Positions 1-64,000 of a stretch of 64,000 nt of DNA are shown here, in pieces. Every line of letters begins with the position of its first letter. The first letter of the stretch is position 1. The stretch lies in assembly GCA_001972305.1 (NCBI GenBank), contig BDDD01005241.1, forward strand, positions 1-64,000, read 5' to 3'. This DNA is from Cephalotus follicularis (Eukaryota > Streptophyta > Magnoliopsida > Oxalidales > Cephalotaceae). The notes under the pieces are model-generated. The model worked only from the letters and a program-made list of their open reading frames with translations. It was not told where the DNA came from and searched no databases. The position numbers and the translations under genes are program-made.

Positions 1-241
1 TAAGGACACTACTGCCATTGCCACGCCAGAGATAGAGGACGCCTTCTTCTTTGACAACACGAATGATGCAATCGAGCATGCCCTTGAATCTTGTGTTGCG
101 TCCAATAATGGCGAGATTGCTTTCTTGGGTCTGCAGAAAAAAATTAGCCCCCTCGATGGGTGCCACGACGGTGTGGACCACGCCACCCATCACCGCCCCA
201 GCCATCAGATGACGATGGAAGTTGTGTGCCCATTTCGATGC
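1..241 (-). pseudogene. ADP/ATP carrier-like (PM-ANT1 type) fragment, runs off left edge
   Basis: Reading the minus strand from about 241 down to 1 gives one open frame that resembles the N-terminal part of plant plasma-membrane-type ADP/ATP carriers (mitochondrial carrier family). It contains LMAGAVMGGVVHT, then LQTQESNLAIIG, then RFKGMLDCIIR and LYLWRGNGSSVL, which is the first transmembrane helix, the matrix loop and the amphipathic helix of the first repeat. The family signature PxExxK (usually APIERAK) reads APIEGAN here, so the charged residues are lost. No good start codon lies upstream: an in-frame stop is met at about 260. The decayed signature and missing start suggest a pseudogene, but an upstream exon is possible because an AG precedes the homology. 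The rest of the gene lies outside the window. Confidence 0.6.
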
Positions 242-751
242 TTTTGAGTCTCTCTTCTTATATTATCTCTGTTTAGTTGGTATTGTTTGTGGTGGCATTA
301 CTACTTAATAATCAGTGGGATTTATTATTAATATCTGTAAGAGCATATATATTTTTTGATAAATTAATTTTCCTTTTTTTTCTTTATACTCTTTACTATT
401 GTGATATTTTTGTTTTGTTCTTTTCTGCATACGTGTATAAGCCTTTTAGGTTTACGTTTTGTAAACTTTTTCTATTCTCAATCGATGTTTTTTTAAAAAA
501 AAATACAAATAGAGCAACCTAATTAAGAAAAATCGTTCAACAATCAAGGTGTTCGAGCACAAGCTCAAAAAAGTAATTATTGGGTGTTTGTTTCTGTTTA
601 GTTTCAATTATTTCATCTGTTTGATTGCCAGAAAAACTTGATAAATAGATAAATAAGTAAAAGAACCGCATGTTTATGTCAATCAGGATACACAAATGAC
701 ACACCATTGTTAAACAATTACAAACACCAAATCCTTCAAGGGAAATGTGTC
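242..751. other. Intergenic, AT-rich, no gene seen
   Basis: The open frames here are short, low in complexity and lack homology I can recognise. The last part is probably the 3' UTR and polyadenylation region of the strictosidine synthase-like gene on the minus strand. Confidence 0.6.
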
Positions 752-2715
752 TCAAGGGTAGGGTAGTGTAGCTATATGATTATGAGCCACAGTTCCAATC
801 CACAGCTTCCCTTGTACCTCTTTAACTTCGCTCACAAGCTTCATCACCACACCCTTTGGATCCTCAAGAACTTCCAAAATCTCTCCATTTTCATCGAAGA
901 GGGAGACAACTGTGTACATTCTCATCCCCATCAACCTCGCTAAGATGCTCATGCGGATTGGCAACCGGAAGTATACTCTGCGAATCCATGGATTTCGGAT
1001 CAAGATTTCTTGTGCTGCAGTCCGGCAACAATCTATGGCTACCCAATACTGGCCTTTATCATTTATTCTTACATTGTCCGGGAAACCTGGCAGGTTGGCG
1101 ACAATTTCCATAGTTCCCTTTTTGGGTCCCTCTAGCCAATATTTCATTAGCCTGGGCCATCAGTATTGATCAATGTCACAATTCAAATTTTCTTTTGATG
1201 GTTTAAAGGGTAACAAGCATGCAGCATAGGCAAGGTTATAGATTGACTAGAAGAGTGCATACATGCGTTACATGCATATTGGTACTATATATGATGTGCA
1301 ATGACATAATAGAGAAGATGTGTGCTATGGAATAAATTTACATGGTTACTGCAGATGCAGCTATCCTGGGTGCTTCTCGAAAAAGGGTAAAATTTGTTTG
1401 ACAAGTGGTATTGTAGTGAGGAGGTGGCATCCCATTCTAAGTCATGGAGACTAAAGATATGACATGAAGCTACTAGATAAAAAAGAGGTTGTTTAATTAA
1501 TGGATTGAAGCAATCTACAAAAGTTGGGACTATAAGCATCTAATTCGTACTTATCATATTGAAGGGTGATTACCTGCAATTGGTAGTCTCAGTGAAAAGG
1601 AGGAAGGTTTGGTCACTTGATAACTGTACCCCATTTGGAAAAGCCAGGCCATCCAATACAACATGAGTTGTTTTAGTAGGAGGATCATATCTAAGGATCC
1701 TACCAGTGCTTTCTCCTTCCAACATTATAAAGAAATGGTTCCTGCAGTATGTATCATAAATGAAAGTATTAATCAATTTACTTGGTTTGTATTAAATATA
1801 TTTAGTTGTTAACATTGCACTTACACTCTATTGTATCTTTTGCTAGTATCTGTGAAGAAGATGGAACCATTAGTATGAATATCGAGGTCATTAGCAAAGA
1901 GGATTGGCTCTCCTTCCACATGGGTTGCCAAAGGAGTAGCAAGTCCTCCTTCAGGTCCTACAACTAGAAGGCCATAATATGCATCAGCAATGTACAAATT
2001 GTCTCTCTCTTTCTCAAACCTTAAACCAAGGGGACGGCCACAACGTTTCTCATGTTTCCATTGCTTGGATGTAGTCGAGTCGATGCCTCTTGAACAGGCC
2101 TCCTCTGACCTGTTATGTGCCACATTGAGGTAAATTAGCATATATTGTATATGATTCAATGTTAACGTGTGCTCGGAAATTTCACGTGTCTAGTTTTATG
2201 TTAAATTTTGAGAAGCTGTTAAAACTCGAAGAAATACACATTATACGCTGATGCTTAATATCCAAGTGTCACCGCTTAGTGTGTATTTCTATGAGTTTAT
2301 TGAACAATGTTGGTGCAGCCTTGCAGGCATATATATATGAAGCTTACCAGTTTGTTGTTACAGTAGCAAATGTTTCCCAACCAACATCTTCCCCCATCCA
2401 TCTGACAATGCGTCCATCGGCTAAACCCGTGTAAGGGCCACGCCCCAAACTGTCAAACTCCAAAGATTCAGGACCAAAGACTTGATCTGCAAACTCCAAT
2501 TTCCCATTTCCAAGCCTGCTCAGGTTATCTCTAGGCCAGTTTCCCATGACTTGCTTGTATGGTGCAATGTCATTTATCACTGGCCTAAATTCATGCTCTC
2601 CAACTGGACCCATGTGAAAAGGGTCAATTAAAACAAACCCCAAGGCAATACCAAGAAGAAGGAGGAATGGATGCTGCAATAAAAACTCATCTTTCAGCAA
2701 GATTTTCCTCTCCAT
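752..2715 (-). CDS. Strictosidine synthase-like protein, four exons
   Basis: Exons on the minus strand are 2715-2348, 2109-1825, 1741-1574 and 1151-752. All introns have GT-AG ends and the phases fit, giving 407 codons (406 aa). The start is ATG at 2715; residues about 15-31 form a hydrophobic signal or anchor segment (FLLLLGIALGFVLI), so the protein probably enters the secretory pathway. The rest matches the six-bladed beta-propeller of the plant strictosidine synthase-like (SSL)/APMAP family: GPESLEFDSLGRGPYTGLADG, CGRPLGLRF, FTDTSKRYNRV, GRILRYDPPTKTTHVVLDGL, FTETTNCRLMKYWLEGPKKG and the C-terminal KLWIGTVAHNHIATLPYP. True strictosidine synthase joins tryptamine and secologanin in the vacuole. 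Most SSL proteins lack that activity and their substrates are unknown, so I do not assign a reaction. It looks intact and has the usual family length. Confidence 0.92.
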
Positions 2716-3845
2716 GTGAGAGCCTTATTTTGGATAGAGTGTGAGAGAGAGTTAAGGTTTATGTGAAGTAATATGCAATTGCTAAGATATTATGCATTAA
2801 GGCATTAAGAAGCTAAAAAGTTGGTAAGATTTCATGCATTTTTTGTGATAGCAATGCAGTGGAGATTAGGTTGTCTCTTGTTAGTCATGTTTTTTGCACA
2901 TATTGTTACGTTTGGGAAACAAAACTGAAGCTAACAGTTCCTTGCAGGAAAGTATGTTTATTTCTACTTGTAAATATACCTATCAACCAATAATGAATTG
3001 AAGAGGGAAAGTACAATCCGCACTTTGGCTTTTAGAGACAAATATTTGAGATCTAATAACCTTTGCGAAGGAGAAGAAACTATTTGGAATATCAAAGATA
3101 AAATCTTTTCTTCCTCCGAATAATACACTTTCGATATTTTCGAATCTAATCTTTTCAAAAAAGAGCATAACAATGACGCGATTCTTATCCTATATATATG
3201 AATTAAAGATGGATGTTTTCATTATCCATTGATTATGCACGGAAGCTGAACATAATACATATATTCTTAGACTGACCCTCTTCACTCAACACCTTATAAA
3301 ATAGGATGGTATCCCTTCTCAGCTGCGTCAGGATGATAATGCTAACATAGAATCAACTCTTTGGTTGCATTTAGTAACTTTCAATAAACAGGACAACGTT
3401 GTCACATTATTCGTTCACAAAAACTGAAATACGAACGTAATTTGGGTCGAAATAGAAACATAGTTTGTATATAGTTTGTTTTTATTATTTATTTCTAATT
3501 ACAATCATACAAAATATAAAAAAATAATGTCAATTGACATACATCTCTTATCACCAAATGTAAAAAATGAAACCTAAAACTTTTTAGGTCAATAATCCAA
3601 ACTTACATATAATAGTCAATTTTGATGATTTTAATTTAATTAATTTGATTACTACTACTATTACTACTGTAACATTTTTAAAAAAAAAGTCAAGAGAGGA
3701 ATCTTTACCGGCTACCAGCTTAGCAGGTACAGCTTATGCGATACAGTGAAGTATAATAAACAACGAATGAAATTAAAAAGGAAAACTTATTATTTTATCA
3801 AAATAAAATTTGTAAATAAAAAGAGAGAAAAAAAAAAAGGTTAAA
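2716..3845. other. Intergenic between divergent genes
   Basis: AT-rich sequence between the SSL gene (leftward) and the DUF1336 gene (rightward). It should hold both promoters. No conserved coding sequence is visible; a poly-purine/A-rich tract lies at about 3820-3840. Confidence 0.5.
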
Positions 3846-5439
3846 GGAAGGTTCTCGTGGAAGCTTCTTCGTCGTTTACGTGATCTTTGTATCGCTATTT
3901 GTCTGTTAAAGAGTCTTCATTTCTCTCATTTCTTCTTAAGTCAAGGTCAGCTTTTTATTATGCTTTTTTTTTTCCTTCTTAAATATGAAGTTTATGTAGT
4001 TTTGTTGATAGATATGTGTTTAATTTGTTTGTTTTTCTATTTCTGGCTTCATTTTCTCTTATATGCTAGGGTTTCCTCTCTAAATAGAAAAAAATTGGGT
4101 TTTGATTATATTTTGATCACGCTTTGTTCATGCACATACACTTAATGTTATTTTTGTTATATTTGATCTGCATTACGGTAATATTAAGAATAGCTTACTA
4201 CAAAAAAAAAAGAAAATCCTTTTCTTAGGTGTAGTTAAATGAAAAGAAGATTTTAGTTCTTTGCATCGTCCAAGATCGCACCAAAATGCGATAATTGGTG
4301 TGAATTGCAGAATCCAGTAAATCATCAAGGTTTTTGTTCTTATATAAAATGCTAGACAAAGGCTTTAATAGTACATATTGAGTTCAGTGATCCCAAGGTT
4401 TGTTTGTTTGTGAAATCCAAAAAAAGAAAGCGTATAAATGCTTTTTGCAATGTTTTATACATTTATTGCGGTATTACATTCTATGAATAATAATAATGTA
4501 GTTCTGCTAATGAACTTATCAGTTTAAGAATCACATTATTAACTTATATGTTTGCCATATTTGGACTTAGCTTTGTTAGTCTACAGTGAGACTGGAATTA
4601 GTTGCTGGTAGAGGCCTTTCTTCATCGCTTGGAGCTTAGCTTTTAGCTTCCCATTTTTTCGTTGTGTTCCATAAAATCTTCTTTTATGATATTTTTAGTT
4701 GCATCTCACATGAAACGAATGCATGATTTATATTTCGATTGGTAAACTACTTTTCTTATCACATTGAGGGCTTTTAATGGATCATGGCCCACATATTAGT
4801 TTTTGAGTTGCAGCATTTGTTGGTGGGTCTGTTCGGCGTGCTAATGGTTTGTTTGGCTTTTGGCTTCTGGCTTCATCAGTCTTTGGCATATTTGATTATT
4901 TTCTATGTAAGATCTGTAAATGAAAATGTAGTGTCATAAAATGGATGTAAATTCAGGAAATTATGTAATAATATATTTTGTGCCAGTTAAGTGCCGAGAT
5001 TTTCCTTGGTGGTGTACATTCAGCATTGGTTTCACTTTTCATTGACCCTGCATTTTCCCTTACTCCGTTGTAGACAGAAAATAACTTTGGGTTTAAAGCA
5101 TGAGATTAGTACTACTTCTATTACATAATACTATTTCCTAGTGTGTGATTTTGTTGTATTTAGTGTACTATATTTGTGTGCTGTGATGTTATGGTCTTCA
5201 TTAGACATTGGTATTTCTCATATAAATTCATGTACTGTATCTGATGTGAGGCTTCTCACAGTGGAAACCGATAGAGACTCTTTTGGAATTTGGAGGGACC
5301 ACTATTTTAAGGATTCTAAAGAGATTTCTTTTCTCTCATTTTCTCCTTGCTTCAGCACTTTGCATTTGTTGGGTTTTTTTTTTCAATTTATTATCTAGAC
5401 ACGGTTTCTGTTTTCTATGGCTACCTTTTCAGATAACAT
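3846..5439 (+). promoter_or_regulatory. Probable 5' UTR exon and 5' UTR intron of the DUF1336 gene
   Basis: A pyrimidine-rich leader at about 3850-3945 ends in TCAAG followed by GTCAG, a plausible donor at 3946. A good acceptor (polypyrimidine tract, then TTTTCAG) ends at 5432, seven bases before the ATG at 5440. The roughly 1.5-kb T-rich stretch between them looks like a leader intron. The acceptor is fairly convincing; the donor is an inference. Confidence 0.45.
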
Positions 5440-6399
5440 ATGGCCAAGACTGGTGGCAGAGATGAACCTGAATGGATAGAGAGAGTGAGATCGGAGGGAG
5501 CTGTTCCATTACTTGAACCAGATAACTGTCCAAATGGCTGGGCTTCGCCACCCGGGGACAAATTCATGGTGAGAGGGCCAGAATATTTTTCAACCAGGGT
5601 TAAAATCCCAGGTGGTGAATATCTTCTTAAGCCTCTTGCCTTTGATTGGATAAAAGGATCTATGAAGATCGGAGACATCTTGAAGCATCCAAACAGCCGT
5701 GTTAGGAAGGCTGTTGATGAGGAGTTTCCAACAGGTGATAAGCCTTTTGTTTGGGCTTTCAATCTACAAGTCCCAAGTAAGGATAATTATAGTGCTGTGG
5801 CATATTTTGTAGCCACTAATCCTATTCCAGAGGGATCTTTACTGGACCGCTTCCTGAAAGGGGATGATGGGTTTAGAAATTCAAGGCTTAAATTGATTGC
5901 AAATATTGTCAAAGGCCCTTGGATTGTCAAAAAAGCAGTTGGGGAGCAGGCCATATGCATAATTGGGCGTGCCCTTTCATGTAAGTACTGTATAGCGGAG
6001 AATTTCCTGGAAGTGGATGTGGATATTGGGTCTTCCATGGTTGCAAGTGCAATAGTTCATCTGGCATTTGGTTATATTACAACACTGACCGTTGACCTAG
6101 CCTTCCTTATTGAGGGACAAACTGAATCAGAGCTTCCAGAACAAATTATAGGAGCCTTCAGATTTTCTGAGCTGAATCCAGCTTCAGCTTGGTCTATTGA
6201 AGCACCATCACATGGAAGCTCCAGTGGTTTGCAGTCGTCACTACCAACACGCTTGTGGAAATCAATCGGTCAGGGGTTTTCTAATCTTCTTCATCCAGGT
6301 GCTCAAGAAAGTGGTTCTAGCTCTGGCTCAGCCCATGTTAATGGAATTGCTGTCCATGAAGACAGTGATGAAAAATCAAATAAAGGGTACGCTTTGTAA
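5440..6399 (+). CDS. DUF1336 / EDR2 C-terminal domain protein
   Basis: A 319-aa protein from one coding exon, starting at ATG 5440 just after a splice acceptor. Residues about 28-245 form the DUF1336 (EDR2_C) domain. Visible blocks are CPNGWASPPGDKFMVRGPEY (30-49), GGEYLLKPLAFDWIKG, WAFNLQVPS, NSRLKLIANIVKGPWIVKKA and NFLEVDVDIGSSMVASAIVH (189-208). In EDR2 this domain follows PH and START domains and the protein dampens disease-linked cell death. This is a short form with only the DUF1336 part, so that role cannot be carried over. The serine-rich C-terminus is probably disordered. An alternative end is possible: a donor inside AAAGGGTACG near 6388 could splice to the acceptor ending at 7175, giving an end of about the same length (…NKGPNQCP, stop 7192-7194). 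Both ends are plausible. Confidence 0.88.
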   Translation: MAKTGGRDEPEWIERVRSEGAVPLLEPDNCPNGWASPPGDKFMVRGPEYFSTRVKIPGGEYLLKPLAFDWIKGSMKIGDILKHPNSRVRKAVDEEFPTGDKPFVWAFNLQVPSKDNYSAVAYFVATNPIPEGSLLDRFLKGDDGFRNSRLKLIANIVKGPWIVKKAVGEQAICIIGRALSCKYCIAENFLEVDVDIGSSMVASAIVHLAFGYITTLTVDLAFLIEGQTESELPEQIIGAFRFSELNPASAWSIEAPSHGSSSGLQSSLPTRLWKSIGQGFSNLLHPGAQESGSSSGSAHVNGIAVHEDSDEKSNKGYAL

Positions 6400-8833
6400 A
6401 TTGTGGTTGGAAAGAATAGTTCACTTTTTCTTTTTATTAAAAATAGAAAATCTATGAAAGAATGGTCCTCCAAACTTTGATACATGGGTTTTAACTTTCG
6501 TTTGTGTGCTATGGAGAAGTAGAGTGCTGAAATAGTCGCAAAAAATTTAAATTTTGTAACCATTTTAAGTGGTTTATCTCCCCCTATTTATAGACATTCA
6601 AAACATGTCGACCTGCCGAATATATCTGAAGCGTTAAACTATAACAGTTAAGACATAACATGTAAAAAAAAAGGGTTTTAAATTAAATTCTGAGAAAAAT
6701 ATGTCGGACAAATACTTTGCCACATGAGCATTATTTTCCTGAGTTTTTCAAAAATATCCAGAGTCCCTTTGTAAACATATTCGATATCAAATTTTCCCTA
6801 TTATGAACGAGTAATTGTTTTTAGCATTTGTTGCTTTGTTTATGAATTTTTGTTGTGTTTTTGTCAATAATTATAGAGTGCATCGACTTCCTGTTGCTTT
6901 CACAAATCAAACAGACAATTTTGAGATTGTCTCAATCTTTTTCTACGTCCATCTAGGTATGGCTGACATTAATGGAGTTCTGTCTGTTAAAACTATTTAC
7001 AATACGTATATAGTATGGCTATTAGTTCTCTATATTGCTTAGTCCCTTATAAAGCATTTAGTCAAATATGGTTAATGCTTTGCGCTAAAAGCTGGTAGTT
7101 TACCTTCAAGTCTGGTTCTTCTGATGTGTTGTACGCCTAGTTGTAAAAACTTACAATTTATTGCATTATCTGCAGACCAAACCAATGCCCCTGATGGCTG
7201 TACCTGTGTTGCTATTCAAGAAGGTTAATGTGATTATTCCACAATCGCTGAAGATGTGAGCTTCTGTTCATCAACTCCTTTTCATATTCTATAAAGGTCG
7301 ACGAGTAAACTCTTTGCCTTAGGGAAGCCAACAAATTCTTTCTTTTTGATTGACTGAATTAAATTTATTGGTGTTCAGTTGCACATTTTAGCATTCTTCA
7401 CTGTTTATATGTAGTTAATCAGTACATATTCCATTCGGTATTCTTGCCTTTTTAAAAAGTTTCATTCTTATAATTAGAATTTGTTTGATTTACGGAATTT
7501 TGATGAAATTTATGTTCTATTTGAGAAGAATGAGACTTTAATCTCGTTCTGATTTAGATGAATATGTCTACTTGTTAATGCTTACAATGCTGCTATTGGA
7601 ATTTTTAGAGCTGCAACTCAACCATTTTCTTAGGTATAGAGTGAATTAGTTATTAGATCTCCACAAGAAGCTTCACTTGCCATGTTAACAGAAGATTTGA
7701 CATTGTCTTAATTTATACTTTTCACACATTCTGGGGTATTTCATTTTAGAGTTGCAGGCCCAATACTTCTTTCATTAGGCTAGCTAGCCAACTCTCATCG
7801 AGATACAAACTGGCCATGTAGCATTATTGCAATGAACTTAAACCAATAAATGACTGGAAAGAAAGGGGTTGGATTTGGTTACTCTCCGTATGGTTTTCCA
7901 ATGCAACAGCTATGTGACAACTGCACCAATTCTTTAGGTATTTTCAGTTAACAAAAGAACAGCTTGCATTTTATAAGTACAAGGAGGAGACATTAACAAG
8001 TAGCCACCACATGCATCAACTTTTGCAAGAAAGTATATCCATTCTTAATCTTCGTTCACTGAATATGACGAAGCAGATGATGAATTCCCAAACTCCAGCA
8101 TGCAATTAATCTAAAAAACAATTCGAATGGTCATCTACTGCAAGTTTAAATAACCCTTAAATCGGTGATTAGATGTTTAAAGTAATTTACTTACATTATA
8201 TTAAATACAAAAAACGGTTATAACGAACAACGTTTCCCTGAAAGCCTATCTGCAAAATTCCCTGATGTATGCTTGCCTATTCTGTCAAATGGAGATACTG
8301 TGCCAAGTGCAACTAGATCTAACATAGATATGTTCTAATAATAGCACACTAGGTACAAATAAAACTAAATTATGACATAATATGGACACATACAGCAAGT
8401 TTGTTGCCTTAAGACTCATTCAATAATCCTCTATTTGTCATTTAAATTGCAGTACAAAGATTGTACACAAATTCAATTTTCATTGATTGTTTAAAAAATA
8501 ACAAACTACACAAATAATGACCATAAGATCCAAACCAACAACACTATGAATTTATAAATAGAGCAAGCAAACATGTCTCCGGTGCAAAAAGCAAGCATAT
8601 GAGAGCAATCCTGAGACCTTTAAAACACGTTGGACAGTAACAAAATGCAGTACCATTTCAGTTAGTTGCATGACTACAGCAGAAGACGGTGGCCAATCTG
8701 TGGAGCTTTGATGACGGGGGTCACTCTAGCAATTCCAATTCTGAATGTTTAACTAGTAAAAAACAATTATAGTATTGTCGTTAAATGACTTCCACACACT
8801 TGTCTTATCCAATGACAAGATCTTAAGCAAAAG
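6400..8833. other. 3' UTR and intergenic DNA
   Basis: The left part is 3' UTR of the DUF1336 gene; a possible alternative last exon begins at 7176 after a TGCAG acceptor. The remainder is AT-rich with no recognisable coding sequence. The bases just right of about 8600 are probably the 3' UTR of the rhomboid gene on the minus strand. Confidence 0.5.
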
Positions 8834-9643
8834 TCAGACAAGTTCAACACCTTCAACTGGAATTGCACTCATCTGTAAGGTTCTTCCATTTCCCAGAAAC
8901 CGCACAGAAGGCAAGGAAGGATCAGTAACTGATTCAATCTCAAGAAAGTTAAAATCATACGCACCAGATCGCTTCAAACTGAACACAAAAACAATCGCAA
9001 TCCAACCCAACATTGAAATTGCCCAATAATTGTTCATCCCGTGAATTAGACCCCAAGCTATAGCATAGCCAACAATGATTCCTGCCAAATGGCCAATAAA
9101 ACTTGCTTGTGGAACTATTATAGATGTAAAAATGAGTGACTCAAATGGTGCGAAACTTATGGGAAGCGAAAGAAACCCAAAAAGATCCAACTTCAAAGAC
9201 GGTTGCTTAATAGAAAGAATAGTCATCCATCCAAAAACAACACAAGAATACCCAACAGCCGTCACCCTCCGAAAATAATCTACCTTGAATCTTTGGATCA
9301 GCAAATGGTACATAACCAAGACTAGTACACCCGAAAACACAACCAAAACAAGCGTGTAGTGAAGATAATATTCCACCCCGAGGCCAATTTGCCCCAACTG
9401 CTCTACTACCCCAAGGCTCCAAAGTGCACTCATATTAAACACAAGATGCAAAACACTAATATGCGAAAATGCCGAGGTGACAATCCTCCAATGGTTCCCC
9501 TCAACGGCGTGTTCATAACTCAAACCCACATGCGAATACCCAATATTTTTCTTGTGTATATAAAACCATATTGCACTGCAAATTCCAATTACACAACTAG
9601 TTGCTGGTTTTTCCAATATCTCATAAAGCAATGGCTTCCCCAT
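8834..9643 (-). CDS. RBL13: Rhomboid-like intramembrane protease, RBL13 type
   Basis: A 269-aa polytopic membrane protein beginning [17 protein letters not shown] at ATG 9643. An in-frame GTG six codons upstream is not a likely start. It matches the Arabidopsis RBL13 group through its whole length. The rhomboid marks are HxxxN (HLVFN, H66 and N70), the catalytic serine in [10 protein letters not shown] (S133) and the catalytic histidine in FIGHLAG (H185). Rhomboids cut transmembrane helices within the membrane with a Ser-His dyad. Both residues are present, so it may be active; its substrate and membrane are unknown. The coding part has no intron. A leader intron from 10090 down to 9688 (GTGAGA donor, AGACAG acceptor) is likely, which puts the promoter right of about 10.17 kb. 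Confidence 0.9.
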
Positions 9644-9687
9644 CTCTATAGCCCCCTTCACTTTCCTCTCTCTATAAAATACTTCTC

Positions 9688-10170
9688 CTGTCTAAGTTGA
9701 TTGAACCCAATAATGCAATATGAAGGATTTTTTTTTATCACTAACAAATATGAACTATAGTTAAATCACATTCATGGGTTGTCCTACATCTCATCCATTT
9801 AAAATAACCCAGATCACAGAATCCCCTAAAAACTGCGAAACTTCACGAATCTGACCATACCAACAAGCACAGCAAGTGGGTTGATTAAGAATCCAAGAAA
9901 AGTATATTTCTTTTTGAAGTAAATCCACCAGAAAATTAGCAAGATAATTCTATGTGCAATAATGGAAACCTATAACATAGAAAATTTTCTATTTATCTAT
10001 CAAGAAGGAAAAAAATAAGGAAAATAAAACTCAATAATATCAGGGTTTTAAAGGATCAACAGAAGTTGGGGTTTTAAAGAATATTCTCACCTTTTGGCTC
10101 AAATCGATTTCTGAGTTCTTAGTTTTGGCCTCCTAGACTTTCTGGGTGCTTCTAGTCCAGTCCAGAAGTG
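9688..10170 (-). promoter_or_regulatory. Probable 5' UTR exon and leader intron of the rhomboid gene
   Basis: On the minus strand, a short leader of about 80 bases ends in CCAAAAG at 10091 and is followed by GTGAGAAT. The matching acceptor TTAGACAG ends at 9688, some 45 bases before the start codon. Inferred from splice consensus only. Confidence 0.45.
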
Positions 10171-10745
10171 GTAAATAAAATAAGAAGATTGTTTTTTTAA
10201 GGTTTTGCTTTGTTTGTGTGTAAAGTGTACAATAATAAAGTTTTGTTTTTGTGCCATTAACTACCTATGGGACCATGACATCAAGACCAGGTAGGCTTGA
10301 AATTTTTGTTTGAACATAATTTGGATTACATTAGTGTCAAATATATAAATGAATGAATATTTGATTTAGTACATTTGATATAATTTATGGTAAATTACAA
10401 AAATCATCTTGTGTTTGAATTTACTAACATTTTGTATCTTCTCTTTTTAAATATTGATTCATTAACATTTTGTTCTTAATGTTTTTAAATATTATAAAAA
10501 AAAAATACTCTTTACCTTTATTTTCGTTAACAATCTTACCATTTTCTGTCAAATTCTATTGTTTCTCCAAAATAACCTTCTATAAAACGCTAACCCTAAT
10601 CCCTCTTCTCATTTCTCATTATCCTTCTTTAAACTAGTTTACCACCGCCACCTATCACCCAACTCATTGAGCTCTATCCTATTCGCCCATCTCAAAATTG
10701 TACTTGAAAAACTCTTAACTTTCCCAAATAAAAGCAACCTCAAAC
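10171..10745. other. Intergenic, no gene seen
   Basis: AT-rich DNA. From about 10.6 kb it turns richer in C and might be an unrecognisable upstream part of the glucanase relic that follows. Confidence 0.4.
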
Positions 10746-10749
10746 AAGA

Positions 10750-11070
10750 AAAGAAAAGAACCTATGGGTATCCAGCCTAGATGGAGATCAAAAGAGAATC
10801 TAGCCTGGGAACTTCGAGCGGCATTGGGGTATCTTCTTTTATGATGGATCAATCAAGTACTCTTTGGATTTGGGTGATGGCAAAGCTCTTGTTGGAGCTA
10901 AGGGTGTCAAATATTTGTCAAGACAGTAGTGTTTAATGTCACCAGAAGCTAGCATTTTAGACCCCAGTTTGGTGAATAACATTAACTATACTTGCACTTA
11001 CGCATATTGCACAAGTCTCGAATATGGATCCTCTTGTACATTAAGTTTCAGAAATGTTATGAGCTTTTCT
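10750..11070 (+). pseudogene. Beta-1,3-glucanase (GH17 + X8/CBM43) gene relic
   Basis: One plus-strand frame gives DGDQKRI, a stop, then [40 protein letters not shown], a stop where the family has SRQWC, then CLMSPEASILDP and YTCTYAYCTSLEYGSSC. This is the end of a GH17 glucan endo-1,3-beta-glucosidase catalytic domain running into an X8 (CBM43) callose-binding domain, with its cysteine pattern. Two nonsense codons are visible: one in [10 protein letters not shown] (CAG to TAG) and one at the conserved Trp (TGG to TAG). Upstream coding sequence is missing. This is a dead host-gene fragment. The match rests on remembered family blocks, but the two adjacent domains in the right order make it strong. 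Confidence 0.72.
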
Positions 11071-11806
11071 TCCCTCTCTTTTGATAAATAGGGGTTGTGA
11101 AGGGTGTGAGAGTGTGCAGGGGCTATTTGGTTGTGTTGACAGTGACACAGAGGTTAGGTTGGGTGGTTGTGGGTTTGTTTTGATGGTAAGTTTTTGTTTT
11201 GTGGAGGGGAGTTGATAGGTTGGCAATGGTGTTTGAGTATTGGTAGGTTGGCAATGGTTTTGTATAGGGGAGCACTATCTTGCACACCAATATCGGGTGC
11301 CTTAGCCTTATTGCTGGATCCGACCAACCAATCAATTGTCCCATCCAACCTCTCGGATTCAGGGCTACTAAGTGTTCGACAAAATGCCTCGTAGAATTAA
11401 TACTGAAACATAACAAGTTTGGGAAGTTTGGGTGATGTCAATTTGTGTAATTTTTTTATTATATGGTCCACTATCAATAAAATTTTCTTTAATCTCCCAA
11501 ATTATGTATTTTGGATGCATATTTTGGCTATATGATGATTGAGTTTTGGGTTTGTTAAGTACGTTTGTAAGATGTTTGATTAAATGTTTAAGATGAATCT
11601 GTTTTTTTGTTTTAAGTGAAAGACAGACAGAAATTGTTAAAAGGATATGAGATTGAGTAAGGGTATTTTTGGGATTTTGAAAAATTTTGCTGACGTGAAT
11701 GTGTTACTGGAGGAGTTTTTTTTTGGTAATTTATCCTATAATTTAAAGGCAACATCCAATTATATTAGGATAAAACTAACTAGTTTTACATCTGATCTGT
11801 TATAAA

Positions 11807-12106
11807 GAAAGTAAGAGAGAATAAGAGATTTTTTATTATGAATTCCTTAATTTCTTCTTAACATTACATTCCTATTTATAGGAGTTTGTTGGAATAGTGT
11901 TTGAATTACCTTAAATCTCAGTTGGATAGAGTCTCGTGCTGATAACGTGTTATAAACTTCTGGGATTATTAACTCACAAAAGAAAATTATACTAGAGAGA
12001 AATTCAGAGAGAAAGTAAGAGAGAATAAGAGATTTTTTATTATGAATTCCTTAATTTCTTCTTAACATTACATTCCTATTTATAGGAGTTTGTTGGAATA
12101 GTGTTT
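11807..12106. repeat. 96-bp direct repeat pair in LTR-like sequence
   Basis: Bases 11807-11902 and 12011-12106 are the same 96-bp sequence (starts GAAAGTAAGAGAGAATAAG, ends GGAATAGTGTTT), about 108 bases apart. Between them lies CGTGCTGATAACGTGTTATA, which resembles the junction of a Copia-type LTR with its primer-binding region read backward. I infer a fragment of an LTR element on the minus strand, or a recombined short element. No protein domain is present. Confidence 0.5.
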
Positions 12107-12995
12107 AGAATAGTAATTTACTATGCTGGCGGCGGGACGGCTGCTTTTACAATATGATCATAATTATTGTCCTTTACGATGAATGCTATTAATTGACATC
12201 AAGTGTGAGGTTACAATGGGTTCTTAAAATTTCATTAGTTTTTTTAAGGGATAATTACAAATACCTGTATAATTTTTTTCTCCTTTTATTTTTAATAATT
12301 ATTAATTTATTTGATAAAAAAGTTTAACTATTAGTTTTAGTTGATCAATTGTTGATATTTTAAAAAAATACTCAAAATACTTTCAACCTTACAATCAATT
12401 AATAAACCTATTAAACCATTTTTTCATTATTTCTCCCACATCTATCTATCCTGTCAGTGGCCATTGTCACCAAAATATAACACCAAAGTATGAATCATTT
12501 TGTAACTGTATAATAAAGAATGAAATCAGAAACTAGTACATGATAATTTAATAATAATCGAAATAATAATCAAGACATTATAGAGCACTGAAAATCTTGG
12601 ATTATCAGTTCTAAATCAATTGTTAACCATTCATGTAATTTTAAGTATTAAGAAGATAAATAATATAATTAGTTGTCTCAAAGACATCATATAAGCAAAA
12701 AGAATTAAACAAATCATACCTGAGATTGTAATGGAGATTCAATTGATTTGAATGCAGTTAGCTTGAATAAATTTTGGGACTGGGGTTTGGGTAATATTAG
12801 GTTTTAACGCAATAGATTAGGCTTAATACCTTATGATCTTAGTGGGTTTGTGTAGTATGAGTGGATTTTATGGTTAGATTTAAGAAAGATAAGTCATCGA
12901 GTGGAGATATGAAACTGAGTATATTTAGCAATCTTTGTTGGCTATTGATATGGGAAAAATTCAACCCAATAAAGGAAGGATAATTCATAATAACT
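12107..12995. other. AT-rich intergenic DNA
   Basis: I see no gene, RNA gene or clear repeat here. Confidence 0.5.
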
Positions 12996-13368
12996 GTTAG
13001 GCGCCAAATCCGGTAGAGAATCAAGGAGATCTCGAGATCCTCGGCATTTTCTTAGGGAACATAAATCATTTCCAAAACTCATGCTTAGCAGTTACAAACA
13101 ATCTCTATAAATATCAGAATCAAATACTTTACATAGGTCAACTGTTTTTACACACTAAAGCACCCAGTGATTGTTTTCTATGCCAATTTACTGACTTAAG
13201 CATTGAAGTGTTTCCGGGAGAAAACCTTCATGGACCTACGATCAGTTTGTTTACTTTGTGTAGTGAAAGTGATCTCACACTGTTTCTCGGAGCTTGAACA
13301 ACGTTTCTCCTAACAAATCAAACCGTTCCATGTGAGAGACTGTTGAGGAGAGAATTTTTGTATCAACG
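12996..13368 (+). mobile_element. Old 3' piece of a Tat-type Gypsy LTR
   Basis: This stretch aligns by eye with the 3' part of the LTRs that end at 39086 and 56086. Shared blocks include GAGATCCTCGGCATTT, TCTATAAATA, AGTGTTTCCGGGAGAA (AGTGTCCCCGGGAGAA in the others) and an end in TTTTTGTATCAAC. The upstream half of the LTR is absent. It is more diverged than the other two copies and so looks like the oldest of the three. Confidence 0.7.
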
Positions 13369-13847
13369 GCTGTATTTAGAGAAATAGCTATTGAGTTGTT
13401 ATTTTTCAGTTTCCTTTTTTTTTAAATTGTGTTTTTTTCTTAGTTTAGGGTTTAGGGTATTTTTGTCTTTTCATTAATTTTGTTAATAGATTTATCATGT
13501 AGGGAGGTTTTTATAGTATCGATAAGGAAAAAGTTGTGGAGTGATACCTCACGGAGGTATTTGTAATTGCCTTTTTTTTAAATATAATTAATGATTAATA
13601 ATTTATTTGCAATCATTTGTGATGTCTTGATAATATTACCCTTTATTTATACTTTTTTAAAAAGACAGACCGTGTTGAATTTAATATAATATGTATTAAC
13701 TTAACAATTGAAATTGTTACACGAAAATAAAAATAAAGTTTAATTTATTTTAAAATTAATATATAATTTATATGTATAAATTATTAATTTTAATAATTAG
13801 ACTTATAAAATTTAAATCATAAAAATGTGTCCCCATATCTAATTAAG

Positions 13848-14285
13848 GCTTCGTTTGTTTGCAGGAAAATATTTTTACTGTAAAATATTTTCTTGAAAAA
13901 TATTTTATTTTTCTGTGTTTGGTGTAAAATTCAGAAAATATTTTTTATTGTTTAGAACATAATCTGAAAAATATTTTCTTATGTTAATAAAATCATTTTT
14001 TCTCTATTAACATATGTATACAAAGAGAGAAAAATAAAGATAGAGAGATACAGAGATAAAGAGATAGATAGATAGAGTGTGGGAGAGAGAGATAAAGAGA
14101 GATAAAGAGATAGATAGATAGATAAAGAGTGTGTGTGAGAGAGTGGGAGAGAAAGGGTTCTATATGTTTTTTTTAATTATATTAAAATTTTTTGTTGACT
14201 GAAAAATATTTTCTGTTAACTTATTCCTTAAAAGTTATCAAAAGAAGAAAATAAAAAAAATATTTTATTCCAAACAAACGAAACT
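13848..14285. mobile_element. MITE with TTCGTTTGTTTG terminal inverted repeats
   Basis: The left end reads TTCGTTTGTTTGCAGGAAAA and the right end is its near complement (TTCCAAACAAACGAA). Several GAAAATATTTTC motifs lie in both halves, and a GA/GATA-rich run (about 14027-14150) lies in the middle. No coding capacity. This is a non-autonomous DNA transposon; the superfamily is not certain because a clear target duplication is not visible. Confidence 0.6.
14027..14150. repeat. GA/GATA microsatellite
   Basis: Imperfect runs of AGAGATA and GATAGATA within the MITE. Confidence 0.8.
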
Positions 14286-14845
14286 AAAATATCTATAATT
14301 GATAATCGATATGAGCATATAAGCATTATTAGACACATTTTATAGGAGTGATAATTCAGTCGAAGGTTAGTGTTAGGTTAGATTTAGGTGGAATTCGTAT
14401 CATGTTTAATAAATTGATCTGAATTCGAACTCAAATTAAAATATAAATCTATCGTTTCCATCTCTGCAATCCTCTCGATGTCGCTCAATACGACTCTGTG
14501 ACCATCAACACCGAATAGCGCACTGCACCCAACCTCTCTATCTCTCGCTCAGATTCAGGTGAAGTTGAAAAACCCATAAACCTAACTTTTTAATTTTTCT
14601 AATGTCTGCTGCAATTTTGGTTTTGCTTATCTAATTTATCTGGTTTTTTATTACCCAGAACCTTAAATTCAATCCGTATAGTGTAAACCACATCAAATTT
14701 TGGATTTTTATATTCATATATTACCTTTTTCTGTAAAAAGAAATTCTTTGTTGCATCATTTGGTTTGAGTGTGTGCCATCTCATTATGTAGTTACAATCT
14801 CAAGTAGTTGTCTGCAACGCTAGTGACCAGAAGATTAATCGAGAG

Positions 14846-16171
14846 ATGGAAGTAGTAGGGGGAGAGACGTCAGCGTCAGCATCAGGAGGAGGAGGAGGAG
14901 GAGGGGTCTACGAATTGAAAGCGATGCCTATGTACAGCGAGGACATATTGTTTTGCATAGATGTTGATGCAGAATCAATGGTGGAGATGAAGACCCCCGG
15001 CCCCGACGGGAAACCACTCACCAAATTGGATTCAATCAAGAAATCCATTATTCTCTTCATCACCACTAAGCTCACCATCAACCCAGATCACCGCTTCGCT
15101 TTTGCTACTCTTGCCAAAACCACTTCTTGGGTACTTTACTTCCAATTCCTTTTTTATACATTTAGTTTCGATTATTTGTTCACTTGGATCATGTTATAAC
15201 TAATTCTTTAAAAACGAATTAAATTAAGACCAGCTTGGTAATGAATTCTCATAAACTGTAATTGTAAAGCTTATTTGGTTTGCTGTTTAATAACTGATAA
15301 ACTAAATTTTATTTTTCTTTTTGGTGTTGATGTAATAGATCCGTATTTCTTTTTGCAATATTGTAGCTTAAGAAAGAGTTCAGCAGTGAAGTTGAGCCTG
15401 CAATTGCCGCTCTCCATGGGCTGTCGGCTACTACATCACCTTGTGGTCAAGCAGATCTCACCCAGCTATTCCGCGTTGCTGCTCATGAGGCAAAAAAGTC
15501 CTGTGCACAGAAGCGGCTTTTCAGGGTGGTAAGTATTGTTAGATTCACTCTGTTTCCTCTCTACTCATACATTTGTGCTAAGTATGAAGATATATTTAAA
15601 TTATTTTATTCTCTTGTGCAAATTGAAACTTAGTCACACTTCTGGTGAACCATGTCTAGTTGGTTTGACGTAGCTGCTTGCTCGTTTTTTGTATACTATT
15701 TGTCAAGTGTTTTGGTTAGTTTTTTACATGCTATGAACTTAAAGGAATTCATTGGTTGTTTTTTCTTCCTATAATATGCGGCATGGAGTATGACTGATAT
15801 TCTTTGGCATTTAGATTCTTATATACTGCAGATCAGCTGTAATACCACAACATCAATGGCCTGTTAGCCAGAGAAACTTCACTTTGGATGTGATGTATCT
15901 CCATGAAAAGCCTGGACCTGACAATTGCCCCCAGGAGGTGTATGATGCACTTGTCGATGTCCTTGAGCATGTTAGTGAGCTTGAGGGTTACATTTACGAG
16001 AGCGCGCAGCGGCTGGCGCGTGTCCTCTACCGTGATATGTGTGTGCTTGTATCTCATCCTCAGCAACGGTGTCCACAAGATGATTTAGACATACCCAAGT
16101 CTCTTACAAAGAAGGCACCTGCAGCTGAGTCTGGAAATGGTGAAGACCGTCCTCCTGTATCCAACCAGTGA
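14846..16171 (+). CDS. MERIT40/BABAM1 homologue (BRISC and BRCA1-A complex member 1), three exons
   Basis: Exons are 14846-15130, 15367-15528 and 15815-16171, with GT-AG introns in phase 0, giving 267 aa. The start ATG at 14846 is followed by a short poly-glycine run. The fold is the VWA-like domain of MERIT40: ILFCIDVDAESM (strand with the degenerate metal-site motif), HRFAFATLAKTTSWLKKEFS (matching the human segment RHEFALVVVNDDTAWLSGF), then ILIYCRSAVIPQHQWP, FTLDVMYLHEK and a C-terminal block with LVSHPQQRCPQ matching human LLAHPLQRPCQ. In animals MERIT40 holds together the BRISC and BRCA1-A complexes, which remove K63-linked ubiquitin; plants have a related BRCC36-containing complex in DNA repair. 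Human MERIT40 is 329 aa; the plant form lacks part of its N-terminus. It looks intact. A leader intron (donor after CAGATTCAG near 14560) is possible. Confidence 0.85.
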
Positions 16172-17060
16172 GAATATCAATATTTTGGGCATTGGGTTTT
16201 TGGTTTTATGCTTTTAGGTCATGCTGTAATTACTATTTGAATGAGAATGCACACCAAATGACCTTCATCATGTACAATTTAACAGATCTTTTTTTCTGGC
16301 TTTTTTTTACCTCACTGCCATAAGTATTTACTTCGTTCATTCTCGTCCATCCTTTGCTCTCAATAGAAGATTAGGGTGAGAAAGTGTTAGAAAACTAGTA
16401 CCTGGAATCAGACTTGAGGCGTGTGATAGTTATTATCTTTAAGGATTTATTTGCCGTCACCCTTTGTTATGGTTTGTGTAAATAATCTTTGGGATGCAGC
16501 AAGTTTCTGGCCAAGAATTATAGATAGCAAAGTCTGAAATTCTTACATAGATTCTCTTAAAAATCAAAATGAGTTATGACTGTTATTATTCTGAGAAAAG
16601 AGAAGAATCGTCGTATTTGTATTTATAAAACCAAACCTGAATGGTTAAAAACTTAATGTTGTGGTGAAAATGTTTTGAGAAAAAGTGTTGCAGTATGGTG
16701 TTGTGATAGAAAGTTGTATTGTGATTGAAGCTGTTAGGTAATCTTTTTATGATATTATTGTAAATATATAAATTTATTAAAATAGACATAATAATGTTAG
16801 TATTTATAATTTGATTATTTATTTATTAATTTGTTTTTTAAATATTTTGTTTGTTATCCTTAAATAAAAATACTCAGAAATTGTAATTATATTAAAAAAT
16901 ATAACTTAACATGAACTTAATTGTACTCATTATATTAATAAATAGTCAATAAATAAAATAACTATTCTCCATATTCAATAGACAAGATGTCAAATAACTA
17001 ACGAGATATCATTAAACTACATGTAATGGTATCATGTATAATCTCCATTTCTCTTCCGCT
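16172..17060. other. 3' UTR and AT-rich intergenic DNA
   Basis: The first 100 to 200 bases are probably 3' UTR of the MERIT40-like gene. The rest shows no gene. Confidence 0.5.
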
Positions 17061-17065
17061 TCATT

Positions 17066-17170
17066 TTAAACATCTTGAATTTCATCTGTATCCTCAGGGT
17101 CATGACTATCAAATGTTTCAAAGTCTATATCTTGTGTGCTATTCGTCCTAATAAAATTATGGAATACTAT
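17066..17170 (-). pseudogene. Relic of a PIF/Harbinger transposase C-terminus
   Basis: The minus strand reads IVFHNFIRTNSTQDIDFETF, then DSHDPEDTDEIQDV and a stop. The block HNFIR followed by an acidic tail is how plant PIF/Harbinger nucleases end (V/LHNFIR). No earlier part of the transposase is found beside it, so the parent element is deeply deleted. Its ends could not be set. Confidence 0.45.
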
Positions 17171-18060
17171 CGTTAATATTATAATTTTCACTTATTTTTA
17201 TATGAGTACGAAAACATTGATATATATATAAAATTCCCATTTTATTTTTGTATTAACCGAAGTTGGAAATTGACTTGATATATTTAAATATTACTCCCAA
17301 TCTTTTTAACCACATATTTGGTTTTTGATGCATGGTATTAACTGTTTCTCCTTAGATTTCCTCTACTTGCTTATTCACTTTTTCTCACCCCATACTTCTC
17401 CTTCATTTTTTATCACACCCACTCCTCCTTGCCAAGAATTCAATGCCACCAGCCACTTGTTGGCAGCCCACAAGACCACACGCCATAGCTATCCTTATCA
17501 CAAGGTCAAGCTCATCATCAATCAAGGACTCACGTTTCACACCCAACAAATCAGCGCCATTTCCAATCAAGATCACAACCCTCCATTACAAGTAGCCCTC
17601 GTCTTCACCTCTTCTTAATAACCCAGGCTTCAATCTCACAGCCAGCAGCCGACAGCTCCTCCACAAGCCAGAGCAGCTCCACTACAAACTCCGACAGCTT
17701 CTCCAAGTCACGGCAGTAGCCAGAGCCGCTGGTTGATCTCGTCAGCGAGAGAGATCTGTGGGTTTTGAGTTTGGTTTCTCCTCTGTAGTAAAATGAAATG
17801 AAGGTAAGCTCACGATCTATGGGTAATTTTTTGTAAAATAAAAAAAAATTGTTAGGAGAAAATGGTCAAAAAATTAATTAATGGTTGGAAACGCGTGTTT
17901 TTACTCCAAACTGCAGCAGTTGAATCGCGTTCTCACATCGTAACTGCGTTCTCAATCTTTTACCAAACATCTAACCTTTAGCGTTTTGAAAAACGCAATT
18001 CGTAAAACTGCGTTTGTCAATGCGAAACGCGTTACCAAACGCGAAACTGACTTACAAAAA
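17171..18060. other. Intergenic, possibly rest of the Harbinger-derived element
   Basis: A C-rich patch (about 17395-17720) and a patch with repeated GCGTT/AACGC motifs (about 17885-18050) have no recognisable coding sequence. They may belong to the same decayed element, but no terminal repeats were identified. Confidence 0.35.
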
Positions 18061-18356
18061 ATCTGTTTGATCCACAAGCACGCAAAGAATAAAGTGCACT
18101 AATAATCATTTGCTATCTTGCCATCTGCACACAGGTATTATAGATAATGACTAATCTCATAAAAGAACAGTAATAAACTGGTTAGCAAATATCATAGGCA
18201 TAATATACTGAGGCAAAACAGTCATATGATGACAGATGTAAATGAAGAGGAAGACGATTACAGATTCACTCTATAAGATACGAATTAAGGACTGATTAAT
18301 TTGAAACTATTCCACTGATTCCTGTAAAAGAAACTCCTCAAAGACATCCAAGATAT

Positions 18357-21273
18357 CTACGGTTGGTTCTCGTCTTCAGAATCCTGTAACCAACGTCGGA
18401 TCATTGAATCAAAGAGCCGATTAATTTTGATGGTAGGAATTTGAGAAATCTTATGCCAATCTTGTCCTGTGTCCTCTCCTTGTAGTAACGTTCTTCAAGA
18501 GCAGGGCATTACCATATGGACAACTCCTCTAATGACGCGGTCTGAAGAAGGTGGTCTGGCAGTTGCTTTAATTTTGGACATCTCCATAATTTTAAGCGGC
18601 GAAGACATGGCATTAGTCGGTAACCTTCCTGTCTTCTTCCCCTCATGATCCCGTAATCCCACTCTTCCCATTCCTCCATCGAGTTGAAAAAAAGTTCTTT
18701 CAACTTGGGGAATGCAATTCCTGATGCAGACGACAATGCTCTTTCTTCTTCATTAACATCAATATCATCTGTTTCTATTCCCCAGAATTCTGTGCCTACC
18801 CTTTTCACACTCAGCAAGGCTAGTATCATGAGGGACTCCAGGGATGGCAGTGTCCTTAAAGTAGGTAAAACCTTAGACAAACACCAACCGATCTCAACCT
18901 TCTTCAAGTTGGTTAATGACATGGTGATCCAATTATTGGGGAACAGGCTGGTGCTTCTGTACCAATATATTTCCAATTTTTCCAAGCTTGGAGGAGGTTA
19001 TATGGCTTCCATCACTTGTTCATCATTTCTCTCCTGCCCATTGTGGTGACCGAAATTTAGATGCAATCTACGGAGACTTTTCATGTTATCAAGTTGAGCT
19101 TTCTCAGCCTCACTCGCATCTTTCACATTTCCCAAACGTGCTATCCAAGGATTTCTCAGATTGATCAGTTTTCCCAAATCTTCCAGAGTAGATACTTCTT
19201 CTTTAACATTGTCATCACTACACACAGTGAAGCAATCTAGTGTACGAAGACAACTTAATCTACCAATCCCGCTTGGCATTAAATCTACGTCAGGTGTCCC
19301 TAGACACTCAAGATACCTCAAATTAATTAGATTTCCCAACCCGCGAGGTAGTCTTCGTAGATTTATACAATCATTCCGATTTAAGCTCTGTAGATTAAAT
19401 AAACCACACACTGTTTCAGGCAATTGTTCTAGCTTTGCATTATTGGACAGGTTGAGATACCGCAAATGTATCAATTTCCCCACACTTCTCGGAAGTTGTT
19501 TAAGTGGACCATCTTCAGAATTAAGCATTTTTGCACTGAAATCCAATGACCTTAAACATGTCAAATGATCAAATAATTCATGTACCACTGCATTGTTCAT
19601 TGGCGATGTTCGATTCCTGGACTCAACTATAAGACTACGTAGATTTTTTACTCCGCAAATGGAGGTAGGAATCGAGCCATTTTCGGCAAGCACAATCATT
19701 GTATGCCGAGCTTTTACACGAGAAGAGTCAACAACAAATTCTTCTCGACCGTTCAATTCCACAGTAAAGCATTCATTCTTTGTGAGAAATTGAGCGAAAT
19801 CATGGACTATGTCGTGCATCTTGCATTCTATCACCCTACCATCGTCATCATTTTCAAAATCTTGAAAGAAAGAACGCTTGGCTAAGTTGTTAAAGCACTC
19901 TTTGCCGTCCATTTCCATGTCTCTACTAGGTGTCTCCTTTAAAAAACCTTGAGCCATCCACAATTTGATTAGTCTATCTTTCTCTAGGATATAATCTTTC
20001 GGAAATATGGCGCAATATGAGAAACACCGTCTCATTTTGGCGGATAAATCATAATAGCTCAATAATAGATGGGCAAACGTATCTTCGGATACTTCTTCGA
20101 GCTCCCATACCTCACTTCTCAGCACACTCTCCCACTCTTGTCTAGTGGTTTGTTGCACAAGAGACCTCCTAGAACTTTTGCCGCAAGAGGCAGACCCTTG
20201 CACTTGGACGAGATTTCCTCACTAATGTCTTTCAAGTACTCACACTCTTCTTCACTCCTTCCAAAGAAGGCTATCCGAGTAAACAACGACAAACATTCCT
20301 TGTAGGATAACTGTTTCAGAGGGATCATGTCTGATGTTCCAATGATCCTTGCAACCTTCTCCTTACGCGTCGTAACCAAAATTCTACTTCCTGGTAAACC
20401 ACATTTCAAGGAGTTTTTCAAATGCTCAAAACTAGTAGGCTTTTCAGTCCACACATCATCAAGAACCATAAGGAACTTCTTGCCCCCAACCGAATCGCGT
20501 ATTGCTTGCAAAAGAGACTCCAATTCATTCAAATTGGGAACACTCCTTTCAAGACCTTCAAGTATTGCATTGGCAATTCTGATCTCATCAAAAGGATCCG
20601 AGACACACACCCATATCTTCTTCTCGAAATGGGCCTCAACCCTTTGATCATTGTAGACTAGTTGTGCCACAGTTGTTTTCCCAACACCCCCCATCCCTAT
20701 TATGGAGATGATATGGAGGGGTGGCCTTTCACTACTCTCACCCAACAACATGCCCACTATTTTTTCCACTTCCTTAGCTTTACCACACACCTCAGATTTA
20801 TCAATGATAGAGGCACTTATGTTCCATTCACCTACATGTTCAACACTAGTACTGACATTGAAATTTAAGTTACTCTTCTCGTTGTTAATATCATCAAGTC
20901 TTTTGCTTACCTCTTCGATGTCGACAACTATTTTATGATGCACAGGAACCCTTGCACACCACAAGCAACACACCTTCCACTTTGGCTTGGCACCCAAAAT
21001 CTGCGGTTTGAGGATTGAAGTGTTCCACTCATCCAACACGTCATCAATCTCATAGGAGACGTCTTTGAGCTTGCCTAACCATTGGGCAACACTGGCCTCC
21101 TTCACTTGTTTTCTCTCTGCATCCTCAAGCACACCTTGGATGGCTTGGAGATTGCCTGTGACCTTCTCAACTTGTTTGTCAAGACCAACCACGAGTAGCA
21201 CCTTTTGTTCTGCCTGTTTCAGCGTGATGGAAACCAACTGCTCCATGATTGCAGAAACAAGTGCATCGGCCAT
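18357..21273 (-). pseudogene. NLR-A: CC-NBS-LRR resistance gene, RGA type, three lesions
   Basis: An intronless CC-NBS-LRR gene beginning MADALVSAIMEQLVSITLKQ at ATG 21273. Visible parts: coiled coil (1-140) with the EDVID-like DVSYEIDDVLDEW (71-83); P-loop GMGGVGKTT (193-201); [19 protein letters not shown] (216-229); kinase-2 KKFLMVLDDVW (265-275); RNBS-B GSRILVTTR (295-303); GLPL CKGLPLAAKVLGGLL (358-372); RNBS-D CFSYCAIFPKDY; MHD MHDIVHDFAQ; then LRRs. Such proteins sense pathogen effectors and trigger cell death. Compared with NLR-B and NLR-C it has a 1-base loss near 20150 (frameshift just after GLPL), a nonsense codon at 18998-19000 and another at 18509-18511 (TGGGAA to TGGTAA). The old reading frame would have ended near 18357. 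Its start codon lies only about 17 bases from a LINE insertion, so the promoter has also been pushed away. Confidence 0.93.
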
Positions 21274-21289
21274 TCTTGAAGATGGTATT

Positions 21290-23986
21290 TTTTGCGACTG
21301 AAAGCATGCCTAGAGGCATCAATGCCACTATTTTGTGCCTTATCCCAAAATCTGCAAGCCCTTCATCGATGAAGGATTTTAGGTCGATAGCTTGCTGCAA
21401 TTTCTTGTACAAAACTATCTCAAAAGTGCTAGCTAGAAGGATCAAGTCCGTTCTGGGGAGTATCATTGATCCGGTCCAATCAGCCTTCATCCCGGGAAGG
21501 AATACCAGGGATAACATTCTGGTGGCGCATGAAATTTTAAGGGGCTACCAGGCGAGAGGTGGTGTTCCCAAGTGTGCGGTGAAAATTGATATTCATAAAG
21601 GCTATGACACTGTTAGATGGGACTTTATTCAGCAGCTTCTCAACCTCTTGAACTTCCACCCTTTGTTCATTCGGTGGGTCAGAACCTGCATCTCCAATGC
21701 TTCTTTTTCAGTGGCTGTTAATGGTAGTTTACACGGTTTCTTCAAGAGCTCTAGGAGCCTAAGGCAAGGAGATCCCATCTCTCCCTATCTGTTTGTGATC
21801 GGTATGAATTACCTATCTGGTATGCTTAAGGAAGCCTCTTCCAAGAGGGAGTTCCAGGTCCACCCAAGATGCAAACCCATGAGGCTCCACCATCTGTTAT
21901 TTGCAGACGACCTCATGTTATTCTCTGAGGCTGATATCCCCACCCTTGCTTTCTTCAAGGAAGCCTTGTCTGATTTTGCTGCGGTTTCGGGGCTGATTTC
22001 GAACCTGGAAAAAAGCCACATTTTTTTTGGGAATGTAGGGAGGGAAGCTAGGGAAAGGATCTCTACCCTGTTGAATATCTGTGAAGGCTTTCTTCTGGTT
22101 AGATATCGGGGACTCCCTCTTCTGGCCTCCAGACTATTTCATATGGATTGTAAAGTTCTCATTGACAAACTGATGAGAAGAACCTCCTCATGGGTGAGTA
22201 ACGTCCTATCGTTTGGGGGCAGGCTCCAGCTCCTAGCTTCGATTTTGTTTAGTATCCAGGTATTTTGGTGCACAGCATTTGTCCTCCCTGTGTTCGTTAC
22301 AAAGGAGTGCGACAGGATTCTTAGAAACTTCCTTTGGCATGGGGTAGGTAATACAAAGAAGAGTGGTAAGGTGGCATGGAGTAAGGTGTGCAGACCGAAG
22401 GATGAAGGAGGTTTGGGTATTAAGGACTGTAGGGCTTGGAACAAGGCAGCTATTATGAAATTCGGATGGGATTTATGCCGGAAGAAGGACTCCGTTTGGA
22501 CAAATTAGTGCCATGCCGTCTTCTTAAAGGAGACAAACTTTTGGGCTGCTAAGGTCACAAACAACTACTCTTGGAGCTGGAGGAACATTTTACGGTCCAT
22601 GAATCTTTTGGTGCATAGTGTGCTGTATGAGGTGGCTGATGGAAACTCTTTCTCTCTGTGGTTTGATTCGTGGTTTTTTGGGGAATCTATAGCCGATATT
22701 TGGCCGTAGGGTGATCCAAGATTCGGGGATACCAAGCAATGTGAAGGTGAGCAGCGTCATTTCTGCAACCTCTTGGGATCTTATCGACATCAGCTATGTA
22801 TCTAGCCGAATCCCTCTTGCGACAGGCTCTGACAAGATCCATTGGTTGAAGAAAGGAGGGAGCTTTACGATAAACGAAGCATGGCGGACCATCAATTCTC
22901 AGAGCATGAAAGTTGAGTGGAGTAAAGTCGTTTGGTTTCTGAGGTGTACACCTAAACATAGCTTCTGTATTTGGCTGGCTTTCAATAATGGCCATAGAAC
23001 ACTAGACAACTGTTTAGGTGGGGTGTGGTTACAAATAACAAGTGTGGCTTCGGATGTGGACAAGTGGAGTCTTTGGACCACTTGTTCTTCGAATGCTCCT
23101 ACCCGACTAGAATCTGGAACCATTTCCTGTCCTTATGTGGTTTTAAGAGGTCATGCTCTGGCTGGGGGGAGGAATCGGCTTGGTGTATTCAGAGGTTGAA
23201 GGGGAACTCCTTTAAGATATGGATTACTAAGCTCACTCTAGCTGCAGTTGTGTACCACTACTGGATTGAACGCAACAACTCCTTCCGCTACTTTGAAAAT
23301 CTGGTTCTTGCAATTGTGGCGGACATTGATGGCAAGTGCATGGGGTCTCTCCCATGTGGTTGACAATCAGACGAACATGGCTCTTTTCTCAGAATGGAAT
23401 CTACCCCCGTCTCTGCTTTCCTTGGATGGTTCAATGCCGCTGGGTTGTTGGTGAGCCTGCGACATGGAGTGCGCGTTAGGCGTACTGTTGGGCTGGTGGT
23501 GTATGTTTGCAGGTGGTGCCCATATAGCACTTGTGGATGAGAAGGATGGTGCGGCTTCGCTGCGTGCAGGTGAGGAGTGTTGTCTCGGATCTTCAGCGTC
23601 GACTGGGGCGAAGAGTACAGTGGTCTCTCGCCCAGGCATATGTTGGTTCGATGTGCGCCTTGGCAGCCGGGTATGGCGTCTATGGGCGCACTCCATGCGC
23701 TGGACTATTGATAGTCACGTGCTGTGCTCTATAGGCTAATGGTACTTTTTTTGCCAAATGTCCAGGTTTCCTTGTCGGGTATAATGTGATGTTTGTTATG
23801 GTTGTAATGTTTTAGATGCTCCTAGGTGCCTATAGTTAGGCTTTGGATTTTTAAGTCCTTATGTCCAGCTGATGTCTGTATTTTGGTGTTTTGTGTATTT
23901 TGCGTGGTTGTTCCACCTTTGATTTTTTGGGCAGTAGATTGTATTTTTATCCTTTAATATACTATCCAATTGTTCAAAAAAAAAAA
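21290..23986 (+). mobile_element. 5'-truncated L1-type LINE with poly(A) tail
   Basis: Plus-strand ORF2 remains begin inside the reverse transcriptase, with no endonuclease. They show LIPKSASPSSMKDFRSIACC, FIPGRNTRDNILVAHE, SLRQGDPISPYLFV and the catalytic FADDLMLF (about 21.90 kb). The frame runs to a stop at 22506; homology goes on in other frames, with the zf-RVT domain (CGFGCGQVESLDHLFFECSY near 23.05 kb). The element ends in a poly(A) run at 23976-23986. Paralogous unit 2 (34303-34345) carries the same flanks joined as GATGGTATTTTGTATAG…GACAGATAAAG, which shows the site before insertion; about ten target bases appear to be missing. Typical target-primed retroposition, dead on arrival. 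Confidence 0.88.
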
Positions 23987-25205
23987 GACAGATAAAAAAG
24001 AAGGAAGAATGTGATATAATGATTGTGGTTGTTTTCACTTGCTAATATATTGTGTTTACAACTGGCTGCTACAGTGTACCAACAATAATTGAATGCAGTT
24101 TCTCTCATTTACTTTTTTTTTTCTTCCCTTCTTTTAATCTTTAGTTAAATATATAATAGTGACATAGCAGTAAACTTATTATTTTTTATATTTTATATTT
24201 TATAAATTTAATCATTTAATTTGATAATTTATATATGTACATTATATATGTTAATTTTTAAGTAAATATACTTCATCTTTGTTATAATTGTTTATAAAAT
24301 AATATAAAGTGCCGTATTTGTTATGCGTAGATGAAATTGTTAAATATATGCAATTGGTTTAAAATTTGACATATATGATTTACATATATAGATTATCATG
24401 GATTCATGAAATAAAAGTTATGAATAAAAAAAAATGATGAGTTTAAAAACGATATAGCATGATATTGCCATGTTATGTCGCTTTATGAGTTTCGATGATT
24501 TGATAATACAAAGATATATTGTGTGTGATGTAAATAAACCAATCACCTGAATCATGTCAGGTATGACACAAGATTAAATAATATATTTATTAAACAAGTT
24601 TGGTATTCGTATTTAAGTATTTTACACAATTAATAATGGATAATGTTCGAGAATGATCGTTAAATTTGTCATAATACTATATGAATATGTCTGGTTGACA
24701 CAAATTGTCACTCTTACTACTGTTCCGTTTGGTAATGTTTTTGTATTAACAAAAGTATTTTTCGGACTCAATTTAGTATTTGGTAAAACTTTAGGAAAAG
24801 TAAGGAGCAAAACACTTTTTAAATTTTTATGAATTTTAATATTTGACAAAAAAAAATTATAATGTCTACTTTCAAAAATATATTTACTAAACACATATTA
24901 ACTGCAGAAGTAATTTTTGACAATATCTATTTTTATAAAACACACAGTATTAGCAAACAAAACCTAAGTGAGGCTAGAGAGCACAAAAATGAAGCCATTA
25001 AATTACAACGAAATCACATCGAGGCCCATAGGCCATATCAAATAAAATCCAAAACTCTCCCTCACAATGAAGCGTAGCTTCAATGACTGTAAATCTTCAA
25101 AACCCACACCATCATCAACATCAACATCCTCTTTGGCTTAATAATATCGTTTACTAAGCAATTATTTGACATGGGTTTATGCAGAATTAATTTTGGAATG
25201 AAACG
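23987..25205. other. Unit-1 spacer (ancestral NLR promoter side and X promoter)
   Basis: AT-rich DNA shared with 34320-35311 (unit 2) and 50735-52280 (unit 4). No gene. It should hold the divergent promoters of the NLR and of gene X. Confidence 0.6.
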
Positions 25206-27403
25206 ATGAAGCTAAAGGTAGTTTGCAAAAAAGTGTATGATTACATTCGTTATGATTTGAAGGAAATAGCGTTTCCATCTTCATTGCCAGATCCTCCTCA
25301 TATCAAAAAGCGCCTCAAACTCACTTGTCATGAGCGATATCTAGTATGTCTTTCATTCTTTCATTCTTTTTATTATGTATTTCATATTCATTAATTTTCT
25401 TAGCTGAATCTAATATAATCCATTATCCATATATTATTGGTATTCTGGTGTGTTAGATCAATGATATGCAAATTTTTACAAATTTTATTTTACCTAATGA
25501 TGTTGCAGTAACTCATGCATTTGTCCTATGGATGACAAACTGTGGCAATGTGTACATTATAAGTTAGGTTGCCATTTGGTAATGAAAATTTTGGGCATTT
25601 GTTACAACTTGTCCATTTGAATTAGTAAATTCGATTTGATGTCGCTCTATCCATTACTCTACAAAATTGAAATTTTTTTTCCATGCCGAGAATTCAAATA
25701 TGGTTTTGAACCGCGCGGTTCAAAACGAAATATTCTCAGAATTTCACTTGTTGGCATGTGATAACTGATAATTTCTATATGATGTCCTGGTGATGGTCTT
25801 TACCTGGTTTGAGCAATAAATTGTGGAGAAGAGTTTTTTAAAATGCTATTGATGGTACGGTAATTATTGGCCTATTATTGCATCTACTGATTACTGATGG
25901 TTCTCGTGTGTTTTTTCCTCCGCAATTGGTTTGATTTTAAGCTCCGTCTATGACCACCTCATGTGCTGAATAGTGCTTCATGACCTAGAAGATTGTGGTT
26001 GGAGATAAGTATCAAGTCTAACTCTTTCTGATTCTTTAGGTGTTAAAGGAGGCGTCTAGGCTTTATGCTGCGAGCTGGGTTCGTGATATTGGTCTCGATC
26101 TTAGGCCAAATGATTATAAAAAGGATGAAGAGACTGAGCAAGGAATGAAACTAATGAGAAGGAGCCCTCAGTTTTGGAAGATCTTGGTAAGAAACTTTTA
26201 CTTGATAATCTTAGAATTATGTTGTTAACATTGACTTAGTCTAGAAGAATTTGCATTGCTGTTTTGGTGTGCTTACTTTAATTTCCTTTTGTTCTTCACT
26301 GCTCATATGTGGTAAACCATTAGTATAAATGGTAATTTTAATTATTTTATTGTAATTTAGTGGGACTGTCTGCAATCTTTACTCAGTTTTGAGCAATTGA
26401 CATGAAGGTTAAGGAGTACTGGAAGGTAAGGCAGACCGCAGTTGTATTGTAAATGTTGCTTTGAGTGCTTCTCTAATATATTATTACTGGTGTGATTTCG
26501 CAGTAATGTACCTACTATTTATTTATTTTTAACATATCGATATTCTCAAATCACATTGTCTAATCCACCCACAACTGTTGCAGTATTGGAGCTTAGTTAG
26601 GTTCTAAAGTTACATTGCCTGCCAGCACGGTTTCTTCATTCTTGGCAATATTCTATCTGCGTGTAGAGACAAGAGCTAGCATTGTATCTTAGTTTGTCAT
26701 CGCTTAATTAAGAGGTCAGGGAAGGTATATTTAAGGAAGATTGTAGAGTTATTTCAGCATCCTTGCAAAGGATTATTATTATTATTTTCACATGTTATGT
26801 TGGGTTCATTGGAAACAGACTAAGATTGTGTCCTTGATTTGGATTTGGTGAAAAGACAATTACACAAACAATCCACAATTTTTTAACATTAAATAATGAT
26901 TATTTCATAACCAAAGATAAAAACTTTACTCGAGAACAAGTATGTCAATAACATTATATAACTTGGTTAACAAATTATTATATATAGATAAGTGGATTCA
27001 TCAAATTATAAAACTACAGGGGGTAAAACCAAGTATTGCTGGGGAAGGGCAGTGAGGATGAATCCCCACTGCGCTCCCCGATTTTAACAGGGAATCCACA
27101 CCCTGTTTAGAGCGGGGCAGAACATTCTGTGTGTGTGGATCAAATTGTCATCCTTACTATTGCATGCTTAAATTGGTTCAATATTATTGACTGGGAATAA
27201 AATTGACAGCTGTGGCTGCAAGAGGTGGTATGGAGACATTGAGGCCTGCTTTGCAGAAGGTTTACATGACAAGAGCTTATGCTTATAAAGATGCTCTCAA
27301 AAGTTTTATTGAAGGGTATCAAGATGGTGTCCAGCAGGTCATGGGGAAGACGGAAGATAAAAAAAATGAACAAGAAGCTGATCTAACCAGGAAATCGACC
27401 TGA
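25206..27403 (+). pseudogene. Gene X copy 1, frameshifted
   Basis: Exons 25206-25343, 26040-26186 and 27210-27403, with GT-AG introns in the same places as X-2 and X-3. Exon 1 gives KVVCKKVYDYIRYDLKEIAF then SLPDPPHIKKR; exon 2 gives VLKEASRLYAASWVRDIGLD; exon 3 gives GGMETLRPALQKVYMTRAYA and SFIEGYQDGVQQVM. Exon 2 has lost 16 bases after GAAGAGACTGA relative to X-3, so exon 3 would be read out of frame. Exon 3 itself is intact and keeps the longer end (…EQEADLTRKST). Intron 2 carries an old MITE-like stretch (about 27020-27160), present in all three copies. Function unknown; see X-3. Confidence 0.8.
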
Positions 27404-27739
27404 GGACACACTATAATTTTGATGTGATAAGTGAGTTTCTCCGGTGCATCCGTGGTTGACGGAAGACTGATATTTTCTTTTGTTTGATAAAAGTATCCTT
27501 TTTATGTATCCTATTTGAGGGTTTTACTGTAATGTAAATGTGATTACAATGGAAAGTCTACATATAATTTCTATTCAGAGATGGTGTTGGAGAGGATTTG
27601 TCTTCTTTGTTGCTTCTTATGGTAATCTCAGATTGATGATGTATTTTGCTTTCTCCATCTTTTTTCATTTAAACTCTGTTATGCAGTGTGGAAATGGATG
27701 AAGTTTGTTTTTCCTTCTTGACCTCTTCTTTATAGGTTC

Positions 27740-27749
27740 TGTAACGCCT

Positions 27750-27813
<64 letters not shown>

Positions 27814-30800
27814 AAAAAAAAGGAAAAAGAAAAGAAAAGACATGGGACGCGAGAGAGACGCGGGAGAGAGAACCAGAGAGCGGGAAGAAGACGGCGCCGG
27901 ATGAAGGCGTAGGATCGGGAGATGGCGCGAGCAGGTCTTCCTCCAGCCGCCGGTAACCTCCTTTCCCTTTCTTCTCTTTTCTTTTCCTTCTTCTCCCCGT
28001 CACTGTCGCCACTGTCACGCCACTTCCGTGCGTTCCATCGCCGGATTCAATCACGGCTGGAGCGTGTTTTCGTTGTGGAGACCAGCTCTTCCCCTTTTGG
28101 TGGCTGTTGAGGCGTTGTTCGGCCGGGAATGGTTGCCTACGTGATGAAGCCTGTGACACGGCGTTTCACGCCGAGTCACGGCGAGTCTCGATCGCCAACG
28201 GCTTGATGCGAGTCTCGGTCACCAACGGCTTGATCGAAGGATTTTAATGCCGGTTATGGCGTGATCGGAGCTAGATGAACTGGTCGGAGCTCCGACGAGT
28301 TGAACTAGCGCCGATTCTCGGTGAGTTACGGGTGGAGACGCCTTAGCCGACTGTTTTGTGACACTTTTGTGAAGTGGCTGGAATTATGGATGTCCGGTGA
28401 GTCAACTCAGTGAGTTGACTCATTGTCGGCTGTGACTACGCGATTCACGGCGAGTCGCGGCTACCTGTGTGTAGATCGTAACGGAATGTGTGATGATTAT
28501 TGCAGTGATGCAAGGAGAAAGAGAACTCTGTTGACACGAGATGGAGCTGTGCTCGTAACGACGAGTGAAGCTTAGAGGAGGTAGCAGTTCATGGATCCAG
28601 CTGCAAGTCCTCCTGACTCGCAAGCTCAACCGTTAACAGGTAGGGTATACATTTGCTCCGATGGTACGTGCTCAGATAACTATGGACTTGATCCCATTCG
28701 TGTACGCCGGTATTTCTGCCAAACGATAACTTTGGACATGGTTTTCACTGAATTGCGAACTGTTTTGCAAAACGATATTTCTGCCAAAACCGTTGACGCT
28801 TTCTTCTTAATTGTCGACGCTTTTGTGTGTGAAACATGAATAGTCGACACTTTACGCTTTTAAACTAAACTAGTCGACGCTTAGTACCCTTTTCAGCCCA
28901 AACACACTGTTTTACATGGTTTTTGATCCAAAATGTTTTTATCTTCAAAATGATTCCATAGGAAGCCTCCCTAAGGCTTTGTAGCCTATGAAAATCCTCT
29001 TTTAATACTTTTAATCTCCAAACCGATTCTCAAATGGATATCAAAATAGTTCTCAATGGTTTTCGAAATGGTTTTCAATGGATGGTTAGGATGACTCGAT
29101 TGGGATATCTGGATGCATATATCTTAGTTGGACTTCTTTTCTATTGTTTTTCAACTTTGATAGGGACCAATGAATGGAAAATGGTTTATGGAAATGAAAA
29201 TGAAAATGGAAATGGAAATGGGTTATGGAAATGGAAAATGGTTTATGGAAATGGTTATAGTTATGGAAATGGTTTTAAATGGTTTTGACGGATGTGAATC
29301 CTATGTGATCCTTTATGGTAGGTCCCTATCTTTTAAATGGAAATATGGTTATGTGTTACGATTATGATATGGTTATGATTATTGATTGCTATTGTTTGAG
29401 ACATAATGAGATAACCCATTCATAATCTTCATTTCCGTCATGGGGATTATGAGTGTCAAACCATATCTTATGGAATTAATGGAATATGATATCATAGACT
29501 GGGACCAAGTGAACAAGTCTATGATATTATTGGACTGGGACCATTGTGAACAAGTCTAATTATGGTTATGGTAAAGGCTGGGACAATAAGTGAACAAGCC
29601 TTATGGTTATGGTATGGTAAGGGCTGGGACCAAGTGAACAAGCCCTATGGTATGGTAAAGGCTGGGACACTTTGTGAACAAGCCTTATGGTTATGGTATG
29701 GATGATGTGGTTAGTGTTATCTCGACCTCACATGTCTACGACACCGAGAGTGCGTAGATAGTGGGATGGACCTTATGGATTGTTTGACACATGGTATGGT
29801 TATGGATTGTTATGGATTGTCTGCAGGCCTATGGCCTTTGATGTGATTAGGACTAGCCAAGTATACCACTGCTTAGGGATGGTTGTATACTAAAGCTGTT
29901 CGTAATTGTCATTCATATACATGACATTACATGGCATATGGATATATTGTTCACTATATGTCATATTATTTGATGGTTATATTGGTTACATGCATAACAT
30001 ACTGCTACCCTGTTGCATGCATGGCATATCGTTACATTGTTGCATCGCATAGCGTATAATATAGCTTTCCACCATACGGATTGTACAGCTACGGTTAGGA
30101 TAGAACGGTTACGGATTGGATGGTTACGGATCGAAGGGTTATGGATCATACGACTATGGATATTGATGGTGGTTGTAGCTAGAGAGCCCAGTGTTAGAGA
30201 AGTTCCATATTCTCTTCCCTGTTCTACTTACGAATGCTACTCTAGTCTACCAGTAGAATGAGGACCTCTGCCTGGAACGCCAAGAGCGTCTAGCCTGTTA
30301 CCTCGGCAGGAAAGGCCGAGAAAAGCTTACCTGTTACCTCGGCAGGAAAGGCCGAGAAAAGTTTACATATGCTTTGGAAGGACTTTGGAATGATATGGAC
30401 GCCGGATGATAATGGAATTGTGTTGGAATCATATGGATATGGTTAGTGAATGGTGCCTGCGGGAATGGCACGTTTCTAAATGCTAGTTTCATAGCAGGGT
30501 TATATCGATTGTCGTGCATACATCTCTTATGTTGTACATGCATCTCATATGTCTACTTATCTGTTGCACTTCTATATGTACCATGCATATGTGTATCCTA
30601 CATAACCTTCGGGTTGCAGACCCATTGCATTGTATTGTAATTTAATGGGTCAGGTTCAAGTCCAGGTGATGCGCAACAGTGATCAGTCGGGCTAAATCGA
30701 AGGGTAAGAATTTACATCTCCTCCGACCTACTTTGTATAAATGTAATATTGTAAAAAGGGACAGGTATTGAAAATGGTTGTATTTATGGTTATTGTATAA

Positions 30801-31244
30801 GAGACAAATTTAAAGATATATTAGAGTTATGTTTATATTCAGCTATTGACCTACCGGCTTGTGGCAGTGCTAGATTTATATTTGTGTTGATGAAAAGGAC
30901 ATGGATGAATCCTGCTATTGTGATTATCGATGAGATGAGTTGTGGTTGTTGAGGGCTGAGCCTAAATATATATATAAACTGACTCCTCCTTAATGTGGAC
31001 ATATATAAATTGTGTTTTCCTTTACAGGGAGGTTTAGTCCGATAAACAAATATTTCATGCCGAAATTTCGGGAGATTTTAAGAGTTAGTTTTTATATGGA
31101 TTGACTAATTTCGTTCGCTTGACTTTGATTTAAAGCTTCGTTTTTATAGCACAATCTAGAGTATGATTTATATGATGAAACGACTGAATGAAAGGTATCT
31201 CACGCGTCAGATCGTTTGGGGGGGGGGGGGTTCGGGTTTTGACA
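27740..31244. mobile_element. 3.5-kb solo LTR, Gypsy (Tekay/Del-like)
   Basis: The element starts TGTAACGCCTCGG and ends GGGTTTTGACA (TG…CA). It is flanked by the 5-bp target duplication GGTTC (27735-27739 and 31245-31249). The same site is uninterrupted in unit 2 (38007-38015, TTTATAGATTCTCTCCCACC), which confirms the limits. It has no gag or pol. Length and ends fit the long LTRs of Tekay/Del chromoviruses. It contains a (TA)n run at 27751-27810, about five imperfect repeats of the CTGGGACnnnGTGAACAAGyC type (29490-29690), a doubled TACCTCGGCAGGAAAGGCCG (about 30299 and 30332) and a G-run near 31219. It looks like one complete LTR left after recombination. Confidence 0.78.
29490..29690. repeat. 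Tandem repeats inside the solo LTR
   Basis: About five copies of a 40-50-bp unit built on GGCTGGGACC…GTGAACAAGCC followed by TATGGTTATGGTA. Spacing and spelling vary. Confidence 0.75.
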
Positions 31245-31865
31245 GGTTCTCTCCCACCTATACTACACATTCGATCAAGGATGTTAGCTTCAAAGCTATT
31301 ATTACCTTGTGCATTGTTAATCACGTGCTTCACTTTAAAATTCTTTAAAGAGACTATAAACTAGAGGAATAAAGAAGGCAATAAGAAGCTTATGGAATCA
31401 TAGTTAAGGAGACAGGACATTTTTTAGTTTCTATCTCATTAACTTTTCATAAACGATCATGATGACGTTTTTTTAATACTTCTATGGCTCATTGAGACAG
31501 TTAGATGTCATGCTGTTAAGGTCAAAATAGTTTTAATTACAGTAATTGTTGATTAATTAAATTTCACTGCCTTGGTTGATAAATCTTGGGTACAACCAAA
31601 GCCACCAACCCATAACACATTCCTTCTATGGTTCAACCACTAACTTCCTATAACACAAATCCAACCCATGCTTAAGTATGAATGCTAAACACATCATAGA
31701 ATTGCCTTTGAATTTAAACCAATATAGATCATAGAGCAAACTATCTAGCTAGTGCCAATTTCTCCAATTCCCCCAGCGACGAAGCCTTGTTGTGCAATTG
31801 CATATCATCCAATTTTTCTAAAAGAAAATCTATGTAATTTCTCTTTTATTTTGGATATTTTCTCC

Positions 31866-32240
31866 ATGACAAAAACCAAAATCCGTTCAATCACCATGTC
31901 CGAATTACATTATGATGAACCTCTACAGCTTACCGATAATTGGCAAGCCAATTACGGAAGTGGTTATCGTAATAATCGCGATTATTGACATACAAGGAGA
32001 GCATTTTTGAACAGCTATCATTTAACTGAAGAAAATGATTTAAAACACAAGATAAAGACGTCAATGAAGGAGCTCAAGAATGCAGCCAAGAGAGTTGTTT
32101 TAGAAATTCTGATAGAGATGTCTAAAAGAAAGATTTGCATTAGGGTTTTCAGGTTTACGTTTCATTTGCCATCGTTATTAATTTTTCCTAGTGTACGTTG
32201 TTTTGTTCCATGGCTTAATAAAAGAGAGTTGTTGCAGTAA
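31866..32240 (+). pseudogene. Gene Y copy 1, with an internal stop
   Basis: Reads MTKTKIRSITMSELHYDEPL, QLTDNWQANYGSGYRNNRDY, then a TGA where Y-2 and Y-3 have TGG (Trp). It goes on in frame with FLNSYHLTEENDLKHKIKTS and ends RCFVPWLNKRELLQ at the TAA ending at 32240. One nonsense change separates it from an intact gene. The two flanking blocks align with Y-2 and Y-3 throughout. Confidence 0.82.
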
Positions 32241-32272
32241 CCTATACTACACAATATACAAATTTTTTTTTT

Positions 32273-32358
32273 AGTGTAACGGAGATATTGACTCTTTGTC
32301 TCACTGATATGGTGGATTACCATATCAGTGAGACAAAGAAACAATGTTCTGTTACACT
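32273..32358. repeat. 86-bp near-perfect palindrome (foldback)
   Basis: The left arm begins AGTGTAAC and carries CTTTGTCTCACTGATATGGT. The right arm carries the complement ACCATATCAGTGAGACAAAG and ends GTTACACT. It lies about 30 bases past the stop of gene Y. Diverged copies are in unit 2 (about 39868-39943, left end deleted) and unit 3 (about 47623-47710). Transcribed, it would fold into a long hairpin. Confidence 0.85.
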
Positions 32359-32610
32359 AAATACTTTCTTACAAATGTCATAGGTAATTACCATGTCAAT
32401 ACAGCTTGTATACTTTTCACATGGTATAAGATTTACTATTTATATTTTATTAACTGATTCTCTGTCGGATTTAATGTTCAATCTTGCTATATCATATCAC
32501 TACTAGAAATTTGATTGTTTGTAACGATAATTTTACAAAAAAAATTAATGAGTATCTTATTTTTACAATATTGCGTTTTGATTTCTAAAAAGAAATACAA
32601 TAACAAGAAC

Positions 32611-32935
32611 TATGGATTGGAACGGGACGGGTTTGGAGCGGGTTTATCCATACCCGAACACGACCCGACCAAGAACAACCAAAACCGATACCGATTCGAC
32701 CCAATTATATATTTTTTTTAAATTTTAATTATAATATATATCAAAATATTATGAAATAACCTTAAATAATTTTTAAAAAACATACATAATAACAATAAAA
32801 TATCAAATATACCAAATTTATTATATATCGGGATGAGTTCGGTTCGGGTACGGATTGATTTTAATATTCCCATACCCATCTCCGTTGTACAGGTTCGGTC
32901 GAGTATCCACATGTACGAGTGAAATTGCCATCCAT
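32611..32935. mobile_element. MITE, Mutator-like, GGATGGCAA-type ends (unit 1)
   Basis: A 325-bp element with ends TATGGATTGGAACGGG and ATTGCCATCCAT and inner GGGTTTATCCATACCCG and its inverse. It is flanked by near-identical 9-bp target copies AACAAGAAC (32602-32610) and AATAAGAAC (32936-32944). The same insertion is in unit 2, so it came before those units split. Confidence 0.65.
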
Positions 32936-33537
32936 AATAAGAACACAATGTTATTACAACAAATTTGACCTTTAAAAAAAAACATGGTATGCTAACCATT
33001 TTTATGAAGAAAATGGTATGATGGCTATTTGAATAAATCTATTATCGGCGTTGATGTTAAGATTAGATTGAAAAATATCTTAAGAGTTTGGTTTATAATG
33101 AAACAATATCATAGAGATTATTGATTGAAATATTACACTCTAAAGCATTGTTATGATCATCTATTACCTAAAATAAACAACACGACTTATCTTTTTACGC
33201 GTCTCTTTTTTTCTTTATACCTAGCTCTCTCTCTCTCTCTCCTTCAAAAAAAAGAAGAAAACCTTTAGAAAAAAAAAAGGTTTGATAATATTAAGTGTTT
33301 TTTAAAAATTGTTAGAAGGATAAAATTATCAAACCAAACCGTTCTTCTTCTGAGTTTTGTTTTTTTAACAACAGCTTTTTTGTATTGTGAAAATTGTTGT
33401 GTGAACGTTAAACGCCACAGTAATTTTTTTTTACATCAAAACCTTAATTACCAAACACAAAATTAATGTGGTGTGATCTCTAACAACAAAAGTTAAAGCT
33501 CACACCACAATCTCAAACATAGCTTTAATGAGAGTTG
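32936..33537. other. Unit-1 tail, no gene
   Basis: AT-rich DNA paralogous to 40524-41130 in unit 2, with a CT microsatellite near 33225-33241. Confidence 0.6.
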
Positions 33538-34083
33538 CGGGTGCTACGGCCGTGCACGCGTTTACTGCGGCCGTGCACGCGCGTGCTGCGGCCGTGCACG
33601 CGTGTCCAACGGTCGTGCACGCCACCGTGCCTTTTTGCATATAAGGTTCTAAATGTGTGCATATTCACTTATAAATGTGTTTTGGCTACGTTTGGGCCAT
33701 GGACCTGCACGCGGGTGCTACGGCAGTGCGCGCGTGCGCCGGAACGAAGCAAAACAGCCGCGGAGGGAGAAGACGTCGCGCACGCCGGAGGAGACGTCGA
33801 CCGGTGCAGGGGTGGGGCTCGGTGTGACCGGGAGGTGATGGCGGTCCCGTTGGTACCCTTGCCGGCGTCAGATCGGCACTGACGCCGGCGACAAAAGCAT
33901 CGACGTTTAAGAGTCCAGAACACTGTCTCTTTCGTTCTATCCACAACCAGGGATATTCAACCCATATGCACACATAATCTAGCATGGAATTCACCCAGAA
34001 ATACCCTTCTTAAGTGCCTTGGTAAAGATTTAGACTTAAGAAATGCTTAAATTGCCATCCTAAATGCCAAACATGAGGCTCTA
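33538..34083. mobile_element. GC-rich insert of unknown class
   Basis: Unit 2 (about 41125-41160) reads straight across this place (GAGAGTTGAGAGTATATCTAAAC). Unit 1 breaks after GAGAGTTG at 33537 and resumes at about 34084 with AGAGTATTCCTAAAC. The roughly 546-bp insert is far richer in G+C than its surroundings. It has four 21-bp repeats on CGGCCGTGCACGC (33544-33627) and a patch with GACGCCGGCGACA. No protein or terminal repeat is recognised. Confidence 0.55.
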
Positions 34084-34170
34084 GAGTATTCCTAAACAAC
34101 AATACCAAAAAATATACAAAAAAAAAATGAATATAGTGAATCAACTTAGTTAATTATAGGCAAGGGGGTG

Positions 34171-34195
34171 TTTGGGGGTGTCAGACACCCCCAAA
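34171..34195. repeat. Perfect 25-bp palindrome
   Basis: TTTGGGGGTGTC, one central A, then GACACCCCCAAA. A further CACCCCCAG lies near 34261, so it may be part of a small inverted-repeat element at the unit 1/unit 2 junction. Confidence 0.7.
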
Positions 34196-34299
34196 GTCAA
34201 AGAAAAAAATATATAGTAAGATATATTTATGGTACAAGTTGGTTGGTGCAAACTGGTTGGCACCCCCAGTCAAAATCAAAAAGTTATTTCTGGCTCACG

Positions 34300-35311
34300 G
34301 CCATTCTTGAAGATGGTATTTTGTATAGTTAGACAGATAAAGAAGAAGGAAGAATGTGATATAATGATTGTGGTTGAGATTTGTTTTCACTTAGCTGATA
34401 TATCGTGTTTACAACTGGCTGCTACAGTGTACCAACAATAATTGAATGCAGTTTCTCTCATCTACTCTTTTTGTTTACAAATATAAGAGTGGACATAGCA
34501 TCCATTAAACTTATTATTTTTTATATTTATGATATATATTTTATAAATTAAATTATTAAATTTGATAATTTATATCTGTATATTATATATGTTACTTTTT
34601 AAATAAATTTTATTAATTACTTTACTTTTGTTATAATTATTTATCAAATAATACAAAGTATTGTATTTGTTATATGTAGATGAAATTGTTAAATATATGT
34701 AAATGACTTAAAAATTAACATATATGATCTACATATATAGATTATCAAATCAAACGATTAAATTCATAAAATAAAAATCAAAACTCTAAAAAATGATGAA
34801 TTTAAAAACGATATAATCCTATATTACACATCATGACGCATTATGAGTTTTGATGATTTGATAATATTGAGATATATTATGTGTGATATAAATAAATGAG
34901 TCATTCGTGTCATATAAGTTATGACATAAAATTGAATAATATATTTATTAAACAAGTTTTGTGTTCTTATTTAAGTATTTTACACAACTAATAAAGGATC
35001 ATGTTTATGTCGGTATGTTTCGAGTATCGATCGTTAAATTTGTCATAACGTGATATAAATATGATTGATTCACACAAATTGCGAAGCCATTAAATTACAA
35101 TGAAATCACATTAAGGCCAACAGGGCATATCAGACAAAATCCAAAACTCTCCCTCCCAATGAAGTGTAGCTTCAATGACTGTACGAAATCTTCAAAACCC
35201 ACACCATCATAAACAGCAACATCCTCTTCGGCTTAATAATATCGTTTACTAAGCAATTATTTGACATGGGTTTATGCATAATTATTTAGCTATTAATTTT
35301 GGAATGAAACG
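34300..35311. other. Unit-2 spacer; NLR missing
   Basis: At 34302 the sequence enters the unit spacer at GGCCATTCTTGAAGATGG, exactly the NLR start-codon region of unit 1 (21270-21287). The whole NLR coding region is gone. The rest parallels 23990-25205. No gene. Confidence 0.75.
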
Positions 35312-37700
35312 ATGAAGCTAAAGGTAGTAGGCAAAAAAGTGTATGATTAAATTCGTTATGGTTTGAAGGAAATATCCATATTCATTGCCAGATCCTCCTC
35401 ATATCAAAAAGCGTCGCAAACTCACTTGGCATGAGCGATACCTAATATGTCTTTCATTCATTCATTCTTTTTATTATGTATTTCATATTCATTAATTTTC
35501 TTAGCTGAATCTAATATAATCCATTATCCTTATGTTATTGATATTCTGGTGGGTCATTAGAACTTTATCAAGTCTAAAAAGTAGTGGGGTTTTGTGTTAG
35601 ATCAATACGAATTTGCTTTTACCTGATGATGTTGCAGTAAATCATGCATTTGTCCTAAGGATCACAAACTGTGGCAATGTGTGCATTATAAGTTAGGTTG
35701 TCATTTGGTAATGAAAATTTTGGACATTTGGTACAACTTGTCCATTTGAATTAGTAAATTCGATTTGTTGTCGCTCTATCCATTACTCGACAAAATTGAA
35801 TTTTTTTTCCATGCCGAGAATTCAAATAAGGTTTTCAACCGCTCGATTAAAAAGAAATATTCTCAGAATTTCACTTGTTGGCATGTGATAACTGATAATT
35901 TCTATATGATGTCCTGGTGATGGTCTTTTCAAGGTTTGAGCAATAAATTGTGGAGAAGAGTTTTTTAAAATGCTATTGATGGTACGGTAATTATTGGCCT
36001 ACTATTGCATCTGCTGATTACTAATGGTTCTCGTGTGTTTTTTCCTCCACAATTGGTTTGATTTTAAGCTCCATCTATGACCACCTCATGTGCTGAATAG
36101 TGCTTCATGACCTAGAAAATTGTGGTTGGAGATAAGTATCAAGTCTAACTCTTTCTGATTCTTTAGGTGTTAAAGAAAGCGTCTAAGCTTTATGCTACGA
36201 ACTAGGTACGTGATATTGGTCCCAATCTTAGGCCAAATGATTATAAAAAGGATGAAGAGACTGAAAATAAACCCAAGGGAGCAAGGAATGAAACTAATGA
36301 GAAGGTGCCCTCAGTTTTGGATGATCTTGGTAACTAACTTTTAATTGATAATCTTAGAATTATGTTGTTAACATTGACTTAGTCTAGAAGAATTTGCATT
36401 GCTGTTTTGGTGTGCTTACTTTAATTTCCTTTTGTTCTTCAATGCTCATATGTGGTAAACCATCAGTATAAATGGTAATTTTAATTATTTTATTGCAATT
36501 TAGTGGGACTGTCTACAATCTTTACTCGGTTTTGTGTCTTCAATACGTGAGCTGTGACATTTTTAGTTAGATTAGAAAACATTGTATCTAAGAACTGTGA
36601 CATTCTTCCTGAGATGAGAAAACAATGAATATACCTTCCAAAATACTAGAGTAATAAGGATTAAGTCTTCCTGTTAGAGGCTTGTGCTATGACAAAGATG
36701 AAGAGCAATTGACATGAAGGTTAAGGAATACCGGAAGGGAAGGCAGACCGCAGTTGTGTTGTAAATGTTCCTTTGAGTGCTTCTCTAATATATTATTACT
36801 GGTGTGATTTCGCATTAATGTACTTACTATTTATTTATTTTTAACATATCGATATTCTTAAATCACATTGCCTAATCCACCCACAACTTTTGCAGTATTG
36901 GAGCTTAGTTAGGTTCTAAAGTTACATTGCCTCCCAGCAACGGTTTCTTCATTCTTGGCAATAATCTATCTGGGTGTAGAGACAAGAGCTATCATTGTAT
37001 CGTTGTCTGTTATCCCAGCTATTGGTTGGCTTAATTAAGAGGAAAGGGAAGGTATATTTAAGGAAGATTATAGAGTTATTTCAGCATATTATTATTATTA
37101 TCTTCACGTGTTATGTTGGGTTCGTTGGAAACAGATTGAGATTATGTCCTTGATTTGGATTTGATGAGAAGACAATTGCACAAACAATCACCAATTTTTT
37201 AACATTAAATAATGATTATTTCATAACCGAAGATAAAAACTTTACTCGAGAACAATTATGTCAATAACATTATATAACTTGGTTAACAAATTATTATATA
37301 TAGATAAGTGGATTCATCAAATTATAAAACCACAGGGGGTAAAACCAAGTATTACTGGGGAAGGGCAGTGAGGATGAATCCCCACTCCGCTCCCCGATTT
37401 TAACAGGGAATCCACACCCCGTTTAGAGCGGGGCAGAACATTCTCTGTGTGTGGATCAAATTGTCATCCCTACTATTGCATGCTTAAATTGGTTCAATAT
37501 TATTGACTGGGAATAAAATTGACAGTTGTGGCTGCAAGAGGTGGTATGGAGACATTGAGGCCTACTTTGCAGCTTCTGCTTATAAAGATGCTCTCAAAAG
37601 TTTTATTGAAGGGTATCAAGAAAGTGTCCAGCAGGTCATGGAGAAGACGGAAGATAAAAAAATGAACAAGAAGCTGATCTACCCAGGAAATCGACCTAAG
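35312..37700 (+). pseudogene. Gene X copy 2, heavily broken
   Basis: Exons correspond to 35312-35444, 36167-36329 and 37526-37699. Exon 1 has TAA at codon 13 (GATTAAATTCG) and its donor has changed from GTATGT to ATATGT. Exon 2 has a stop in the ASW block (AACTAGGTA). Exon 3 has lost 19 bases across KVYMTR. Sequence between exons is very close to X-3. Confidence 0.85.
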
Positions 37701-38221
37701 TACACACTATAATTTTGATGTGATAAAGTGAGTTTCTCCGGTGCATCCGTGGTTGACGGAAGACTGATATTTTCTTTTGTTTGATAAAAGTATCCTTTTT
37801 ATGTATCCTATTTGAGGGTTTTACTGTAATGTAAATGTGATTGCAACGGAAAGTCTACATATAATTTCAATTCAGAGATGTTGGTGTTGGAGAGGATTTG
37901 TCTTCTTTGTTGCTTCTTATGGTAATCTCAGATTGATGATGTATTTTTCTTTTTCTCTATCTTTTTTTCATTTAAACTCTGTTATGGAGTGTGGAAATTC
38001 TTTATAGATTCTCTCCCACCTATCCTACACATTCGATCAAATATATTAGCTTTGAAGCTATTATTACCTCATGCATTGTTAATCATGTGCTTCACTTTAA
38101 AATTCTTTGAAGAGACTATAAACTAGAGGAATAAAGAAGGTAATAAGAAGCTTATAGAATCATAGATAACGAGACAGGACATTTTTTAGTTTCTATTTCA
38201 TTAACTTTTCATAAACGTTCA

Positions 38222-39086
38222 TGATATGGGAAAAATTGAATTAAACCAAAAACGATACGTGTCCTCTGCAGACACAGCCAAATGTCCAAGAGTTTCAAAG
38301 GTTGTACAAACTCAAGTCAGAGGAAGCTTATTAACTAAGAAAACAGTAACATGTGAAGAATTCCTCCTCGACATAAGTGCCGAGGATCCACCCCGTGTAT
38401 GCTATGCCAAGACTACTCCCCTCGGCATGGAGGCCGATGACACCTTTTGAAGCATCAGTGTCGAGAACCTCCTCGGCTACATAACAGAAGACCACCCACT
38501 TCAGGCACAAGTCTATAGAGAAACTCTAGACGTTGGAGACCTTGAAGCAAGAGGCTGACTACCTCAGCAGCATAACTACGGTTTGCCTCCTCGGCAGCCC
38601 TGTTGCAGAGGATCCCCTCCTCATTTATGGAATGAAGCCATGAAGCCGGCCTACTTTTCAGGGATCCATATCTTCCAAGTATAGAAGATAAGATACAGTT
38701 AACAACTTACAAGGAAAGTGGCGATAAATCAGGTGGAGATAAGGGAAATTCCGAAATCCTCGGCATTTCCTTAGGGGACAGCCATCACCTCCGCTTTTCA
38801 CGCTCAGACAGTTACAAACCAGCCCTATAAATACAAGAATCAAACACAAATCAAAGGTCAGTCATTTTTACATTGCAAAGAACCTTATACCTTCTGCACA
38901 TTGTCTAACTTGAGCGTCGGAGTGTCCCCGGGAGAACAACCTCCTGGACCTTCCACCAGTTTGTTACTTTGTGCAGGAATTAGAGATCGACGTCTTCCTC
39001 CCAGGCATCCTTTTTCGAGCGTTTCTCTTAACAAATTAAAGTCCTCCACGTAGGATACTGTTGAGAGAAGGATTTTTGTATCAACA
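38222..39086 (+). mobile_element. 865-bp solo LTR of the Tat-type Gypsy family
   Basis: Starts TGATATGGGAAAAATTG and ends TTTTTGTATCAACA, with perfect 5-bp target copies GTTCA at 38217-38221 and 39087-39091. It has the same ends and order of blocks as the 5' LTR starting at 53740. Paralogous sites in unit 1 (about 31451-31464) and unit 3 (about 46808-46820) read ATAAACGnTCATGnTGACG without it. The insertion therefore came after the units split. One complete LTR with no internal part. Confidence 0.93.
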
Positions 39087-39497
39087 GTTCATGATGACGT
39101 TTTTTTAATACTTCAATGGCTCATTGAGACAGTTAGATGTCATCCTGTTAAGGTCAAAATAGTTTTAATTACAGTAATTGTTGATTAATTAAATTTCATT
39201 GCCATGGTTGATAAATCTTGGGTACAACCAAACCCACCAACCCATAACACATTCCTTCTATGGTTGAACCACTAACTATCTACAACACAAATCCAACCCA
39301 TGCTTAAGTATGAATGCTAAACACATCATAGAATTGCCTTTGAATTTAAACCAATATAGATCATAGAGCAAACTATCTAGCTAGTGCCAATTTCTCAAAT
39401 TACCCCAGTGACCAAGCCTTGTTGTGCAATTGCATACTGTCAAATTTTTCTAAAAGAAAATCTATGTAATTTTTCTCTTTTTTTGAATATTTTCTCC

Positions 39498-39968
39498 ATG
39501 CTAAAAATCAAAATCCATCCAATCACCATGTCCGAATTGCATTACGATGAACCTCTACAGCTTACCGATAATTGGCAAGACAATTACGGAAGTGGCTATC
39601 GTAATAATCGCGATTATTGGCAAGCAAGAAGAGCATTTTTGAACAGTTACCATTTAACTGAAGAAAATTGTTTCAGACATAAGATAAAGAGGTCGGTGAA
39701 GGAGCTCAAGGATGCAGCCAAGGGAGTTGTTTTGGAAATTCGTAAAGGGTTGTCTAAAAGAAAGATTGGCATTAGGGTTTTCATGTTTACGTTTCATTTG
39801 CCATCGTTATTAATTTTTCCTAGCATAGATTGTTTTGTTCCATGGCTTAGTAAAAGAGAGTTGTCGACGATATTGACTCTTTGTCTCACTGATATGGTGG
39901 ATCAACATATCAGTGAGACAAAGAAACAATGTTCTGTTACACTGAATACTTTCTTACAAATATCATAG
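39498..39968 (+). CDS. Gene Y copy 2, conserved plant protein of unknown function with new C-terminus
   Basis: Starts MLKIKIHPITMSELHYDEPL at ATG 39498; a second ATG (MSELHY) at 39528 may be the real start by comparison with Y-1 and Y-3. The conserved body has DNWQDNYGSGYRNNRDYWQA, RRAFLNSYHLTEEN, a basic stretch KIKRSVKELKDAAKGVV, then KRKIGIRVFMFTFHLPSLLI and CFVPWLSKREL. A deletion of about 45 bases removes the normal stop found in Y-1 and Y-3. The frame then runs through the palindrome for some 33 residues (…TDMVDQHISETKKQ…LQIS). I do not recognise the family beyond 'small conserved plant protein'; no known domain is visible. The solo LTR ends about 410 bases upstream and may affect its promoter. 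Confidence 0.6.
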   Translation: MLKIKIHPITMSELHYDEPLQLTDNWQDNYGSGYRNNRDYWQARRAFLNSYHLTEENCFRHKIKRSVKELKDAAKGVVLEIRKGLSKRKIGIRVFMFTFHLPSLLIFPSIDCFVPWLSKRELSTILTLCLTDMVDQHISETKKQCSVTLNTFLQIS

Positions 39969-40195
39969 GTAATTACCATGTCAATATAGCTTGTAAACTT
40001 TTCACCTGGTATAAGATTTATTATTAATATTTTATCAACTGATTCTATGTCAGATTTAATGTTCAATCTGGCTATATCATATCACTACTAGAAATTTGAT
40101 TGTTTGCAACGACAACTTTACAAAAAAAATTAATGCGTATCTTATTTTTACAATATTGCATTTTGATTTCTAAAAAGAAATACAATAACACGAAC

Positions 40196-40523
40196 TATGG
40201 ATGGCAACAGGACAAGTTTGGAGCGGGTTTATCCATACCCGAACTCTACCCGACTAAGAACAACAAAAACAGATACCGACCCGACCCGATAAGATATTTT
40301 TTTTAAAATTTTTAATTATAACATATATCAAAATATTATGAAATAACCTTAAATAATTTTTAAAAAACATACATAATAACAATAAAATATCAAATATACT
40401 AAATTTATTTTATATCGGGACGGGTTTGGTTCGGATACGAGTTGATTTTAATATTTTCATGCCCGTCCCTATTGTACATGTTCGGTTCGAGTATCCACGG
40501 ATACGGGTGAAATTATCATCCCT
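40196..40523. mobile_element. MITE, Mutator-like, GGATGGCAA-type ends (unit 2)
   Basis: A 328-bp copy of the same insertion as 32611-32935: TATGGATGGCAACAGG at the left, TTATCATCCCT at the right, with 9-bp flanks AACACGAAC (40187-40195) and AACAAGAAC (40524-40532). Confidence 0.65.
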
Positions 40524-41270
40524 AACAAGAACACAATGTTGTTGCAAAAAATTTGACCTTTAAAAAAAAAACATGGTATGTTGACCATTTTTACGAAGAA
40601 AATCGTATGATGGCTACTTGAATAAATTTATTATCATCATTGATGTTAAGATTAGATTGAAAAATATCTTAAGACTTTGGTTTATAATGAAAGAATATCG
40701 TAGAGACTATTGATTGAAATGTTACAATCCAAAACATTGTTCTAAAAAATTATAAGATCATCTATTATCTAAAATAAACAACATAATTTGTCTTTTTATG
40801 CATCTATTTTCTTCTTTATACCTAGCTCTATTTCTCTCTCTAAAAACCCTCTCTCTCTCTCTAGACTTCAAAAAAAGAAGAAAACCTTTAGGAAAAAAAA
40901 GTTTGATAATATTAAGTGTCTTTTAAAATTTTTTGGAAGGATAAAATTATCAAACCAAACCGTTCTTAGTTTTGTTTTTCTAACAACAACTTTTTTGTGT
41001 TATTGTTATGTGAACGTTGAACGCCACCGTAAATTTTTTTTACAACAATCAAAAACTTAATTACCAAACACAAAATTAATGTTGTGTGATATCTAACAAC
41101 AAACCACAATCTCAAACATAGCTTTAATGAGAGTTGAGAGTATATCTAAACAACAATACCAAAAAATATATGAGAAAAATAAATATAATGAATCAACTTA
41201 GTTAATTTTATATATATATATATATATAAAATTATTTATGTACTTTAGAAGTCAGTCCAACAAATATAAT
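40524..41270. other. Unit-2 tail, no gene
   Basis: AT-rich, with a CT-rich microsatellite (about 40830-40862) and a (TA)n run (41211-41228). It leads into the 3' flank of NLR-B. Confidence 0.6.
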
Positions 41271-41506
41271 AAATAATCTCATAAAAGAACGGTAATAAAC
41301 TGGTTACCAAATATCATAGACATATTGGAACGAGGAAAAACAGTAATATGATGACAGATGTAAATGAAGAGGAAGACGATTACAGATTCACTCTATAAGA
41401 TACGAATTAAGGACTGATTAATTTGAAACCATTCCACTGATTCCTGTAAAAGAAACTCCTCAAAGACATCCAAGATATCTACGGTTGGTTCTCTTCTTCA
41501 GGATCT

Positions 41507-43829
41507 TTAAATAAAAGGGCCGTTAATACTGATGGTAGGAATATGAGAAATCTTATGCCAGTCCTGTCCTGTCCTCTCCTTGTAGTAACGTTCTTCAAGA
41601 GCAGGGCATTCCCATATGGTCAAATCCTCTAATGATGCGGTCCGAAGAAGGTGGTCTGGCAGTTGCTTTAATTTTGGACAGAAAGATAATCTTAAGCAGC
41701 GAAGACATGGCATTAGTTGGAAACGTTCCTCTCTTCTTTCCCTCATGATCCCGTAATCCCACTCTTCCCATTCATCCATCCCGATGAAAATGAGTTCTTT
41801 CAACTTGGGGAATGCAATTCCTGATGAAGACGACAATGCTGTTTCTTCTTCATTAACATCAATATCATCTGCCTCTATTCCCCAGAATTTTGTGCCTACC
41901 CTTTTCACGTTCTTCAAGTAAAATATACCGAGGGACTCCAGGGACGGCAGTGTCCTTAAAGTAGGCAAAACCTCACACAAACACGAACGGATCAAAACCG
42001 TCTTCAAGTTGGTTAACGACATGGTGATCCAATTATTGGGGAACAGGCTGGTGCCTCTGTACCAATATATTTGCAATTTTTCCAAGCTTGGAGGATGTTG
42101 TATGGCTTCCATCACTTGTTCATCATTTCTCTCCTGCCCATCGTCCTCACCGAAATCTAGATGCAATCTACGGAGACTTTTCTTGTTATCAAGTCGAGCT
42201 TTCTCAGCCTCACTCGCATCTTTCACATTTCCCAAACGTTTTATCGAAAGATTCCTCAGATTGATCAGTTTTCCCAAATCTTCCAGAGTAGATACTTCTT
42301 CTTTAACATTGTCATCACTACACACAACGAAGGAGTCTAGAGTACGAAGACAACTTAATCTACCAATCCCGCTTGGCATGAAATCTACCTTAGTTGTCCC
42401 TAGACACTCAAGATACCTCAAATTGATTAGATTTCCCAACCCGCGAGGTAGTCTTCTTAGATTATAACAACCATTCAGATTTAAGCTCTGTAGATTAAAT
42501 AAACCACACACTGTTTCAGGCAATTGTTCTAGCTTTTTATTATCGGACAGGTTGAGATACCGCAAATGTATCAATTTCTCCACACTTCTCGGAAGTTGTT
42601 TAAGTAGATCATCTTCAGAAAAAAGCGTTTTTGCACTTAACTCCAATGACCTTAGACATGTCAAGTGATCAAATAATTCATGTACCTTTGCATTGTTCAT
42701 TACCCATGTTTCACTCATGGACTCAACTATAAGACTACGTAGCTTTTTTACTCCGCAAATGGAGGTAGGAATCGACCCATTTTTGGAAACCACCATCATT
42801 GTATGACGAGCTTTTACACGAGAAGAGTCAACAACAGACTCTTCTGGACCGTTCAACTCCATAGTAAAGCATTCATTCTTTGTGAGAGATTGAGCGAAAT
42901 CATGGACTATGTCGTGCATCTTGCATTCTATCACCCTGCCATCTTCATCATTTTTAAAATCTTGAAAGAAAGAACGCTTGGCTAAGTTGTTAAAGCACTC
43001 TTCGCCGTCCATTTCCATGTCTCTACTAGGCGTCTCCTTTAAAAAACCTTGAGCCATCCACAATTTGATTAGTCTATCTTTCTCTAGGATATAATCTTTC
43101 GGAAATATGGCACAATATGAGAAACACCGTCTCATTTTGGCGGATAAATCATAATAGCTCAATAATAGAGGGGCAAACATATCTTCGGATACTTCTTCGA
43201 GCTCCCATACCTCACTTCTCAGCACACTCTCCCACTCTGGTCTAGTGGTTTTGTCGCACAAGAGACCTCCTAGAACTTTTGCCGCAAGAGGCAGACCCAT
43301 GCACTTGGACGAGATTTCCTCACTAATGTCTTTCAAGTACTAACACTCTTCATCACTCCTTCCAAAGAAGGCTATCCGAGTAAACAACGACAAACATTCC
43401 TTGTCGGTTAACTGTTTCAGAGGGATCATGTCTGTTGTTCCAATGATCCTTGCAACCTTCTACTTACGCGTCGTAACCAAAATTCTACTTCCTGGTAATC
43501 CACATTTCAAGGAGTTTTTCAATTGCTCAAAACTAGTAGGCTTTTCAGTCCACACATCATCAAGAACCATAAGGAACTTCTTGCCCCCAACCGAATCGCG
43601 TATTGCTTGCAAAAGAGACTCCAATTCATACAAATTGGGAACACACCTTTAAAGACCTTCAAGTATTGCCTTGGCAATTCTGATCTCATCAAAAGGATCC
43701 GAGACACACACCCATATCTTCTTCTCGAAATGGGCCTCAACCCTTTGATCATTGTAGACTAGTTGTGCCACAGTTGTTTTCCCAACACCCCCCATCCCTA
43801 TTATGGAGATGATATGGAGGGGTGGCCCT
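41507..43829 (-). pseudogene. NLR-B: CC-less NBS-LRR relic with a long intact LRR part
   Basis: From the stop at 41507 up to 43336 the minus strand is open for 609 codons: end of NB-ARC (GLPLAAKVLGGLL, CFSYCAIFPKDY, MHDIVHDFAQ) and the whole LRR, ending HIPTISINGPFI. Upstream, [23 protein letters not shown] and MVLDDVW are still readable. However, there is a TAG in GECEYL-like sequence (about 43341), a second in VTTRK (about 43464) and a frameshift near 43650. At about 43829 NLR sequence stops abruptly after PPLHIISII and joins the spacer just before gene X-3 (CTTCAATGACTG). The coiled coil, start codon and promoter are therefore deleted. The LRR is about as long as in NLR-C and longer at its end than in NLR-A. 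Confidence 0.92.
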
Positions 43830-43965
43830 TCAAGCTTCAATGACTGTGCGAAATCTTCAAAACCCACACCATCATCAACAGCAACATCCTCTTCGGCTTA
43901 ATATTATCGTTTACTAAGCAATTATTTGACATGGGTTTATGCAGAATTAATTTTGGAATGAAACG

Positions 43966-46354
43966 ATGAAGCTAAAGGTAGTTGGCAAAAAAGTGTATGA
44001 TTACATTCCTTATGATTTGAAGGAAATAGCATTTCCATATTCATTGCCAGATCCTCCTCATATCAAAAAGCGTCGCAAACTCATTTGGCATGAGCGATAT
44101 CTAGTATGTCTTTCATTCTTTCTTTCTGTTTATTATGTATTTCATATTCATTAATTTTCTTAGCTGAATCTAATATAATCCATTATCCTTATGTTATTGA
44201 TATTCTGGTGGGTCATTAGAACTTTATCAAGTCTAAAAAGTAGTGGGGTTTTGTGTTAGATCAATACGAATTTGCTTTTACCTGATGATGTTGCAGTAAC
44301 TCATGCATTTGTCCTAAGGATCACAAACTGTGGCAATGTGTACATTATAAGTTAGGTTGTCATTTGGTAATGAAAATTTTGGGCATTTGGTACAACTTGT
44401 CCATTTGAATTAGTAAATTCGATTTGTTGTCGCTCTATCCATTACTCGACAAAATTGAATTTTTTTTTCCATGCCGAGAATTCAAATAAGGTTTTGAACC
44501 GCTCGATTAAAAATAAATATTCTCAGAATTTCACTCGTTGGCATGTGATAACTGATAATTTCTATATGATGTCATGGTGATGGTCTTTTCCAGGTTTGAG
44601 CAATAAATTGTGGAGAAGAGTTTTTTAAAATGCTATTGATGGTACGGTAATTATTGGCCTACTATTGCATCTGCTGATTACTGATGGTTCTCGTGTGTTT
44701 TTTCCTCCACAATTGGTTTGATTTTAAGCTCCATCTATGACCACCTCTTGTGCTGAATATTGCTTCATGACCTAGAAAATTGTGGTTGGAGATAAGTATC
44801 AAGTCTAACTCTTTCTGATTCTTGAGGTGTTAAAGGAGGCGTCTAGGCTTTATTCTACGAGCTGGGTTCATGATATTGGTCCCGATCTTAGGCCAAATGA
44901 TTATAAAAAGGATGAAGAGACTGAAGATAAGCCCAAGGGAGCAAGGAATGAAACTAATGAGAAGGAGCCCTCAGTTTTGGAAGATCTTGGTAAGAAACTT
45001 TTACTTGACAATCTTAGAATTATGTTGTTAACATTGACTTAGTCTAGAAGAATTTGCATTGCTGTTTTGGTGTGCTTACTTTAATTTCCTTTTGTTCTTC
45101 ACTGCTCATATGTGGTAAACCATTAGTATAAATGGTAATTTTAATTATTTTATTGAAATTTAGTGGGACTGTCTGCAATCTTTACTCAGTTTTGTGTCTT
45201 CAATACGTGAGCTGTAACATTTTTAGTTAGATTAGAAAATATTGTATCTAAGAACTGTGACATTCTTCCTGAGATGAGAAAACAATGAATATACCTTCCA
45301 AAATACTAGAGTAATAAGGATTAAGTCTTCCTGTTAGAGGCTTGTGCTATTACAAAGATGAAGAGCAATCGACATGAAAGTTAAGGAATACTGGAAGGTA
45401 AGGCAGACTGCAGTTGTGTTGTAACTGTTGCTTTGAGTGCTTCTCTAATATATTATTACTGGTGTGATTTCGCAGTAATTTACCTACTATTTATTTATTT
45501 TTAACAAATCGATATTCTCAAATCACATTGCCTAATCCACCCACAACTGTTGCAGCATTGGAGCTTAGTTAGGTTCTAAAGTTACATTGCCTCCCAGCAA
45601 CGGTTTCTTCATTCTTGGCAATAATCTATCTGGGTGTAGAGACAAGAGCTATCATTGTATCGTTGTCTGTTATCCCAGCTATTGGTTGGCTTAATTAAGA
45701 AGAAAGGAAAGGTATATTTAAGAAAGATTATAGAGTTATTTCGGCATATTATTATTATTATTATTATTATTTTCACATGTTATGTTGGGTTCGTTGGAAA
45801 CAGATTGAGATTATGTCCTTGATTTGGATTTGATGAGAAGACAATTGCACAAGCAATCCACAATTTTTTAACATTAAATAATGATTATTTCATAACAGAA
45901 GATAAAAACTTTACTCGAGAACAATTATGTCAATAACATTATATAACTTGGTTAACAAATTATTATATATAGATAAGTGGATTCATCAAATTATAAAACC
46001 ACAGGGGGTAAAACCAAGTATTACTGGGGAAGGGCAGTGAGGATGAATCCCCACTCCGCTCCCCGATTTTAACAGGGAATCCACACCCCGTTTAGAGCGG
46101 GGCAGAACATTCTATGTGTGTGGATCAAATTGTCATCCCTACTATTGCATGCTTAAATTGGTTCAATATTATTGACTGGGAATAAATTAACAGCTGTGGC
46201 TGCAAGAGGTGGTATGGAGACATTGAGGCCTGCTTTGCAGAAGGTTTACATGATAAGAGCTTCTGCTTATAAAGATGCTCTCAAAAGTTTTATTGAAGGG
46301 TATCAAGAAGGTGTCCAGCAGGTCATGGAGAAGACGGAAGATAAAAAAAAATGA
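43966..46354 (+). CDS. Gene X copy 3, conserved plant protein of unknown function, near-intact, three exons
   Basis: Exons 43966-44103, 44827-44989 and 46194-46354, with GT-AG introns whose phases fit, give 153 aa. The first part is MKLKVVGKKVYDYIPYDLKE, then LPDPPHIKKRRKLIWHERYL. Exon 2 gives VLKEASRLYSTSWVHDIGPD, LRPNDYKKDEETEDKPKG. Exon 3 gives AVAARGGMETLRPALQKVYM then SAYKDALKSFIEGYQEGVQQ. It is basic at the N-terminus, acidic in the middle and helical at the end; no signal peptide or membrane segment is seen. I do not recognise a named family. One extra A in the A-run near 46350 shortens the C-terminus compared with X-1 (which keeps 10 more residues). The acceptor of exon 2 is GAG rather than TAG. 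The NLR-B deletion ends only about 135 bases upstream, so its promoter is probably much reduced. May or may not be expressed. Confidence 0.65.
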
Positions 46355-47218
46355 ACAAGAAGCTGATCTACCCAGGAAATCAACCTGACTACTCTCTATA
46401 ATTTTGATGTGATAAAGTGAGTTTCTCTGGTGCATCCGTCCATGTCGGAAGACTGAGATTTTCTGTTGTTTGATAAAAGTATCCTTTTTAAGTATCCTAT
46501 TTGAGGGTTTTACTGTAATGTAAACGTGATTACAACAGAAATGTGACAAATTATGTGGGCAGTGTACATTGAACAAGCTACTCAAGTCGGATTGGTTCGT
46601 TGTGTGTTACCATCTCCTACCTATCCTACACATTCGATCAAGGATGTTAGCTTCGAAGCTATTATTACCTTGTGCATTGTTAATCATGTGCTTCACTTTA
46701 AAATTCTTTGAAGAGATTATAAACTAGAGGAATAAAGAAGGAAGGCAATAAGAAGCTTATAGAATCAGAAGAGACATTTTTTAGTTTCTATCTCATTAAC
46801 TTTTCATAAACGTTCATGGTGACGTTTTTTTAATACTTCTATGGCTCATTGAGACAGATAGATGTCTGTTAAGGTCAAAATAGTTTTAATTACAGTAATT
46901 GTTGATTAATTAGATTTCATTGCCAGGGTTGATAAATCTTGGGTACAACCAAAGCCACCAACCCATAACACATTCCTTCTATGGTTCAACCACTAACTTC
47001 CTAACACAAATCCAACCCATGCTTAAGTATGAATGCTAAACACATCATCGAATTGCCTTTGAATTTAAACCAATATAGATCATAGAGCAAAACTATTTAG
47101 CTAGTGCCAATTTCTCAAATTCCCCCAGTGACGAAGCCTTGTTGTGCAATCGCATACTGTCAAATTTTTCTAAAAGAAAATCTATGTAATTTTTCTTTTT
47201 TTTTTGAATATTTTCTCC
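46355..47218. other. X-3 / Y-3 intergenic, no gene
   Basis: Paralogous to 31250-31865 and 37700-39497. It keeps the empty site for the unit-2 solo LTR near 46808. Confidence 0.6.
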
Positions 47219-47593
47219 ATGCTAAAAACCAAAATCCGTCCAATCACCATGTCTGAATCGCATTACAATGAACCTCTACAACTTACCGATAATTGGCAAG
47301 ACAATTACGGAAGTGGCTATCGTAATAATCGCGATTATTGGCATGCAAGAAGAGCATTTTTGAACAGCTACCATTTAACTGAAAAAAATTGTTTCAGACA
47401 TAAGATAAAGAGGTCGGTGAAGGAGCTCAAGGATGCAACCAAGGGAGTTGTTTTGGAAATTCGTAAAGGGCTGTCTAAAAGAAAGATTGGCATTAGGGTT
47501 TTCAGGTTTATGTTTCATTTGCCATCGTTATTAATTTTTTCTAGTATACGTTGTTTTGTTCCATGTCTTAATAAAAGAGAGCTGTTGGAGTGA
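47219..47593 (+). CDS. Gene Y copy 3, conserved plant protein of unknown function, intact
   Basis: 124 codons from ATG 47219 (MLKTKIRPITMSESHYNEPL), or 114 aa from the inner ATG at 47249. Body: DNWQDNYGSGYRNNRDYWHA, RRAFLNSYHLTEKNCFRHKI, KRSVKELKDATKGVVLEIRK, GLSKRKIGIRVFRFMFHLPS, LLIFSSIRCFVPCLNKRELLE and a stop in the same place as Y-1. One exon. There is a hydrophobic patch near the end (FHLPSLLIFSSI) that could be a weak membrane contact. Agreement of Y-1, Y-2 and Y-3 in frame, with mostly conservative changes, supports a real protein. No known domain. Confidence 0.65.
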   Translation: MLKTKIRPITMSESHYNEPLQLTDNWQDNYGSGYRNNRDYWHARRAFLNSYHLTEKNCFRHKIKRSVKELKDATKGVVLEIRKGLSKRKIGIRVFRFMFHLPSLLIFSSIRCFVPCLNKRELLE

Positions 47594-48412
47594 CCTATAC
47601 TACAAAGTATAAGAAAAATTCTTTAATATAACGAAGATATTAACTCTTTGTCTCACCGATACGGTGGATCACCATGTCAGTGAGATAAAGAGACAATATT
47701 TCGTTATACTAAATGCTTTCTCACAAATGTCGTAGGTAATTACCATTGTAAACTTTGTACCTGGTATAAGATTTACTATTAATATTTTATCAATTGATTG
47801 TTTATCGGATTTAATGTTCAATCTAGCTATATCATATCACTACTAGAAATTTGATTGTTTGCAGCAGCAATTTTACCAAACAAGAAGACATATTGACGTG
47901 CTTGAATTCAAAAACACCAAAGAACAAGCCAACGAAGTAAACATTCTCTAGGCTACAATGCAAATATTAATTTAGACCGGTTTTAATGAGACTCATCCTG
48001 CCCATCTTTAGTAAGGATTCATGGAAAAATTATCTCCATAGATTCTCACGAATCTTTTTTTAACATGATCTACCAAAATCACAAACATGATTAAATGAAA
48101 AATGCACCATGTAACTTACCAGTCACTCACCTATGACATGATGACATATGAGTATGTTCATAGTAGAAAAAGAGACTTGGAAATTACCAATATCCCAGCA
48201 CATCAAAAAGTAGATAATTTACTCATTTCATTGTCTCTTTAATATATTATTATATTCCATCTTTGAAGCAACGGAATCCCAAATTCAAGTCCATGGAAAG
48301 AACTGTATTTAACGATGGGGTAGGCGGGCTAAATATTAAAGTAAAGGGTGGCAAGAGTTTTAGAATGCGTGGAATGTTAACATAAAGCATAGTTTGGGAA
48401 AAAAGAACTTAC
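47594..48412. other. Unit-3 tail, then foreign DNA
   Basis: The degraded palindrome (about 47623-47710) is followed by unit sequence up to about 47877 (TTGATTGTTTGCAGCAGCAA). After that the sequence no longer matches units 1 and 2. This marks the left limit of the block carrying the PILS fragment. No gene seen before the PILS exons. Confidence 0.55.
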
Positions 48413-49042
48413 CAATTCCAATTTGTATGATTGTAAACTTGAAGAACAGATATGGAGTATGGACAATGGATGCAATAATGAAACCTATTATTGAGCCTGA
48501 TATGGTAGCGAGAACAACACTCACAGGGATAAACCACCTGCAACAATAACATAATATGGTAGCTCAAAAAGAAGTCCCCATCTATAATATGCACCTGCAG
48601 TTTGTTGCGAGATAGGGAGTATTTATAATGAATACCACTGAAGCATTTTCTGCAAAGTGACGGCTTGTCCGAGTTGAGAAAATATCAAGCAAGGAAGCAA
48701 AAGGGAAAAGACCAACTGCAAGACATAGACGTATGTGAGTTAGAAATAACCAAGCCTGGTCATACAATTAGAATGATAATATGAGAGCAGACATGAACAT
48801 GGTAGTTAGAGTAATAAAAACAAATACCCCATTTAGAAGTTTTCGTCCGCTTGCGGGGTAATATGTTAACATACTTGGAGGCCATGAGGAATCCCAGAAA
48901 GCACATGGTGAATACTTTTTTTTTTTTGGATAAGGATGGTGAATACTTTTGCAATGGGCATGACTGCTATCTTTATAGACCCCAACAAAGACTCTCCTGA
49001 AGCAGACGCAGGATTATCCATTGCCAACAATAACCTCTCCAT
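48413..49042 (-). pseudogene. PILS (PIN-LIKES auxin carrier) gene fragment, first three exons
   Basis: Minus-strand exons 49042-48828, 48715-48636 and 48537-48413, with GT-AG introns, read as a PIN-LIKES protein: ESLLGSIKIAVMPIAKVFT, MCFLGFLMASKYVNILP, then LVFSLLLPCLIFSQLGQAVT, LQKMLQW, then WFIPVSVVLATISGSIIGFI and YLFFKFTIIQIGI. PILS proteins sit in the ER membrane and hold auxin inside the ER. Exon 1 has a 31-bp insertion event (16 bases plus a 15-bp duplication, 48920-48950) and one extra C near 48855, both frame-breaking. The exons after NIGNVPLVLI are absent: the third donor (GTAAGTTC at 48412) leads nowhere. A host-gene fragment carried into the NLR array. Confidence 0.86.
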
Positions 49043-49840
49043 CTGCAAGCTTATCGATTACGCCCACCCAGTAGGTGCTGAAGGTGATAGATCAATAATT
49101 TATACAAAAGGATTAAGAAGACAAAGCTAGGATGGTTGATCACATATATAATTGGAATTTAAAATAGAAGATGAAAAGAAACAAACCTGATATATTAAAG
49201 GACACCATTAAACATTAAATCAACGCCATCCACATGCAGTGATTACAGAGAGTTTGTAATCTCCGACTAGATATATAGGTGGAGAGGGAGGGAGGGGGAG
49301 AGAGAGAGATTATGTTTGTAAAAACACTCCATTAAACCGCACGTTGAATCAGAAAGCAAATTGATATCATTTCCAAGCAGTTTCCATACATTAAAGTTAA
49401 AATTCAAGAATCAAACCCCTTAATATCCTCCACTGCTTGTTTACGACGTTGAATCTGAAGTTCCAGAATGTGTATTAGTGTTGCTCTAGCCTGGGAAAAA
49501 AATAAACTCACTATTAAGAATGTTGACGAAATCGGAAGAGAGGTACATAGGTGACGCCGGCGTGGGAAAGAGAGAAGCCGATCGGAAGAGAGAGCGTTTT
49601 TTTCTTTTCGATTTCGCCTTCTTTTATTTATTACTCTCAGTTTCCAATTTGCAAAAACATCGCTTGATTGAGAATATTTTAACTGAACCAGCAGCTTGAT
49701 TGTTCGGGTTTTTCAGAGAGACAGAGTGAGCGTGTTTTATTAGATGGGTTTGCTAATTTAAAACTGAGCGTCGCGCTCATACCAACTAACCCGATATATA
49801 TTGGATTTATATTTAGTTAATTATTCAGCCCAAGATAGAT
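49043..49840 (-). promoter_or_regulatory. Leader and promoter region carried with the PILS fragment
   Basis: The phrase CTTGCAG just before the ATG is a likely leader acceptor. Farther right is a GA-rich run (49276-49308) and a leader-like block with GTGACGCCGGCGTGGG (about 49552-49567). No other coding sequence is seen. It ends where unit-4 NLR flank begins at about 49840. Confidence 0.4.
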
Positions 49841-49953
49841 AATGACTAATCTCGTAAAAAAACAGTAATAAACTGGTTACCAAATATCATAGGCATAACA
49901 TACTGAGGAAAAACAGTCATATGATGACAGATATAAATGAAGAGGAAAAACAA

Positions 49954-50730
49954 TCATATGACGTCCAAGTAACCGTCTTCATAATCCGGAAACCAATGTC
50001 GGTTCATTGAATCAAAGGGCCAATTAATTTTGATGGTAGGAATATGAGAAATCTTATGCCAGTCCTGTCCTGTCCTGTCCTTGTAGTAACGTTTTTCAAG
50101 AGCAGGGCATGCCCATATGGACATATCCTCTAATGATGCGGTCCGAAGAAGGTGGTCTGGCAGTTGCTTTAATTTTCGACAGTTCCATAATCTTAAGCGA
50201 CGAAGACATGGCATTAGTTGGAAACGTTCCTCTCTTCTTTCCCTCATGATCCCGTAATCCCACTCTTCCCATTCCTCCATCCCGATGAAAATAAGTTCTT
50301 TCAACTTGGGGAATGCAATTCCTGATGAAGACGACAATGCTCTTTCTTCTTCATTAACATCAATATCATCTGTTTCTATTCCCCAGAATTCTGTGCCTAC
50401 CCTTTTCACCTTCGGCAAGGCTTTTATCATGAGGGTCTCCAGGGACGGCAGTGTCCTTAAAGTAGGCAAAACCTCACACAAACACCAACCGATCAAAACC
50501 GTCTTCAAGTTGGTTAATGACATGGTGATCCAATTATTGGGGAACAGGCTGGTGCCTCTGTACCAATATATTTGCAATTTTTCCAAGCTTGGAGGAGGTT
50601 GTATGGCTTCCATCACTTGTTCATCATTTCTCTCCTGCCCATCGTCCTCACCGAAATCTAGATGCAATCTACGGAGACTTTTCTTGTTATCAAGTCGAGC
50701 TTTCTCAGCCTCACTCGCATCTTTCAATTT
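49954..50730 (-). pseudogene. NLR-C: LRR end only
   Basis: Open for 257 codons from the right junction to the stop at 49954: KDASEAEKARLDNKKSLRRL, then HLDFGEDDGQERNDEQVMEA, then LPTLRTLPSLETLMIKAL and a C-terminus ending DYEDGYLDVI, which is probably the ancestral end. At about 50730 the NLR breaks off after CATCTTTCA and joins the unit spacer (TTTTATTTTTTATTTATAT), matching 24180. Everything upstream (CC, NB-ARC, first LRRs, promoter) is deleted. Confidence 0.92.
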
Positions 50731-51010
50731 TTTATTTTTTATTTATATTTTATAAATTTAATGATTTAATTTGATCATTTATATCTGTACATTATATATT
50801 TTAATTTTTAAATAAATATACTTCATCTTTGTTATAATTGTTTATCAAATAATATAAAGTGTCGCATTTGTTATGTGTAAATGAAATTGTTAAATATATG
50901 AAATTGATTTAAAATTTAACATTTATGATTTACATATATAGATTATCATGAATTCAAAAAATAAAAATTATAAATCCAAAAAATGATGAGTTTGAAAACG
51001 ATAGAGCATG
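50731..51010. other. Unit-4 spacer
   Basis: Parallels 24180-24455 of unit 1. No gene. Confidence 0.7.
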
Positions 51011-51282
51011 TGTTGAATTATCCTTGAATTTTCTACTCAATCCGCCCAAAATGTACAGTAAAAGGGAGTGACACGTGGAGAGAGCCCAAGAGAGAGCGCC
51101 AAAAACTCATTGTAATCCGAATTCACATAATAAAATCCATATCACCTCTGCCCGTAGACGTAGATCACATTGACCGAACCACGTAAATCTTGTGTTGATT
51201 TATCCTTATTATTTTACTTGTGTTTGCTTGATTAAACTTTGTTATTAGGTTGTTAGAGATTTCTGAAACTAGTTTTACACCA
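51011..51282. mobile_element. 272-bp solo LTR or TRIM-like element
   Basis: Starts TGTTGAATTATCC and ends AGTTTTACACCA, flanked by perfect 5-bp copies GCATG (51006-51010, 51283-51287). Unit 1 has the empty site (ATATAGCATGATATTGCC at about 24455-24470). No coding part. Size and ends fit a short Copia-type LTR or TRIM. Confidence 0.85.
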
Positions 51283-51542
51283 GCATGATATTGCCATGTT
51301 ACATCCCTTTATGAGTTTCGATGATTTTATAATACAAAGATATATTGTGTGTGATGTAAATAAACCAATCACCTGAATCATGTCAGGTATGACACAAGAT
51401 TAAATAATATATTTATTAAACAAGTTACGTGTTCGTATTTAAGTATTTTACACAATTAATAAAGGATCATGTTTGAGAATGATCGTTAAATTTGCCATAA
51501 TACTATATGAATATGTCTGGTGGACACAAATTGTCACTCTTA

Positions 51543-52128
51543 CGGATGACAATGGGGCGGATCGAGGCGGATTTTGTCATTCCTGTCCCACCCCATCAAT
51601 GAGCGGGGCGGGAACGGGACGGAGTTTCCTTTCCCCATGACAGGATGGGGCGGATGCGGAGATGCCATTTCTTTGACGGGGCGGGGGCAGGGGCGAGGAT
51701 GGCAAAATTTGTCTCGATCCACATCATCGTCATCCCTAACCTCATGTATGTATAAGCTAAACACAACCACATGACTAGTAGTTTCTTTTATTCTTAAACT
51801 GACATATTAATATGCTTAAAGTTTAGGGAAAAAAAAGATTATATGTATTTGTTATACATAAATATATATTACAATAAATTTTAGATATAATATTACAATA
51901 ATATTTTGACAAATTCATTTATTGATATATCATATATGTGATAAAATATATAAAGGCGAAACGGGGTGAAGCGGTGCAGGGTGGGGCAAACACTTGTTTT
52001 ACCCCCTCCCCACCTCCAACTGTGGGATATATTTTTTTCTCATTCCTATCCCAATCCTCAAACGGGACGGGGATTCCCCACCCCATTTGAAGGAGGAAAG
52101 CGGAGACGGAGAAAATTGCCGTCCTTAG
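51543..52128. mobile_element. 586-bp Mutator-like non-autonomous element
   Basis: Ends CGGATGACAATGGGGCGG and ATTGCCGTCCTTAG are inverted, with GGGGCGGG-rich subterminal blocks and an AT-rich core. Perfect 9-bp target copies TCACTCTTA flank it (51534-51542, 52129-52137); 9 bp is the Mutator size. Unit 1 has the empty site (GTCACTCTTACTACTG near 24708). No transposase. Confidence 0.72.
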
Positions 52129-52317
52129 TCACTCTTATTACTATTATTACTAAGTGTGCGTTTAGTAATGCTTTTGTATTACCAAAAGTACTTTTCGACC
52201 TCAATTTAGTATTTGATAAAATTTTAACAATATTACTTTTGGTTTTAAAAGTATCAAAAGCAAAAAAAAAAAAAAATCAAAGTTTTAATATGTTAATAAT
52301 GATCTCATTGTTTTCAC

Positions 52318-52915
52318 CATATCCTCTGGTTTTACAGCAAGACGAAAGTGAACCTATGCTAAAAGATGATGTGGTATCCCATGCTAGCACGAAAGTGAAC
52401 CTATTGCCATAGTTTGTGATCCATAGAACAGATGCATGAGTTACTGCAACAAAAAAAAACAAAAGTAATTTATATCCTATGGGAATTATAACAAAAGTAA
52501 CTTAAGCAATCACTCTTACTAATTTTTGGGTAAATTTAACAAACAAAAAAACAAACCAAGGTTTTAATATGTTAATAATTTTCTCATTGTTTTCCCAAAA
52601 ATAAATAAGAGTGATTGCTAAAGATTTCGAATCTGCACCATATTTCTCCAAAGTGCCCAAAGACGCTTTTTGTTCGCTGTACTCGGACGAAGCTTTGGGT
52701 GGAGAAGGTCATCATCAACATTATTTTCCCCATCTGACAATGCTTCTACCTTTGCATCCACTTGCCAAACCACATCCTCCATCGAGCTTCGCTCAGATGC
52801 ATCATGAACACCCATAAGAGTATTCCTATAAGAGACTTTTGTGCTAGCATGGGAAACCACATCATCTTTTAGCATAGGTTCGCTTTCGTCTTGCTGTAAA
52901 ACCAGAGGGTATGGT
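52318..52915 (-). pseudogene. LINE ORF1-like relic with a self-inverted end
   Basis: The minus strand from about 52915 down reads LQQDESEPMLKDDVVSHAST, KVSYRNTLMGVHDASERSSM and, farther on, KKRLWALWRNMVQI. This recalls the start of plant LINE ORF1 / DUF4283 proteins (…SFRDMLxG … PW). Bases 52318-52390 repeat the first part in the opposite direction (CTCTGGTTTTACAGCAAGAC and so on, about 70 bp), so the relic is flanked by an inverted duplication. Which parent LINE it came from is not known. Confidence 0.45.
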
Positions 52916-53685
52916 GCAGATTCAAAATCTTGTTTTTTTATCCGTTATGTCTCTGTCTAGAATATTACTTTCCACAATTGAGATCTCAGCCATCCAGTGG
53001 CGAAGCCAGGATTTCTATTTAGTGGGTACAAAAAATAGTAAATTTATAAAATTAATGCAAATAAAATCACGTATATTATCCACACAAATTTCGAACGAGT
53101 AATGCGAAGAAACACAAATACCAAATCAAAAAATTGGTAAATATATATATCAAATCCAGAGTAAAGAGAGACTCAGTAAAAGGACCGAAGATCTAGCTTA
53201 CACGTGGATGAAAGAGACTTAGAGAAAAAAGAGGCGTTTGTCACTTATATTTTCGCATTGTGTTACGTTGTTAGAGAAATAGGCAACAGTTGTTATCTGT
53301 AACGTACGTAAAACTGTTGTGCATTAATAGTTGACGGTTTCAGACAATGAGAGAGAAGACTCGACTCGAAATAGATGATTTTTTCTTTTAAAAAAAATAG
53401 TTTCTTTTCTTTGTAAATCTCAAATTAATTGACATAAAACTAATTAATTTCTAATTTTCATTTAAGGGGACCGACTTTAATGTCCTATAATTATAAGATT
53501 AAAATGATGAAAATAAAAAATTCAATGTCCTTTAATTAGTATTATAGAAAAATTGTATTTGAAATACATATTAATGAATCTCACAGTATCATTAGGAATT
53601 TTAAAAAAAAAATTTACTTGATGTGTATTCTATTTTTTAGTTTCTAAACTAAAGAACTAGAGTGAGTTTACAAGTTAATAAATAC

Positions 53686-53739
<54 letters not shown>
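52916..53739. other. AT-rich intergenic DNA with a repeat-like start
   Basis: CCAGTGGCGAAGCCAGGATT at about 52993-53012 resembles the common end of a plant DNA transposon family (CAGTGGCGGAGCCAGG), but its partner end was not found. (TA)n fills 53690-53739. No gene. Confidence 0.4.
53690..53739. repeat. (TA)n microsatellite, target of the Tat insertion
   Basis: About 25 TA units directly abutting the LTR start at 53740. The target copy cannot be told from the repeat. Confidence 0.85.
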
Positions 53740-53743
<4 letters not shown>

Positions 53744-53966
53744 ATGGGGAAAAATCTGTTTATACAACAAGGACACATGTTCCTTGTAGACGCAGCCAAC
53801 TGTCCAAGGACCTTGAAGCTTACGCAGACTCTAGCCAGAGGAAGCTCAACAATACAGATCAGAGAAGCCAGTGAGGAGAATCCTTTTTTAAACGCCCAAG
53901 CCGAGGAGCTCATGCATGGCAGAGGACGTAGCGCCATGGCACCAGTGCCGAGGACCTCCTCTCCCT

Positions 53967-55380
53967 TGTTGACGATTTAGTCCCAATCCTTGTTTTGATG
54001 ATAACATATTTGCATTTGACAAGTTTACTTGTTGTGCAAGATATTAGAAAGTTCCAAAAGGCAAAAATCATCTGCAGGACAAAGGCATCGACCCTACAAG
54101 CAAAGACATCGACGTCCATACAGAAACATATCGACCCCTTTCAGAAGACATCGACGTCTTTAAGTGTACAAAGTTACAGAAGGTATTTAAGTGAAGACAG
54201 GGCAAAAACATCGACCTTGAAGCAAAGACATCGACGTCCGTACAGAAAGACATCGACCCCTTTCAGAAGACATCGACGTCTTTAGGTGCACAAAGTTACA
54301 GAAGGTATTTAAGTGAAGACAGGGCAAAGACATCGACCTTCAAGCAAAGACATCGACGTCCGTACCAAAAGACATCGATCCCTTTCAGAAGACATCGACG
54401 TCTTTCAGTGCACCAAAGTCACAGAAGGTGTTTGAATGAAAACATTGATCCTACAGGCAAGACATCGACGTCCGTACCAAAAGACATCGATCCCTAATCT
54501 TAGACATCGACGTCTTTCAGTCTAATCTACAAAAGCCAGAAAAGACATCGACCAGTGATGAAGAAGTTGATGTGATGTTCATAACTTCAAATATCTGGAC
54601 ACATTCCCAGCAAAGACATCGACGCCTTTAAAAAGACATCGACGTCTTTTTAAATGGTTTGACCCGGGAAACATGGAACGGCTAGTTGGCGCACTTACAA
54701 TGGGCAGTAACAGTTAAAGACATCGACGGCTTTATAAAGACATCGACGTCTTTATGTCAGCAGAGACAAATTCAAAGTTGCACTAACACATTTTATAATC
54801 AAAAGCTTCCATGAATTATGCAACGGATACAAATCTTTTCTGCCTATAAAAGGAAGACTCAAACCTCAGAAGAACTACAACAATCAAGAACAATTCACAT
54901 CTATTCAACAAAGCATCAAGAGAGAAATCAAATTCAAGCCTTTTAGTGTGAAAAAGCTCAAGTGTTTACTAGTGTCCTCAAAAGCTTCAAAGCTCAATTT
55001 CTTGAGTCTATCTGTGAGATTTATATTGTGCTCTGTATAAGTCATATCAAACCTATTTGAGAGGTTATCTTGTACACATTTCATAATCACTTGTAAAAGA
55101 GGAGAATCCTCTAAGATCTTGAGGTCAAGGTCTTGTGATTGAGGTCAATCACGAAATTGTAAGGTGTAACGAATTGCTGCCTTAATCAATTCGAGCTAGT
55201 GGAAACTCAAGGAGCTCCCTTGGGAAAAGTGGACGTAGGCAAGAGTTAACCGAACCACTCTAAATTCGGAGAAGTTTTTCTTTCCCTTCACTCTTTACTT
55301 TTAAAGTTTTTAATTTTCTGGTTTTACATCAATATTCAATTCACCCCCCCTCTTGTATATTGCAAGAGTGCTTTATTTCA
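53967..55380 (+). mobile_element. 1,414-bp Copia-type solo LTR nested in the Tat 5' LTR
   Basis: Starts TGTTGACGATTTAGTCCC, with TTTTGATGATAACA, and ends near CACCCCCCCTCTTGTATATT … TTTATTTCA. Perfect 5-bp target copies TCCCT flank it (53962-53966, 55381-55385). Start and end blocks are those of plant Copia LTRs of the SIRE/Tork type. It has no coding part and looks like one complete LTR. It is younger than the Tat element it sits in. Confidence 0.85.
54060..54770. repeat. CATCGACGTC-rich tandem repeats inside the Copia LTR
   Basis: A period of about 120 bp is clear from 54113, 54233 and 54353 (each at GACATCGACGTCC), with two more decayed copies. Inside each unit AAGACATCGACGTCTTT is itself an inverted repeat. 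About 20 occurrences of CATCGA(C/T) are seen. Confidence 0.85.
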
Positions 55381-56099
55381 TCCCTGAAGGGCATCGCCTG
55401 CATACTGGGCAGAGGACGCCCACCACCTCATTAGTGCCGAGGACCTCCCCTTCTGCTTTATCAAAGATGATATCCTTGGCAGTCTAGCAGAGGACCCAGC
55501 GCCCCAAGCACGAGATTCTGAACAAGCTCTAGACGAGGAAGACCTTGGGGCAGTTAGGAGATCCGAAGACATTGGGGCAGTTAGGAGATCTGAGGACCCC
55601 CCTGATCTTAGTCCTCCTCCTCCTCTGCAGCATGACACCTTGATTTCAGCCTTCATTCAAGGAGGCAATCTCTACACAAATGGAAAGCAAAGATATTGTA
55701 AGCACCAAATAGGAAATACATCACCAAACCAGGCGGAGATGAAGGGAAATGCCCGAGATCCTCGGCATTTCCCTAGGGACAGCTCATACCTCCACTTTAC
55801 ACGCTCCAGCCGTTACAAGCACAACCTATAAATACTAGTTCAACAGTCAGAACAAAGGTCAGCCACTTTTACATTTGAAAGAGCCTTGAACCTTCTGTGC
55901 ATTGTCTAACTTGAGCGTCGGAGTGTCCCAGGGAGAACAATCTCCTGGACCTTCAACGAATTTGTTACTGTGTGCAGGGATTTCCAATCGACGATCTCTT
56001 CTCAGGCATATTTGACAAGCGTTTCTCTTAACAAATAAAAGTCCTCCACGTAGGATACTGTTGAGAGAAGGATTTCTATATCAACAGTTGGCGCCGTTT

Positions 56100-57330
56100 G
56101 TGGGAAGTGCAGCAAAAAGTCATCAAAAATCATGCCTCCGAGAAGAAACCTTAACAACTCTGACCTTGCCGGCAGCCGGAAAGAGATCCCACCTACCGAG
56201 ACTGGTCAGGTGGCTTCTCCAGAGCAGGCTCCCGTCACTGGCGAGCAGTTTAGTCAGTTGCTCTAGGGCATGGAGCGCCTCACAGACTTGTTGGTCACCA
56301 GCTTGGCCAACCAAAACCAGGTCGGACCCGCCCAACCAGTGGTCCGAGGACGCAGCGGTCCATCCAGACAAGAGGTGGAGACAAGGCACCCCAGAGGCCA
56401 GGCGAAACCCGCCGAGGGACAAACAGCTCCCCAGGCGGTCAGGGGTTGATATACCCCTGAGGAGGAGAGATGGGATTAATACATCCCAGAAAGCGGAATC
56501 CTCAACTGCTAGGGACCACAACAACGGTCCTCGGCCTCAGCAGCAAGAGCGAGTTCTCATGGAATTGGATAGACAGGAGCTCTCCGAGGAGGCACAGGCG
56601 CAATCCCATGCACCAAGAAGGGCAGAGCCGGTGCGTGGAAGCAGGACAGACCTCTCAGCCACATTGGCTGGGTAGTCATAAGTTTCTAGCAGAGCTAGGA
56701 ACATTGAGGATATGGAGCAAGCGATGAATAGAAAGCTTACTGAGTTGGAAAGAAGGCTCCGAGGAACAGAGCAACAGAGAGGAAACCTGCCAGAGGTGCG
56801 CAACATCAGCGCCCATCCCTTCACAGCCGAGATCATGGCAGAGCAGATCCCCAGCGGATTTCGTTTCCCAAGCCTTGACAAGTACGATGGGACCACGGAC
56901 CCCATCCAGCATGTGCGCACTTACAATCATGCCATGTGGATGTACCAGGCCTCGGATGCTATCCTTTGCCGAGGATTCCCAGCAACCTTGATTGGAGCTA
57001 CTCAGTCATGGTATTTCACCTTGGCAAAGGACTCGGTGGAGAACTTCGATCAGTTTACGGAACTGTTCGCAACAAAATTCATCAGCAGCACCACACAGAG
57101 GAGGAACTCTAGCCATCTGATCAACGTGGTGCAGGGCAGAGATGAGTCACTGAGAGATTACCTAACTAGGTTCAACAGGGAATCTCTCACAGTGAAAAAT
57201 CTGGACCCATCCTTTGCCCTGACAGCTCTGAACAGCGGGCTGAGGAGCAACTCGTCCTTCACCTTCTCTCTTTTGAAGAAACTGACAGTGGACATGGTGG
57301 ACCTGCTGAGGAGAGTGGAGGGTTAAGTCA
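56100..57330 (+). mobile_element. gag region of the Tat element
   Basis: Opens soon after the primer-binding site with a polar, low-complexity N-terminus. The retrotransposon gag core follows: IPSGFRFPSLDKYDGTTDPI, LIGATQSWYFTLAKDSVENF and RDESLRDYLTRFNRESLTVK. The core is easily aligned with other Tat gag proteins. Its protein would form the virus-like particle. Fossil copy. Confidence 0.85.
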
Positions 57331-57339
57331 ATGTCGAGG

Positions 57340-60300
57340 AGGAGATGGCGGCCAGGAAACAAAAGACATCCTGGTCAGGCCATCAGGAGGAGAGAGGGGA
57401 GCATTCACGAAATGCTCCCGGGAAGAAAGAGAAGATAAAGGAGAGGTCAGAATTGTCCAGAGAAGACCTGAGGCATAAACTCTCCAGACAAGAGAGCTCA
57501 TCTGGGAGAGGGGCACCTATACCGTCCTATAACAATTATGCCCTCCTCCTGGACACACACACCAGAATACTTGCCGTAGAGAAAGACAAGGTCCCATTCC
57601 AGTGGCCTGAGAAGTTGAGGTCCCCAGCAGACAAAAGGGACGTGGAAAAATACTGTCGGTACCATCGTGACCATGGGCACGATACCGAGGAGTACAGGCA
57701 GCTGAAGAATCAGATTGAGGACCTGATTTGGAAGGGACATTTGCGCAAGTATGTGGACAGAGATGCTCCACAAGGAAGAAGGGAGCAGAGAAGAGAAGAG
57801 GCTCCTCGGCAACAAGAGGAGCAGCAGCAGCAACAACCCAGAGGTGTAATCCACACCATCTCTGGGGGGTTCGCATCTGGTGGCGACCACAAAAATGCAA
57901 GGAAAGCCTATGGGAGACAGTCCCTTGCTGTGCCACAAGTTCATCACAGCAAAAGGCTGAAAACTGGTGGAGATGAGGAGGTGATAACCTTCTCGGAGGT
58001 GGACTATGAGGGAGTGCATCTCCCTCACGATGATCCAGTGGTGGTAACTCTTCTGGTGGAGCTTTTCACCACGAAGAGGATCCTTGTAGACAGTGGCAGC
58101 TCGGCCGACATCCTGTACAAACATGCATTTGATCAGCTGAGGATACCGGCCGACCAGGTGAAGCCCGTGAAGACCCCATTGGTTGGCTTTGCAGGCGAGA
58201 TGGTCCATCCTCTGGGATCCATCAACCTGTCCGTGGTTGCAGGCACGGCCCCACGCCAGACTCAGGTAGAGATGATGTTCCTGGTGGTGGACACACCCAG
58301 CCTTTACAATGCCATAGTAGGGAGGCCAGGACTGAACTTAATGGAGGCCATAGTGTCTACGAGACACTTGTTGGTGAAGTTCCCAACGAGGTTTGGCGTG
58401 GGAGAAGTCCGAGGAGACCAACAGGCGGCAAGGCAGTGCTACCGGACTGCCATCTCAGATAAGGGGAAGGACAAGGTACTCCCCATAGCGAACGTGGAGC
58501 TCAGAGGAGACATGGAACCTGAGCGTCCACAGCCTGTCGAGGACGTGGTCCAAGTGCCCTTGGAAGAGGGAAATACTGAAAAAGTATTCCAAGTTGGCTC
58601 ACAGCTTGGAGAGGTGGAGAAGGGGGAATTAATAACATTCCTCTGTAGTAACAGAGATGTTTTTGCCTGGTCGGCAGAGGAGGTCCCGGGGATCAACCCA
58701 GATGTCATGGTCCACAAGCTTAGCGTGGACCCAGCAAGGCCTCTGACCAGGCAAAAGAAGAGGAACTTTGCTCCTGAGAGGCAGCAGGCAATAGCTGAGG
58801 AGGTGAATAAACTATTACAAGTAGGGTTCATAAGGGAAGTGCACTACTCAGACTGGCTGGCGAAACCAGTCCTAGTCAAAAAAGCAAATGGCAAGTGGAG
58901 GATGTGCATTGACTTCACGGACCTCAACAAAGCTTGTCCCAAGGATCACTTCCCTCTCCCAAAGATAGACCAGTTGGTGGATGCGACCTCGGACTACAGA
59001 ATGCTAAGCTTTTTGGACGCCTACTCGGGATACAATCAAATCCCCATGTATGGGCCAGACGAGAACAAAACGGCGTTTATTACAGACCGAGGAATGTATT
59101 GCTACAAGGTTATACCCTTTGGACTGAAGAATGCAAGGGGCACCTACCAACGTCTGGTGAACAGAATCTTTGAGCCTCAGATTGGGAGAAATATGGAGGT
59201 CTACATCGACGACATGCTCGTCAAGACCCCAGCCAGGAGCCCCCATATAAAAGACTTGGAGGAGATGTTTGAGGTGCTGAGGAGGTACAACATGAGGCTC
59301 AATCCGTCCAAGTGCACATTCGGGGTCACCTCTGGCAATTTCCTCGGATTCATGGTCTCCAGCAGAGGAATAGAGGCCAATCCAGAAAAGATCTCAGTAA
59401 TTCAGAGCATGAGGCCTCCTCAAACCATCAGGGATGTTCAAAAGCTAAATGGGAAGATTGCAGCCCTGAGCAGGTTTGTGTCGAAGTCAGTAGAGAAGTG
59501 CCTTCCTTTCTTCAAGGTACTTAGAGATCCCAAGGGATTTTCTTGGTCAGAAGAGTGTCAAGCAGCCTTCAACAAGTTGAAGAAATACCTGGCTTCCCCT
59601 CCTCTGATCTCAAAACCTAAGGATAGGGAAGACTTGTATTTGTACCTTGCGGCCACTTCGGGCGCAGTGAGTGCAGTGCTTGTCAGGGAGGAGGAGAAAG
59701 TTCAAAAGCCAGTGTACTATGTGAGCAAGGCTTTGAACGATTCTGAGGGGAGGTATCCAGAGGTGGAGAAGTTTGCCTATGCTCTATCATCTCGGCCAGA
59801 AAACTAAGGCCATATTTCCAAGCCCATACAATCAAGGTTCTGACTGACAAACCACTCAAGCAAGTTCTGGCGAAACCTGACACCTCAGGCAGGTTAGTCA
59901 AGTGGTCAGTTGAACTAGGCGAGTATGACGTGAAGTTTGAAGCCAGACCAGCAATTAAGTCACAGATCCTGGCAGACTTCGTTGGAGATAATACACCTAC
60001 TGAGTGTATGGAGGAGGACCCTTCCGAGAGCGAGAAGGGGATTTGGAAGTTATCTGTGGATGGCTTGTCCTGCCTCACCAGCAGTGGAGCAGGATTAGTG
60101 TTAACAAGTCCAGACGGGTGGACGTTGGAATATGCTCTGAGGTTCAAATTTAAAGCTACAAACAATGAGGCTGAGTAGGAAGCTCTGATAGCAGGGCTGA
60201 CAATCGCGAAGCACTTGGAGGTAAAAAAGATTGAGGCCTCCAGTGATTCTCAGCTAGTCGTTGGTCTGACAAACGGAGAGTATGAAGCCCGAGAAGACTC

Positions 60301-61730
60301 TATGGCAAAATACTTATCCCATTTTCAGGGTGTGAAGTCAGCCTTTGAGGATGTAAGAATTTTGAAAGTTCCCAGAGCAGACAACGCCCGAGCAGACCAG
60401 TTATCGAAACTAGCAACGGCAGAGGAGGTAGAGAAAAATCAAACCGTGCTAGTGGACTACCTGGAAAGACCCACCATCTCTGAGGTAGACGTGATGGACA
60501 TAGATACACTGCAGGAGCCGAACTGGATGACTCCATTTATCAATTGGCTGAGGAATGGGATCCTACCCGAGGACCCCATAAAGGCAAGGAAACTAGTGTA
60601 CAGGGCGAACCGGTTTCAGTTCCGAGATGGGATCCTCTATAAAAGGTCTTTTTCTTTTCCTTGGCTGAGGTGCTTGACTCCCTTAGAGGCCGACTATGCT
60701 CTAAGGGAAGTCCATGAAGGCATTTGTGGCAACCACACTGGGGGCAGAACTTTGTCCCATAAGCTATTGAGGCAAGGCTACTACTGGCCGACGATGCATC
60801 AAGTTGCCATAGACTTGGTAAGAAAGTGTGACAAGTGTCAGAGGAACGCAAACATAAGCATAAGACCTTCTCAGCCTCTGACACAATGGGGAATGGACTT
60901 CGTCGGACCGCTACCCATGGCGACTGGCCAGAGGAAGTTTCTCATTGTAGCAGTGGATTATTTCACCAAGTGGGTGGAAGTAGAGCCTGTAGCTACCATT
61001 ACTGAGAAAAACACTGAAAGCTTCGTATGGAAGTCCATCATCTGTAGATTTGGAGTCCCGAAGACAATAGTCACAGATAATGGAAAACAATTTGATTGTC
61101 AAGCCTTCCGTGACTTTTGCAAAGAGTGGAGGATAGAGCATAGGCTTGCTTCAGTAGCATACCCCCTGAGCAACGGCCAAGCCGAGGTGATCAACAGAGA
61201 AATCATCTCGGGTTTGAAGAAGCGCCTTGAAGACAGCAAAGGAAGATGGACAGAGGAGTTACCAAGCGTACTATAGGCATACAGAACCACTCCTCGGACC
61301 ACAACTGGTGAGTCCCCATACAGCCTTTGTTTTGGAACTGAAGCTATGATACCGGTGGAGATTGGTGTATAGTCACCAAAGGTTGTGCATTTCACCGAAG
61401 ATAACAATGAAGAAGGGCTGAGATGCCTCCTTGACTTGGTAGAAGAGCTCAGAGATAAAGCCACTATCAGAGTAGCAGCCTACCAGCAGAGGGTGAGCCG
61501 TTATTATAACAAAAGGGTAAGCCCCAGACCATTAAGGCAAGGAGATCTAGTCCTACGCAACTCGGCCATTGCAGACCCAACTGGTACCAGAGGAAAACTA
61601 GCCCCTGCCTGGGAAAGACCATACAAAATCAAGAGAGTCCTCCGCCCAGGAACATTCAAACTTGAAACTCTGGGGGGTAGGGAGATAGCCAGAGCTTGGA
61701 ATGCCGAGCATCTGAGGAAGTACTACCAGT
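57340..61730 (+). mobile_element. pol region of the Tat element (PR-RT-RH-INT)
   Basis: Order is zinc-knuckle-like CRYHRDHGHDTEEYRQLKNQ (57.65 kb), protease, reverse transcriptase, RNase H and integrase; this is the Gypsy order. The RNase H part (SVDGLSCLTSSGAGLVL, FKATNNEAE) has the style of the extra, archaeal-type RNase H known in Tat elements. Integrase shows HEGICGNHTGGRTLSHKLLR, CDKCQR, GMDFVGPLP, VTDNGKQFD and NGQAEVINRE. Mostly readable, with a few breaks. Confidence 0.88.
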
Positions 61731-61927
61731 GATTGTAAGTTGTAAAAATTCAAAGAAGAAATAAAGTTAAATTTTTCTTCAAAAGTTTATTTAGTGTCTT
61801 AGTTCCAAGTTTGCAAGGGGCCGAAGGCCCAATGTTCATGTCCTTAAACCTCTGAACAGCCACCATCAACTCCCTCAGCAGAGAACAAACATTAGCCAAG
61901 ATCTCGAACAGACTAAGGACAAACAAA

Positions 61928-62134
61928 GACTCCTTCAGAGGAGCGTTGAAGACTCCTTCAGAGGAGAAAACAAGACTCCTTCTGAGGAGCAATCAAGACT
62001 CCTTCCGAGGAGCCAAAAAGACTCCTTCCGAGGAGCGATGAAGACTCCTTCAGAGGAGAAAACAAGACTCCTTCCGAGGAGCAATCAAGACTCCTTCCGA
62101 GGAGCCAAAAAGACTCCTTCAGAGGAGCACTCGA
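61928..62134. repeat. 23-bp minisatellite, nine copies, in a 92-bp higher-order pattern
   Basis: Each unit is GACTCCTTCnGAGGAG plus seven variable bases. The variable parts run in a cycle of four (CGTTGAA, AAAACAA, CAATCAA, CCAAAAA, then CGATGAA and so on), so there are two levels: 23 bp and 92 bp. It lies in the non-coding DNA after pol. Confidence 0.9.
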
Positions 62135-62730
62135 AATCGCACATACAAAAGACTTCCAAGGAAGCAATAAGACTCCTAAGGGAGCGAACGTTGGTCGGCA
62201 ATACCATGGAAACTTGACCGACCAGACCAAAAATCGTGTCTTGAAAGGCGAATCCATGGGAACTCGCAACGATCAAGCTCATCGGACTAAGCACTTTGAT
62301 ACAAGTGTCCCTACGTGGACTGCAAGCTCAGCCGGCCTGTCCTAAAAACTATTGGGTCAGACGATATTCTTCTCGGTAAACCCATAGGAACTTGTCCGAG
62401 CAGACCAAGACCTTAGTCTACAAACCCAACAGAACTCGTAAAGACTAAGTTAAAATTACTTAAGTACTTTTGAAATAAAGTGTCCTACGAGGACTACTAA
62501 GCTTAAGTAATCACTTCTACGAGAAATCAATTGCCTGGCCTAAGTTAGAATTCCTAAGGGAATTGAAAACATACAAGTGCAGAGTGCAAACATATCAAGC
62601 TCACATTACAGAAAGTAAAAGCAGAGATTATGAGATGCAACAAAGTTGTTCTTTTGTTTATACTTAGAAAATTTTACAAGTTTACAAAGCAAAAACTGTT
62701 ACAAAACTAAAGCAGTAAAGAAAGACAAAA
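62135..62730. other. 3' non-coding part of the Tat element
   Basis: Between the minisatellite and the end of the antisense gene. Short motifs repeat (ATGGGAACTCG, TAGGAACTTG, ACCAAGAC/ACCAAAA). No coding sequence seen on the plus strand. Confidence 0.5.
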
Positions 62731-64000
62731 CTACTGCTGAGACGGATCTTCATGCTCAGGCAGAGGAGCGGTGAAAGCTTCAGTAGGAGGGAGAGGAGGA
62801 ACTTCAAAACTAGAGGAAGGATCCGCCAGACTGGAAGAGGAGGGAGTGACAGAAGAGTTCAGAGCAGGATCCAAGGCCAAGGCAGGGTCCGAGGTCAAAG
62901 CGGGGTCCGAGGTCAAGGCAGGATCAGAGGGCACAAGAACAAGCTCCTGCGACCCAGTCGTCAGCTCGTCCCCCATGGTAGACGAGATCCTCTCCTCCAG
63001 TTCATTCAGGAGCTTCTCTTCTTCCTCATCGACTCCCTCTGGATAGAAGTCAAAAGTTCTGGCTGATGGGTCATATACGACACCATCCAGAGGAACGTCT
63101 GGATGCAGAAAAGAGATCCAGTTTCTGCAAGCGTAGAAGCCCCAATGGAAGTACTCGACAGCTTCCTCAAACACCGCCTCCTCAAACTCTTCAGAGGCTT
63201 TGAACTCCTCCACGGAGGACTTCATTAGCTCTTTAAATTCGTCTGAGGATTTGAAGTCATTCACAGCTTTGCGCCGGTCCTTCTTCATTGCATCCTCATC
63301 CTTCCTCGCCTGCCGTTCAAGTTTCCCTTCCAGGTCATGGCATGCCTACCTGGCACGGCCGAGCTCAGCCTCTAGTTCCTCCTTCTCAGCCCTCTCTTCC
63401 TCCAACTCCTCAACAGCATGCTTCTTCTCCTCAATCAGAGAGTCCCGAACCCTGAGGACTTCGTTTAGCTGGGCCTGTGCGAAGCGAGCTGTCTCCTCCA
63501 GCACTGCCATCTCTGCCCTCAGTTTCCTATCCCTCGTGAAGATGGCAGAGAAGTTGTCCACAAGCAGTTGAGTGTTGTTCAGCGCCTGCCGGATAGACAA
63601 ACATGTCAGAACACAAAGAAAAGTAATGCAGAGAAGAGAAGTGACAGAAGAAGAGATCACTTACCCTCAGGTTACTCCGTAGACACTGAGTCACCAACTC
63701 TTCGTTGGTCCAATCCTTCCTCGCCATCACCTCCAGAGGGAAGAGGATGAGGTTGCTGACTGCCTGTGGGACCCCAGGAGCATTGAAATACACCTTGGAG
63801 TGGTCCAAAGCCTCCAGCTCGCGGAGCATCTCCTCAACCTCCCGAGGAGGCGAGAGTATGATTGGATCCTTGGAGCTGGCACCGAGAGCAGCAACGTCTT
63901 CCACTTCTCTCCCTTTACCGGTGTCCACTGCGCCCTTCCCCTTCTTGCTCCTCTTCATCAGAGGAGTATGCTCATCGCTGGGAGAGGTGTCCTCCAAGGG
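62731..64000 (-). mobile_element. Antisense spliced gene of the Tat element, continues past the window
   Basis: The minus strand reads MEDTSPSDEHTPLMKRSKKG (about 63.99 kb) and later LILFPLEVMARKDWTNEELV. A GT-AG intron (GTAAGTGATC donor near 63662, CCGGCAG acceptor near 63587) leads to a long coiled coil (AQAQLNEVLRVRDSLIEEKK…EELEEERAEKEELEAEL) and a last part with WGFYACRNWISFLHPD and a Pro/Ser-rich tail. An antisense gene between pol and the 3' LTR is known in several Tat-lineage families such as Grande; its role is not known. The copy here is partly degraded and its 5' end may lie outside. Confidence 0.72.

What the first reader, a model, noticed from the sequence alone, without database searches (positions are those of the whole stretch)
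18062..52280. Four-unit NLR-X-Y tandem array in mosaic decay
The same gene order appears four times, but each unit kept a different subset: unit 1 has all three genes broken, unit 2 lost its NLR, unit 3 kept X and Y, unit 4 kept only an LRR end and spacer. No NLR survives intact while Y-3 does. This suggests repeated unequal exchange with relaxed selection on the NLR. It is a readable record of how one NLR cluster died.
Basis: seen in the sequence. Interest (0 to 1): 0.7.

Follow-up and report, generated by a model that had tools for sequence, protein, structure and literature searches.

The report
Plant NLR tandem array, partly broken
A stretch of a plant chromosome carries several damaged copies of one block made of a disease-resistance receptor gene and two passenger genes; it is a good example of ordinary birth-and-death evolution, but some of the apparent damage looks like sequence error and the receptor family is not clearly dead.

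Summary
"Four" is set by the window: the unit reaches left to about 17 kb, a fifth piece lies at 67.05-68.23 kb of the same contig, and contig C3640 carries more. Trees of adjacent segments disagree, so exchange between units is supported. "Relaxed selection" and "died" are not supported for the family: four NLR copies show no frame-breaking indel against each other where neighbouring sequence predicts 4-6 per pair, and no lesion before codon 938 is shared between the NLR copies compared. The three stops of NLR2 and the only stop of the full-length C3640 copy belong to a local cluster of changes to A on each contig's own strand, more like miswritten bases than mutation. Firm damage is mostly structural: a LINE before NLR1 plus two frameshifts, and separate large deletions elsewhere. 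It is an ordinary birth-and-death cluster of CC-NB-ARC-LRR genes.

The parts
   Evidence: matches C3640:103607-104807 at 90%; from 16922 matches C898 at 91%
18371..21273 (-). NLR1, CC-NB-ARC-LRR pseudogene: stops at codons 761 and 924, 1-base deletion at codon 379, 2-base insertion at codon 938 (numbering)
   Evidence: Rx_N and NB-ARC by Pfam; lesions
21291..23986 (+). LINE insertion 18 bases before the NLR1 start codon, A-tail at its 3' end, about 10 target bases lost (ends read by eye)
   Evidence: empty sites in C3640 and C589; RVT_1 and zf-RVT
23986..24717 (.). NLR upstream spacer, unit 1
   Evidence: matches 34331-35081 and 50726-51543
25206..27364 (+). X1, three-exon passenger gene, 16-base deletion in exon 2
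27740..31245 (.). insertion with TG...CA ends and 5-base duplication GGTTC (LTR-type, possibly a solo LTR), in unit 1 and not in units 2 and 3 or C485
   Evidence: ends read by eye
31896..32240 (+). Y1, TGA at codon 31
34298..35081 (.). unit 2 spacer with only the first 7 bases of the NLR
35301..37661 (+). X2: 5- and 19-base deletions and stops (start inferred from the alignment with X3)
38223..39083 (.). solo-LTR-like insertion, TG...CA ends, 5-base duplication GTTCA (ends read by eye)
39528..39968 (+). Y2, open, C-terminus altered
41266..43832 (-). NLR2, lacks CC and start; joined to the X side at 43832|43833; three stops that look like base-writing artefacts
43966..46354 (+). X3, three presumed exons, splice signals kept, 3' end shifted by an A-run
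47249..47593 (+). Y3, intact 114-codon frame
48553..49363 (.). insertion absent from the 98%-identical C3640 copy
49794..50730 (-). NLR3, LRR end only, open frame
   Evidence: same junction in C3640
50726..51543 (.). unit 4 spacer

Best explanation
A CC-NB-ARC-LRR receptor gene with a two-gene passenger block (X, Y) was multiplied in tandem and to a few other places in a plant genome. Units then exchanged sequence. Separate deletions (junctions read by eye: little or no microhomology, one in A+T-rich sequence), a LINE and LTR-type elements removed or interrupted different parts of each unit (shown from junctions). The NLR reading frame was kept during most of the divergence between copies (shown for four copies), so the losses are late, copy-specific events. 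NLR1 and the C589a copy are dead, others are truncated, and a full-length copy on C3640 may still be functional (inferred). X copies decayed as passengers; Y was under purifying selection at least part of the time (inferred from Ka/Ks).
For: Array and extra units. Conflicting trees: U2 groups with U3 in D (94/92 in the five-row tree; U2 with hU5 rejected at p 0.049) but with hU5 in E (98/95; U2 with U3 rejected at p 0.012), while U2 and hU5 share a 19-base deletion in D. Junctions and empty sites. Among 8 aligned NLR copies no lesion before codon 938 is shared; the TGA at codon 956 and the indels at codons 950-961 are shared and are taken as alternative C-termini. 0 frame-breaking indels in all 6 pairs of hA, U3, hB (LRR part) and C339 against 4.2-5.7 expected. 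Y pooled Ka/Ks 0.43, X 0.85. C3640 repeats 46773-52288, less one insertion, at about 98%, including the unit 4 junction.
Against: AU tests were chosen after seeing the trees and one is borderline. The indel yardstick comes from A+T-rich, largely non-coding, overlapping pairs. Pooled NLR Ka/Ks is 1.15, not below 1, and private codon changes in the LRR (36 silent, 67 replacing, 2 stops) are close to neutral, so relaxation in the latest period is possible. The full-length C3640 copy does have a stop as the sequence stands. No expression data.
Confidence: 0.68

Rival explanations
1. One reading: selection on the NLR was relaxed and the whole cluster died, leaving passengers.
For: Every NLR in the window is structurally incomplete or frameshifted; pooled Ka/Ks near 1; private codon changes in the LRR near neutral.
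Against: Frame kept in four copies; the stops of the two best copies are doubtful; X decayed as well; shortened copies on C339 and C3640 are open throughout.
Confidence: 0.2
2. Parts of the mosaic are assembly errors: chimeric joins and miswritten bases.
For: Changes to A on each contig's own strand in NLR2, hA and hU4; at 4 of 6 sites where NLR2 and hA both depart from the unanimous other copies and from each other, both read A on their own, opposite strands. The 43832|43833 join was seen once only. C589b differs from NLR2 in 7 of 742 bases, 6 of that class, and lies next to a gap.
Against: The unit 4 junction and the unit order recur on C3640; two insertions have target duplications; none of the 11 non-NLR pairs shows the A/T direction bias at p<0.05, and contig-wide singleton spectra are ordinary.
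Confidence: 0.12

Closest known systems
RGA08 NLR cluster of wild banana (PMC3017797; outline and abstract seen)
   Same: tandem CC-NB-LRR genes and pseudogenes, duplicated intergenic sequence, unequal recombination, repeat insertions, differences between haplotypes
   Different: larger cluster (13 and 18 predicted genes and pseudogenes on two haplotypes); its abstract does not mention an X-Y passenger block
Birth-and-death NLR clusters of cacao (PMC12405883; passages seen)
   Same: local duplication followed by pseudogenes; unequal crossing over named as the likely mechanism but, in the passage seen, not explicitly tested
   Different: genome-wide survey across genotypes, not the anatomy of one array

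Membership tests
CC-NB-ARC-LRR (CNL) plant NLR | Rx_N-type CC domain | tested here: met
   NLR1 PF18052 70.8 bits; NLR2 and NLR3 lack this part by truncation
CC-NB-ARC-LRR (CNL) plant NLR | NB-ARC domain | tested here: met
   NLR1 159.9 bits; NLR1 and NLR2 are in the genome-wide list of 44 matches, a lower bound
CC-NB-ARC-LRR (CNL) plant NLR | winged helix and LRR | tested here: met
   NLR2 WH_DRP 98.3 bits and LRR_R13L1-DRL21 112.7 bits; NLR3 LRR_R13L1-DRL21 98.8 bits
NLR birth-and-death cluster | close tandem paralogues with broken copies among them | tested here: met
NLR birth-and-death cluster | exchange between units | tested here: met
   conflicting trees and a shared deletion; groups chosen post hoc, one p-value borderline
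NLR birth-and-death cluster | copy-number difference between haplotypes | tested here: inconclusive
   C3640 may be a haplotig or another part of the array; the 4.8-8.8 kb flank shows no second copy
NLR birth-and-death cluster | diversifying selection on the LRR | tested here: inconclusive
   pooled pairwise Ka/Ks 1.22, but private changes are not replacement-rich, and doubtful bases inflate replacements

The most novel reading that the evidence does not exclude
The NLR family yields maintained short receptors: in-frame deletions gave a CC-LRR frame (517 aa, C3640) and a WHD-LRR frame that keeps the original start codon (547 aa, C339), both open throughout, besides the open LRR-only NLR3. They could act as decoys or regulators of an intact relative.
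Probability: 0.08. Interest if true: 0.55.

Novelty: new member of a known kind. Interest (0 to 1): 0.3.

Why it matters
It gives a legible example of how tandem receptor blocks are cut up by separate deletions and insertions after exchange, and a warning: premature stops in recent NLR paralogues can come from miswritten bases, so counts of NLR pseudogenes in such assemblies may be too high.

Tried and rejected
Identity of X and Y: no Pfam family reached its cut-off; solved structures gave nothing for X up to E 1 and only two matches at E 0.56-0.60 for Y; the Y model is unusable (mean pLDDT 40.2), so no fold search was run. RNA families: none at the gathering score. Plasmid search for NLR2: no match, as expected for a plant gene. 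U2's left neighbour 33540-34330 is partly made of genome-wide repeats, and none of the other matches listed (40 of 5254 candidates scored) ends at 34298, so a transposon boundary was not found there.

A global bias towards A was considered and rejected: over all NLR singletons A and T are 82 and 80, and contig-wide singletons are 77 and 79 in C5241 and 41 and 33 in C3640. Of 19 pairs tested for A/T direction, 3 were under 0.05, all NLR pairs involving hA or hU4; the pair NLR1-hA was not (19:14, p 0.49). Of 9 pairs from other NLR families, 2 were. In one triple of other NLRs all three members had more private changes to A than to T (64:32, 43:34, 44:28), in a second set L027 had 9:0 but L026 28:31. 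A first impression of positive selection from pooled Ka/Ks was not upheld by private changes. The count of hA changes in 43133-43832 printed as 9 includes 2 beyond the end of NLR2; one search gives 7, of which 6 are to A.

Literature: one search listed 15 of 34 papers, one search listed 3, (ambiguity codes and false stops) listed 2, neither opened. I did not search for this particular array in print by name, since the species is not known.

Full report
That it is a plant is inferred from its genes and size; the species was not identified. Names used below: U1-U5 are units on C5241; hA, hB, hC, hU3, hU4 and hU5 are copies on C3640; C589a, C589b, C339, C485, C824 and C898 are copies on those contigs. 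Codon numbers are those.

Observation. Self-BLAST of the window gives clean parallel diagonals. On the + strand the unit reads NLR (minus strand), upstream spacer, X (three presumed exons, plus strand), Y (plus strand). Unit 1: 18144-33537; unit 2: about 34298-41136; unit 3: 41266-47883; unit 4: 49794-51543. The long matches are 87-95% identical, the short spacer matches 78-95%. Pfam finds Rx_N and NB-ARC in NLR1, and winged helix and LRR in NLR2. X and Y match no Pfam family at its cut-off.

The array is larger than stated. Sequence left of NLR1 (from 17140 against C3640, from 16922 against C898) is also repeated. C5241:67053-68234 is another X-side piece beyond the window. C3640 from 126908 downward repeats 46773-52288 at about 98%, less an insertion at 48553-49363, and then continues with more units to 94371. 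C485 has the X-Y block with no NLR match in the 20 kb compared; C589, C339, C824 and C898 have pieces. The genome searches score only the best candidates, so copy numbers are lower bounds. C3640 could be the other haplotype or another part of the array: a 4-kb flank of the window has no second copy, so the assembly does not hold both haplotypes there.

What broke each unit. One search compares junctions with sites that lack the change; ends were read by eye. A LINE (RVT_1, zf-RVT) sits 18 bases before the NLR1 start codon. Unit 1 has a 3.5-kb TG...CA insertion with a 5-base duplication between X and Y; unit 2 has a 0.86-kb one with a 5-base duplication (solo-LTR-like). NLR2 is joined to the X side at 43832|43833 with at most one base of homology. 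NLR3 is cut at 50730 in A+T-rich sequence, and the same cut is present on C3640. Elsewhere, hB has lost its middle in frame (517-aa CC-LRR frame) and C339 has lost the part between about codon 3 and the winged helix, also in frame (547 aa). These breakpoints differ, with one exception: unit 2 and C339 break within two bases of each other just after the start codon, unexplained.

Exchange between units. Trees were built for four segments, and for D and E again on five shared rows. In D, U2 groups with U3 (94/92); holding U2 with hU5 is rejected at p 0.049. In E, U2 groups with hU5 (98/95); holding U2 with U3 is rejected at p 0.012. The groups were chosen after seeing trees. The NLR-LRR and C trees are weakly resolved (1 of 5 and 0 of 5 inner branches starred). 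Within D, U2 and hU5 nevertheless share a 19-base deletion in X exon 3, and U5 and hB share a 1-base deletion in X exon 2. So segments have mixed ancestry, and some X lesions were inherited or copied, not independent.

Lesions of the NLR copies. One search aligned 8 copies (C589b was not included). Before codon 938 no stop or frame-breaking indel is shared by two copies. Shared are the TGA at codon 956 (U4, hU4, C589a) and indels at codons 950-961, taken as alternative C-termini. NLR1 has stops at 761 and 924, a 1-base deletion at 379 and a 2-base insertion at 938; C589a has stops at 324, 345, 358 and 573, a 40-base insertion and a 10-base deletion; NLR2 has stops at 245, 308 and 348; hA has one at 258. 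hB and C339 have none.

Selection. Pooled pairwise Ka/Ks is 1.15 for the NLR, 0.81 in NB-ARC/WHD and 1.22 in the LRR, 0.43 for Y and 0.85 for X. Pairs are not independent. Counting only codon changes private to one copy, the LRR shows 36 silent, 67 replacing and 2 stops, a replacing share of 0.65 against 0.77 for random single-base changes without transition bias (p 0.005); I therefore do not claim positive selection. A better test of coding constraint is frame-breaking indels (50 bases or less). Nine pairs of non-NLR segments show 40 per 635 substitutions. On that rate each of the six pairs among hA, NLR2, hB (LRR part) and C339 should show 4.2-5.7, and all six show 0 (Poisson P 0.003-0.016 each, not independent). 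Pairs with NLR1 or C589a show some, though fewer than expected when paired with the longer copies. Pairs with the short U4 and hU4 fragments are uninformative (P 0.11-0.58). The yardstick segments are A+T-rich and largely non-coding, which may raise their indel rate.

Doubtful stops. Between 43133 and 43832, NLR2 differs from the unanimous other copies (of U1, hB, C589a, C589b, C339, where present) at 6 sites, and all 6 are changes to A on the + strand of C5241. hA differs at 7 sites, of which 6 are to A on the + strand of C3640, although C3640 runs in the opposite direction. Three sites (43342, 43462, 43651) are the same in both, one giving T and the other A on the coding strand where the other copies have G; these are the first bases of the three stop codons of NLR2. 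Over the whole NLR there are 6 sites where NLR2 and hA both depart from the unanimous others and from each other, and at 4 of them both read A on their own strands. The only stop of hA (base homologous to 43611) is of the same class. hU4 has 11 of 13 changes to A. Pair counts in the direction 'both contigs read A' against the reverse are 22:5 for NLR2-hA (p 0.0015) and 11:2 for U4-hU4 in the LRR (p 0.022); NLR1-hA is 19:14, and none of 11 non-NLR pairs is under 0.05. I know of no natural mutation process that would follow the orientation in which a contig is stored. The likeliest cause is ambiguous or uncalled bases, perhaps from reads shared between paralogues, written as A. I could not see raw data: the sequences held contain only A, C, G, T and N. 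The bias is local, not global: over all NLR singletons A and T are 82 and 80; in 42231-43132 NLR2 has 3 of 8 and hA 1 of 12 to A; in other NLR families it is seen in 2 of 9 pairs. C589a and NLR1 show no such excess over all their changes, and both have frame-breaking indels as well.

Conclusion. The finding is a genuine tandem array of a CNL receptor with passengers, in a state of partial loss through exchange, separate deletions and element insertions. This is the known birth-and-death mode; RGA08 in banana (PMC3017797, outline and abstract seen) is a close precedent, and cacao NLRs (PMC12405883, passages seen) show the genome-wide counterpart. The claim that the cluster died through relaxed selection on the NLR goes beyond the evidence.

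Noticed in passing
36176-36224: X2 exon 2 carries six private changes within 50 bases, all to A (five G>A, one T>A), including a stop; similar in flavour to the NLR stops, though G>A may also be ordinary mutation.
   Followed up: partly
34298; C339 near 837458-837466: Unit 2 and the C339 copy both break 7-8 bases into the NLR coding sequence, although the sequences beyond the break differ.
   Followed up: partly
C589:787496-788237 (L041): NLR piece 99% identical to NLR2, beside a 119-base run of N; 6 of the 7 differences are of the doubtful class.
   Followed up: partly
5440-6399 and 8834-9661: Open frames for an EDR2 C-terminal domain protein and a rhomboid protein; possible synteny anchors.
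   Followed up: no
53737-64000 (on to 66524 in the contig): LTR retrotransposon with gag, reverse transcriptase and integrase domains; 9 of 536 bases differ in one stretch of its LTR pair.
   Followed up: partly
54075-54444 and 61916-62129: Tandem repeats of 122 and 23/92 bases within the span of the retrotransposon.
   Followed up: no
C485:322088-326562 (L036, L037): X-Y block with an open Y and X exons without an obvious lesion in the alignment, no NLR match in the 20 kb compared; may be the working X-Y locus.
   Followed up: partly
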